DNA of 64,000 nucleotides from contig JAALGY010000030.1 in NCBI GenBank assembly GCA_032358165.1, positions 1,674,001-1,738,000 of the forward strand. The letters are read 5' to 3'. Below the pieces are notes generated by a model that saw nothing but the letters and a program-made list of their open reading frames with translations, was not told where the DNA came from and did not search any database. The DNA comes from Diplosphaera chodatii (Eukaryota; Chlorophyta; Trebouxiophyceae; Prasiolales; Stichococcaceae). This document shows positions 1 to 64,000 of the stretch, one piece after another. Position numbers and translations under genes: made by a program. How positions within the stretch are numbered: the first letter of the stretch is position 1; each line of letters starts with the position of its first letter.

Positions 1-83
1 CCTCGGTGCACAACATCATTGAGAGGGGCCACTCGCCAGCAGCGCATGCAAACAGCACCCCTCCATCAGCACCAGCACCGGCA

Positions 84-109
84 TCCCTAAACCACCCCTA
101 AACCCTATA
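84..109. repeat. Short degenerate telomere-like motif
   Basis: Two CCCTAAA-type units and one degenerate one stand close together. This is the plant/green-algal telomere repeat on the C-rich strand. The tract is very short and overlaps the 3' end of the neighbouring minus-strand gene, so it may be chance. Confidence 0.2.
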
Positions 110-2743
110 CCTAGCACCCTGGGTACCAGCACCCGCACCCTCTATGGCCAGAGACGGGTCACGACGCGCAGCGTCCGAAAGCGGCAGGTTGAAACTGTGA
201 GTGGACGCACTGTGCGCTTCGGCGGCTGGGAGCTCGCCCTCCTCGACCGACTCGCCTTCCGCGCCTTCCAGGTCCGAGGCAGATGCTGGCGTCGCCGCCG
301 GCGTGATGACTTCCACAAGCCGCTGTGAACCTGCAGACCACATCCCAGTGTCTTCGAGGGTATGCTTATGACTCAGCTCATGCATGATGAGTGCCATACC
401 ATTGCATGCTGAGTGCGCCACATCAGGCGTAACACAGCCACTGAGCCTCAGGGCTTGCCGCGGTCAGGCGCTAGGTTTCAGTCTGGTAGAAACAAAGGAC
501 ACCTGCATGGGTTGCAGGTGTCCCGGGGTTGGCGGCAGGGGCTGCCGTCGGTTTGGGGCTGACAAAGGGGTTCCGCAGCTGGCCGCCTGCAGCTTCGCCT
601 GCCGGTGCACGAGCTTGCCCTGAGCCCTGCGCTTCAGGCGGGGTGACAGCATGCCCTGTGGCGGAGTCCGAGGGCAGGGTGCTAGCTGCCGGGGTTCTGG
701 GTGCCGCAGCTTTGCTGGCGCTGCTTGGGGGCCAGGGCGGGATGCTCACTGCGGCTGGCTGGTCCGCCGCTGGAGTTCCCTGCACGCCTGAGGCCAGCGG
801 CGTCTGCGGGGGCCGCGACTGTGGTGCTGGCAAGGGTTTAGGAATTGGCGCAAGCGCTGCGGTGCCGGAGGGTGCGCTGTCCTGCTGCTGGGCTGCAGTC
901 GTGCCGGTGGAAACCGGGCCTCCTTTGGTCGGAGCCGCAGAGACGGGGGCAGCATGGACGTTTGTAGCAGCAGCGGCGTCGACACGGCTGTTGGCAGCCG
1001 CGGCAGACGGCTTGGAGCCAGACGCTGCAGCATGTGCGGCATCAGGAGCGGCACCTGCAGCTGCTGGTGTGCTCCTGGCCTGGGGCTTTGGCGCGCCGGG
1101 CACCTCAGTACTGCTGCCACCAACTGCACATGCTGCACCCACTGCAGGCGCTGCACCAGAATCTTGCCCAGCAGGTGTGCCCGTCAACTGCTTTTGCCGC
1201 AGCTGCCTGCTGTGCGCCGCCTGCTGCTTTGACTCTGCTCCCTCTGCTGTACCGGCAGCCGCGGCAGCAGAGTCCCCTGCCGGCATGCCAGGCGGTGCTG
1301 CCTGCAGCCTCTTGGCTGGCGGCGGCGTGTCGTCCGGACCGCGGCTCCGCTGCCGCTGCAGTAGCACGTAAGCAATGTCAGCCAGCTGAATGGAAACATA
1401 CTGGCATGCATGCTGGATGATGCTGCATCACATGTTTGCTGCAAGTGCAGAGGCGGCAGCACAACCTTGGCGGCTGGCTGCACTATTGCAGGCTGAGTGA
1501 GGGCCGGGGCAGGCGCAGCAGGCAGCTGCGGCAGCATGCCTGCATCACGAGTGGGACATCTGGGTCAAGATGCTGAGATGTGCATGCTCTGCTGCGTGTG
1601 CCCAATGATGCACGGCACTGGGTGTCAGGCAAGCCGCTTATGAAAAATGTGTGGTAGCGCGGTTGTAACATGTGGTGATCACCAGGGCCAAGGCTTTCAG
1701 TAGTTGCCCTGGGCACCAGCTGCAGCAGCTGTGGCACGATGGCCGCGAGCGGCGCCAGCTGCGTAATGAGGGCCGCCAGCTCGGGCGGCATGCCCGGCAC
1801 CTGAGGGTTCAGCTGAGGGTTCAGCATCGCCACTGCTTGGCCACTGTCTGATGCGGGCCCTGCCACCGCGTTGCCAAGCTGCTGCTCCTGCGCTGGCGCT
1901 GGTGACGGCTGCGGTGGCGGCAGCGACGGGGGCGGCAGCAGTTCCAGTGATGGCTGTGGCGCTGCTGCCGCTGCGGGTGCCACTGCTGTTGCTGCTGCTG
2001 CCGCCTCCAGTGGGCCTGGAGCGGCAGCCTGCTGCTTGGGTGCTGCGCCTGCGTCTGGCTCTGCTTCCAGCTGCCGTGGCGCCGGGGCCAGCAGCTGCAG
2101 CGGGGCGCTGGCGGCGGGCAGCAGCGGCGGCAGCGCCCGCAGATCTGCATCCTGCAGCCGTGCCTCCGCCGCCGCCAGGGCGGCTGCCATGTCGTCCCGC
2201 TGCTTGAGCACCATTGCAATCGCCAGCTTCTGATCGCCTGTTCAGGACAGTAGGTGCAGGGTTTGCATACATGTTCACCTTGGATATGACGGATAAGCAG
2301 GACTGTCATGGTTCCCGCCGCCGCTGCACAGCTGAGGCGCTGGTTGCATCCTTTGTAGTGTCAGACAACTGTCTCGACAAATGTTCCACTGATCCAAGAC
2401 CTGATGATCGTAAAGCAGAAGGAAATTGCAAGCGCAAGCAAACCACAACATTATAAAGGGACCCACGGATGGTGGCCAGCAGGCGCTCGATCTCTGCATC
2501 GTCCACTTCCTGCACCACGCGCAGCTCTGCGGCCAGGCGCGCCACCTCCCGCTGCGCCGCCAGCAGCTTGAGATTTGCGTTCTGGGCAGCAGTCCGCAGT
2601 GGTTCGCGTGACGGCGAGTTTCTGAGCGGCATGGCCGCACCATTTGCTGCAGCATCTCGGAGGCCCTGCAAGCGGGTGCGATGCAATGCGATTAGGTTGT
2701 TGTTGTTGAGCTTGATCACGTGCAGTAGAGTGATGGCAGTGTC
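98..2743 (-). CDS. Ala/Pro/Gln-rich coiled-coil protein, 5' end unresolved (possible LIN-9/ALY-like)
   Basis: Minus-strand gene; the 5' end was not found. Exons in translation order: about 2743-2450, 2229-1683, 1539-1466, 1355-503, 330-98. The last four join in phase and end at TAG 98-100. The first exon reads through TAITLLHVIKLNNNNL and continues as a charged heptad-like segment rich in A, E, R and L (coiled coil), carried on by the start of the second exon. The rest is low-complexity Ala/Pro/Gln, and the C-terminus is acidic (DLEGAEGESVEEGELP). An HVIKL segment followed by a helical coil loosely resembles the region after the DIRP domain in LIN-9/ALWAYS EARLY proteins, but no DIRP domain is visible upstream, so that identity is weak. 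An Ala/Pro-rich exon near 2840-2960 could precede it. Protein role: unknown, perhaps a nuclear scaffold. Confidence 0.5.
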
Positions 2744-3787
2744 ATGCTTGGCCGCAGCTTGACAGTGGAGCCGCGTGCATGCCAGCCCAGGTAATTACGT
2801 TCCCATGCCTTTGGCAACCAAGTTGCATGTATCACGCACCAGCTGAGGAGGCGGTGTGGCAGGCGTTCGTCCAGCACCATTCACAGCGGTTGGCGCGCTG
2901 CTGCGGCCTGGGCCTGTCGCACCATGCCGTGCTGCGGTACCATTGGCTGCGTTCCCAACCATCGAGATCAGCGGCCTGGTCCAGTTCAGTCTGCAGTTCT
3001 GCGCTCACAGCGGACGGGCTTACTATGACGCCTGTGCCGCCAAAGCCTGCTGCATACCCCGAGGTTTACTTCAAAGCAGTCGCAGCATGCTCACAATCCG
3101 GACTGCTTCACTCATGGCGCCATCGCAGCAAGGCAGCAGTGCTGCGTGCACCTGTGGTTCACAGTGCTACAAGGTGATCCTGGGTACAACACCTCTTTAT
3201 GCAACAGTTTTGCTGTGCGCTGGACATTGATCAAGATCCTTGGCGCACTCAGGTCAGCAAGGTGTGCATTGGCGGGGCTGCTTGCGCGTTTCTAGCTTGC
3301 CTAATTTTACGACTCTGGTGTCAGGCGGACGACATTCTGCTTCTGCTTTGCTGCGGCGTTGCCCTGCACCCAGCCAGCAGGCTAGGTGAGAGCAGAACAC
3401 ACATCTGGCAAAGATAGGTATTCTAAGGCGCCACACTTCACCTTGTTGTGGGGCCCGGGTGGAAGTAACCTGAGCATTTTGCAGCTGAGCTATACCTGAG
3501 GTGCACCAGCGAGCTCTGCACAATATCATGCTGTTTCGAGTGCACTCTACGACCTGTGTCACACATTCGTCCTTCCGAAACTGCTGTCAGCCTTTAGCTC
3601 GCCCTCAGCTCTGCATGTATCACATCATCTTCGGCATTCTCCACATCGGTACGCTGGGCGAAGGGGAACCGGCTGTGACTCATGCCCATGTCATGTGCGC
3701 TGCTGACCATGCTGTGCTGTCCCGGATCGCGCAGGCCAGAGGCGTCAGCAGCTGGCCTCGATCGAACACTGCACGTGAGCCGAGCGC
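2744..3787. other. No confident gene
   Basis: This stretch probably holds upstream exons of the minus-strand Ala/Pro-rich gene (an Ala/Pro-rich open segment near 2840-2960) and the 5' region of the OSB gene. I see no conserved motif in any frame. Confidence 0.3.
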
Positions 3788-6295
3788 ATGTGGCGTGCCG
3801 CCATCATGCAGCTCAGCAAGTCTACATCGTTGATGACTCCTGCCGCCGCCGCTGCCGCCATGCTGCCTCGCGCCACTCTCCCGGCTTCCCGCAACGCCAG
3901 CACCGCTGCCGCGCGGCTGGCGGCGCCGGCGCAGCGCGCCATGTGGGCGCAGCTGCCGCGGTCCTACGCCACCGGCGCAGCACCGTCCACCGCGCTGGCG
4001 CAGGAGTTTAACAACATGCAGGCGCAGGCTTATGCACCACAGGGTGGGCAGGACAAACATCCCCTGGTGTTCGTAGCCGGCACTGTCGCACAGCAGCGAC
4101 GTACCCCGCGGCTCCCCTGCATGGTTCATCGCATGGGACAACTCGACAGCTGGCCTGTCCAACAGTGGCACAGCCGGGTGCCGGTTGCGCCAGCGGGCTG
4201 ACGGTGGTCAAGCTTGGCTGCAGGGGGGCCGGAGGAGCCGGCGGTCATCCACGAGGTGGACTGGTCCGTCAACAACAACAACTACGTCAGCCTCATCGGC
4301 ACGCTGGGCCAGGTGCCTGCTGACAGCGGCCCGCTGCATACCGAGGCATCTGTACAAGCGAGGCTTTCCCCAGTGCGTGGTTGGCTTACGTCGACATGTG
4401 CACTGCGGCAGTGGCACGAAGTCAGGCCATTTGGAACCTGCGCTGCGCAGGACCCCGAGATCAAGCAGCTGGCGACCGGCTCGGTGGTGGCCAACATGCG
4501 GATTGCGCACCGCACCCCGCAGAAGCTGACCGAGTGGTGCGCCCATGGACTTGCTGATGGCTCGGACACAGCCATGTGCAGGTGGATCCAAAACCGTCAT
4601 GGTCATGACTGACTGCTGCGTGTCTTGTCTGCAGGTACACGGTGGACGCCTGGGGGCCGTGGGCTGAGGGCATCCGGAACGCGGGCCTGCACAAGGGGCA
4701 GCAGGTGCTCCTGCTGTGCAGTGCACATGCTGAGGATATCGAACCCCGCTCTCCACAAAGAGCATCTCAAGCCTGAGGCGTGCGCTTGCAGCAAGTGTGC
4801 ATCGAACTGCATGTGCACCCTCTGTGCGTAGGGTTTTGGCAATTGGTCGTGAACTACTCACGTGTTGCAGATTCTGGTGGAGGGGCGGGTGCGGACGGAT
4901 GAGTGGACGGACCGCGCTACAGGGCAGGCCCGGCGGGCGGTGCGCATCGTCGCCAGCCAGGTGTCCACCGTGCGGCCGTACACTGCCGGGGTGAGTTCTT
5001 CCGTTCCTGATTCCTGCTGCCTTGCCATGTACTTTGCAGTGCCAGCAGCGACAGCAACAGAAGCAGGGGCAATAGCAACGGCGGTAGTGCCAGCGGCAGG
5101 CAGCATATCCTGCAGACTGCAAGCCCCAGAGGTCACTGTGGAAAGGGCTTCAAGAGGCATGCATTCTGGCTGCAGGGCGCGCCGCCGCAGCAGCAGCAGC
5201 TGCAGGTGCAGCAGGCGGCGGCGGCGCAGGGGGCGGAGTGGGGGCAGTACGGCGCGCAGCCCCCGCCGCCGGGTGGCGAGTGGGGCGCTGATGACCAGAC
5301 AGTAGGCGCATTCGGCGCTCCGCCAGCGCCACCGCCGCCGCAGCCCGCCCAGCAGCAGGTGACTCCTCTGGTGTGGTGAGCTGCACATGAGGCCAGCAAC
5401 TGTACGTCCGCAGGCCCCTCTGATGCACGCTACAATCATGCCAGCAGTCGGGCACAGATCAGGGCAGGAGAACCAGCCCTCTAGCTCAAAAGCTTCCAAC
5501 GGAAAACTCGTCATCCCAATACCCGGTGGCTTCTCGCACAATCAGCATGCTGCTGAACCCTGAAACGACAGGCGCGGGGCGGCAGCGGCCCCAAGGACGC
5601 GGCCTGGGAAGCGTACTTTGCCAACCCGGGCGGCTACTGGGACAACCGCGCCAAGAAGCTCAACCCCAAGGCCCCCGACTTCAAGAACAAGACCACCAAC
5701 GAGGCGCGCGCCCCGCTCACTTCAGTGCTGTGATATGGAGATGAGATGAACAAACGAGGTTCTGCCCAGCTGCATCCTGCATATGCCAGGCTGCACATGG
5801 GCGCAGCCCCTTTTGTGCGCGATCAGCTTGGCAGTGCCCTGGCTGCTGCAACGGGGGACTGCAGGTGTGCACATGCATGAGGCTAGTGGTTCGATAGCCC
5901 CAGCGCAGCCTTCAGACGGTGTTTGCCGATGCAGCTGTGTCTTGTTGCGCAGGCGCTGTGGCTGAACGGCGCGCCCGCCTGGGTCCCGTCGGAGATGGAG
6001 CGGCTGGACGGCGGTACCCCCGCCCAGGTGAGAGTTTTCACCCATTTGGAGTAAAAGCTAGCAAATGATCAACCATGGTGTCTATCAAGGGAGTGGCATG
6101 CATCGTGCCCAAAAACAGCAGGTGGAGGTGCATGTCAGCAAACCCCGATCGTCGGCAGAGGCCTGAGGGAGGTGCAGGCCCCCACAGGCTGCCTGATTGA
6201 GGTCTTCTTTGGTATGGTCCTGTGTCCTCTGACTGCCGGACGCTCATGGCGGGTGTGGCCACTTGCAGGACGATGTCGACACGCCGCCCTTTTGA
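3788..6295 (+). CDS. OSB-type organellar single-stranded DNA-binding protein
   Basis: Nine exons: 3788-4043, 4224-4312, 4451-4536, 4635-4704, 4871-4990, 5176-5358, 5572-5703, 5953-6027, 6269-6295. They join in phase to a 345-residue protein. Residues 1 to about 75 are rich in Ala, Arg and Ser with few acids, like a mitochondrial/plastid targeting peptide. Next comes an SSB OB-fold (VDWSVNNNNYVSLIGTLGQ, then ILVEGRVRTDEW), a Gln/Gly/Pro linker, and one plant-specific PDF motif across exons 7-8 (YFANPGGYWDNR, NPKAPDFKNK, then ALWLNGAPAWV). OSB proteins bind ssDNA and restrain recombination in plant organelle genomes. The C-terminus DDVDTPPF looks like the acidic tip of bacterial SSB. Intron 7 (5704-5952) is GC-AG; using a GT 21 nt later would insert seven residues into the conserved motif. 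Confidence 0.88.
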
Positions 6296-7122
6296 TGGCC
6301 TGATGGTCGGATGGACGGATGATGCCCGCCCAGTGGACAGTTCGCCGCCATCCGCCATCTTGCACATCATCAGCTGTTTCCCATCCTGCGATCTGCGTCA
6401 GGATGCAGCAATGTCATGGCAAGCATGACTGACGAATAGGAGTGCAACAAGCAATGGTCATGGTTGCACAAGAAGAAGGCGTGCCGGCAGATATCAATCT
6501 GCAGAATGTGCAAGGTGCCCCAATGGGGAGAGGACCATCACCCACAGCGGGTGTGATGCAGCTTCCATGGTTTCGACATGCATCCTCCGGTTTGCAGCAC
6601 TCAGTCTTTGACATGTTCTCAGATGCGCATTCAAATACAAAATGCAGGAGCACAATGTACCTCAGTTAGACAGTTGCACACTGCAACTGTCTGCCTGATA
6701 CTGCATGCTGCCATGGCCGGCGGCATGGCAGTATCATTCCTCATTTCTCTGTTTGTAGACATCATCCTGCTGTGAAATCGCAGACTTCAGATCACAAGCC
6801 GACAGTAGAATGGCAGTGGACGCTCGATACCTTGGCAACTCCCTGATAGAGATCGGTCTTTCACAGAAGATCAGCTGTGGCACCAGCGGTGACCTGCAGT
6901 AACCCGGACCACCTCTGCCTCGGTTCATCCTGTTGTCTTACAAGCGACCGCTGAAGCTGCTGTGTAGTCAGGACCAGCGACTGCAACATTTGTAGCGTGA
7001 GCTATCCGGGTTGAGACCGTTATATGCCGCTGCGGCACATGGCTCTGACCATCAACGCAGCACTAGGTGGCAGCGGCTGAACGCGTGCCTCGGCGGCTGG
7101 TTGAGCCGCACGAGCTTGTGGT
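6296..7122. other. Intergenic stretch
   Basis: About 0.8 kb between the OSB stop and the helicase-like start. It would hold the OSB 3' UTR and the next promoter. Short open frames are present but lack splice structure or recognisable motifs. Confidence 0.5.
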
Positions 7123-8924
7123 ATGGACAGCGTGAAGCGTGCGAGCAGCGGCACAAGCGGCGGCGCGCCTCGGCAATACTATGTCGCGGTCGGCAGCGCC
7201 GACGTCAAGCTGGTGGCGCTATCCCCCCGTCTGGGCATTTGTGACTTCTGCACACCTTCTGACACTGAACAGGGATGCTTAAAGTGCACTCAAGCTCGCT
7301 GCATGGACATGCGCCACAATCATGTTGCAACTGTCTTGCACACGCAGGCGACGCTGGTGGATCTGCTAACGGCCGTGCAGGCGGGCGGCCCTGTAGCGCT
7401 GGCGGTGCACTGCGGGTGTGCTTTTCCCCCTGACCTCTGTCACATGGGGCAGAGACATCAGCAGAGCAGCGTGCTCGCTCGCGTCATTGTGCGCAGTCAG
7501 GATGATGACTCCTCCTCTCGATGCAGCGCGCGGGACTCCCTTGACGAGGTGGCTGCCGGCCTGGTGGCGCTGCCATCCACGTCAGTCACCTGCCTGGTGA
7601 GCCAATCAGCGCATGTCATCTGCGGGCAGGCGTCAGCCCAGCCACTGGCGATCATGTTGCTGCCATGGTCAGGATAGCCGCAGCAGACAGGCGCAGTGTC
7701 ATCGTGCTACAGCACCCTGATCACATTGGAGCTGCATCCTCGAGATACTGGCAGTTTCACCCTGGTGCAGCACGCAGACCTGTCGGATGTCGAGCGGGAC
7801 TCAGCGCTGGCGGGATTCGTGCAGCGGGCGCGGCCGCCGCCGGCTGATCAGGCGGCCTCCGGCGCAGCCACCGCCACAGCAGACGGCGACAGCACAGCAG
7901 GTGGGACGCATGTCCGACATCCGCTCAAAGCTGCGGTGATCCCCACCGCGCTTACAGCCTGTCTGTGGCAGCGGCTTTGTCAACATGGTGGTGAAAGAGC
8001 AGAGCTCCTTCATGCTGTTTGCATCCGGCCCTGGGGGGTCGGCGCACATGCTGGCGCTGAGCGATGTGGGGCCACAGTGACCAGCAATCAACCCTGCTTG
8101 TAATGCAGCGGCCCGGCGGTGTCGGCGCACATGCTGGCGCTGAGCGACGTGGGGCTGCGGTCAGAAGTAGTAAACCCTGCCGATGCAGGCGGCCCTGGGG
8201 TATCGGCGCACGTGCTGGCGACCAGCGACGTGGGGCTGCGGGCACTGGAGGGGCGGGGCGGTCAGCCGCCGCCGCCGCTGTTCGTCCACTACGACCTGCC
8301 AGTCCGCAAGGCATGGATGTCGAATCAAGCGGCCTACAGATGCAGTGCTCGCATCCACAAGCTGCACGCTCTGCCTGTGTGCTAGCATCTGCAAGTGGAA
8401 GGTGTGGCGGCTGCTGTAGATGGCTCATATCCGACCCGGCACAATGTCTGCAGGACATCTACGCGCGACGGGCGGCGGTAGCAAACAGAGGCCGCCTGTG
8501 GGCCGGGCGTCCCGCCATCGTCGTGTACTTTGTGGTCGCCGGCAAGGTGAGTCCTGGCTTCGCCACCGCGGTCCTGCAGCCTGCCTTCAAGCTGAGTCGG
8601 TGCACTGCCATTTTGGTGCACGAAAGCCAGGGACGGTGTTGGTCCGCTAAGCGAGAAGAACGCTCGTGAGGGGAGTATTCATCGGCTTGAGATGGCTAGA
8701 GACTCTTCATTGACCCTTGGCAGCGCTGCCCTATGGCACAAGGATGTCCTCACTGACTTTGACATGCTCAGAGTCCACAGCCGCCAACTCACCACACAGG
8801 CCGGCCGTGCATGCAGGTGGCGGACTTCAGGGCGGTGGAGGAGCACGCCGGAGGCGGCGGCACAGCCATTGCAGAGATGCCCGTCCATGTGGCAGACCTG
8901 TTCGGCGGGCGCGATGAGTCATGA
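7123..8924 (+). CDS. Degenerate DEAD-box helicase-like protein (RecA2-like domain)
   Basis: Proposed exons: 7123-7212, 7348-7415, 7527-7580, 7713-7900, 8189-8310, 8454-8546, 8817-8924, giving about 240 residues. The 3'/5' junction between exons 3 and 4 is the least certain (7596 is an alternative end). The protein resembles only the second RecA lobe: VDLL..VALAVHCG, RDSLDEV, HADLSDVERDSALAGF (the position of helicase motif IV/QxxR-type contacts), VLATSDVGLRALE (motif V-like ATD), then VHYDLPVRK/DIYARR and a closing AEMPVHVADLF. I see no Walker A or DEAD box, so ATPase activity is unlikely; a regulatory RNA-binding role is inference. Intron 8311-8453 is GC-AG, required to join VRK to DIYARR. 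The fifth exon is preceded by two tandem copies of itself (see repeat). Confidence 0.65.
8026..8255 (+). repeat. Tandem triplication of a 3' splice site plus exon
   Basis: Three copies of a segment coding for GPG.SAHMLALSDVGL begin their shared core at 8041, 8124 and 8205 (periods 83 and 81 nt). Copies 2 and 3 are each preceded by an 'aaccctgc...atgcag'-like acceptor, so the repeated unit contains the end of an intron and the start of an exon. Copy 3 continues into the conserved domain. Copies 1 and 2 run into short spacers. They may be alternative acceptors or dead exons. Confidence 0.75.
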
Positions 8925-9738
8925 TTCTGAGGCTTGCACAGCGCATGCCCTGCAGCTTACATTGAGGCTGTATCAGAGCATGATGCGTGCGCAAGCAAGA
9001 GTAGATAGAACAGAGTATTTCAGGAGTCGGGACAGACCCTAGGCAAGCCGTGCTTGCACCACCAGGTGGAGAATCAAATCCATTCACAACAACATGAGCA
9101 AGACATCGTTGCAACTATACAAATGTACAAGCTGCACACAAAATGAAGATGGAGACCTGGTACAAGAGGCTCGGAGCTCGTGTGCTCAACAAGCCTGCAT
9201 ATTGGATAAGAATGGTGTGCTGGCAGCTTGCATGGCCAGCACTTGACGACATGGCTGCTGGCCAGCAAACACGGCCTAGCAAACCTGTAGTCAACTAGAG
9301 CCTGCCATGTCATGAAAGGGCCTGTTCTGGCTGCCACTGCACTGGCTGCAGGGCTGCAGACCACTATGACACTCTCAGGATGTAGGGCATTAACTATGTG
9401 ACGCCTGCGCCCAGCCCGCGACACAGCTACAAAAAGCCGCACTGCCCCTAGTGAGGTGCGCAAAACTAGGTCTGGCACATGCTGCGTAGCCCGGTGCACG
9501 CTTCACATCGCATGCGCCCGCCTCGCCATGAGCCCAGCTGCCAGCTGGCTGCTGCAGTGCGCCGCGGTCCTCCAGATGATCAGAAGCCACTGTACTGATC
9601 GCTTGGGGGCCTTGGCACGCACCTGCAAGACCGCAATAATACAATGATGTGACCTTGCAGTGAGCCTGCAGGTGTGCCGCATGGCAGGAAACTCGTGGCA
9701 ACAGCAGCATGCTGGTAGCAAACACCGTTGTGTTTCGC
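8925..9738. other. Convergent intergenic stretch
   Basis: Lies between the stop of the helicase-like gene (plus) and the stop of LEC14B (minus). It would contain both 3' UTRs. No coding motif seen; a MITE-like element follows. Confidence 0.5.
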
Positions 9739-9790
9739 TAGGGGTAATCAAAGGACTTCTACAGTTGAAGAAGTTCTTCAACTACCCCTA
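9739..9790. mobile_element. 52-bp MITE-like element with 7-bp target duplication
   Basis: Begins TAGGGGTA and ends TACCCCTA, an 8-bp perfect terminal inverted repeat. The interior holds a second perfect inverted repeat, 10-nt arms at 9763-9772 and 9774-9783 around one base. It is flanked by identical GTTTCGC heptamers at 9732-9738 and 9791-9797, as expected for a target-site duplication. It lies 10 bp past the LEC14B stop, so it may also act as a hairpin in that 3' UTR. Confidence 0.65.
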
Positions 9791-9800
9791 GTTTCGCATG

Positions 9801-12800
9801 TCACCTGCGGCGCCGGCTGCGCTGCTCAGCTGGGTCCTCCTCATCGACCGATGGCTGCGTCTCCCACCTGCAAGATAGGCCCCCTCTCGCTTAAAGCCTT
9901 CCTTCCCTGCAGCATTCCTGGCCAGCAAGTAGGGCCTGCACTTGGTCCCCCTGATGCACGGCAAGCACATATTGGCATATGCAAACGCCACGCACTGCAC
10001 GACGGAGCCGTCGAAGGAGGTGGTGACGATGGTCGGCTGGGTGGGGTGCCAGGAGCAGTCGCGCACGATCTCGTCGTGGTACGCCAGCCGCGACCCCGGC
10101 ACCTCCTTCCCGCTGATCAGGTCTGCGGGCGTCAAAGGCATTTCAGGGAAGGGTGTCAGATGCAAAATCTAAGCACCCACCGGTACTCCTAGCACAATGG
10201 TTGTGGCAAAACAGTCTGCAATGTTAACAGGTGATGCACCATACTGCTTCACGCTCACCCCAGATGTACACAGAGCCGTCAGCAGAGCCCGAGTAGATGT
10301 AACGCTGCCCCGTCGTCGCCAGCGGGCTGAAGTAGGCGCGTATGAGCGTCTGCAGCACCGCGTGCCCCCGGTACCTGCAGCCAGCCACGATCAGGCGTCA
10401 GATCTGCCCCCTGGCATGAATTGGTCTCGTGGGGGCAGCGCAGGTGCGCTTCATGTCGATGCTGTGGAGGCAAATATGCAGCAAAGTTATGTAAGCAGCA
10501 GAAGTATGCATTGCAGAGCAGGCTGGTAAGGGGTCACAGGCGCTCTCGCACGTCATGAGGGACACGTCGTGGGGGTGCACGATGTTGCGGCGGTTGCCCG
10601 GGTACGCCATCCACCGGTAGTCCCTGCAACGCATACAGAGCTCGGCACTGAGCAGCATCTGACAGTGCGCACTGGCAGTTACGCCACCAATTCTGGCGCC
10701 CAATATGACCACGAGCGCTGGTGTGCTGCATATGCACAGCCAACACTGCAGGGTGGCCCACAACTGCTTGCTGCCACCGCAGGGCATGCTCAGGTGTGCA
10801 GAACCAGACAGTGACCAGATGCGCCGATGGCTCCGTGCAACCAGCCACACGAGCCCAGCCCAGCCCCCATGTCTCACAGCCAGCCTGGTTGTGTGGCTGG
10901 GCGCGCACCACTGGTAGCGGGGCAGGCCGCGGGTGGAGGCGACGCCCCGCGCCAGGTCCGCCTGCGAGTGGCACCGCCGCAGGTCCCACAGCTTCACCGC
11001 CTGGTCCTTGCCGTTGGAGATGAAGTGGCGGCCGTCGCCCTTCGCGTCGATGTGCGTCACCCCCTCTGCAGGGGCAAAGGCTCACATGTGTACTCCAGGC
11101 GGCTGATGCCGAACACGATGGGTGACGGCTTGTCTAAACAACTCGTCTAAACAACGCGTGAGCAAGCGTTGTCATGGGTCTTGGGTTGCACGCACTGTGT
11201 TGGTAGCAAGCATGCTGCACACACTGTGCTGCTGTGCCACAGGTGAAGACCTCCTCATCTCATTGCACAGCAGCATACGGGATGCGAAATGACGAGGACA
11301 GTGCCACAACTGCAGCAGGCTGCTGGTCCATCGGCAACGCACCTAGGTGACCAACGAAGTTGCCAGCGGCGATGCCCCGCACAGCCTCCGGGGTGCGCCG
11401 ATCCCACAGCTGCAACAGCACAAAGTGCTCATGGTCACAGGTCAGCAGCAGTGTTAGAGGACCCTTGTGAACCTTGTGGGCATGTGTCCATCGTGGTGAG
11501 TGCATAAAACATGTGCTGGTACAACCCCTTGGGTCTGCAGGGCATGTCTCTAGCAGCTTGGCCCCTGAGCATGGTGGTTGAAGGCGGCATAGCACCCCAG
11601 CTGACGCTCACAGCTTGGGGTGACGACGCTGTCTTAGACCAGCATACTTCGCATATAGCTGACTGCTATTCGGCAGGCCTATGTCAAACATGATAACAGA
11701 CGCCACATGCAGCTATGCTTCCCAGGCACTCGTCAAAGCCATACACTACGCGCCAGCAACATGCAGATGAAACAAACAGCGATGGCAAGCGTTGATATAC
11801 TTCAGCAAAATGCAATCGCAGGTTGCAGCACACCTTGACCATGCGGTCATCAGAGCCCGACAGCATGAGCTGCCCGCTGTCGTCCGCCCAGGCAGCCGCA
11901 TTGACATCCTCTCTGTGGCCGGGTATCCGAATGACCACCTGCCAAACAGCAGCACCATAACATGAGAGGCTAGAAAGGCATCAGCGTCATGTCTGAACGC
12001 TGCATATGCTCCGCACAAGTACCAAGCAGCAAGTCCTCACAGCAGCGTCCTGCAGAGCACTCGTTGCAAGAGAAGGCGCCAATCAGTCTGCACCTTGTGC
12101 TCGGTCATGTCGTAAATGTACAAGGAGGAGTCGCCGGTGCCCGCCAGGATCTCCCGACCATCGGCGCTCCACCGTACTGCCCAGATGCCAAAGCCGCCGT
12201 GGCGATCATATCTGCAGAAGTTGACGAGCATTCCATGTTGCAAAGGCGGTGAACTAAAGCAGCATTGGATAGCAAGCCTGCTGCATACGCGCTTTGTATG
12301 TGATGGCACACATACTCAGGCAGCATGCATGATGAGGATAGCAGCAGCAGAAGCAGGAAGGCGCACGGGTCGTCCTCGCCATCGTCGCCGCTGCCGCTGA
12401 AGTGCAGCGCCTCGTGGATGTCCGTCACATTGGCCTCGCTCGCCACGCCGCCCACCGTCAGATTGACCTACAACACCATCATGCACACAGTCAGACAATG
12501 TATTCTGACATGCATGATCACCTTGCCAGAGCAGCGTATCTCTTCAAACTGCACAGCGCGCTGCTCGCGCAAGCAATAACAATGCATGTGTCTTGCCGCT
12601 TAGCATAGCAACGATGCAGGGCAGCTGCCAGCTCATAAGGAACATACTGATGGCGTGCTGGATTGTTGCGATTAAAAAAATCAGGCTGCAGGGGCGCACC
12701 AGGTGCACGTCGGGCGTGATGGAGGAGTAGATGAGGAAGCGCTCGTCGGGGGAGATGTCGGTGTCGGTGACCGTCCACCGCAGGTTGCGCGCGTGCACGT

Positions 12801-15506
12801 CCTTCAGTACCGCCCACCCCCGGTCCGGCTGATACACCTTCACCTTGCGCTGGTGCTGGAACGCCGCTGCGACGCATGGGTGAGCATGCTGTCAAAAGGG
12901 CGGTTAATGTGCATGCAGGGTGCAGACCTGCAGCAGATGTGGTTGTGGCATGCTTGAAGGGCCGCCGGGGCAGCTGCACGTGTGCCAGGGCCTCGAGACA
13001 GTCAAGGGATGTATGGCGCTCCTCGGAGTAACCCGTGCCACTGGGAAGTGGCAGGCAAAGTCTACGGTGGACAAAAAGTACATGGTGCTGAGATGGGACT
13101 GCGCACCTACGAAGACATTGCCAGAGCGCGAGAAGCGGCCTGTGTATGCCCGGCTGGCCATGCTGTCCACCTGCAATGTCAACAGAGATGATGCTTTCCA
13201 TCTTGATCCTCGACTTCCCCAAAGACCAGGCTGCACGACACCAACAGTACTCCAGCAATCATGTAGCACCAGCGCGCAGTCGATGAATGGGATCCACGCC
13301 TACTGCCAGCGCAGTGCATGCCTCTGCCAACTCTGGCAATGGCTACACAGCAGTCACATCTCCTGGCGCAACCATGCCAGGAGCTCAACAGTCCAGGTGT
13401 TCACACCACGTTTCCTGCTGCTGCACCTGCTGTGTCGGCACCATCGGCAGGCTCCGGAAGGCGGTCACGTGCGCCCGCTGCGCTGACGTGAAGCAGCCGG
13501 TGGCGGTGCCGTAGCTCTCCCGCCGCGACAGGAGGTCCGCCACGTTGCGGACCTTCGCGCCGCCTGGGCTGGTGCCGACCCGCGCTGTCGCTGCCTGCGC
13601 GGTCGAACTTGGGTTTCATGCGTGCGTTTGCCAAAGCCATGCTGCCGCAGACGCACACATTACCGCCACCAGCAGCATTGCACTTACCAGAACCAGGGTT
13701 GACGCGCTGCAGACGCAACAATCAATGATCAGCAGACAGCAGCCCCTTGCTGCGGGGAGGGAAGCAGGGGCGCACCGGCTCGAAGGGCTGCCGCATGCAG
13801 TCTGCTGAGGTGTCGCGGCTGACCTGCCAGGCGACGTCCGCCTCCAGCGGCCTCTGCAGCAACAGCAACGCACCACTTCACGTGTTTTGGGTTTTGGCGG
13901 GGTACCTTACTGTGTCACTGCCGCTCTTCAGCGTCTAGCATGCTATTGACAGGGTGCGCGGCCGGCAGACAGGCACAGCTCCGTGACAGCGGTCACACTG
14001 CTGCTGCCGTCTCTGCGCCTGGAGAAACTTCCCGGCATGATCGCTCCATGCTGCAAGCATGCGCATCCACGGTGTCAAACTGACACCATCTGACGCCCAC
14101 CTGTGGGGGCGGCGGCCGCTGCGCTGTGCCTCGCCGCCGGCGAGCGGGACCAGCTGCATCCTCTCCCGCTTCCTCGTCTTCCTCCCACTCGTCCTCGTCG
14201 CTGTCGCCGCCGGGCCGCCCCACGGCGCCAAACTGCTGCAGGATGCGCTGCATGAACAGGCGCGAGGTGGCGGCCGCGCGCCGCACCCTCACCGGGTCCA
14301 CCTGTGAGGAGATTCCCTCATACTTCAGTGCTGCTGTGCTACCAGTCAGCAGACACTGCACACAGCAGGCGGGGTATGCTGGCAACACTGAGCAGTCGGC
14401 AGCGCAGCGCTCCTGATCGAGCGGACATTTGTGTCGTGTCTAGACGCAGGCACATGAGCAGCAGATGCTATACCGGCTCTTCTGCTGCGGCGGCCTCCTG
14501 CTCATCACCGTCTTCATCCTCGTCTTCATCCTCGTCCTCATCCTCGTCTTCGTCGCTGTCATCATCCTCGCCCTCCACTGCCTGCATGTGCACGCGCCCG
14601 CTGTACTGGCAACATTGCAACGCTTCGAGCCGAGACAGTTGTCTTCCCAGCGATGCCAGCAGGTTTGATCTGCAAACGACAAGCTGCAGAGTCCAAAGCA
14701 CATGCAGCTAGTCAAAGACAGCGCCACCCTGCAGGCCTGAATGTGCAGCACGCGCATGAAAAGCACTGCGGCGGTTGCCAGGGTTGGCATCTTGTGCTGC
14801 CAGCCACATCAGGCCACTGCAACGTGGCCAGGGTGGACTGTCATCGGAGGTCAGTTGCAGCAGTCACACACGGCATCCTCTGGAGGACAGACCTCCTCCC
14901 AGTCGGAGGCCTCCAGGTCGCTGCCGGTCAGCGTGACGACCATGCCGGTGGGATCGAAGTCAGAGTCGTCCTCTTCGGTGTCGTCCGGCCCCTCCTGCGC
15001 ATCATACATCTCCTCCAGCCTGCAGCACAAAGACATGCACCATTTCTCCGCAGGCACCGCAGTGGCCAACACAGTCTTCGATTGACCTGCCACATGTCCT
15101 ACTTTCCAGATCCACATCATACAGCCAGAGAGTGCTTCACCATACCGGTCAGATGCACCAGGTGCAGTCTGCAAGTGAAATTACATGCATGCAGAACATG
15201 CTGATACGCCACAGCCTTGGCATGGGAGGGCACTCACATGTCGCTGCTGCCGAGCTCGTTGCCGCTGTGCACGGCTTCTGGGGCTTCAGCAGCGCCCCTG
15301 CATGCATGCGTTTGCGCTTCAGAGGCTCTCGCAGCCGTGACAAAAGGGCGGGCTGTGTCGTCATCCCCCAGTGCACCACCTGGGACATGCCCCGGATGGC
15401 TCCGCACACACCCTGTTCGAGCTCGTCTGGATGGGGACTCGTCCTGGCCGCTGCTGCTGCTGCGCAGCCGGCGCCGAGACGGTCCGGAGGGGCAGTCTGG
15501 TGGCAT
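9801..15506 (-). CDS. DCAF11: LEC14B / DCAF11-like WD40 protein (CUL4-DDB1 substrate receptor)
   Basis: Seventeen exons (translation order): 15506-15238, 15019-14893, 14581-14474, 14301-14101, 13853-13776, 13594-13427, 13170-13107, 12866-12700, 12467-12367, 12211-12094, 11938-11834, 11409-11343, 11065-10909, 10623-10552, 10374-10259, 10122-9996, 9867-9801. All join in phase; 703 residues, all GT-AG. The N-terminal third is acidic, including a long Asp/Glu run (exon 3). A conserved block follows (RNVADLLSRRESYG, then SRAYTGRFS). WD40 repeats then carry DRGW, RNLRWTVTDTDISPDERFL, FGIWAVRWS, GHREDVNAAAW, KLWDLR, DYRWMAYP and YHDEIVRDCSWHP. This order matches plant LEC14B and animal DCAF11/WDR23, which present substrates to CUL4-DDB1 ubiquitin ligases. 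The C-terminus is basic (SRRRR). The start at 15506 is the first Met of the open exon and could be earlier. Confidence 0.92.
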
Positions 15507-16230
15507 GGCCCCAGCTCCGACACCACAGTTCCGTCAATAGCACTGGGTCGCCAGCAACTCTACGGCGTGTGCTGCTACTGTTCACTGTGCTGACTGGTAT
15601 CGATAGGATGCAGCCTGAGCATGCCTGAAAGATGCTGGCCAATTGGTGCGACTGTGCTCTTGAGGATCGTGGCTATCTGTAGCCCTGCCTTGCTGGATGT
15701 CGCCTGCCGGCTGCGCTGCGGGGCTCAAGTGGCAGCACACGAAGGTGAGGTCGTGCGTGTCTCATGAACGATGCACGATTGAGGTGCGCTTCGCGCAGAG
15801 TGCACTCGGTGCTGACGGACTGCCATGCAAAGCCCTGGCTGATGACCCTTCCCAAGTGCATGTGCAACAGCCAATGTTGACTTCCCTCCGCACTTGATTC
15901 TCCAGCATCGGAAACGAAAGACATATCAACCACACCTAAAGGTTCAGCCGCTTGCCGATCTGCATGCAAGGTGTTTTCACAAGACCTGGCACCAGAAGAT
16001 TAGAGGTCTTGAGCCTGTGTAGTTGCTTGGGCAATCCGCAGCCCGTGGCCAAGGCTGAGGGCAGCCAACTACTGTGATTCCTGTGTGCTGGTACAGCAAG
16101 CGGCGACAGCGGTGGTCAGGGCTGATCTGGCACAGGAGGCGGCAGCTCTCCGGACCAGTGCACCTCTGCCGCAGAGGACAGCCCGATACCGGCCTGTGGA
16201 AGAACCGGTCCGATAACCCAGCCCGACAAC
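15507..16230. promoter_or_regulatory. Divergent promoter region between LEC14B and cytochrome b5 reductase
   Basis: About 0.7 kb separates the two divergent start codons. It must hold both promoters and 5' UTRs, unless one gene has an upstream exon here. I see no clear core element. Confidence 0.4.
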
Positions 16231-18289
16231 ATGGGCGTCTTCATTGTGTTCAAGTGGCTCACAGATCTGATGGGTGAGCACGGCGTGGCATGCCACACCT
16301 GTTGAAGTGGCCATGGAGGAGCCCGGCGAACCGCGGCTTGACTCATGATCAAGTGGTGCAGCGTGCCGTGTTGTGGGAGCACATGTAAAACCGAGTGGTG
16401 CCATCTGCAGAGGACCACATATTCCTGGTGGCGCTGGTCACATTTGGGTTGGTGTTCATGCCGGCATGGCTGCCGCTCCTGAAGCCGCCGCCCAAGGTGG
16501 TTGCAGCTGCTGCGTGCTGTACAGTCTGATCGTTGACCATGGTGCAAGATCCAGCGCCTTTTGTGTATAACAGTCTGACGTTAGGCGTGAGGAAGCGTGT
16601 GCAGGCATGGGCCAATTATGAGTTTCCTTCTTCATTTAGCAAAATGTGGATGAATGCAGGTGCCGGGTCCATTCCTGCACCCAGAGATGTGGCAGCAGAT
16701 GCCGCTGGTCGGCAAGGAGAAGCTGAGCCACAACACACGGCGCTTCAGGTGCCGGTGCAGCAGCGGATGTGCAGAGCCTGCCACTGCTGCAACCTATATC
16801 CAACAGCCTGCTCACAGGCATCTAGTGTCCCTGCAACATGCGCCAGCATGGCGCAAGCATGACGAGCAAGCACACTTGATGCTCGCATGGTGCTGCGCCC
16901 TGCAGGTTCGTGCTGCCGCACCGGCAGCAGCTGCTGGGGCTGCCTGTGGGGCAGCACATCTCGCTGAAGGCAGACTCCCAGGGGCCCCTGCTGCTGCGCC
17001 CCTACACGCCCGTGACCCCCGTGCAGCAGCCCGGCTTCGTCGACTTCGTGATCAAGGCCAGTGCGACGCCACCGTGCTGCCTTGAAGTGCTGACTTCAAT
17101 GCAGGGCCGTCCCGCTGCACCCGTAGGCTACCCCGTGGGCTGCTGAGTGGGCAACATGGACAGGAAGCACGGCCAGGGCTAGGGTCGGTATGAAACCCTT
17201 GCTGTCCTTCTATCTCGGCAGGTGTATCCGGAGGGCCGCATGTCGCAGCACCTGGACAAGATGGTGCTGGGCGACTGCATCCTGGCCAAGGGGCCCAAGG
17301 GCCGCTTCACCTACGCCCGCAACATGAAGCGCCACATAGGCATGCTCGTCTGAGTCTGAGTCACCAATGTCCGTGCAGTTGATGCGGAGAGTCCTCTGCC
17401 GCAGTGACTGATGGTGATCAGCAGCTGCTGGCTGCAGGCATGGTGGCGGGTGGCACGGGCATCACGCCGATGTGGCAGGTGGCCGACCACATCCTGCGCG
17501 ACGGCATGGCCGAGAGGACTTCGGTGCGCAGCCTGCCTGCAAACAACACCTGGCCCGACCGATTGACTGTCCTGTCAGCCCAAGCAGCATGCCAATACCA
17601 GCCCGAGCGTGCACAGTGCTGATCCATGACAGCAGTGGCTCACGTATCTTGCCGCAACATCGCATCTCACACGTGCAGATCAGCCTGATCTACGCCAACG
17701 TGACGGAGGACGACATCCTGCTGCGCTCGGAGCTGGACTTCAAGGCGCGCATCGGCGGCGAGAAGTTCAAGGTGTTCTACACCCTGGACAAGCCGCCCGA
17801 AGGTGGGTCTTGCTGTTGCCATATAGCCTCCCTAATCGCCCCACATGTCATGCTGCCGCTAGTCAGCAGAGTGGACGCAAGCTGTGGCCTGCAGCAACGT
17901 CTGCAGCGGTGCTCTGCACCATGCAACGCCTGGCACAACAGTGCGACTGCGCTCGTCCCTGAACATGCATACCTTGATCAGGCTTGAATTTGCATGTAGG
18001 CTGGACGGGCGGCAAGGGCTTCGTGACAGAGGACATGTGCACAGCGCACCTGCCGCCGCCGGGCCCCGACACGCTCATCCTGCGGTGCGGCCCCGGCCCC
18101 ATGAACCAGGTGGGCCCAGTGATGACTGCAGTTGCTGCCGGTGTGCCTAGCACAACCTGCTGGACTGGTGTGCGCATCTTGATTGCTGCCAGGAAACGAC
18201 ATCCGTGACATGTTGGTGGCCATGTGCAGGCCGTGGGAGCGCACCTGGACAAGCTTGGCTACACCGCCGACATGCAGTTTCAGTTCTGA
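16231..18289 (+). CDS. CBR1: NADH-cytochrome b5 reductase
   Basis: Nine exons: 16231-16273, 16411-16496, 16660-16748, 16906-17056, 17222-17339, 17438-17523, 17679-17802, 18000-18109, 18230-18289. They join to a 288-residue protein, the usual family length. A single membrane segment lies at about residues 16-34 ([13 protein letters not shown]). The FAD-binding RPYTP motif is near residue 104. The NADH-binding GGTGITPM is near 165 and CGPGPM near 262. The C-terminus DMQFQF matches the plant family exactly in style. It transfers electrons from NADH to cytochrome b5 at the ER or outer mitochondrial membrane for lipid desaturation. Introns 17057-17221 and 17340-17437 are GC-AG; GT alternatives break the VIK-VYPEGRM and IGMVAGGTG joins. 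Start Met directly precedes the anchor. Confidence 0.93.
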
Positions 18290-19019
18290 TGATCGTTGCC
18301 GCATCTGCTGGCAGTCCATCTGCAGCTCAGTCCATCGCCGGCTCATTTGTGGTCAAGGAACTGAAATTGCAGCTGTTGCCTCCTGCGTGCTGGTCTCTCA
18401 CATGACAGCTAGCAAATACAGCATTAGAATTGCTCAGTCCACCTTGATCACCAGTCAGATGCTTGCGAGTGGCACATCGAGAGTTGCCTCGCTTAACATT
18501 CGGCCCTATCTAGGGTTCTAGGCAATCAAGCCTGGTTGCAAAACCACCCTGCAGCAGGGGTAATTGATGTGCCCAACCTTCATCCATCAGGCGCATGTGC
18601 GATCACACCTGGGCAGCTCATGACCACCGATAGTATGCTGAGCAGCAGGGCATCGCATCTAGGCTGTTGAAAACGCGCCTGCGGCATGCAAAGTCCGTGA
18701 AGTACCATTCTCGGACCGTTAAGTTGGAGGCCACACGCAGATAGACCGGTGGCAAGTGCACACTGCTGCCATTCATATAGTTGGCGGATTTCCCGGCAGC
18801 TGCCACGGCGAGAGCCATGGCTCCAACTGCGTCATCCTTGAGTACTGCCGCGCCGACATGCAAGTGTGCGGTGGGCACTTGGTGTCCGAAAATGTGCAGG
18901 CATGTAGCCTGGAATGTCTCAGGCTCTGGATCCAGCATCCTGGAAGCTTTGTGTACATATGATGTCAGCCGACACCAGCAGTGCTCTGCCTGCAGGTGCA
19001 ACGGCGGTGCTCCATCAGC
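18290..19019. other. Intergenic stretch
   Basis: Between the CBR stop and the proposed RCCR start. A lone AGGGGTAAT sequence near 18553 resembles one end of the MITE at 9739 but has no partner. An upstream RCCR exon ending before the ctgcag at 18991-18996 is possible. Confidence 0.4.
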
Positions 19020-21200
19020 ATGTGCAGCGCTGGCCAGCTCGTAGGGCAGTCCCACTTGCGGCAGCAGAAGCTTTCTGCACTGCATACGGCAGCACGAGGG
19101 CGGAGCAGTGCTGTGGTCCCCAGGGCACAGACTGCGGACAATCCGATGCGCACGCCCCGGCAGTCAGACCAGGCAGGTGCGGCCGGCAGCAAGGGCGATC
19201 TGATGAGCCAGAAGGCCCGTCAACACCTCGAGGACATGAGGGCCGAGGACAATTTTGCTGCTGGCATCTGGGAAGCGCAGGTGAGGCTGCGGGACATGGT
19301 GCGCAGCCGCCGGCACGATGCCATTGCAGGCTGCGTTGCTGCTGTCCCACCCTGCCTGATCAGCTATGCATGGTTCCACTCTGAGGGCATCCATATTGCG
19401 CACGCTGCGACATGTCATGTGCATGCATCTGCACAGGCAGCAATCGCAAAAGCAATCACCAGCGACAGCAGCGTAGACGGAGACCGGCTGCAGCGGCTGA
19501 GGGATGACGACACGCAGCTGTTCTTCCCCGGCAAGGACGGCCTGAGCTCGTTCGACATCGACGTGCGTCCAGTCAGTGCACGCCCAGCTCACCGCATCTG
19601 TATGTACGGTGGCCTGCTCTGTTCAGTGCCCATGCTGCCTCGTGTTCACCTTGGCGCTTTCGCAAGCGGACCCCGTGCTGTCGCAGGTGTACAGGGGCAG
19701 TGGTCGCAAGCTCGCATGGGTGGTGGCACCACGGTCTGTGGTGGTGAGCATGCTGGACGTCGGACCCTGCACGCCATATGCTGAGCGCTGGTGGCATTGT
19801 CATGCTGTGCGCCCTGCTGCGGTGCAGCAATGAGCCCTGCCAGGGTCTAGGAGTCTCAAAAAGGTAGCTATCAAGTGTTACTGTATGCAAAGTAGAACTG
19901 AATTCAACGCGCAGTAAATGTTTCTGGCGCAGGCCAGCCCATTTTCCAGCAGCCCGCCCGACAGCGTGGACGGCAAGTTCGCGCTGGGCGGCCGCGTGAA
20001 CGCCTACGTCAGCAGCCACCACAGCTATGCGCCCAACCTGGACGTCGAGCTGTACCACTGGCCCTGGTGCAAGTCGCTGTTCATGTACCTCAACCTCGTG
20101 CCGCGGCGCAGCCTGGTGTGCACTCACCACCCTGCTTGCTACGACTGCAGCAGTGCCTGCTTGCAGTCATGTGCAGATGCAGCAAATGCCTCCTTCTCAG
20201 CTGTCACACAGCCTTCGATTGCAGTGGACATCAGCAATGCTGCCACCTGCCCAGCTGCTTGCAGCTATCATTATTTTCTAGCACAAATTTTCAAGCAGAA
20301 ACTGAAAGAATTCTTTTCAAGATTTAAAAGAATATTATTTTGATTTGCAGCTCCAGTTCCCCGAGGATATTGGGCGCATGTACCAGACGAGCTACAGGGA
20401 CTGCGCGACCTACCAGAACCTGATTTCCGAGTGCGAGCAGCGCTGCAAAGACAGCGCCTGGCAGCGCTTCACGTCCAAGGACCCCTTCGTGCGTGCCATC
20501 GCTGGCGGCAACTCCATGATGTACCAGGTGCAGCGGCGACTGTCCTGGCGTGCCCCTCATCAGGATCTTGCCCTCGGCAGGTTGCCACATCCATCGCGTG
20601 TCTGGTCAGCACAAAGCGTAGCGCCGCGCCATGGCTGTCGCTTCCATGGTCAGGCAGCTGCGTCGTGCTGCCCTGCCGGCCTCAGCTGTCGTGTCTCGCT
20701 CGTCGCAGATGCCGGCCACCCCCGAGAACCTGGCACGGGTGACGGACGTGGCGCAGGCCGTGTCCCAGATCTGGCTGGCCCTCATGGCTGATGATGTCAT
20801 GCCGTGCTGGACGTCAGCGGCCGAGCGGGATGCCCTGGTGCAGACGGACCGCGAGCTCCGGGGCTGGGCAGCGCGCGACCCGGATGCGGAGGTGCGTCCT
20901 GTGGGGTCTCAGCATATGCAGCCCGGTCGCATGCAGTCATTCGAGGGAGTCTGGAGGCTGCCGGCAGCCTGTGGGCGGTCTGCATCGTCTGTGTTTGCCA
21001 CATATGCCATCAGTGAAACGAATTCCATAAGCATTTAATATGTACTTGTGCTTGCATGTCAAATGCTCTCGGGTGCTTTCAGGCATGCCACCGAGTGAAC
21101 CTATTGTGCGTACATCGCTGCACAGAAAGCGGTGCCGCTGGTAGGGCAGGACGCCTTTGACACGATGATGGCACTGCTTACGGGAAAGCTTACAGAGTGA
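19020..21200 (+). CDS. Red chlorophyll catabolite reductase-like (ferredoxin-dependent bilin reductase family)
   Basis: Seven exons: 19020-19280, 19437-19562, 19687-19743, 19933-20115, 20351-20527, 20709-20891, 21126-21200. All are phase 0, giving 353 residues. Residues 1 to about 38 are rich in Ser, Ala and Arg (plastid transit-like). The core runs LSSFDID, VYRGSGRKLAWVV, KFALGGRVNAYVSS, NLDVELYHWPWCKSLFMYL, LVPRRSL, LQFPEDIGRMYQ. The C-terminal part (VSQIWLALM, ERDALVQTDRELR, GQDAFDTMMALL) follows the RCCR layout of a helical tail after the bilin fold. RCCR reduces red chlorophyll catabolite in plastids, using ferredoxin, during chlorophyll breakdown. I could not verify catalytic residues by alignment. 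The Met at 19020 is chosen because it starts the transit-like stretch; an in-frame open region extends about 40 nt upstream. Confidence 0.75.
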
Positions 21201-22138
21201 GGGACAGAGGGTGTCGGAAGCGTATGGCCGGCAGCCACCAATGCAGCAGCGCCTTGTAGCAAAGCGGCAAACAGCATTTGCTACCATCAGCACCAGGCTG
21301 GAAAGTAAATGAATGCATGATACCCTCATCAGCGATGAGAGCCCGGGGTGTGCATCTGTGTTGCATTCATGACAGTGGGAATACTTACACCACAGAGTGC
21401 TCAGGACGGCTCAGGAGGCGTTTCGATGTTTGTTATCGATCGCAGAAGCAACACTGCTCTGAAACGGCAGGTTCGCATGTGTATAGCAGGACAGTGCGGC
21501 ATATTGCACTGGCACCCAGCATGGGGTATTGGGGTTGCTTTACAGACCAACCAGAATTGCTGGTGGAAAGCTTGAGAACGGTGTGAGGAGGTTGTAGGTA
21601 GGGTTGACGTGGGAGCTTTCAGCAGAGAGTGCTGAGCTTGTGTTTGGACGTGTTGCAAAGACACCGGCTTGGGGTGTTGCTTGGCGTCGACCATGTGCAT
21701 CACTTGACTTCCCTGTTGGTGCTGTTGGTATGCTGTCCCTCAAAGTTGCACCACACCAGCATCTCAGCAAACTCTTCTATGGCCATCTCTCTTTGCACTC
21801 CGCGTGACTACAGCTCTCATGACCCAATTTATGTAAGCTGCAAACCAAGGGCAAACTTGCAGTGCATGCAGATGCGAAGGCATTGCTCATCTTGCAGTGG
21901 CGGCGAAAGCATGCCCTAGATTGGTGCTGTGGTGTCTTGAAGAGAGCGAATGTGAGGACAGCTGCTGCGCACGTGCCTAATCTCGCTAATCACCCAGCGA
22001 GTGACGGATGGGCTATGCTGCAGGCACCCACCGCCTGCACCACTGCAACCCTGCTGAGGTGCCGTACAGCCTGTGCCGGGGCGCCTGCTACACGGCTGCA
22101 TCACGCCACGGCGGCCATGCCACGTGCCCGCGACGTCT
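21201..22138. other. Convergent intergenic stretch
   Basis: Lies between the RCCR-like stop (plus) and the FAD monooxygenase stop (minus). No coding motif or strong repeat seen; presumably the two 3' UTRs. Confidence 0.45.
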
Positions 22139-25100
22139 TCATATGTCTTCAACCAGCGGCTGGAAGTCCTTGCTGAATAAGAAGTCGGCGTAGTTGTCCT
22201 GTTCCAGCTTGGCAGCCTGCAGCGCCATCGCATCACGCCCCTTGGGCGCATATGCCATCTCCCCCAGCTCCCACTCTGTGTCGGCCACCCGCTTCATGCG
22301 GTCGACCCTGGTGCTCTCATAAGCGCGCAGCGCTGCCGGCGTGAAGCCATGCGCCGCTAGCTGGCGCGCCAGCTCGTGCGCATCTTCCGCAGCCTGCCCA
22401 AAACCCTGGCCTGCCAAGGGGCAAGGCACCCACATCAGAATAGCAGCTGTATGTCTATGCTGTGGCTGATGTCAGATGGTGGGCTGTGAAGCAGTGCAGC
22501 GCCTGCTTATGGTGTGCTCAAAAGCTCTGCCACTGTCTTCTGTCAGGGCCTGTAGAAGCAAAGCGTAAGCCAGTTTGCAGCCATCCCGAGATCCAGGTAT
22601 GTTGGTGCTCTGCATGACGATTATCCTTCCCTACAGTCGCACTCAGCACACCGGCAGTGGCGCAATGCATGCTGGCATCTCCAGCAGGTCGATGCCTTCC
22701 AAGCCTCAGGACTGTCGCATCATGTAAGGGTGCACTGCATGTGCTTGAGTGGTACATGATCAGATGGTCAACCACTGCACGCGTTGGCGGCACCTGTGAC
22801 TGGGCGCACAGGGTGTGCAGCGTCGCCGACGAGGGTGACGGGACCCCTGCCCCAGGGCTTCTCGGGGTCGATGTCGCGTGCGGTGGTGCCGTGCTCGACC
22901 ACCGACTCCGGGTCGGTCGCACGCAGCATTGCCTGGTACTCGGGCGGCATGTCCGCCAGCACCGCCATCGCGCGCTGCAGCGGATGAGGATGAAGTGTGG
23001 CAGAGCTTGGCTGTCGAGGGGATGTTACGACCCAGGGCAGGTATTGCAGTGATATCATGGCGATGCGCACATGGCCCTGGTAGCACACTGCCTGGTGTCC
23101 ACCAGTCATGTCAGGGTTACACATCCTGCGCTGCATCCAGTAGATGGTCGCTGGGATGGGTGGTGTGGATCTCGCACGCTTGCGGGCTGGCTTTGAGAAG
23201 CTAGTAGTTGGCCTGACCAGTCAGTGGGCATCCAGATGTCAATCTTGGAGCTGGAGGACGACTGCGCACCTGGTGCGCAGTGGGCCCGATGGGCAGGACC
23301 TGCATGCCCGTGCGCTCTTCCGGCTTGGACTTGAAATCCACGCCCATCTCCTCCAGCTTCGTCTGCAACAGCAAAGGAGCATAGCATAGCGGGTGTTCAT
23401 GCAACCCCTACAGATCCTGAGAGCAACCAGCATGGCTGAAGATCGGAAGCCATCGTGGTTCAATGGGCTGGGATGAAGTGGTGAACCCATTCCCAGGTTT
23501 GATGGGCACCCCTGTCTGGGCATGCTGCACCTGCTGCACCTGCAGGACGCGCTGCAGGCGACTGCTGGGTAAGAATGAAGAGTCGCAGGTGGAGCAGCAG
23601 GCAAGCACCTTGTGTGTGGCGCCTACCCAGGCCCCCTCCCCCGTTTGCGAGTTGACCAGCCATGCGTTGCCAATCATGCGGCCGCCGACCCACCCTCGCT
23701 CAATCACACCACCCTGTAGCAGCCCCGCCATTGCCTCCGCCGGCACGCGTGCCCTCCACAGCACTGTGGCCTGTCATTGACGGATGATGACAAGTTACAT
23801 GTGCGAAACTGATCGCAGATGCACTCCCACCTGCCTACTACCGCAGCAGACCTGACCACCTGGGGCATGGGCACACAAAGTGATGGTGGCAATTTGCAGC
23901 ACCTTCTGTTGCAGGGACGTGTTAAACACTGCAATTAGCTAGGGTAGACAGCTCATGCCCCCACTGCTGCTTGCTTGCCAGCCACCGAGCACAGCAGGAG
24001 CTATGCACCGGACAAATTGCAGGAGCTATGCACAGCAGGAGCTATGCACCGGACGAATTGCTATGCACCATGAGAGACGACCTGGTACTAAGGAGTGGTG
24101 CCTCTGAATGGATGCCAGATGTGTGCCAATGCTCAGGCACATGCACTGGCACCTTGCCGAGACACATTGATCATGCTGCATGACAGTGGGCAAAAGTGTC
24201 TCACTGGAGACTTGGGCGGGCCATCGTCGAGGCACTGCCGCCGGACGCCAGAAAAGCCGCCGTCAGCGCCGATCAGCACCTTGGCGTCGATGGTCCGACC
24301 GTCGCCCTCGCGGCTGCTGAAGCGCACTGTGACGCCGTCCCCAGTCTCTTCGTAGCTGCAGCAAAACACGGCAAATACATTGTGTAACGCGCAGGGTGCC
24401 AGGCATATGGCAGTGCACATTGGCAGGCCCCTGGCAGTCAGGGTGCCAAAGCAGGACATGAACAGCATGCCCAGCGTGTGACACCGCGCTTGCGAGGCAA
24501 AAATGCTGGCAGGCAGCACCGATGGAGTGTCCGAATTGAGCTTGCAAATCCAGGACGCTGAATGCAGGAGGGGAAGGCTGCCGCCACCTGACAAATTTGC
24601 TGTCGAAGCAGATGACTTCATCTGTTGGCAGCACACTCTGTGCGGCGCGATGCATCTCCCACCAGCCCAGCCGCATGAAGGACGCGCCGTACTTGCGGAC
24701 CAGGCCCTCCTGTATTTGCACGCCATGATGATCAATACCTTTGCACTGTTTCTGCCAACATGGAGCTGCAATATGTCTGTTTGTTTAACAGTCACGATAC
24801 TTAAGGATGCATCTGACCTGTCCCCCATCACCGCCGCCAATCATTGCGCCTGTTGTGCGCTCTCCCAGCTTGTTACCTATGCAGGGCAGCAGCAGTGGAT
24901 GCAGTGGCAAACCAGACAAGCATCCCTTGCGGGCCGCCAACAGGGTGTGGTGCATCATGTAATCAACAGCAATGTTGCGGCCTCATATCAATGTGCAGGG
25001 CAGAGCACCCTGCACAAACAACAGGACCTGCTGCAAGATACAGCCAGTCACAAGCAGCAAAGGTCTCTGCCAGCTGAACCCTCAGGACAGATCATCAGCG

Positions 25101-26057
25101 CCCACCTCCACACGTTGCTGCAGCCGCCAACTAAGCAGATAGCCAACGACTTTTGCAGCAGGCAGCTGGCGCACGCTACACCAAGCATGTGCAGCAGACG
25201 GCAATTTGTCCTGCAGTATGTGTCCATGCGTACCCTCATGGTCGCAGCTGATGCTGCGACCGTCAGGAACTGACGTCACCGCCGCTGCTTGAAGTAGCGC
25301 CGGATCGATTGCAGCCAACACCTTCTGCGTGTTTGGCGCCAACACCAGCATTGCACCGGCCTTCTGATACCTTGGGAACTGCTCAAACACCTGCAGTTAG
25401 CCACCGTGAAATGTGCTTGGACGTGCGTGTGCCCTTGCCTACAGTTGGCTGTCTCGTAAGCATACATCCACAACCTGATCCGTGTAGACCTACTTTCACC
25501 ACCGTGCATCCGGCACTGCACTTTCAGGCATGTGGCTTGCGCTTCACAGGACTCGTAGGTTTAGCAGGCAGTCTCAATGCTCCCGTCTTGCCGTTCATTG
25601 GCTGCCTACCCTCACGCTGACGCCAGGGCAGGCGCGCCGCACTGCGATAGCTGTCACCAGCCCAGCGAGGCCGCCGCCCGCGATGGCGACGTCCACCGCC
25701 CCCTGTCCCACGGATGGTTTGTGTATGTGGGTGATGCATATGTCGATGCGCTGCACAGCTGTATGTAAGGATGGCGCCCGACACATGCAGACAGCAATGC
25801 ACAAGTCTGGCATGCTGGGTCAGGGCTGATGCGCCAGTGCCAGCGTGTGCTATGTGCTACACTGCAGAACATCTCAGCTGCGCTGTGAGCACCAGTTCGC
25901 ATTAGGCGCTTGAGAGTGGTGTCTTTGCCTGGGGTTGCGCCGCCATCACCATGGTGAACGCCGTCCGCCGAGGCCTCGTGCCATGACTCGTACACCGCAG
26001 GGGTCTACATTGCAGAGTGAAGGAAGGTGAGAGCCGCCAGGCCCCGGCCTGCTGCAT
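22139..26057 (-). CDS. FAD-dependent monooxygenase, probably plastid-targeted
   Basis: Nine exons (translation order): 26057-25929, 25702-25610, 25390-25271, 24709-24588, 24355-24205, 23770-23609, 23362-23270, 22974-22794, 22410-22139. They give 440 residues in phase; the third donor is the least certain. Residues 1-43 are Arg/Ser/Thr-rich (transit-like); an in-frame Met at 26099 is an alternative start. Motifs of the aromatic-hydroxylase/zeaxanthin-epoxidase family appear in order: dinucleotide fold IAGGGLAGL (about 51-58), VLIGADGGFSGVR (DG motif, near 185) and TLVGDAAHPVRP (GD motif, near 340), then QAAEDAHELARQL. The substrate cannot be read from sequence. Intron 1 (25928-25703) is GC-AG with a CAG/gcaaag donor. 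Gene order is convergent with the RCCR-like gene and divergent from the 26.7-kb paralogue array. Confidence 0.85.
23985..24070. repeat. 41-nt tandem repeat in a monooxygenase intron
   Basis: The string gcaggagctatgcaccgga occurs at 23994 and again at 24035, with a shorter partial copy between. About two units in all, inside the intron between 23771 and 24204. Confidence 0.7.
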
Positions 26058-26759
26058 CACCTTCTGATGTGTTGCCACCGATGATTTCGAAGCATGCAAA
26101 GCAGCTGAGTAGTCATCAACTCATGCAGCAGCGGTGCCCCTGGTGTCAGCTGCTGCGCTGGCTACATTAATGTGTTACGACTCAGAGTGGTTGCAAACTG
26201 GATTGTCGGTGATTGAGCAATTGGGAAACCTCGTACCACGTCTGATGCTCCGATCATCTGCCAATCTGGCACAGAGATCCGAGGTGCACCCTCAGCATGC
26301 GGCCAGACTGTGCCTTTGTTTCGCATTCACAACGTCAGCGGCTGCCTGCAAAGCTCTCACTGGGTGTGCAAGGTCTGAAAACCTGTTCGAGGCCATCCGG
26401 GTGATGGCATGTGATCTGTGAGCATGATGTCGGATTGGGCGCATTCATCAGCCCACTTGCCGGTCAGCACTGCAGGGCGTTGCGCACATCATCTGGCACC
26501 AGATAGCAGGTCTGCACTGCACGTGCGCACCATTGTGACACTGAAAGCAACGGCGCAGGCGTGTGGTGCCAGCATTTGCTGCAGCATCGGGCGTGCAGGC
26601 TTGGTTGTAAAGACCAACACAGGCTGTGTCCACCACAGTAGGCTGTCTCCTGGCAGGTCATACGTGAGACGACACTTTCGTTCTGCATCGTTTGGCCACA
26701 GCCGGCAACGCCTCATGCAGACAATGCTGGCTGCTACTGTTGGCACTGCACCGCCAGGC
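26058..26759. promoter_or_regulatory. Divergent promoter region, monooxygenase and paralogue copy 1
   Basis: About 0.7 kb between divergent starts. A ggcacagagatcc string near 26270 recurs upstream of copy 3 (near 32848), so part of this region belongs to the duplicated unit. The upstream frame of copy 1 is open back to 26418, so its true start may lie here, for example the Met at 26715. Confidence 0.4.
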
Positions 26760-28895
26760 ATGCAGGCATTTGACGCAGAGAAAAATTGGCAGGTGCTCAC
26801 AGGCAGCTATGGCAGGTGTGCATGCATGCACCTTCGCCGTCTGACCGCAATGTCAAACGCTGACGACTCATGACATCTGGTTCAGCAGCACACTGCTGAA
26901 AGTATGCCGCACGCTCCTAACATCCCAAGGGTGAAATCATGCAGAGGCTTCAGTGGGTGGCGAGGCTTGTGGGGACTGTTCGACTCCGACGGGAACCAGA
27001 CACAGGCTTGGACAGGCGCACGTCTGTTCTGCAACAATGGTGATGGCAGCTATGAGCAGGCAGGTCCCGAACGTCTTTGGCGTGCGTAATGACAGCCAAG
27101 CTTGATGAGCACCTTCACCAGCTCCTGGCATGCTGTATCAGCAAGCAGAGTGCAGCTGTACTGCATGGTATGTGCGTGTGCTTGCACTCGAGACTGCAAT
27201 TCCACCATTCCTCGGCTGATGTAAGCTTGGCAGCAGCTTAAGCAGCGCATCCATGATACATCTGCCTCGGTGTCTGCAAATCGGCAACCATGATCTGTTC
27301 AGTCTCATATCTGTGGTGCCTGCAGTTGAACATATACGATCAGATTGTACGCGCCAATGATCCTGGCATTAAGCGTGGCGATGGCGGCTATGAAAAGTCC
27401 TGGTGCGCGATCTTGGTCAGCGCAGACAACTTGCGAATCACACCTGGCGCCCATGGCTGGCTGTCAGCATGTGATATGATGTTCATGTCGGACCGCACTA
27501 ATCACATGCAATCGTGCAAGGAGCATGTTACCCAAGCTGCAGGCTGCAGATAGAGTGGGCATGCTGCTGTGCAGGCGCTTCTCCAAGACCGACAGCTGCT
27601 GCGCGGACGGCTGGTGGCACCCCTATGTCAGAAAGGTGCTGCATATCGTTGGCCATCATACTGCGCCAGCTGCCAGACTGAATGCTGCAGAACATGCCAG
27701 CTAATGCATGCAGCGCTACCACTGTGTCGGCTGATGACATTCTGGACATGCAGGATGGGCTGTCACGTTCACGCGTCCTAGGCATCTCACCATCGCGCAC
27801 GGCCACCGCCTGCTTTGCTCTGCCATTGAAGGAGCTCCTTGAGCAGGTGCGGGCAACCCTCGCAAGTGCTGCCTTTCGTCTGTCTGTTGGTCCGAAGGCT
27901 GTGCCCAGAGCGCCACCTGTTTCCCGCTCTGCAAATGTCCGTGTTCTTCATGGTGCATGCACACGATCAGCTGCGCTTAGAGCTGAAGGGGTGAGACACC
28001 CTGTATAGGAGGAGGCCCCGCCCGCATTCTTCAACATGGAGCTGTTCCTTCGACCAGACAGTTCAGAGCGCAGCTACAGTTGCGGCGCAGTATACGATGT
28101 TGCCGCTGGCGCCTTTCAGGCAAGGTTATTTACAAAGGCCATTGCTTCAAGATACAGTTGATATGCAGCTTTCACATCTGACGTAGCGCAGTCTGAGACA
28201 GCTTGTTGCATTTGCTCACGGTGGCTGTTTCCACCATATCTTCAGGCAGCCTGTTAGTCGCGGCATGGTCAAGAGGCCAATCTGTGTGCATGCAGACGCT
28301 GTTCTATATTCGAGAGGCAGAGTCAGCTGAGGGCCCTGCCGAACGGGATGCTGGGTACTCACCAGTTGACAGCGCATGCCGGTCAAGCTTGGCACAAGAT
28401 GTTGCCGAATGGGTAGGTGGCATTGCCGTTGAGAAGTCCAGCGGCGGATGGGAGGGTGCAGCTGGCGTGACGCAGCAGCTCGTCTTCGATGATGGTGCAA
28501 TGGATGACACGGGAGCTGTTGCTGGATGTGACATGTGAAGTTAAAGTGTTTTACAGGGCAAGTGATTGCTTGAGACCAGGGACTGGGTGTGCTCTGATGC
28601 AGATGGCGGGATTGCTATCAGTACGGAGGAGATGACTACCTTCAAGCCACCCTGCAGCAGCCTGCGCATCACCTGCCTACCTGATGCAATGTACATGGCC
28701 TACCCAGGGGAGCTTCCAAAGACCTTGGGTGATATGCCACCGGAGGGGCTGACATTTGAATTTGGCGGCATGCGCCCCGCAGTACCCTATGACAGCAGCA
28801 GCCGTGGCACCGGCTTCTCGCGCACCGTGCTGCACTACGGACCCAGCGGCCGCATTTCTAGCATCCGGTTCGACGACTTCGACCTCGCCTTTTGA
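26760..28895 (+). CDS. Tandem paralogue 1: uncharacterised, possibly DUF3598/lipocalin-like
   Basis: Eight exons: 26760-26815, 26945-27059, 27326-27402, 27575-27635, 27754-27846, 28009-28119, 28296-28494, 28603-28895; 334 residues from the Met shared by all three paralogues (MxxFDAExNW). An in-frame upstream Met at 26715 would add a short basic leader. Blocks: GWRGLWGLFDSDGNQTQAW, NNGDGSYEQ, SCCADGWWHPY, SRVLGISPSRTAT, MELFLRP, YSCGAVYDV, TLFYIREAE, GVTQQLVFDDG, PPCSSL, EGLTFEFGG, RTVLHYGPSGRISSI. The NW....W.GxW..D order, MELF block and PPC....LP....FEFG ending recall plant/algal DUF3598 proteins, but this needs a profile search. Introns 27060-27325 and 28120-28295 are GC-AG. The last two exons of the other copies are fused here (intron loss). 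Confidence 0.75.
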
Positions 28896-29994
28896 CCTCC
28901 AGGACCGGCGTCTGGACGGCTGAGGCATGTGCCATGGTAGAGGCACGGGTGGTGGGGTGGTTGCATGGGTATGCAACGGCATTGCACGACTGATGCTGCA
29001 GGTCCTGTGCAAGATGACGCACAGTCGGCTGAGCATTGATGGTCTGCAAGGTCAGCATGTGCGTCACGGAAGATGTTTGTATATGAAGGAGTGGATACTT
29101 ATGTATCTGCATCTGGACTCAGGGCGTCAGCATTGCTCCTGTTAGCATGGACCCGAACAGACACATCAACAGTCGCACGTGTTGAAAAGGTTCATATGCA
29201 TGCAAACCAAAGCGCTGGGCCACACTGTTTACAGTCTGGCTGGCCATTTACGGCAGAAGCGTTTGCATCAGTACAGCAGCTGCCTCTACTGCGAATGCTG
29301 AGATGTACTTGCGCCATAGGGTGCAGATGTGGAATGAACGGTGTGTGCTTAGCTGCACCAGGAGCAGCATCCGATCAAGGCTCTGTGAAGTAGGCGTGCG
29401 CCTGAGCATTGCTGCGTGCGCCATGCTGCCATCACAGGTGTGGAGAGCCGTCCTGCGAGGCCTTGTGCGTCGTCCACCGCAGCACAGGCGGATGTCAAGC
29501 ACATCGGCACGGATCCAGTGCCGCTGGGCCCCGGCTTGCTGCATCAGCATCGGCCGTGTGCCCGCTGACCTTGCGGTTTGAGCGGCGCAGACCGACAGTT
29601 CACGATGGCCCGCGCAGAATAGCGTCAGCGTCTGCAGCTGATACGCGAGGCAAACCAGCATGGCTTCCGTGCCCGTTGGCCGCGAGATACGTTTTCAATG
29701 CTGAAAGGCGCGCGCTACTACTGAGATGCAGTTTGACAGATTGGAGATCCTGGGTGCACAGCAGGCATGTTGCCAATCAGTAGCTTTGTAATATATGTAT
29801 GCTTTCTCAAGCCACTTTTTAGCTCATGTCTGACGGTTGAGGATTGACTACCTACCAAGACATTGCGGTGACTGCCTGTGATCCGCATGTGATCTGGGAT
29901 CATGGTTGCAGCCGGGGCACGCTGCTCGCCTTACTGGGCATGCAGCACAGAAAGGAAGATCGCGCAGCAGACTAACTCCACAATTGGGTTTGCC
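28896..29994. other. Duplicated flank between paralogues 1 and 2
   Basis: Holds the 3' UTR of copy 1 and promoter of copy 2. Parts of 28915-29170 resemble 32455-32690 (for example gcattgctcct...atggaccc), and 29690-29755 resembles 32795-32870, so flanks were duplicated with the genes. No separate gene is supported. Confidence 0.5.
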
Positions 29995-32441
29995 ATGCGC
30001 ATCAACCCCTCCGCTGCATCGGTCTGCCTCTGCCAGCAGCGGCGCAGTTGCGCAGCGCTGGCTTCTGCCCAAAACGCTGCATCGTCAGGCATGCGACCGT
30101 TTGACGCGGAGGCTAACTGGCAGGCGCTGGCTGGCAGCTACCCCAGGTGCACACCGTACCGAGATCTCTCAGCTTGACACCGCACCATGCAGCTGCTCAT
30201 GGATGCACCTGCTGAGGGCACTTTGCCAGGTGTCGAACAGCGTAGCGTCACGGTGCACAGTCACTTGGACATCGTGACCGCCGCAGAGGCTGGAGTGGCT
30301 GGCGGGGCGACTGGGCCGTCTGCGACTCTACTGGTGACCGGAAACGTGCGTGGCCGGGCGCCCGGATGTTCCACAACAATGGCGATGGCACCTATGAGCA
30401 GGCGCGCCAGTGCCAACACTGCACAACCTCGCCAAGCTTTGTGGTACTTGCCATAACACGTCGGTCCCATCACGCTGCTGTAGTCAGCGAGCTGCACATG
30501 GTTTGTCATGCGCATGCCTTCCAGCCCTAGAAACCAGCGTTGTTCCGCTGTCTGGGATGCGCACGTTTCAATCTACAGAAGATATCGAGGTCTTCACCTG
30601 TCATCGATCGCGTCCTGACGTCTGCAGGTGAATGTATACAGTCGGGTTCCTGACGATTTCACCGGCAGGACGTGCGACGACGCTCAACGTGGGAGATGGT
30701 AATGCGGCTGCCAAGGGCGCTCATGCTGGCATCCGATGAGCAATGCTGGTGCTGATGCATCACGTCATCACAGCATCAGCAGTCAGCGCTGTGCCCGGCA
30801 GCATGATGCCAGCATCCAGCATCCAGCCTGCAGCGTGCTGGCTGTGCAGGAGCTTCTCCAAGGCGGAGGCCTGCCGCGCCGACGGCTGGTGGCTCCCCTA
30901 CCTCAAGGAGGTGCTGCTTGTATTGCGTGCTGCAGGGCTGCTATAGTGCGGCACCATACCAGCGGGCGGCTGCTCGTCCAAGTCAGATGCCGCACAAGCC
31001 CGCCGTCTGCTGGGTGAAGTGCCGCTGGCCAAACTGGGTGTGCTCGAGAGTTGTCCCTGGGTCGTGTGCAGGATGGACTGCTGCGCTCCCGCGTCCTGGG
31101 CATCTCGCCCTCGCGCACAGCCACCGTCTGCTTTGCGCTGCCGCTGCAGGAGTTCCTTGAGCAGGTACCTGCACCTGGCAAGCGTCAGCACAAGTCCCGG
31201 ACCATATGCCATGATTCATGTCCCAACCTTGGTCACGAGCTGCATGCATGAACAGTGCATATCATGACGATGTCGGCCATGCTCAGGGTGTAGCCCCTGC
31301 TATTCAGGAAGGGGTGCCGACTCCCAGTTGGGAAATGGAGCTGTTTGTGCGGCCAGCGGATCCGAGGTCAGATCGCTGCTACAGCTGCAGCGCGGCTTAC
31401 AGCACCTCTGATGGCGCATTCCAGGCCAGTCTCTGAAATTGCTCAGCCCACATCATGTCCACCCATTGTCAGAAGTTGTAGGGCTGTTTGCATCGATGCA
31501 CTGGATGCGTGTTGGCCCTCACAGCTGCAGGAACTGCTGGAGGTACCCAGTAGCCAGTGTACAGTGATGCACGGCGCTTGCATGTGCAGAGGCTGTTCAA
31601 TATCTTGGAGGCCAGGTCGACTGAGGGTCCAGCTACAGCACCGACGTGGGACAACCTTCCAGTGAACAACTCATCCCGATGGGGTCTGGAAAACGATCTG
31701 GACGTGTGGTCCGGCGTGCCCGGGTGTACTACAAACCACAACTGGGAGAACCTTACCGGAGTCACCCAGCAGCTCGTTTTTGACGATGGTATGACCTCCT
31801 GTAGTGCATGCAACGTCATCAGGAGCCGGCTGCATGTTATCTACAATCGTTATGTGAAGCGAAGCATGTTGCCGTTGCTGGGACAGCCCCAGCAGTCGCA
31901 CAATGGCTGTTGCAGATGGCAGCATTGCCATCAGTGCGGAGGAGGCCGCGTCCTGGACGCCACCCTGCAGCAGCCTGCGCATGACGGCCCTGCGCGACAC
32001 AATGTACATGGCATACCCAGGTGGGCCCTGGCTAGCAAAACGGCACACACATGTCCGAACCGTTCTGCCGTGGTGGCTTCTCCGTCAATCTTTGTGCTGC
32101 ATTGCCAGCCCGCACACATGGCGCACAGAACTCTTGGCACATCATGGATGCCCGGGGATGTTTTAGCAGGAAGCACACAGGTTGCGTTGGAACTCGCCTA
32201 AAGCTGACACCAAGATCATGTTGACTGGTGTGTGGCTGCAGAGGCGCTGCCGACGACGCTGGCTGGCATGCCAGCGAAGGGGGTGACATTCGAATTTGGC
32301 GGCGTGCGCCCGATGGTGCCTTGGCATCTATGCGGCTGGGGCACCGGCTTCTCGCGCACCGTGCTGCACTACGGACCCAGCGGCCGCATATCCAGCATCC
32401 GGTTCGACGACTTTGACTTGAAAGGAATCTGGGACCATTGA
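29995..32441 (+). CDS. Tandem paralogue 2: uncharacterised, possibly DUF3598/lipocalin-like
   Basis: Nine exons: 29995-30146, 30287-30401, 30628-30698, 30850-30910, 31072-31164, 31308-31424, 31590-31788, 31916-32020, 32242-32441. From the Met at 29995 it encodes 370 residues; the family-wide Met at 30091 gives 338. The extra 32 residues are rich in Ser, Ala, Cys and Arg and could be a plastid transit peptide. Blocks match copy 1: GWSGWRGDWAVCDSTG, NNGDGTYEQ, ADGWWLPYLKE, SRVLGISPSRTAT, MELFVRP, GVTQQLVFDDG, PPCSSL, KGVTFEFGG. Exons of 115, 61, 93 and 199 nt have exactly the same length as in copy 1. Introns 30402-30627 and 31425-31589 are GC-AG. Function unknown. Confidence 0.78.
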
Positions 32442-33179
32442 AGCACACATGATGACTGTTTGACTGAGGCATGGGTGATGCACTGGTTGCTGGGGTGTGC
32501 AGCGGCATGCATTGTATTGCAGTACTGGCGCATGTGCGATGCCCAGATGTTGTACCCGCAGTTGAGTGTATATGGTGTGCAATCTCAACGTTTGCATCTT
32601 TGGAACAGTTTGCATGGGACACTTGCGTTTGCACTCCAACTTGGATGGAGCATAGCATTGCTCCTTGGTATGGACCCACACAGAGACCGCATGAATCGCC
32701 ACCTTCCGAGAGGCTTTAGAGCAGCTCACAGAGCTGGCCGCACTTGTTCTGTATCAGATTTCTGTATCAACATTTGTGTTTTTCGAGCGTCAAACTCTGC
32801 AATGTTGAGAAAGCGCGCGCCACATGCTGACGTGGCGACAGCCTTGCACAGAGATCCTGGTTGCAGCCTTGGCCTGTCGACAAGGTTGCCACGGTCAGGC
32901 GTGAAGTGACATGCATTCAGCTCAACACAGATGGTCAAAATGCATTGACCCCCTATCCTATCGAGCAACGTGGCAGCCGCCTTGTGATCTGCAAGCATGC
33001 TCGCACACCAAGCGCCGTGCATGCCTTCCCAGCCTTTGAGCATTGCCAAGCAGCGCATGCGTCGATACATACCGACATCGGGGTCTGGACTGCAGTCTCG
33101 CACTTCAGTTGCACTAGTCCGTGAACACAGGCGCCGGCATGCAGTGCAGACTTCTGCTGGTGATGACGGGCAGCGGAGC
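32442..33179. other. Duplicated flank between paralogues 2 and 3
   Basis: The first part resembles the 3' flank of copy 1 and the second part resembles the 5' flank of copy 2. The frame of copy 3 is open upstream to about 32997, so an N-terminal leader rich in Arg and Ser could start there. Confidence 0.45.
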
Positions 33180-35682
33180 ATGGTGCCTTTCGATGCAGAG
33201 AAGAACTGGAAGCATCTAATAGAGAGCTTTGCCGATGTCCGCACGTGCGTAATGCACTTCAACGTCTGACCGTGGAGCACACACCCCTGCAGCATCTGAT
33301 CACGTTGCGTCAATTAGGAGCTCACATTGCAGACTTCGTTTGCAAGGCCAGTGTTGTTGATGCAGAGGCTGCAAGGGGTATAGTGGCCTGTGGGGCCTGT
33401 TTGACTCCAAGGGCAATCAGACAAAGGCATGGAAAGCCGCACGGCTGTTTCACCAGAACGAGGAAGGCACCTGTGAGCAGGCAGGTGCATCTTGCTTTCA
33501 CAGCGAAGACTCATATGACTTGATTTGGTCTAGCAACAGCAGCCTACCAAACTAGGCTTCAGCTCACTACATAAGCATCGCATCATCCAGCCGCACTGTG
33601 GCCGGGTTGAGCAGTGCTTCGGTTCTGATGGCTTGCCCAGCATCTGCACCTGGCTGTGTCTTGAGCGGATGTATGATGTGAAATTTGCTCTTCAACTAAC
33701 GTCCATGAATGGCATGCACGCAGGTGAATGTCTACAACGTGCCTATGGGCTCCAAATGCGAGAGGCGCTCTGATGGTGGCTACCAGAAATCGTGGTGTGA
33801 TGCTGTCCGTCCACCCCGCCTGGGAGTGATGCTGATGTTTGTTGCGCTGTGCATGGAACAAACTCAGTGTGCCTGGCGTTTTTCACCAGTCTAGTTGCCT
33901 TTGTGTAGCGGTGGCCCAACAACGGTGCGTGTACTGTCTGATCACTTGCAAGTCTTCTGCGCAGGCGATTCACCAAGGCGGAGAGCTGCTGCGCAGACGG
34001 CATGTGGCATCCATATCTCAAGAAGGTGCACTATGCAACTGTCTTGTTGATCCAAGCCCAACTGGGACAACATGGCATACAAATGTGATGCTTGCTGAGG
34101 TGTGCGGGCGTTGAAGTTGAATGCAAGCAGCCTTCTGTAGTGGGGCCCCATGGGATGATTAGTGAGGCATCAAGAGCGACAACACGTTTGGCAGTGTCCT
34201 CTAGTCTTGCCTTTGCATTGTGCGCATAGGATGGGATGCTACGTTCACGCATCTTGGGTCTGGATTGGCTTTCGGGAATAGCTACTGTTCCCTTTGCTTT
34301 GCCATTGCAAGAAATCCTTACGCAGGTACATATTTGTTAGTAGTATCACTTATGTATTTGCCGGAGGCCTTGCCCATACGAGTTGATGGACTGGCTCCGG
34401 TCATGCACGTTGCCAATGTGCATAACCCCATATGGGCTGCCTGAGAGTGCTACCTATGTGGGTTGTGCCTATGACTGCCGAGAATGCTGAAGAAGATGTA
34501 TGTGGATGACCCTTTAGGAGGCTACGCTACCCCCTTATTGGAGCATGGAGTTGTTTGTGCGACCCCCGTATGTGGCGTACGGCTACAGTGGCGGTGCTGT
34601 GTACAGCGTTGCCGATGGCACATTCCAGGTTCGTTGCAGCTCATAGCTTGCCGTGCTTCTCTGCAAACTTGAAGCAAAACACGAAACACAGCCCGGCTGT
34701 CGCCTTGCAGTAGCGTAATCTGTTGCCCCTTGCATGCAAATGGGCTCCTACAATTGAGCAAGTGATCACCCCCTCAACCTACCTCCATGGCGAAGCAAGC
34801 TGGGTATGTCTGTGCAGACCCTATTTTACATTAGGGAGGCATTGGCGGACAATGGTCCAGACACACGTCACCCTTGGCATTCATATGATGTTGACGCCCC
34901 GCTCGGCTGGAGTGAATTGAACAGCATCAAGGCGTGGGCAAGGGGGGCAACACCCTGGTCTGGCTATGAGGGGCTGCTTGAACGTGGCTACACGGAGCAG
35001 ATCGTGTTCCATGACGGTGCGACCAAAGCCATGCATCCGGCGTATGATGAAGTGTGTGACTTTTGAGGCCCTCAGCCGGTTGGTGAAGTAGTTCTGACAT
35101 TGCCAGCCATATTCGTGTAAAGCTCAACGCAACATGTGGGCACCGCAGATGGCACCATGTGGCTCAACAGTTGGAGGCACACAGAGGTTACGCCACCCTG
35201 CAGCAACCTTCACATCATGTACCTACCTGGCGGGCAATACATGGCATATCCAGGTATGTACGTCCATATTCATGCATGTGCGGGTGTCAAGTCGGAATCC
35301 AATAATTTCTGTGTGACTACCGTTGTAGAGAAATAAAAGGTGGCCTAGCCGTGCGCGCCGCCTGCATTGCCAGCTACACATCATGGCGTGTCACATTCAG
35401 TGATACCACTGACGTTTGTCATTCACAAGTTTGCTTGCAGTGAAACTGCCCAGGACATCGGCAGAAATGCCAGCGGCGGGATTGACATTTGAATTCGGTG
35501 GCCTACACCCTCCGGAGGATTTCGTATATGATTCTGATGATGCAGAGGGCCATGGCTACACCTACGAATTTTGGCGCACAAGGGTTTGCTATGGCCAAAA
35601 CGGTCGCATCTCAAGCATCACACTTGAAGCACCTACACAGTGGCACACCAGCTGGAACGAAGGGACCAGTATAAAGTCATAG
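33180..35682 (+). CDS. Tandem paralogue 3: uncharacterised, possibly DUF3598/lipocalin-like
   Basis: Nine exons: 33180-33244, 33366-33480, 33724-33794, 33965-34025, 34230-34325, 34518-34628, 34818-35016, 35149-35253, 35441-35682; 354 residues ending at TAG. Exons 2, 3, 4, 7 and 8 have the same lengths as in copy 2 (115, 71, 61, 199, 105). It is the most diverged copy: SGLWGLFDSKGNQTKAW, SCCADGMWHPYLKK, MELFVRPPYVAYGYSGG, PPCSNLHIMYLPGGQ, AGLTFEFGGLHPP. A longer acidic loop precedes CYGQNGRISSITLE. Intron 33481-33723 is GC-AG as in the other copies, but the intron after exon 6 uses a normal GT donor here. Role unknown; three intact frames argue that all copies are under selection. Confidence 0.78.
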
Positions 35683-36735
35683 TCGTTGCTGCCCCATGCA
35701 TGCGCAGCACATATGTGAACAAACTGTTGCCGTGCTATTGTTGCTGCCCCTTTATTGCAATTGCAAACATCAAGCACTTGAAAGCCCTACCGTCAACAAA
35801 CCCCGCATCCATCTGCTGCAACCCTACTGATGATGCCGAGTGGCATGGTTTGGTCATGGCCATCCTGTGGATGGATCTCCGAGATCAGCCTAGTTGGAGT
35901 TTGGTCACTTCACAGGGTGGACACCGGGTCGTTCCAGAAAATGGACACATGTTGTCAGAGCAATGACTGCGCCGGCTCTCTCGTTGCTCGCCCAGCATCA
36001 AGGAGATCATTGATGCCTTGTCCTGCTGATGGGCCTGTGATGCTTGGCTTCAGATGAGATAAGTTTGATCAGCACTACAGGAACTCTGCCGCCGGGGGCA
36101 TGGCACGTTCATGTCAGGCGCCGTGACTCAGCGCTCCAAAGCGTCCAAATTACGTCGGTGGGTGTCACGGGTTCACGCAGCGGGGTGCTTCGGCAGCCGG
36201 CTGCCGCGTGCGTTACAAACCACTGCGCAATGAGCGGGACACGCACGCCATGTACGCAGAATCTGCACCCGCTTGCATGCCGATCAGACTTTACCGACGC
36301 TTCATCATCACAAGTCTGTAACGGACGCTTGGAATGCATCCGCGGCGCAGGCAGCATGCTGAGAGCACGATGGATGCAGATAGCGCAGCCGCCGCGGCAA
36401 GGGGCACCACTGCTTGATGGTGGTCAACATGGCCTCCGGTGCCGCCCACCTCGCGCGGTCTCACTGCTGAAAGCAACAACGGCTCGTGCAGAAGTCATGG
36501 TCAGCACGCACAACACGATCATTGCACAGCTGAACTGCAGCAGCAACAAGGTGGCGGGCACAGCAGCAGGCGGTGTGTGTTGCGGCCCTGCTGGGATGAC
36601 AGGATATGCCAGCGCACACCAGCACAGGCAGACCGCCTGTGCAGCCAGCCGGCAGAATCAGCCACACCGGACACAGCTTCAGCAGTCGCCTGAACTGCCA
36701 TCACAGCAGGATAGCGCACTGCCAGGTGTGAAACC
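35683..36735. other. No confident gene
   Basis: About 1 kb between paralogue 3 and the kinase. The frame 36044-36739 is open for 231 codons on the plus strand but is Gln/Ala/Cys-rich with no motif, and its minus-strand counterpart is also open, so I do not call it. It should include the kinase promoter. Confidence 0.4.
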
Positions 36736-39227
36736 ATGAATCATCTTCATCTTAACAGCTCGTTTTCGCACGTGACAATGGCAGCACAGCAGCACGTGGT
36801 GGGCGTTGCTGCCTGTTCTGGACTCTTGTGCAACCTTCCAATCAGCAGTGTGCCAGGTGTGCCACAATCCTGCACTGTTGAGTGCTCGCCCTTGACCGCA
36901 TCGTCACATGTGAATCTGTCGCGCTACCTACATTCAGGTCCAACATGGAGCGGCGACTTGCAGCTGGGCGACATGCTAGATGGTCGCTACAGGGTGCTCG
37001 AAGTTTGGGGCGCGGCAGCAGCGGCGTCACTTACAAGGTATGCAGCCGCTGCCGTGGGTGTGCCGCCCACTGGGCAGCCCATTGGCCGCAGAAAGGGTGT
37101 GTGCGTGTGGCGAGTAGTTGAACAGCTGCATTCTCATGAATCTCTGAGCATGCCAATGCAGATCATGAGTGTTGCCGTTCATGCAGGCAGAGCCCCTGTA
37201 TGGTGCAGCGCCTCACCCTGTAGCGATCAAAGCGCTTTCGCTGCGGGGCCTCCGCGGCGATTGGAAGGCGCTGGAGCTTTTCCAGCGGGAGGTCAAAACC
37301 CTGGAGGCCCTGCAGCACCCGGGCATCCCGAGGTACCTGGAGTATTTTGAGGTGGACACGCCCTATAACAAGGGCTTCTACTTGGTTCAGGTGGGTGTCG
37401 TGCCGGCTCTTGTGTATCAGTGATCATGCAGAACGAAGCTCTTATTAGCTGACACAGGGTGGTGTCGCTTTGTTGCATGAGTCTGTTTCATGTCAGCATT
37501 GCAGCCAGCAGCCACTGTGAGCTGGTTGCAGCAAGCAAGCGGCTGTAGCGACATGCATGAACGGCAGCTGTGGCTCGCACACAGAGGAATGATCGATGGT
37601 GAAAGCAGTCAGTCTGTCCAGCAACAGTGCTCTCCATCCTTGCAGGCTCTGGCCCCTGGCAAGTCCCTAGCGCAGGCGGTGGCAGACGGCTGGCGATGCA
37701 GCGAGGAGGATGTGAAGCAGATAGCTGTGCAGATCCTGGACACCCTGCAGTACCTCGGCAGCCGGCGGCCCCCGGTGACGCACAGGTACCTCCTCTCCAA
37801 CCACACTGCCTGTGGCTGTTTGCTGACTTGCAACAATAGAATGCTCACCTGCCGCCTGCCTCAGGCAGGCAGCTTGGTGGGGGACCAATGATGTTCAGAA
37901 AGTAGTGCATCACACACACAGTACAGAAATCCATGCCTGAGGACCGATCACAGACAGGAGATGCTCGTTTCCACGAAGGGACGTCAAGCCGGACAACATC
38001 GTCCTACGGATGGTGGGCCCCCGGCCCTGCGTGTACCTGGTTGACTTCGGCGGCGTGCAGGTGACAACAGATGCACAGCATGACCCGCTGCTGCTCGCCA
38101 TAACGTGCTGACAGTGCTCATGTCTGCTGCACACGCGGACCAGGTGTTGACAAGCAAGCTTTGACAGCACAGCATGCACGCCCCGCTGTAGTTAGGCAGC
38201 AATGCTCTATGCTTGTGACATGCAAATGTGGGGAGCATGGCCCCTCGCTTGTATGCGTGTACATCAGTAGAAGTGACACCTTCCACATGCGCACCTCAGC
38301 ATGCTGCATACAGCCCTGCCATGATGTCATTGTGTGCCCACATGTAGGCAGCAGCTGCCGTAGGCGCCAGTGGCATGGACACCACAGTGGTGGGAACCTA
38401 CGGCTACATGGCGCCCGAGCAGTTCCGCGGCGCGGCGTCGCCCGCCTCCGACCTGTACGGCCTCGGCGGCACGCTGCTCTTCTTGCTGTCAGGTGCAACG
38501 ACATGCACAGCACAGCTGGACAACGAGCAGCCTTGGCATGGGAACACTTCTGCAGTGTAGTGGGCGTCACAATTTGCCAGAGTCCTCAACACATGCGCTG
38601 TGATGCAATGCTGCTCCAATATACAGCTTGATGTGCCGCCTTGTCTGCTGTGCAACCTGTCTTGACAGCTGGCTCACTGGGCATCCCGTGCATGAAGCAC
38701 ACATGGCATGGTGTCGTTTTGGATGCGCCATGTGTCCGCTTTATGACCTGAAGGGAATTTGTCTGGAATGCGCAGGCAGGCCGCCCAGCGCGTTCCAGGA
38801 GCACAAGCTGCGCCTGGACTACGGCGAGGACCTGATCGCCGACCCCACCCTGGCCGCCGTGGTCGGGGGACTGCTGGAGCCGCTGAAAGAGGAGCGGCTG
38901 TCGGCGGCGGCCGCCCTGCAGCTGCTGCGGGCGCCGGCTGCAGTTGCCGCGCCGGTCGCTGACCCCGCAACGCCGCCGAGAGCAGCTGGGCGAGGGCGGA
39001 AGCCCAGCGGCAGAGCGGCGCTTCGTGCAGCAATCCGCGAACGTGCTGCGGCATTCGTGCAAATGCAAGCCGCCAGGGAGGCCCTGACGGAAGCAGACAG
39101 GGCAAGGGAAGAAAAAAGGCTGCGGACCGACCGTGGTGTCGCAGAAGCAGTGGAGCGGCTGCAACGACAGGCAAGTGCAGAGGCAGGAGCTCATAGACCA
39201 TGCACCGCCCCGCTTGGCCTGCCGTGA
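36736..39227 (+). CDS. Serine/threonine protein kinase (frameshift in glycine loop)
   Basis: Exons: 36736-37037, 37187-37390, 37646-37785, 37979-38060, 38348-38492, 38776-39227. Kinase motifs run in order: [13 protein letters not shown] and [10 protein letters not shown] (glycine loop), VAIK (catalytic Lys), [23 protein letters not shown] (catalytic loop), VDFGGV (DFG), [11 protein letters not shown] (activation segment end), [13 protein letters not shown], and [17 protein letters not shown]. The full set of catalytic residues suggests an active enzyme. A basic, Ala/Arg-rich helical tail of about 100 residues follows. Within exon 1 the RYRVLE and LGRGSSG blocks are in different frames; one base is missing around the tttgggg run near 37004-37010. 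That could be a sequencing error or a recent mutation. A CAG/gcaagt near 39170 could be a further GC donor, changing the C-terminus. Confidence 0.8.
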
Positions 39228-40874
39228 GCTGCCACTCGCACATGCTTGTGGCGGCGCACGGCTGGCTGTCCTCTGGCGTTCTTGGTGCCCTCACTGCAAC
39301 ACTGCATGGTCGTTGTCGTGGTGCATCCTGCATGCAATGCGTACAGCATCTTGTGGGCTGGCCATGCATGGCGCTCCAGACTCTCGGTCATGTAGTGTGC
39401 ACTGCCTGCAGAATCGTGCAAGGCACACCCGGAAGGCCCTTACCTGGGTATTGTCATGGCTCTGCATCAGCACCTATGCATGGTACAATGGCCTGTTACA
39501 CGGCAGACTTGGCGTGTTGACCATCATAATTCTGGTGAGCTTGAATCATCTGTGACCCCGCTGGGACCAACTCTGCCGAAGTTTGCAGCGCACAACAGGC
39601 AGTGCGTCTCCAGCTGCTGTCAAGCGCAAGAGCTGTGCCATCAAACTTCTGCAGCAGTATTTACACCAGATCCTGCTGTTGCAGGCCAACTTGTTGTCAA
39701 TTGTGGAGCAGTACGCACAAGCAGCGGCAGTAGGTCAAGCTACCAAGTCACATGCAGCAGACACGAACGCAGGGGTGGGCAGGCAGCGGCAGGCGCACAC
39801 TGCGCAGCGGCTGTGACATCATGCGCCACTGCAGCGGTGGCGCTGAGTCCAAGGTGCGGGAATGTATTGTATCATATTTTCTTGTTGTGAGACGCTGTGC
39901 CCTGCCCTGCCATGCCCTGTCCTGTGCTGTGGCAGTTCTACTGTGTACGAGTGCTGACCCCGCGAGGCTTGCGTACCAGCCGTTGCCTTTGCGCGATGCA
40001 GGTGGCCGCATTGGCATGCTTGTTGTCCAGAAGATATGGCACCAGCGCGCCAGCCGGCATGCCCTGCGCTGCAACAGCAGGACTCTTGAAGCAGCGGCGG
40101 CAGCAGCACGCAGCAGCAGCAGCGGCGGTGGCGGCGGCAGCAGCAGCAGCGGCGGTGGCGGCGGCAGCAGCAGCAGCAGCAGCCGCAGCAACAGGAACAG
40201 GAGCAGCAGCACCACCACCTCCTCTCAAAGGCAACGTTGCGGCATTTTAGTGTGTGCAGCCCAGCACAACTGCATGACATGGCGGCATCAGCACTACGTG
40301 CGGAAAGCAGCTATCCTGCTGTAAGCTGCCAAATATATATTGCAATCTTGTCTATCCGGACACCTTATGTTTGTGAGGGTCTGAGCATCACCTTATGCTC
40401 TTATGGGTAAAGCAGACCTTGGGTAAAGCAGACCTTGGGACATTCTGCATGCCAGACTGTGAATGTGTATTGTCAACAGAGATGGATCAGTAGGATTCAA
40501 CACAGCATGAAACGCTGGATGGAACAATGGATAGCACGAAGCAATTGTGTGGGTGTGTTATCGGGCCACGCCATCGTGCAGCGGCAGCCTTCACCGCTGC
40601 GTGGCATATCGCTGAACCGCAGCTGAATGACGTTCCCACTGATGTACGCTGCCCATTCCATGTCCCCACACGGCAGCGCTGTGGGGATCATAGCTCATCG
40701 CCATGGTGCAGCTGCACCGCTGCACCCCTGGATCTGGATCTGCATCTGCATCTCATGCTGTACCTCAGCAGCCCTGGTGTCCTTTGCTCCCGCTGCCCCT
40801 GCCTACATCTGCTCATCTTGCCTGATCACAGGAGGTGTTAAGCCGGCTTCCCAGTGTCAGCAGAAGGTACTGCA
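39228..40874. other. Mostly unassigned stretch with repeats
   Basis: The segment 39583-39816 is an open plus frame with a helical, Leu/Gln-rich stretch (KLLQQYLHQILLLQANLL), but no start or splice context is clear. A 16-nt direct repeat (gggtaaagcagacctt) lies at about 40405-40437. The part around 40735-40800 recurs near 43180-43250 and 46055-46140, so it belongs to the duplicated coiled-coil gene unit. Confidence 0.4.
40085..40215. repeat. GCA/GGC trinucleotide-rich tract
   Basis: Runs of agc and ggc triplets with two near-identical blocks of about 33 nt. In different frames it reads as poly-Ala, poly-Ser/Gly or poly-Gln/Arg, on both strands, so long open frames here are compositional. Confidence 0.85.
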
Positions 40875-42934
40875 ATGGTCAGCTACAAAGTCCTTTCACG
40901 CGAGCATGGCACTCGCATGCCAGCCAGCTGCCAGCCGCGGTGGACTTTCTGCTCCATCAGACGCCACAGTGCCCGTGAGTCATGCCAATTTCATGCACAT
41001 CAATTGCGAGGCAGATCATAGCCCGTTTCATCAGCGTGCATGGGGTGGCTTGACTGCAATCGGTTCTGCAGGTTGCACCCAGCGGCAAGCACATGCGCCC
41101 CCTTCGGTCATTGCCTGGTGCTTGTCCCGCGGCGAACGCGGCTCAATATCGGCTGATGGTCTGAGGCCTGCGTGGTCAGCTAGCTGAGCCGCTGACTCGA
41201 CTGGTGCGCTGTCATGTCATGGTCGGCGGTTGCCGATCGTCCGGGCATGGAGCCTGGTTCGACCACCAGAATCTGTTGGCTACAAGCCAGCCAATGCTGC
41301 AAGCGCTTGCCGTTCGTGCAGCTCCTGCCTGCTCACCAGCGGGTCTGCTCGCTTTAGCATGCGGCACACCATGATGAGGGAGGGCTTGGCCCAGCAGCAC
41401 AAGTGGTATCTGCGTGCACGTCCTATGTGTATTTGGTGAAACAGGATCAGAGATCATCATCACTACCGTGGCCACAGCACCATGCTTTGTGGTGCGCCTG
41501 CCGCTGCGCAGTTGTTGGGAGGCGAGCTAGGGATTCTGGGAGAGCAGGCTGCTGTATGGCCAACTTCTCCTCAATGGTGCGTGTGCTCGATGATGCAGCG
41601 CGGAGCAGGCAGCGCTGGCGATGTGTCGTGCCAGCTGCTGATGGTGCGGGGCTGCCGCCACAGCCAGCCGGGAGTGGCGGGGAGTGGCAGAGCATGCGAA
41701 ATGAGATTGCCGAAGTCAAGCAGCGAATCGACCGCCTGGAAGCGCAGCTCGGCGAGCAGAACGTCCGGAATGCAGCAGTGAACCAGGGTCAGGGCAGGAG
41801 GAAGCGGAGAACAGGGCGGAGGCCTGCACTGCTGGTCACTGGCGCTGCAGGGCCGCCTCTGCAGCCGGCCGTCGGTGGTGGAGGGTGCGCAGCCATGGGT
41901 GACGCAAATGATACACTGACGGCCGCAATCGACAGCGCCAACAAGCAGATGGCTGAGCACGACAAATGGATGGACCGCATGGAACGGCAGGCGAGTAACT
42001 TGCCATGTTTAACACGCATCTGTAACAGCATTGGTGCCGTGATCATGCTTGTGCAATAACGCTGGCGCCTTTGCATCACCGACATGCATCGCTCAATAAG
42101 GAATGCAGTAGTACTGATGTTGACATGCCTTGTCAGCGCTGTGACATTGTAAATCCACGAATATGTAGCACCTTGTGCAGTGTCAGTGTCGGCTGTGCCG
42201 TGCACTGTCAGCTGCGTCATGGTGGCAGCTGACGTACCTGAGATGCCATGCATTGCATGCAGATGCGAATAAAGGGATTTCTGAGATACTTCATCTTGGT
42301 CCTGTTTTGGCTCTACATCGGGCACCACGCCTGGACCACCGGAAGGCTCGACCACCCCATTGCCTCACTTCGGCAACTGCTGGCACGCTGGCAAGCTTGC
42401 TGTCATGCACACCCCTACGCTCTTGTATTCACATCTTGCTTCAGCAGTTGTAGAGAGCGTGATCAAGCAGAGTTGCAACTGAACACTGAACAACAGAGCA
42501 AATTGCTCCCTGGCGCAGGTGGATGTGCATGTGATGTCACCATGAAAATGCGTGCGTGGTGGCGGACAGCGACTATTGCTGCCCGCTGTTGCCCAGCAAC
42601 AAAGTTGCACGGTTGCCAGGCGAGGGTTGGCTGTATGATATCAAACCATCCAACAACGGCAGCATCAGCAGGGCGGGGATGGTCAGTGGTGTTTGCACGG
42701 ATGATGTCAAGGGGGAAGGTGGAGGCAGACAGCAGGTGTGCACCGCCTGCAGGACCGCCGGCTGCTACTGCCAGTGCGGTGGGACCACAGCAGGCCACGC
42801 ACACTCCCAAGTGCGGGTCTGTGCTGCGTGTGCCGTGCTCACCATTGCAGCCTGTACACATGCTGGCCTCACAGCTGCTTGTCCTGCTGGTCACGGTCGG
42901 CGACTGCCTGCTGAGGGGCGGACGGCAAGGCTGA
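40875..42934 (+). CDS. Coiled-coil tail-anchored family, copy A
   Basis: Three exons: 40875-40974, 41599-41990, then from 42263. Exon 1 (100 nt) gives an N-terminus with CQPRWTFCSIRRHS; exon 2 begins RSRQRWRCVV and holds a charged coiled coil (EIAEVKQRIDRLEAQLGEQN) and a second helical segment (ANKQMAEHDKWMDRMERQ). Exon 3 opens with a hydrophobic segment, FLRYFILVLFWLYIG. The same arrangement with the same intron phases (1, then 0) occurs in copies B, C and D. Intron 41991-42262 is GC-AG (CAG/gcgagt). Unlike its relatives, exon 3 stays open to 42934, so the C-terminus is uncertain: another intron (for example a donor near 42520) may shorten it. I do not recognise the family; a membrane-anchored adaptor is inference. 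Confidence 0.55.
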
Positions 42935-43329
42935 ACTCTGATGCTCTTGATGTGTGTGCAGCTGCAGGATACCCAGAAGGGCAGCTAGCAGCAGCAGCTT
43001 CCGTCAAGCAGCGGCGGTCTTACCGCTTCGGCTTCCTGCAGCGCCTGCTGATGTAGTTGTCGTCAGTGTTGCAGGCTGCCACCAACTGCTTTGATGTACA
43101 CCATGCCTCGCGAGTTTGGGCCACCGCTCGCAGCGTGGTGCAGCTGCAGTTCTGCTCTTCTGCACCCCCTGCATCTGATTCTGACGTTGGATCTGGATCT
43201 CCCGTACCTCAGCAGGACAGTAAAGAGGACACCGGTGTCCTTTGCTTCCGCCCCCCCTCGCTGGCATCTGCTTGACATTTTCCTGTAATAGGTTCGGGTG
43301 CTGCTCCAGCGGACATCACAGCCATTCCC
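42935..43329. other. Spacer between coiled-coil copies A and B
   Basis: The part near 43140-43260 (repeated ggatctggatct followed by gtacctcagcagg and tgtcctttgc) is homologous to stretches 5' of copies A and C. This looks like a shared 5' flank or UTR of the gene family. Confidence 0.5.
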
Positions 43330-44790
43330 ATGGCCCTTTGCAAAGTCCCTTTGCGTGGATCTAACATGCGCATCGCAGCTGAGCAGGGAACAAACCCGCC
43401 ACTGCTGCCGCTCTTCCGCCCCAGCACATTTCCCTCTACTCGTGAGCTGATTTTGATCCTTCAGCAGATCCCATGTGTAGTTGTGAAGCAAGTCTCTCAC
43501 CACCCTGCATGGGTGGGGCTGCCTGCAGATGTGTAGGTCTGCATCACACTGTGCAGAAATCACATAAACGGTAGGCTTGCAAACGACGGTCAAGTTGTGA
43601 TCACGGCTGCTCGCCGTGGTACGGGCTGTGGCTTGTATGTTCAGCTGCTAGCTCCTGGGGCTTGGCATGCGCAGCTGTGATGTCATACCTGACTGACGCA
43701 TGTCATGGTGGGTTGCTCAGCACCGTGAGGATGCAGTTGCGGGAATCAGACAGGACCGCAGTCGTTTCACGAACAACTGCTCGTTACACTACGAGCGTGC
43801 GCCTGCATGCAGCAGCATGCGGCAGGTCACTCGGCAACTCAACCAGCATCTGCATGCACCCCCCTATGTCGGGTTCAGAGATCGAGGGCGTCAAGATGCA
43901 TAGGATCGTTCATGCTCGACAGCAGCCCCAGTGGTGGAATGCTGTCAGCTGCAAACCGTGTTCTTTCTACACCCGCTACTGTGCTCGGCACCGGCGCACA
44001 TGCTGAAGACCAGGCCAACATCAGGGCAGCCAGCCGATTGTGTGGCTCCAATATCACAGTGACTTCTCACCTTTGCAGCGCGGAGCAGGCAGCAGTGGCG
44101 GAGAGTCGTGCGCGCCACTGGCGGTCTTGAGCCGCCGCCACAGCCAGCCAGCAATGGGCAGGAGTGGGAAAGCATGCGCCGGAGGCTTGCCGCCCTGGAG
44201 CAGAAGGTCGACCGCCTGGCAGCAGAGGTCAATGGGCGAACTGCCAAGTATCAAGCAGGCGTCCAGGCGCAGGACAGCCGACAGCAGAGGACTGGACAGA
44301 AGCGTGCCGAGCCAGCCGCTGGCGCTACAGGGCCGCCGCCGGGGCAAGGTGGTGATGCGGAGCAGCGCGCGGCATGGCGCAAGGCAGCCGCGGCCCGCCT
44401 GGAGCTGACACCCGAGCAGGCCGAGGCCCTGACTGACGAGCAGTACGAGATGCTGGAGGAATGGGACAAGGAGGTATGGATGCTTATAACCGACAGCAGT
44501 GCATGTGCACGTCAGAAGTGGCACAGTGTTTGAGGTGCCTGCGCATTGGACAACGCATGATTGCTTGTGCAACTCGACCTCAACACTTCCCTTCACCGCA
44601 TCCCTGTCTGTCTGCAGACATGCAGCACTTGGTGTGTTGCTGGAGGGCCAAGGCAGCCATCAGCCGAGTGGTGGTAGCTCATGTCACTGTAGAAATTGGT
44701 GTTCATTGCGTGCAGGACCGTCTTCAAAGTCTGATGGGGTGGGCAGTTCCAGTGTTCTATGTGGTTGCTGCCCTGACCATGCGCAAGTGA
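43330..44790 (+). CDS. Coiled-coil tail-anchored family, copy B
   Basis: Three exons in phase: 43330-43441, 44079-44473, 44716-44790; 193 residues. Exon 2 starts RSRQQWRRVVRATGG, nearly identical to copy A, then PPPQPAS and a strong coiled coil (RRLAALEQKVDRLAAEV). A C-terminal helix follows (RAAWRKAAAARLELTPEQAE). Exon 3 is 24 residues: DRLQSLMGWAVPVFYVVAAL and a final MRK, a single hydrophobic segment with a basic end, as in tail-anchored proteins. Both introns are GT-AG; the second (GAG/gtatgg) corresponds to a GC-AG intron in copies A, C and D. Intron 1 is about 640 nt. Function unknown; it is the most complete tandem copy and the best reference for the family. Confidence 0.65.
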
Positions 44791-46201
44791 TGCCCCAGAC
44801 CTTCAGTTATGATGCCTCGACTGCTGGCATGCTGGTGAGCTCGTCGACCCCTCGACACCTGCTACTTGAATGGGGTGGAAATTCATCAGGCAGCGACCGC
44901 TCTGAACTGGCAGCTAGCGCCTTTGCCTGCAGCCATATCCGGGGTTCAAACGCAGTGCTTCCTGGCGCAGAGAGCTGCTATTCCTGCGTCAGCTGATGGA
45001 GACAGATATGGCTGCTGGGGCCAGCTGATAACTTACCACATGAAGAGTCAGAGTTGCAGCGGCTTCATGGGTTGTGCACCTGGCAGGCTGCAAGGGCACC
45101 GCGGCTGTTCAGCTGTTAGCCTTACCTACTGCGAACCATGCACCCAAGGCGGCAGCGGTGAGCGTGCTTGCGTGTGCGATGTGTATGAGACATCATCTTC
45201 TGATGAAGACCACTCAAAGGGCTGACACCTCATGCGCCGCAGTTGTTTCACCGCTTGCCACTGTCGCAGGCATTGCCGCTCTCGGCACTACCGTCTTAGC
45301 ACAGCGCCGCTGAGCTACCCAGTGGGATCGCGGGTCAGGTGCGCTCACCTGCGTGGTTGGCTGCCCCCAGCAGTCTCCGGCTGCTAACACCACAACGATC
45401 TCCGATGCAACTCTCCGCAGCGAGTATCATGCTAAGCATGCTGGCATAGGGTTCATCTTGCAATTGCTGCCCCATGCAGTGAGCAGCACTGGCATGGCGC
45501 AACCATCTGCGGGCCTGTAGCGGCAGCACTGCTCCACCAACAGCATGGGCAACAGCATGGGCAGCTCTTGTGATGGCGCCTTGCTTGTGTGGAGCCCGGC
45601 ATGGGTGCCGCCGCTGGTCATCGCCAAAGCAATGTGTGCGCAAACCACAAACAGCATACATGCCGCCGAAGGGTGTGCCATCCAATCAAGTCATGGTCCA
45701 GCTCATGGACAGACATCCACCAGGATCGTGTTTTGGGCTGCAAGTGCGCTGTGGGCAGACGCACTGTTGGCAAAAGCGCCGTTGCCCCACAGTGTTTCAT
45801 GGTGAACTAGTTGACATCGCGGGGCAGCTGTGATCTCGAGAACTTGGCTGTTGTGCAACGTTACATTGACACAATTGAGCTGTTACACAACATCCTTTCT
45901 ACCCGTCGCATGGCATGTCATGGCAGAGGCAGTCACAAGGCACTGCAATCTGCTTTACTTTGCTGCAGGCTGCTCAGTAGACGCTCTGATGTACATCGTG
46001 CATCGGCTGCTATTCCTACATGCTTTCTGCATGGCATGGTATACGTGAACGCGCTGCAGATCTGGATCTTGATCTTGCATGACAAGTATATTTTGTACAC
46101 CACAGCAGGACTGTTGTCCTTTGCTCCCGCCGTCCTTGTCGAGCGTCTGCTTGCAACGCTTGAAATATCAAGGTGAACCGCAAGTGAACGGCAGCCACAT
46201 C
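44791..46201. other. Spacer between coiled-coil copies B and C
   Basis: Several short open frames on both strands without consistent splice structure. The stretch 46040-46145 matches the 5' flank motif of copies A and B. No further gene is supported. Confidence 0.4.
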
Positions 46202-47239
46202 ATGGTGGCCTTCTGCGAAAGCCCTTGGCTTGCACCTGGCATTTGCATCCCAGTGAAATGTCAACTGTCATGGGCACGCTTGCGCCTCAGCTCACGTCGT
46301 CCTGCTCGTAAGACATTCCTCAACATCTGCATGAGATCTGATGCCAACTCGCTTCCCCAACTTGCATGGGGTCAAGTGTGTGTAGTGCCGCTGCTATGTA
46401 GGCCTGTTGTCACATAGGCCCGTTGAGGTCGACTTGAGGTGCTGAACCGTTGGGCGCACGATGAGATTTGCTTGTGCAGGGCGGAGAACTCACCACCGGC
46501 GACCTGCTGTGCCAGCTGCTCGGATGGCGGGGCCGCCGCCACAGCCGGCTGAGAATGAGGCGCAGTGGGACAGCATGCACCGTCAGGTTGCCAGCATGGA
46601 GCAGAAGCTTGACCACCTGGGCACGAAGCTTGACCGACTGGCTGAGCAAAACAACAAGATAATGCAGCAGATGCACCAAGTACTGGACGAACAAGAACAG
46701 CGCGGCAATGCCATGGTAGCCGCCACTGCAGCTGCGAGCCCGCCGCCGCAGCTGAATGATGATGATGCAGCGATGCGGCAGCAGCGGTATGATGACATAA
46801 TGAAGGAGGCACGGGCGACCATGGAGTAGGCGGCAGAGCAAACGGATGCTTTTGCCGCTCGCCGGGACCGAGAGGCGAGTACAACAAGCGATGCCAAGAA
46901 AGCCTGCACCATTGTGACACACTTGGGTGTTGACGGCGCGCACGGTCCTAGACACATGCACCCGCCCATCACTGTTGTTGTGCCTGAGCCCTGTGTGGCC
47001 CTTGTTGTCTCGCATACAGGCAGCATCGCATGCGCTGTTGGATACGCCAAGCAAGCGCTAGCCATGCTGTGGTGGCAGTGCATCTCAGCATGACTGCTGT
47101 GCACTGTTGGCAGGACCGCCTGCGGCAACTTTGGTGGTGGGGATCCCCAATGGCATTGCTGACATGGGTCGTCATTGATGCCCAGATGACAGGAAGGCTC
47201 CATCTTTTTGACACGATCTTCCAGCTGCCGGCACACTAG
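46202..47239 (+). pseudogene. Coiled-coil tail-anchored family, copy C, with in-frame stop
   Basis: Exons: 46202-46307, 46480-46874, 47114-47239. Exon 1 contains CQLSWARLRLSSRRPA, aligning with copy A. Exon 2 is 395 nt, the same length as in copy B, and carries a long coiled coil (VASMEQKLDHLGTKLDRLAE, then NNKIMQQMHQVLDEQEQR). A TAG at 46827-46829 lies where copy D has TGG within ATMDWAAKQT. It would cut the protein to 151 residues and remove the hydrophobic exon (DRLRQLWWWGSPMALLTWVV). Intron 46875-47113 is GC-AG (GAG/gcgagt). Because the sequence after the stop still keeps frame and splice sites, the change looks recent; the short soluble form may still be made. Recoding is unlikely since TAG ends other genes here. 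Confidence 0.6.
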
Positions 47240-47598
47240 TGAGCTGATCCAACCCTCGTCTATTGTCCAACTCCTGTACAGTATTGGAAAAATGGTAGTG
47301 CTTGCTGCTACTCCTCGGTCATCAAATATACCGCATGTTGTCACGGTGGTCGGATGCAGGGGGCCGTGACACCTGCGCATGTATCTGCCCCTGCTGTGCA
47401 GCGCCCAAGGTGCACTGTCTGCTCGGAGTGCAGCATGCCAGGTGGCAGGTGCCTGGATGCTGCAACCATGCACCAGTCACCCTCTGTGGCGGTTGACATC
47501 TTTCTGTAATCAGATGCATGTTACACTCACGAGTGTTAGGGATATGCAGGAGGAGACGCCCAGTTTGCAGCAGCCGTGACATCGTCCCGCTGTTGCAG

Positions 47599-48073
47599 GC
47601 AGTGGCGCGGCCCAGCTCTCGCGTCTCGGCGAGACGCTGCACAATCCCCAGGTAGTCACCTGCTTCGTGCCCTGCCCTGCCACACTCACTGTTGCACCAG
47701 CTGCCGGCTGCTGTCCCGTGTTGCAGGTCCGGTCAGTCCCTGTCATCGTGCGCAGCATGAGTGACACACAAGCAGCATGCTGCAGGTGCCCCGTCCAGTC
47801 GCCAGTGTAATGACGGGTCAGATGCATGAGGCACTGGTGCTGGTTGGGCGCACGCGGGAGCGCGCGCCCACCTCACATGCAGCAGCCGCGCAGCTGTCCG
47901 CTGCTGCAGGACGCGGTGCTGCTTCACAGCAGGGTGCCACTGAGCTCCCGGTGCGGACCTGTCCCTTTTGGTCTGCCCTGCCCAGGCCTGCCCTGCTTTG
48001 TGTGCTGCTGTGGGCGCTGCAGGCTGAGCACTTGGGAGGGCGCAGCGCAACCTGGCTGTACATGACTTTGTGA
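47599..48073 (+). CDS. Possible small unknown gene upstream of TELO2
   Basis: Weak candidate. Exon-like segments are flanked by acceptor and donor signals: 47600-47652 (SGAAQLSRLGETLHNPQ), about 47728-47790, and an open segment from 47825 to a TGA at 48073 reading MHEALVLVGRTRERAP and ending with a hydrophobic stretch (LPRPALLCVLLWALQ). Phases between segments could not be fixed, and the minus strand is also open in part. It could alternatively be an upstream part of the TELO2 gene. Confidence 0.2.
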
Positions 48074-48428
48074 GCTTGCATCATACTTCCCTAGGCATTT
48101 CATCAGGCGTTGGCGTAACTCAAACCTCAACATATGGCATCTGCATGCATGTGGTGCAGATTTTCTAGGATGCGGCAAAGGTTTCAGTCAGGTTTCAGGA
48201 CTTGTTTCCTGCTGCACAAGAACTGAGAGTAAAGCAGTCTTGACATACTTTTACAGCTTGCTTCTGTAAATGAACAAATGAAGAACAGTTTCAGCAGGCA
48301 CATCATCAGCTGACTTGGGACTCCGCATGTATGACCTGCGCACCTACAGCGTGAGCCTCTCAACAAGCCGTGTGACGGGTTCAAGCTGCCATGCAGCGTC
48401 AGCGTTGCATGTGCCACGCACAGCAGAC

Positions 48429-51400
48429 ATGACAGCTCAGCTGGCACCGTTGGCCGCAACTTACATCGATGCATGGTGCAATGCACTGACCAAGTCAGCA
48501 TCCGACAGCCAATCAGAGCGCCATGCCGAGGCCCTGCGCGCCCTGCTGCGCCGCCTGGGCCGCCTCGTTGTACCTGGCGTGGATCTGGACGCGCTGACCT
48601 GCGCAGCTGCCCCCGATCAGCAATCACAGCCAATTCCGCAGCCGCAGCCTGGCGATGCGCTGCTGGCGGAATCCGTGTCCAAACTGCGGACTACAGATTC
48701 TGCAGCGGAGTGTGAAGCAGCCTCAGATGCGCAGCAGGCGCTGCACGCAGCTGAGCAGCGCCTGACGGCAGCCACTGCGGCGCTATCGGCCGCAGATGCG
48801 GCGGCGGCGCTGCAGGAGGCGCTGCACGCCAGCGGCCGCTTCCAGCTGCTTGCCGACAGCCTCCTGTCAGGTTCGTTTGAAGTTCGATATCTGCATACAT
48901 ATGGCGCTGCGGCAGGCCCAAGCATTCCGCGGCGATGCGCTGCACGCTGTTCTTTTGAGCAGCACTGACAGATGGCATCAAGCAGACCATGGTGGGGGTG
49001 CCGAACGTCGCATGTGTTTCTCTGTTGACGCAGTGGTGGCGGGCGAGTGGCTGCCGCAGATGCCGGCGGCGAGGCCGCTGCTGGATGCCCTGTTCCGGCG
49101 GGCGCCAGCCTCCGCGGCGCTTTTGGCCCTCGTCTCGTGAGCGTTGGCTGTGCTGTCAAGCAGTAGGAAGACCTGAGCAGTAGGACGACCGTGCTAGCAT
49201 GCTCCCAGTTCAGCTGGCCCCTGGTTTTGCTAGTGTCAGACTGGCTGTGTGCAGTAGCTTGCTGCTGATGGGATCACGTGGCATGGGTCCACAGCAGGGG
49301 GGCAGCTGTCTCGGGATCATACTGCGGCGGGGCAGGTGTTGACAGTTGCGCACAAGCAGGCATCTGAAAGCACTTGGCGCAGGCCCCTCTAGAGCCCCAG
49401 ACTACATACCAGCAGAGCGGTATAACACGAGCGCCGCTGGTGTGGCTGCAGGCACCTCGCGCTGGTGCAGCCTGAGGGCGGCTTTGGCTCGTCCCGGGTG
49501 CGCGTCTCAGCGGTCGCGGCGGACTTTGCAGCGTCGACGCTGGCGCAGCGGTTTGCAGTGCCAGGCAGCAGCGGCATTGGGGAGCTAGTCGCTGCAGCGA
49601 CAGCAGGTGTGGTATTGCAAGTACAACATGCACTTTGACCTGCAACATTCTTACATATCCAGTCAACATTCTTATATGGCCAGTCAACCCCTCTCTTCAG
49701 ATTCAGAGTGAGACAGTTGCGGTGTCATGTTGTCAGGGGCGGCAGGCGCCGATGTTGCTGCGGCGCTTGCTTCTGTGCCGGACCGGGCTGTGACCACCGG
49801 CGAGGCGGCTCTGCGGGCAGACAGCTTTGTGCCGCACCTGGTGCAGCGCCTGGTGGCGGCGGTGGCAGCAGCAAGCGCTGTTGGTCAGCAGCATCCCGGG
49901 CCAGCACGTGCTTCCACAGCTGATGGCAGAAGCGGCAGCAGCAAAGGCAGCGACAGCAGCAGCTTTCAGCATGTGGATGATTTTGCAACACCGCTTGCTG
50001 ACAGCGGTGCTGAAGCTCCTGCCTCCCCTCGCGACGGCGCTGGTGCTGCCGCTGCGGAGGGGTCCACAGCAGCAGAGAGAACAGCGCCAGGGGCGGCAGC
50101 GGCGGCATTTGCTGCGGATGTGCTGGGCCGCCTCAGCCGCCGCGGCCACGCGCAGCTGGCGGCCGGCGCCCTGGGGCCGCTGCTCGGCGGCGCATCCGCC
50201 GACGCGATCGTGGCGGCGATGCCCGACGGCGCTGCGCTCGAGCGGCTGCTGGAAGCACTTGTCAGGCGGCTGGACGGATCCCGTGGCAGCCCGGGCAGCG
50301 GGCATCGCTCGCTCATATCGGCAGCAGCTCCCAGCACGCAGCATCCGGCTGCCAGCGGCGCGGCGCCGCCTGCGTCGGGGTCAGGTGCCGGCACTACAGG
50401 GCCGGTCGGCATTGGCAGCGTCGAGAGCTTCTGCGCGGAGGCGGCGGCGCTGGCGGCTGTGGTGCGGCAGCATCTGTGGCGGCACGGCGGGGTGAGGGTG
50501 CTGGCATGGCCTGCAGAGTCTGGCAAACTGCGGAGACGCGCATGTGTCGACAGCATCTTTGCTGCAAATTCTGTTGGCATTGTTGTCAGGGCTGCGAGTG
50601 ATTGGCAACCTGTGCAGGACGTGAAGCAAGGCAGAAATGCTGGCTGCCTGGGCCCCACCTATCTAACCTCCCTCAACCTCACTTTGCTCCTTCAATTTGA
50701 AGGCTAGTTTTAGAGGCGTTAATATATTTATTTATTTATTTTGTTTCGCATGCTGCAGGTGCGCTTCCTGCTGGCGGACCGGCTGCTGCTGGGGCTCGGG
50801 CAGTCGGGGCCGCTGCCGCTGCCGGCGCTGCACTTCCTTTTGGCGCTGCTGGCGGCGGTGGACGCAGGAAGCAGCAGCCGCAGCAGCGGCGCCTGCAGCG
50901 GCGGCCAGGGGTCTGGCAGCGCTGCGGCTGCGGCGGCGCCAGCAGCCGCGGCGGCGTCCCTGAACCCGCCCGCTGCCGGCGTTCTGGCGGCGGCGGCGCT
51001 GCGGGCGGCGCAGCTGTGGGGCGACGTCGGCGCGCTGCGGCAGCTGCCGCCCCCGCGCCAGGTGATCAATAGGCCCCCTGGGTCACACCTCCAGCTCTGG
51101 GGCCTCACAGTAGGGGTAGCTTAAGACATTCTTTAAGTACCCCTGCTCAAAACAGCAGAACCAGACATGCCTCGGTGCAGCACTGGATGATGTTGGCTGT
51201 GGTTAATTGTGGAACCCAGGCTAAACTTTTAATAAAAGAATCTGAGGCCCAGGCCCACGGACCGCTGTACCTGCAGGCGTACCTGACAGAGGCGCTGGCG
51301 GCCATGGCTGCCACCCTGGGCGGCGGCGCGCTGCAGGGGGGCCCGCTGCTGCCGGCGCTGCTGGCCGGGGTGGGGTCGCGCCTCGAGAGCCCCGACGCCG

Positions 51401-54400
51401 TCGTCAGGTCCGCAGCTCTGCTGGCATGCAGAACCCCAGGCCCTTCTGTCAGCAGCCTGCATCTGCAACAGTGTCGCTCCTGGACCCTGGGGCTCTGTCA
51501 GGCGGCAGTGCGTGCGGCTGGGCACGCTGTCCTCCGCGATGCTGCTGGCGGCTGAACGCAAGACTCCCGACAGTCCTGCTACAAGCCTGCGTCTCCCCTG
51601 CAGGCGGCAGGGCATGCAATTTGGCACACGGTTCGCCGCGGTGCTGATGCTGGCTGGACCCAAGCACTCCGACGACCCTGATGCAGCCTGCGTCTCCCCT
51701 GCAGGCGGCAGGGCATGCGGCTGGGCGCGCTGTTCGCCGCGGTGCTGGACCCGGCCAGGCCGCCGCTGTTCGGCGCGGGCGCCAACCTGGCGCTGCTGCC
51801 GCAGGAGGCCTGGCACCCCAGCGTGGCTGGTGAGCCCTCTCAAAATACACAAGTTCACACTGGGGTGTCATCACTGGTGTGGTGCCGCCGCCGACCTGGC
51901 GCTGCTGCAGAGGCCTGGCACCCCAGCGCCGCAGATGTTGCCATTGTCGACCCCTGCTAAGCGTAGTTGTGCGGGGGGGCACTGTTTGCCATGTGGCGGC
52001 ATGGGCTGTCGCATGCTGCATCGGGATGCGTGTGCCTGCCACCACAAACATTCATGCTAGGCCAGAGTTGCCAACTCAATTTCAGTCGCTTGTGACACCA
52101 CAGTCAAGGTGTCATTTCTGACTCTGAAAAATCTGCACGCAGGTCCTGCTGCCGCCAATGGCCATGCCACGTCAAGTGCAGCTGCAAATGGGACAGCAGC
52201 GGCTGCGGCGGCGGCCCCATGGCCACCCCAGTCAGCGGCAGCGGCAGCGGCACTGCCAAAGGGCGGCGGCAGCAGGAAGCAGGGAGCAGGCAAGGGCGCA
52301 GCCGGGCCGCACCCGGACACGGAGACGGACAGCGACGACGGCCTGCAGCCGTACGACCTTTCAGAGGGCGAGGACGAAGGTAAGTGAGCACTTCAGCAGC
52401 AGCAAGCCTGCTGCCTGGGCGTGGTGGGAACACTGGTGCGCCATCACACGACACATGCGCATCTGTAACTGCATGATGCTGGTTCAAGGACATGCCAGCA
52501 GGTTCGGAGACATGCCAGCAGGTTGAGCTATCGTATCAGCGGCAGCCACAGGGCCTAAACTGCCCAGCTGGCGGTACAGCTGGCAGCCGCAGGTGGCATA
52601 CTGCTGGTGTGTACTCTGGTCAGCCTGCTGACGCCTTTGCTGTGCTGCTGGTGCAGAGGTGAAGGACAGCGGCGCGCCGCTGCAGCTGCGGGACGTGGCG
52701 GCGGCGCTGCGGAAGCAGGACGATGTGAATGGTGTTCTCAAGGCGCTGGGGCAGGCGGGCCCCCTGGTGGCGGCCGCGCCAGACGAGCTCTCAGCCTACG
52801 CAGGTGCAGACCCTAGCAGACGCATCAAAGTGGGGATGTGTGCTGTATGCTGAAGCTGGTGTCGGGGCAGCGCTGCAGATGCCGCAGCAGGGCAGGCCGC
52901 CGGTTGCTGCAACGGCCACGGGCTGCTAATATGTGCAGGCAGCCCGTGCAGCGGCAGGATTGTCACGTGGACAAATTGCACGCTACCTATCACATGCCCA
53001 TGCAAGCTTCAGGTTCCAGTCCTACATACATTCTGCAGGTGAGCTGGGGCGCGCGCTGCTGTTCACGCGTGTGCCGGAGTGGGCCGAGGTGGAGCCGCAT
53101 GAGGCCAAGCCGTCGGAGCAGCGTATGGGGTGCGTGAGGCGCGATTCACCACAGTGCACAGGACAGCAGGAGAGGCACCCGTGGTTGACACTTCCTGAAG
53201 TATGCGCTGCTCATGACTGTCAGTGCTTCAACGTTGGCTCTCAAACCGAAAACAGTTTCTGCTCGTCAAGCTGTGCAAGCACTCCCATACCACATGCGTG
53301 TGCTGGCTTCAGTTGAGTGGAATCATCTGCTGGGCGCCCGCCGCAGCGTTGGCACAGGCTCACCCGTGATGCAGTTGCATGCAGGTCGCTTGTGGCGTTG
53401 CTGGCGGCAGCACCGGTGGCCGCAGCAACCGCGCTGCTGCCTGAGTTCCGGTCTCCTCACCTGGACGTTCACCAGCGCCTCCTGGTGGGTTCTAGATTTC
53501 GATTTCTCTAAAGTCGGAAAATCAGGTCGGACAGGTTAAGGTCTTCACACTGGTGTTTGCCACCAGAACATGCCAATTGGATTCGGTGCGAGATCAGGCC
53601 CAAAATGCATGGTACTCGGAGGCCAGGACAGCCCAGCAAAAGCAGCATGATGGGGTGCAGCACCCTCCAGCATGTTCGACTTTCGCATTTCGGCACGGGG
53701 CAGGTGCTTGACGCGGCGGCGGCGGCTGCCGAGGCGCTGGCTGCGGGCGGCATCGGTGCAGCGCCGCCGCCGGATGCGCTGCCTGCCACGGGTGAGGGTC
53801 TAGTGGCTGGGTCGCTCGCCCATCTGCAAGCCCGGATGCGCATGCTGTACAATGGGGCATCCCGTCGACCAGTTTGATTGGTCACTCAGTTGGAGGTCAG
53901 TCCTTCAGGAGCACCTGATCTGGGCCCCCGCATCAGCCTGAATGTTGACATCATGGTGTCGAAGGTGCTGCGGCGGCCCTGGAGGGGAATGCTGCGCCGG
54001 CTGCCGAGCCAGGAGACGGTCAGCGCACGCGCCGGTGGGGCGTCAGGGCGGCCGCGCAGCGCGAGCGGCAGCAGCAGCACCAGCGCACCTTCCGCAACAA
54101 GTGAGGCCGCACCAGGCAGACCCTGATCTAGCTTCCTTTTCTAACGCCGAATGCGCCCGCCTGTGATACTGGGCGTCAGCGCGCAATGTGCGGTAGAAGC
54201 AATCCCTCGAGCTCTACGTCAGGGGCACCAGCAACTCAGTCTTGACAGGCGGCGCATCATCCATCAAGCCGGCGCTATGATGTGCCCTTTCCCACGCCTC
54301 GCAGGTTTGCGCCGGTGGCGGAGCAGTGGTTCCGGCTGCTGCTGACGGGTGCCGCCGAGCAGACGCACGGCCTGGACCTGTTCGGCCGGGACGCCCTTGT

Positions 54401-55925
54401 GCTGGGTGAGCAGGGTCTAGGGTCTCACACTTGGCAGCCCCCGGACAGTGTCCAGCGCTGCGGGGTGGGTCCAGCATGAGTGCACCTGGCAGTAGCATGT
54501 TGGTTTCAGCTTCAGAGCTGAAGCTGGGCAACCACAGCTGATTCGGCCTGCCCTGTGGCTGACCCTGCAGCCGTCATGGCAGCGCCCCGCCGCGCGGCGG
54601 CGAAAAGCATGGCCCAGAGTGGGTCTCAGTTTTCGAACTACAGAGGCCTCCGTGTGGTTCGTTTGCAGGCCGGCTGCTGGGCACCGTGGGGCGCTTCACA
54701 GCGGCGGCGGCGCCCGCGCCGGCGGCCGCGCAGGTCGCCGCCGCCGCCGCCGAGCTGGTCTGCCACCCCTCGGTCGCGGGCCACGCCGAGCCGTACGTCC
54801 GGCGCTCCGCGCTGTTCGCAGCGGCCCAGGTGTGTGATGGGTCTGCCATGATGCTGCCCCAGGAGCTACCTGCTGCTTGAGAGGGGGACGTGGCATGTTG
54901 GCTTGCTCCTCAATACTGCAGTGCGTTGTCCCGTCGAGGTTGCCCTTGTGCACCCTCCGAGGTGCTCATGACGACTGCCAGTCGATCATGCTTTGGCAGC
55001 ATTTCCGCGCGTTGTCACCCCACTATGCTTGCACTGCAGCAAACACCTCTGATGTTACCATTGCAAAATCAAGGATCATGTGTCAGCTTGTACATGTACC
55101 TGGATATCGAAGGTCCGAGCTTCATGTGGCGGCAGGTGATGGCGGCGGTGCCGGCGGGGCGGCTGGCGGGCGCGCTGGCGGGCGGCGCCGCGGGGCTGGC
55201 GGCGGGGCTAGAGTCCCGGGACGCGGCGCTGCTGCAGCGGCTGGAGGCCCTGCGGTGAGCCTTTGCAGCAGCAGCCGCGACGCACGAGCCTGCCCCATGT
55301 TGCCGCGTGCTGTGCCCCCGTGACTGGCATGGCCAGCCAGCTTGGAGAGCGTGCATGTGGCTGTCTGGCCCGCGGGCGAGCTGAGCTGCGTGGTCGACGT
55401 TGGACGATGGTGAGGCCCGTGCTGTGCATTCAGAATCTGAAATGCTGCTGAGTGGGTGTGCAGGGTGTGGACGGAGCACCTGGCGGCGCACGACCCCGAC
55501 GAGCAGTGCCGCCAGCTGGCTACCGCGGCGCGCACCCTGCAGGCACGGCTTTGCAATCCACTCTGCTCCTGCGCCACGCCCGCGGCCCTGCTTCCCGCGT
55601 GCAGCCAAACCTGGCCGCTGCATCATCGCGGGCTGCAGGCCGGGGTGACGCTCGTCCTAACTGCCATGTGGCTGACAAAACTGCATATGGTGTGCAGGCG
55701 CGTCTGGGCGCCGCAGCCGTCGAGGCGCTGGACGCAGGGGCCTTCGAGGTGCCGGCGGCTGCAGCGGCGCCGCCGCTGCTGCGCACCAATGTGACCCGGC
55801 AGCTGCCGGCCGTGCGGCTGCCCGGGCAGGGTTTGGGCCTGCAGTCCGACGCCGTCGGCGGCGCCGGCGGCGCACCTCACACTCTGCTTGTCGTGGGCGG
55901 GCAGCGGCGCATCCGGCTGCCGTAG
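48429..55925 (+). CDS. TELO2: TELO2 / Tel2 homologue (TTT complex, PIKK maturation)
   Basis: Nineteen exons: 48429-48870, 48972-49013, 49034-49136, 49452-49606, 49737-50491, 50759-51061, 51253-51407, 51705-51829, 52143-52379, 52657-52803, 53039-53129, 53385-53484, 53704-53791, 53965-54100, 54305-54405, 54669-54829, 55136-55254, 55464-55542, 55698-55925. They close in phase to 1188 residues, somewhat longer than animal TELO2 because of Ala/Ser-rich insertions in exons 5, 6 and 9. Diagnostic blocks: RFLLADRLLLGLG, YLQAYLTEALAAM, RRQGMRLGALFAAVLDP, DSDDGLQPYDLSEGED, PLQLRDVAAALRK, SLVALLAAAPVAAATALLPEF, RTRRWGV, RFTAAA and RVWTEHLAAHDPDEQCRQLA. Tel2 with Tti1/Tti2 brings new TOR, ATM and ATR kinases to Hsp90. 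Intron 55543-55697 is GC-AG. Exon 8 is preceded by two tandem copies of itself. The start is the first Met in the open exon; upstream exons are possible. Confidence 0.9.
51111..51144. repeat. Short inverted repeat in a TELO2 intron
   Basis: TAGGGGTAGCTTAA is followed after a few bases by TTAAGTACCCCT, an imperfect inverted repeat whose ends match the TAGGGGTA ends of the MITE at 9739. No clear target duplication is visible, so relation to that element is uncertain. Confidence 0.45.
51502..51829 (+). repeat. Tandem triplication of TELO2 exon 8 and its 3' splice site
   Basis: Three copies start at 51502, 51604 and 51705 (periods 102 and 101 nt), each immediately after an AG and beginning GCGGCAG. 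All read RRQxxxxGxxxxAxL in the TELO2 frame. The first two drift from the family sequence and soon lose it; only the third continues into the conserved exon. An extra partial copy of the exon end (ctggcgctgctgc...gcctggcaccccagc) lies at about 51895-51930. Confidence 0.8.
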
Positions 55926-57373
55926 GTCTGGCAGCAGCGCTGCACTCAGGAGGCTCACGAAGGGCTGAGAGGTTCCACAGCAGTTGATGTGGGCTCATGG
56001 TTCATTATGTTGTTCCGGTCATGAGGGTTGTCATAAGGGTTTGTCACAGGGCACACGACCATGGTCACACTGGTCAACATGCGCAAGGTGTACTGCCCAA
56101 CCAGGCGCCATGATTCGTTGCTGCGGTGCGGGGATGCATGCTAGATTTCAGCGTAGCTAGGTTCCCTGTTGCTGTTGAGTGCAGTGATCAGCAGAACACA
56201 GCCACCATGTTGAGTGGACGTCGTGTATGTTACGTTGAATGCAAGGCTCGCAATTGCTGCTCAGTACGGACAAGATCCAATGTGCAACCACGATTAAAGG
56301 ATGCACAGACGGCACCAAACGACCAGACATGTGTGACATGACGATGTGACCTTCCACCATGATGTGGAAGCCCAAAGCTTTTTGGCCCAGTCAGTTCGTT
56401 TTGGGACCGACCGGGCGTGCACAGATGGACTTGAAAACAGCAACAACGCGCACTTGAACCCTTAAAGGCCTACTGTTATTGTCCACGTCAGCAGCAGCTC
56501 GGTTTGTTGCCAATTTTAATAGTATATTACTTTACTATTATTGCCAGCTTTTAAATAGTATAGTACTTGAAGGCTTTGCCGTTGTGGTGGAACGCGTGAA
56601 ATAATTAACAAAACCAGGTAGTCCAGGACGGATGCCGCACCTCAGCCGCTGCGTCGAGCACATCAGCTACCTTAGAATGTGATTGTATGTTTGACGCTGC
56701 GAGCGGCAGGAGCGGCGTGCTAGTGTTGTGCGTGGCTTGCGTGTCTGACAGCTTGGAAGCCGCTGGAAGCCACAGCGCGAAGTGCCCAATGACCTAGTCC
56801 CACTATTCTAAGGGAAAACGTTGTGCGTCCTGCCCAACATATCGAACAACCGGGGACCACTTCCACTTGCAACGTGCTGCATGATAGGCCGTGAGGTAAC
56901 AACCAGCGCTCACACCAGAGCAGTATCATCTGGACTTATGCCCCGCTAGCAGACGGGCGAGCTGAAAGCGCGGTTCTGGCAGCGAGACTGCGCTGGCAAG
57001 TATCTGTCTGCAGCAGCTGTGCTCAAGGCTGTAATAACTTGGAAAGCGGTCGGAGCAACGTACGAACGCACAGGGCGATGCGCGTTGCAGGTTCCGCAAC
57101 CAACTGCAACCAATCTAGACTTCGGGTGTCCGCCTTCAATGCATTGGCAACAGGCTGCCCTGCAGCATATCTATTGTTCGCCCAATACGAGGCTATCGTG
57201 TACTTGCAGGTTCTTAAAAGTTGCCTCACGCTCGCTTGCGACGTGCAGTCGTTCTTCTGTTCTTCTTCTTCTCCTATCAGCCTTTTCCAAGTGCATTCTT
57301 TTCAAGAGGTGCTCAGCGCTTGCCTTTGTGCCTCGTGTGCCAGCCATCGGCAGTAGGGCCCATCACGAGCATC
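55926..57373. other. Intergenic stretch with an AT-rich patch
   Basis: No gene is supported. The stretch 56500-56610 is unusually AT-rich for the window, with repeated tagtata/actatta words. It would include the TELO2 3' UTR and the copy D promoter. Confidence 0.5.
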
Positions 57374-58492
57374 ATGGCAAACTCCACCATCTCTGCACTC
57401 AGGGCTGGAACTGGCATGACAGCAAGCCGTCAGCAGCCACCGCACTCCCAGGTCATCCCGCGCCACTCTGACGGTGATTCCGTGTTCCTCTGCGCTGTGC
57501 ACCTGCGTTTTCTTCCAAGCTGGTGCACCCCCGTGCTTGGTTTCATTCTGTCACGGCTGTGCCAACAGAGCATGCGATGTGATCGGTCACTACACTGCTC
57601 GCCTTCATGGTGCTGCTGCTATCGTAGCTTTGTTTGGGCTGTGCAACCGGCACCTCGGCCTACACGCGCATAAAGCAAACTTCCTCAAGTCGTTTTGCCA
57701 GTTCAGATAGTTTGCCGACTGCCGAAAAGTGATGGTTTGTGCCCCCTTTGACTTGCAAAACAACCTTGGCTGGCATCAGCGCAATCCAGCGAGTGGTGCT
57801 GTTGTATCTCCTCGTCGCACATGCCTGACGGTTGCAGCGCTGCAGTATGCCCAAGGTCAGATTGCTTAATCTCTGACGACACAACCGCTCATCATGTGCA
57901 TCAGGAATCAGGCTTCAGTTCCTCGACGCGCCTGCAGTGCAAGGGAATGCTGCTAACCGCTCTGATCTGTTGTGTGTCTGCTGCTGTGCCGTGCACGACA
58001 GCAGGCAACCTTTTGGGAGCCTGACTTCCACATCCGATTGTAACAGACGTCTGCTTGTTGTCCTCACAGCGCAGATCAGGCGGCACCAGCAGCTGCTCGT
58101 GCCAGCCGCTTGCGCAACTGGGCCGCAATCACAGCCAGACGATGAAAAAGCAGCCTGGCGGAAGCATGCCTTTGAGGAGGCAAAGGCCACCATGGACTGG
58201 GCGGCCAAGCAGACGGCTGAGATGGCCGACCGTAGGCAGAAGCAGTCGGATGCAGAGGATGCAGAGGCAAGTACAATGGGCATGGGTGACATCCGTGATT
58301 TGCCATCATATGACATGGACGATGGCTTGTGGGCTGCGCTCTGGTAGCCTTCGTCCTTATGGCCATCTGATGACTTCGAAGTTTCGCTTTCAGCTTCGCG
58401 AATCTCTCATCGGTTTGCAGCCCAACAGCATTGTCTGGGCCGCTGTATGTGCTCAAGCGCTGGCTGTGGGTGTTGCATGCAGGTGCGCGTGA
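57374..58492 (+). CDS. Coiled-coil tail-anchored family, copy D (short form)
   Basis: Three exons in phase: 57374-57473 (100 nt, as in copy A), 58070-58266, 58394-58492; 131 residues. Exon 1: MANSTISALRAGTGMTASRQ. Exon 2 begins QIRRHQQLLVPAACATGP, matching the start of exon 2 in copies A-C, but then jumps to the distal helix (KHAFEEAKATMDWAAKQTAE, MADRRQKQ). The central coiled coil of about 70 residues is missing. Exon 3: LRESLIGLQPNSIVWAAVCA then QALAVGVACRCA, a hydrophobic tail ending the protein. Intron 58267-58393 is GC-AG with a perfect GAG/gcaagt donor. It lies about 10 kb from the tandem copies, beyond TELO2, so it may be an older dispersed duplicate. Function unknown. Confidence 0.62.
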
Positions 58493-61400
58493 GACAGATA
58501 TGGACTTGGGGTTTCCCAACGGTGTGCCTCATTTGCATGCTGGTGGATGCGGTGTCAACAGGGCGTCTGAAGTTCTGAAGTCGAGTTACATCTGCGGGTA
58601 TGTTGGTTAGCTGTTATGAACGTCACTGCTTGCAATAGTGATCACCTGAGCTGCTGTTTGCAGTAGATTGATTGCATCAGATTGAGGCTTGTCCTCTGCG
58701 CGCTGGTACTGCATTACATCACTTACATGATATGCTGCAGGAAGACGTGGCCACCCTCGTCCTGTCGGTGGCAAATGACCGGACTTTCCACGCCTGAAGT
58801 CGCAAGCAATGCAGGGTCTGCTGTAGTGCGCCGCAGCCTGCTAGTGCTGCTAGGGTGCAGCGAGGCATCCGGGTATGGGGCGTTCCATGCTTAGCAAGGC
58901 GTGTTTAGGGTTAATGCAGCTTGGTCATTCTTCTACTCCACGTAGTGCACTCACCATGGTCTGGTGCCCTATGGGATGGTGTGGGGATGTTCACTCCTGG
59001 TTCAGTCGGTTCGTCAGCATCTGGCCAATCATCATCGCCTTGGTTGCCTCTGCGGCTTGAAGTCGTTATGCTGTGCCTGAACTGGCATGCTTGGAGCACA
59101 ACCTGTGGTGGCTTGACATGCCCATATGCCGCGCAACCTTGCATATGTGCTTTTGCCAGATGCTCGACACAGTCCATGCACATATGGTGACGCTCGGCAT
59201 GGCCTTTACCTGGAGGAGCATACGACTCTGGGCTACATCCGGTTGCAAATTACTTCGTGGAGAGTTGCGGTGTGATCCGACGACTCTGCAGTCATTTACG
59301 ACTGCCTCCGCCATGGACTCTCTGCCTTATATGGCAATATGGGTGCTCTGTAGGTGCTCAGTACGGCTGATGGCAAGGCATTCTTTGTGGCAGGCGCAAG
59401 GCGCTCATGTCTGAATATGCGGCCAAGCATGGCCGCTGCAACAGACGCGGGCCGCCTGTGGCCCTTATCAGAGCCATATGACCGGTGCGTGCAGTACTCC
59501 GTCACTGTTGTTGAACTACTGTTACGATCATGGTATGGTGACCTAGGTGCCGCCTGTGAATGAGGTGGAGGCAGAAAGCAATTGGCTTGCGAGCACAGGA
59601 TTGCGCAGACACCAGTCTGCAACAAGCACAACAATGCTGTGCGGCGAGCAGCGGTGTCGGCTGTCAGTGTGGCTGTTGCTGCTGTCGTACAACATGAGAG
59701 CCGTGCATGACTGCAGTGCTGATGACAACGCAGGCAGCAGTCGCTGTCTCATTCTGCGCCGGGAGGTCTTTCCTGCAAGCTCCAAGGGTGGGCTGCGCCA
59801 ATCCCAGCCCGCGTGCTCTGTGTGCAGCTGCACTCCGGGCCGCCAATGACGGCACACGCAGCCTCGGCGGCGGCAGCAAAGGCCCCGCCAGCCTGTGTGC
59901 GCATCCTGTGTGCGCATGCGTCATGACCGGCCAGTGGTTGGCCGCTCAGCCTGGCATAGCCACGATTGCTGGATAGCGGCTCGCCAGCTCTGCATTAGCA
60001 CGCCAGCGCCTCACATGTACCCCGAGGCAGCAGCATCAGCACGTCTGTAGCTGTTGTCTCAGCTGGGGCGACCTCCAGCTGACCATTTCTGCTGGAGCGC
60101 AGCCAGCCTTGAGGACCAAGTCGCGGCGTGAGGAGAGACGCCTTGAAGGCTAGCGCACTGCGCATGATAGCGAATTTGCAGCAGCGCAGCATCGGCAGCC
60201 AGGCAGCTAAGTACCCCTGGCAAGGGTCATCTCATTTAGGTGTGCCATTGTGGCCTGCCATGCCAGTCTCTCGTTCAGGTGTAAGATACCTGACAAGAGG
60301 CCAGCGATCGAAGTGTGAGGTTCTTTTGCGATTACATCGAGTAGTGCACGTCTGCAGCGGAGTTGTGCTAGTACTCTGCTCAAGGGTAGCTTGAGGGCAC
60401 GGCAAGGGATTTGAACGGTGCATCACGCAGTTCCCATATGTCAATCATCATGCAGTCACTCTGGGGATGGGCATGTGTCCTCGGGCGGCGGGGTGGGTGT
60501 CTTGGGGGGTGCAGGTGCATAGCAGGTGTCCTGCAACCAGGACAGCTAGAGGAAGGCTGCAGAGCCCCCAGCGGGACTTGATGTGGCACAAACGCTGGGA
60601 GTGGGTGGTGTCCTGCAGGCTGCCTGTGGGTGTCTTTCTGGAGCCTACCCAGGACAGGGCTCCTCTTGGTGTCCTGAAACGAGTCTTGCACGGTTTTTAC
60701 ACAGAGTCCGGCTCGCAATACAGGACCCTAGCTTCGCAGCTGCCAGACACCTGTTTCGCACACCAGTTTCTGATGTTCAAGACACCGCCCGGCGCCACAT
60801 CTCGGGACACTTCACAAGTTGCGTGCGGGACGCTCGTGCAGGACATCTGTGTTGTGCCACCAGGACACCCACTGCAGGACATCTGCGCCGGCAGGCGCAG
60901 GGCTTGTCCCCTGCTGTGCTGCACGTTCATCCGCAGCCATCTGCGCCATGCTGCCAGCATGTGCGGCGTGCTCGCTGTGCCCCTTGTATGACGCAGCGCT
61001 TGCTCGCCAGCCCATGCTGCATGATTGGCAGGGCACGCTGCCGCCGCTGGAATGCCATCACTGCAGCGCACACAGCGCGCCAGTCAGGCTCTGGCGGCAG
61101 GAGCACAACACTTGTGGCGGCAGCGGCAGCGGCCAAAATTAGCCAAACCGGTCTTGCAACCTTTGCCAAAGCACGCGCACATCACACCCCCGAACGGGTT
61201 TGTGAGGCAGCACACTCTGAAAATAAACATCAAAGGCTGCCAGAGTACACAGGCATGGCACGCTGGCTGCCGGCTGACATGGACGCTGCAGCAGGCACAG
61301 GTGCGCCTGCTGTGTGCTGATAAGTGTGCCCACCTGCAGCGCCTGACGGTCGGCGCTGCCCCGCCAGCAGTCCGCAGCGTGACGCGCTGGCTGCAGCTTC

Positions 61401-61751
61401 CACCGCCGCCGCCGCAGCAGCCAGGCAGGTGGCAGGGCAGCCGGCGCTGCTGCCGCTGGCCTACAAAGCACCCATTTCACTGCTGAGATTCAGCGTTCAG
61501 TGCCATCTGCCCCAAGCCTTGGTGGATGGGGACAGCGGTGCAGGTGCTGCTGCCATTGCTTGCATTGCCAAGTCGGTGACACCAGCCAGGGGCGCTAGAG
61601 GCCAGCGAGTATTCGGGGAAAAGAGCCAGAATGCATGGTCTGCAGCCAGATGTGCTGCGGCCGCAGGACTGCACAGGGCAAAACCAGCTGGCGCTGGGTT
61701 GCCGGCATGCTGCACCACAGCCGCTCCAGCGACAGACGTGCAGATGAGCAT
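58493..61751. other. Long stretch without a confident gene
   Basis: A plus-strand open segment 59352-59562 (VLSTADGKAFFVAGARRSCL and onward) looks mildly protein-like but I found no partners. The stretch 60510-60890 has many ggtgtcc/ggacac-type words and caggacatctg repeated at 60839 and 60874, suggesting degenerate tandem repeats. It may hide unrecognised exons or transposon remains linked to the neighbouring transposase-like gene. Confidence 0.4.
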
Positions 61752-63920
61752 TCACAGTGGCGCCCAGTTGCGGCGCCTCATTGACGGCTGCCAGTTGTTG
61801 AACGGTACCAGGCTGAACCAGTCGCCGCTGCCAGAGCTGAGAAGCACGCAGTCGATGCTATTGACATGCACGGCCCGCAGGCCGCCATCGCCGGAGCCGC
61901 CCTGCACGCGGTTGCGGTTGATGCGCTGCACGCCGCCATGCGGCTTCTGCTCGTTGAAGAAGTGACAGACTACCAGCCGCAGCGGCTTGGCTGGCGGCTC
62001 GCCGTCGGCCGGCGCCGGCAGCACCACCCTCAGGAAATGGGCCATGCGGCCGACAAGCTGGCTGCTGTCTGCAAAGCTGACGATGAGGTAGTAGCCGACG
62101 CAACGCGTCTGGCTGCTGTTGGAGGTGCTGGAGATGACCTCCCTGCCGCCACTGGTCGCTTGGCGGTGCTCGTAGATGCGGCAAGCCTCAAGACTGGCAG
62201 GACTGGCATGCGCTACACCGCCACAACCCCTCAGGATTTGCTGCAGCGCCCACCCTGAAGCAGTTTGACACTGTTGCACTGCGAGGCGCGAGTAAACGCA
62301 CCAGGTCATACAGTAGCGCATGCGCAGCAGGATCTTGAAGAAGGTGGAGGCGTCCAGGTAGTACAGGCGGTCCCGCCCCACGAACAGCGGCGGCCCGTGG
62401 CAGCCGACGTCACCATGGCGGGCACCCTCCGCCACCTTCAGCCAGCGCTCCTTGTGCCCCCTGCCTGCATGCGATGCAGCTTCGATTGATGGTTGGCAAC
62501 CCATGCTGCGCTGGGGCTGCTGGCACACTCCCGCAGGGCTGGCAGGATCCTAATGACGGTAGCGGCCACACCAGCAAAGCGCAGCAGCCCAGCTGGATCA
62601 CAACATCAGAGAAAGGTTGATTCGTGGTGTAGCTGGCTGCGCACACATGACTGAGGAGCAGACGTTTGTCGTTGGCAAGCATGGCCTCTCCCGCCGAAAC
62701 ATCGTCCTTGCGGCTCTGGCTGTAGCCCTGTAAGACACGCCACGCCTGTTGTCCCTGGGCAGCATAGCCTGCACCTCTTGGTCTGTGGCCCGCTGGTTGT
62801 AGGTTTCCTGTGAGGCAGCAGCACCGCAGCGACTCAGCAGTGTCAGCAGCGCTGATGTGTCACTTTGCCGGTCATGGCAGACCGGACCTTGTGCTGACAC
62901 GCCCATGTGCACTTTTGCAATGGAATGCGCACACGCACACCACCAGCTGCGCACCTCGAAGTTGCAAAAGCTGCAACCCAGGTATGCGCCCGGCCCCAAG
63001 GTTTTGCCCAGCTTGTGCCTCTCAACCATGTCTGCGAATATGAATCGTACGATGACGATGTGGCGCTCCGGAGACGGGGCGATGATGGAGCCGTCAGGCG
63101 CATGCTGGTGCGGCGTCATTACAAGGTCGCTGCCTTGGCAGCAAGGATGGGCAAGACTGCCGTGAGCACCTTGGCGCTAGCCAGAGTGATTTGTAGGGTG
63201 CATGCGCATGTTCTGCTGCGCTTGCTTGCCGAGACATGCTCAGATGCTGACGCCCAGTGGCGGAAGTGGCCATATGCACAGCGAGCAGGTGCTGGCCAGA
63301 GCAACTCGGGCATCACCTGCAGGCTCTGGCCTAAAGCGCTTCAGGTCCTGGACGAATAGCGCCGTAATGCACTGCAGCTGCCTGAAGTTTGGCTCTTTGG
63401 GGCCTGAGATAATGAGCACGGGCTGGTTCAGGTCCAAGCGGTTGATCATCTCGGTTGATGGCCCTGCGCCAGAGCATGCACATCACCATTACAACGCTGA
63501 TGGCTGGGTATGCTGGTGCAGTCTGACAGTGCGCAAGCAGCTGGCTCCTGAATGCTGCACATCTTGCCTGCATCACCCATACTTTGTCTCATGCCCAGGT
63601 GAGCAGCACATGAGATGGTACCTGAGAGCCGCCACCCCAGCTGGACCAAGCGATCAGTCAATGCCCGCCTTGTACGCTGATGCGTGCTCCTTGCGCAGCG
63701 CGCCTGCGATCTCCTCGTCGATACGCTCCGCCTCTTTGCTGGTGTAGAACCCTGGCCCATCACGCGCGCTGCCGCGTGCTGTGCAAAACTCAGGATTGTC
63801 AATATTCGCTGTATGGCCGCTTCCACGCCCACGTACCAAAACACCTGCGCACATGGCGGCATGGCTGGTGACTACCCGGGCCAGCGATTGAATAAAACAC
63901 CTTGCAGCACATGTTGTCAA
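61752..63920 (-). CDS. Transposase_21-like (CACTA-type) gene, probably a transposon fragment
   Basis: Minus-strand coding segments, joined only tentatively: about 63905-63654, 63463-63317, about 63137-62956, about 62815-62600, about 62440-62330 and about 62140-61752. Readable blocks: AERIDEEIAGALRKE, INRLDLNQPVLIISGPKEPN, VRFIFADMVERHKLG then GPGAYLGCSFCNFE (a CxxC in the position typical of these transposases), GYSQ, LANDKRLLLSH, a DASTFFKILLRMRYC stretch, and a C-terminal domain with SQLVGRMAHFLRVVLPAP, LRLVVCHFF and a stop at 61752. The ISGPKEP and GCxxC order resembles plant/algal Transposase_21 proteins. No terminal inverted repeats were found, and the 5' end may be outside the window. 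It could be a domesticated or decaying copy; exon joins are approximate. Confidence 0.5.
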
Positions 63921-64000
63921 GCACCAGCTGCCGGCAGTGCACAGGGCTGCAGCGCCTGTCCTGCCGGAGGGTCACACCTCAGCCGCTGGTCAGGGATGTG

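Follow-up and report, generated by a model that had tools for sequence, protein, structure and literature searches.

The locus considered here, a 64 kb stretch of the Diplosphaera chodatii genome (hereinafter the window), raises the question of whether a large fraction of its introns begins with GC rather than GT, and if so, what allows such donors to persist. The original prediction listed 14 introns with a GC start and an AG end, and both dinucleotides are indeed present at all 14 locations. To assess these introns we sampled 200 kb of another contig (C26) for comparison, and used the fact that both regions have a diverged second copy within the same genome, namely C38 for the window and C27 for C26. 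In alignments of the second copies exon conservation ends at the GC donor. The second copy thus places the exon end at GC for 10 of the 14 predicted window introns and for 15 of the 18 C26 calls that were compared with C27. We regard 10 of the predicted introns as well supported and one as weakly supported, while three remain candidates.

GC donors in the window and their second copies

All coordinates below are on the forward strand unless stated otherwise. The well-supported intron at 5704..5952 (GAG|GCGCGC) lies in an OSB-like gene and is absent in C38, along with the next, GT-AG, intron of that gene (6028..6268). The C38 gene thus lacks its last two introns and is joined exactly at the splice points, which fits rebuilding from spliced mRNA; OSB relatives read through the 5704 junction without a gap. 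Three further well-supported introns retain GC in C38: one in a gene that we take to be helicase-C-like (8311..8453, AAG|GCATGG), one in the cytochrome b5 reductase gene (17340..17437, TAG|GCATGC) and a third intron (55543..55697, CAG|GCACGG). The other cytochrome b5 reductase intron (17057..17221, AAG|GCCAGT), equally well supported, has GT in C38. In an alignment of the best 120 of 3088 matches to this reductase, 119 relatives are gapless across the 17057 junction and 114 across the 17340 junction.

Five more well-supported introns belong to two paralogous families in three tandem gene copies, presumably DUF3598-like. The first family follows the motif YEQ in copies 1 and 2 (27060..27325 and 30402..30627) and CEQ in copy 3 (33481..33723), with GT in C38 in each case. 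The second follows GAFQ in copies 1 and 2 (28120..28295 and 31425..31589); here GT is found both in C38 and in copy 3, where the homologous intron (34629..34817) has the donor CAG|GTTCGT. The weak case is the reverse-strand intron near the start of an FAD monooxygenase gene (25703..25928, CAG|GCAAAG), which has GC in both copies: the intron is conserved at 185 of 226 positions between the window and C38, much like its flanks (101/132 and 87/103), so that the exon boundary does not stand out by conservation.

Two of the candidates, 41991..42262 (CAG|GCGAGT) and 46875..47113 (GAG|GCGAGT), belong to a coiled-coil/membrane-anchor family in which comparison was confined to local paralogues. For the first, no good match was found among the C38 stretches compared, and a paralogue has a GT-donor intron apparently at the same position (44474..44715); the second is preceded by an in-frame TAG 15 sense codons upstream of its donor. 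The third candidate, 58267..58393 (GAG|GCAAGT), was placed in this family by guess; it was unmatched in a search of the family and lies outside the C38 stretches compared.

Across both regions 22 donor families have the intron in both copies: 16 of them (including the weak 25928 case) have GC in both, and the remaining six pair a GC with a GT donor. In three C26 introns and three window families the GT of the other copy lies at the very same base. For window GT donors the comparison with C38 was limited to sites with 33 or more matches among the 45 upstream bases; all 22 that could be compared are also GT in C38, a twenty-third sitting in the lost intron. With two gene copies in one genome, GT/GC donor turnover becomes measurable, and such pairs could be used to learn whether the GC-AG share is governed by base composition or by the splicing machinery. 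In some pairs the +2 and +3 positions change together (GCAGGT/GTGGGT and GCAAGG/GTGGGC). It is conceivable, though rather doubtful, that the gene copies capture donors switching between coupled GTG and GCA states, and that some lineage-specific factor, for example an altered U1-C, could underlie this; if so, they would provide a natural system to measure the extent to which pairing of U1 with the +3 base makes a mismatch at +2 tolerable.

Donor context and the splicing machinery

A comparison of the 26 supported GC donors with 394 GT donors revealed a markedly stronger context in the former: AG occupies positions -2 and -1 in all 26, versus 64% of GT donors, and A is found at +3 in 19 of 26 versus 50 of 394, with mostly G at +5 among the GC donors. 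They match the consensus MAG|G.AAGT at 6.38 of 8 positions, against 4.75 for the GT donors (p = 1.8e-11), with the C26 part of the comparison biased upward because its GC donors were found partly by context, and the window set having been chosen in the original prediction, which also favoured AG. The U12-type donor RTATCCTT was found in none of the 26. Among the snRNA genes found, all eight for U1 have the canonical ATACTTACCTG 5' end and both for U6 contain ACAGAG. A match to the zf-U1 domain was not accepted as U1-C, as it reads like another type of zinc finger, which we take to be the WBP4 type; no U1-C was found.

We consider it highly probable that these are ordinary U2-type GC-AG introns recognized by a canonical U1, in which stronger context compensates for the mismatch and GT and GC interconvert in a GC-rich genome. 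Such introns would differ from the usual ones in having C as the second base. An unchanged U1 5' end would tolerate the +2 mismatch because it pairs more strongly with the rest of the donor than it does at GT introns, owing to AG ahead of the junction, A at +3 and G at +5. Single T-to-C and C-to-T changes would interconvert the two donor types, and a steady GC share of a few percent, higher in the window, would result. We infer that the GC donors are spliced in vivo, for which the loss of two introns in the C38 OSB-like gene and the gapless protein relatives speak indirectly, that U1 pairing is what compensates for the mismatch, and that base-composition pressure sets their share.

The original prediction had proposed inspecting the U1 snRNA 5' end and U1-C for lineage changes; the 5' ends of the eight U1 genes found show none. 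More generally, a change in U1-C, in U1 modification, in U6 or in another factor could have made C at +2 nearly equivalent to T and thereby raised the share. The share in excess of the plant mean of 1.2% and the GT/GC switch in six of 22 families would fit such a change, and base modifications or U1 proteins have been suggested for Micromonas pusilla and Aureococcus (PMC3033335). However, the canonical sequences of the U1 and U6 genes found speak against it, and the stronger context of GC donors persists, as expected of an unmodified splicing machine; we therefore deem such a change unlikely.

Gene models and the share of GC donors

It is very unlikely that the GC donors are gene-model artefacts with true GT donors nearby, as in Heterorhabditis, where 8.9% GC-AG introns dropped to 0.8% upon re-annotation (PMC5906903). 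Nevertheless, our own gene finder, which predicted 108 introns in the window, where the original prediction had about 105, and 537 in C26, did err in this way. A version with free donors and a simple background was dropped, since noise at CAG|CT, CAG|CA and TG equaled or exceeded GC. Sites were scored instead against an order-4 intron model. When one extra donor was allowed there, the expected counts were 47.9 for GC as against 54.7 for CT, 54.5 for CA, 50.8 for CC and 48.1 for TG, so that in this ab initio model GC came first only in likelihood gain and not in number. Control dinucleotides and second-copy checks brought further improvement. With GC allowed, the gene finder recovered only five of the 11 supported window introns, and its GC call at window position 4358 proved false, as exon conservation with C38 stops upstream at a GT donor, CAG|GTGCCTGC.

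Among the 29 C26 GC calls, the 18 checked against C27 comprised 15 judged real and three false (163300, 176179 and 95498). The remaining 11 (3068, 35953, 52401, 65035, 71519, 92168, 119211, 140691, 148414, 153985 and 186905) stand without a C27 comparison; 52401 and 65035 gave no clear match when queried against C27, and judged by motifs 35953, 92168 and 119211 are probably false. Against protein relatives, the C26 GC junctions in RibA and BRCC36 are gapless and that in an NRT1-like gene falls within one residue; PRP18 structures do not span the junction at C26 131777. HSP90, ornithine aminotransferase and CysRS, chosen as conserved genes after their models had shown only GT donors, have GT donors alone within the aligned parts; at one junction of the HSP90 model 10 residues are inserted, most likely because the acceptor was misplaced.

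Against a general artefact stand the exon ends placed at GC by the second copy, the GT found at the same base in the other copy, and the control dinucleotides: scored with the same context, 14 of these averaged 0.7% (maximum 1.7%), versus 5.7% for GC when the two regions are taken together. If the context for each region is trained on the other one, the expected GC share is 10.4% for the window and 4.5% for C26, these being values of the 64 kb and 200 kb samples. The supported introns alone amount to 11 of about 112 in the window, or 9.8% with this rounded denominator. Under identical detection the two regions do not differ significantly (5/108 versus 15/537, Fisher p = 0.36). The many GC-starting introns, about one in 10 in the window and one in 22 in C26, are largely real.

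The originally predicted share of about 13% is, like these values, well above the plant mean; however, it is a local figure, and one raised by tandem copies inflating the window count, as the 14 introns are not independent, two families holding five of them and several being copies of one another. Since the GC donors are real and exceed the 1.2% plant average, the junctions themselves had been well read. LEC14B, held to have no GC introns, has none in the gene finder either (0 of 18); for the RCCR-like part the same is true at the usual prior, but three weak GC calls appear at a GC prior of 0.3. In this genome, gene prediction that excludes GC donors or gives them too little weight would spoil gene models.

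Recent insertion of an introner-like family is extremely improbable: only one of the two copies contains intron 5704-5952, and the GC-AG-rich Micromonas pusilla and Aureococcus are introner species, but this intron, the only one searched, matched only itself genome-wide at the sensitivity of that search, its absence from C38 takes the neighboring GT intron along, which fits loss rather than gain, and 16 of the 22 families have GC in both copies.

Relationship to known GC-AG systems

In the regions sampled, Diplosphaera shows a raised share of the known U2-type GC-AG class, and is probably another case beside the GC-rich algae. The premise of about 1% in most eukaryotes, from which the original prediction started, leaves out known algal cases ranging from 2.1% to 56%. 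Ordinary plant GC-AG introns are U2-type as here, with a lower share, reported to average 1.2% at an average genomic GC of 36.3% (PMC6310983). Chlamydomonas reinhardtii, also a green alga with U2-type GC-AG introns, is credited with 532 EST-supported cases among 25,585 (2.1%), about half the C26 estimate (PMC2846911). In Emiliania huxleyi a GC donor is likewise combined with an AG acceptor, but there GC is the majority donor, at 56% of 241 curated junctions, which the authors link to a genomic GC of 65% (PMC4028052). Base composition is only a correlate, given that Micromonas RCC299 is GC-rich with 2.7% GC-AG introns (PMC3033335).

The closest parallels are the values given in the same report for Chlorella (7.7%), Micromonas pusilla (22.2%) and Aureococcus (39.6%), all algal and GC-rich, with a raised GC-AG share and a U1 5' end matching AUACUUACCUG, as in Diplosphaera (PMC3033335). 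There, Iwata and Gotoh call the origin of the share in the latter two an enigma, and suggest base modifications or U1 proteins. The share observed here, about 4.5% in the C26 sample and about 10% in the window, is nearer to that of Chlorella than to that of M. pusilla or Aureococcus, and the switching between GT and GC in two copies of one genome sets Diplosphaera apart from these algae as described in that report (PMC3033335).

Paired gene copies as a test of donor sites

The assembly of the green alga Diplosphaera chodatii spans 85.6 Mb in 55 contigs, with the window at 1674001-1738000 of the contig C24; among the matches listed, its cytochrome b5 reductase has its nearest named relatives in Elliptochloris, Myrmecia, Chlorella, Micractinium, Coccomyxa and Trebouxia. 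The same genome contains a diverged second copy of the regions examined, a state like that of a hybrid or an anciently duplicated genome: the b5 reductase of the window has a collinear copy on the contig C38, and the 200-kb stretch of C26 used for comparison corresponds to C27 along some 200 kb, with the order reversed. Another diverged pair is a zinc-finger locus on C13 and C22 (84% identity across 2.9 kb). The segment from ~35 to 48 kb of the window is apparently absent at the corresponding place on C38. The existence of two diverged copies permits donors to be tested without RNA, using the point at which exon conservation between the copies ends together with the donor dinucleotide found in the other copy.

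All 14 introns of the original prediction indeed start with GC and end with AG. The donors at 8311, 17340 (b5 reductase) and 55543 are GC in both the window and C38; that at 17057, also in the b5 reductase, has GC in the window but its C38 counterpart has GT. Three tandem genes (26.7-35.3 kb), which we take to be DUF3598-like, stand against one gene on C38 (stretch L044). Their intron after YEQ begins with GC in every one of the three copies but with GT on C38, while the one after GAFQ has GC in copies 1 and 2 and GT in copy 3 (34629) and C38. The minus-strand intron 25703-25928 of an FAD monooxygenase gene has GC in both copies; as it is as conserved between them (185/226 bases the same) as its flanks (101/132 and 87/103), its support is weak, and this conservation suggests that the segment may have an extra role or that the gene start may be mis-set.

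Both copies carry the intron in 22 donor families, of which 16, including that at 25928, are GC/GC and six GC/GT; comparable GT donors of the window are GT in C38 in 22 of 22 cases. This pattern would fit slow two-way switching between GT and GC around a low equilibrium share. The special value of this system is that, with its genes in pairs, donor turnover can be measured.

Protein evidence and intron loss

When its two GC donors are used for splicing, the b5 reductase matches the structure 2eix gaplessly across both junctions, and among the best 120 of its 3088 relatives the 17057 junction is gapless in 119 and the 17340 junction in 114. GC donors in C26 are backed by the RibA and BRCC36 structures, and a further one agrees with NRT1.1 within one residue. 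The C26 models of HSP90, ornithine aminotransferase and CysRS, chosen as conserved genes, show only GT donors in their aligned parts.

The intron at 5704, in an OSB-like gene, is absent from the C38 copy along with the next intron, which has a GT donor. The two are adjacent at the 3' end of the gene (window 5704-6268 versus the stretch L043, C38:757801-762300), and the joined C38 sequence equals the spliced window sequence save for point differences, with its junctions exactly at the splice points. Such paired loss of the last two introns is probably the pattern left by copying from spliced mRNA, and would thus be indirect evidence for use of the GC donor at 5704. Relatives are gapless across this junction, three of them from Papaver, two of which are named OSB by their source.

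The introns at 41991, 46875 and 58267 were placed as candidates in a small local family whose features are a coiled coil and a membrane anchor; in one protein search of the genome the window was the only place matched. The copies at 41.6-47.1 kb combine a coiled coil with a C-terminal membrane segment, and one has an in-frame stop. A paralogue has a GT donor at 44474, at what looks like the same place. For 46875 a matching exon lies downstream, yet an in-frame TAG occurs 15 sense codons before the donor; for 58267 the search for this local family gave no match. The original prediction captured something true, and most junctions had been read correctly without tools, but 25928 is weak and these three are candidates only.

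Donor context and abundance

The supported GC donors (26, with 25928 included) were compared with 394 GT donors. AG directly precedes the donor in 26/26 against 64% of the GT set, and A occupies +3 in 19/26 against 50/394. The match to the U1-complementary consensus is 6.38/8 for GC and 4.75/8 for GT (p = 1.8e-11). The context-based selection of donors biases this comparison of the two sets. The proposed lineage change at the 5' end of U1 snRNA was not found: this end is canonical in all eight genes found. The ACAGAG box is present in each of the two U6 genes found. These are very probably U2-type introns with C at +2, which a canonical U1 would read through a compensating donor context. In an early model of the 264 kb, acceptors conformed strongly to a TGCAG|G consensus (roughly 0.80 for G at -4 and 0.97 for C at -3), and a pyrimidine tract was almost absent.

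For the abundance estimate we built a gene finder covering both strands and trained it on 264 kb of the assembly; its first versions, dominated by composition words, were dropped. With one extra donor allowed and a corrected background, GC gave the highest likelihood gain of 15 alternatives (91.6; runner-up 66.5), though by expected number it was not top (47.9, below 54.7 for CT). Three-donor models yielded a mean of 11 GC donors at a posterior of at least 0.95, against 1.0 per control dinucleotide. Of 29 GC calls in C26, 18 were compared with C27, 15 being judged real (12 GC in both copies, three GC versus GT) and three false. A GC context trained on the window alone gives an expected 24.0 GC of 539.8 donors (4.5%) in C26; one trained on C26 alone gives 11.4 of 110.3 (10.4%) in the window, both figures being posterior expectations under coding and intron models trained on both regions. 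For 14 control dinucleotides set in that context, the mean share is 0.7% and the highest 1.7%. The window count is partly raised by tandem copies, and under identical detection the window (5/108) and C26 (15/537) do not differ significantly (p = 0.36). Candidate GC donors at 39171, 63330 and 63668 have final-model posteriors of 0.63, 0.88 and 0.88.

Comparison with other genomes

Term searches, in a library without most subscription papers, recovered no paper on GC-AG splice sites in Trebouxiophyceae or on GC-AG non-canonical splicing in Chlorella, and a single review for GC-AG introns and Coccomyxa; such searches miss other wording, as in PMC3033335. A warning comes from Heterorhabditis, where the GC-AG share fell from 8.9% to 0.8% after re-annotation (PMC5906903). 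The mean share is 1.2% in plants (PMC6310983), and 532 of 25,585 introns are GC-AG in Chlamydomonas (PMC2846911). Higher shares are given for Chlorella (7.7%), Micromonas pusilla (22.2%) and Aureococcus (39.6%), where the 5' end of U1 matches the consensus (PMC3033335), and for Emiliania (56% of 241 curated junctions; PMC4028052). The abundance of GC-AG introns in Diplosphaera chodatii is a further case of this already known phenomenon.
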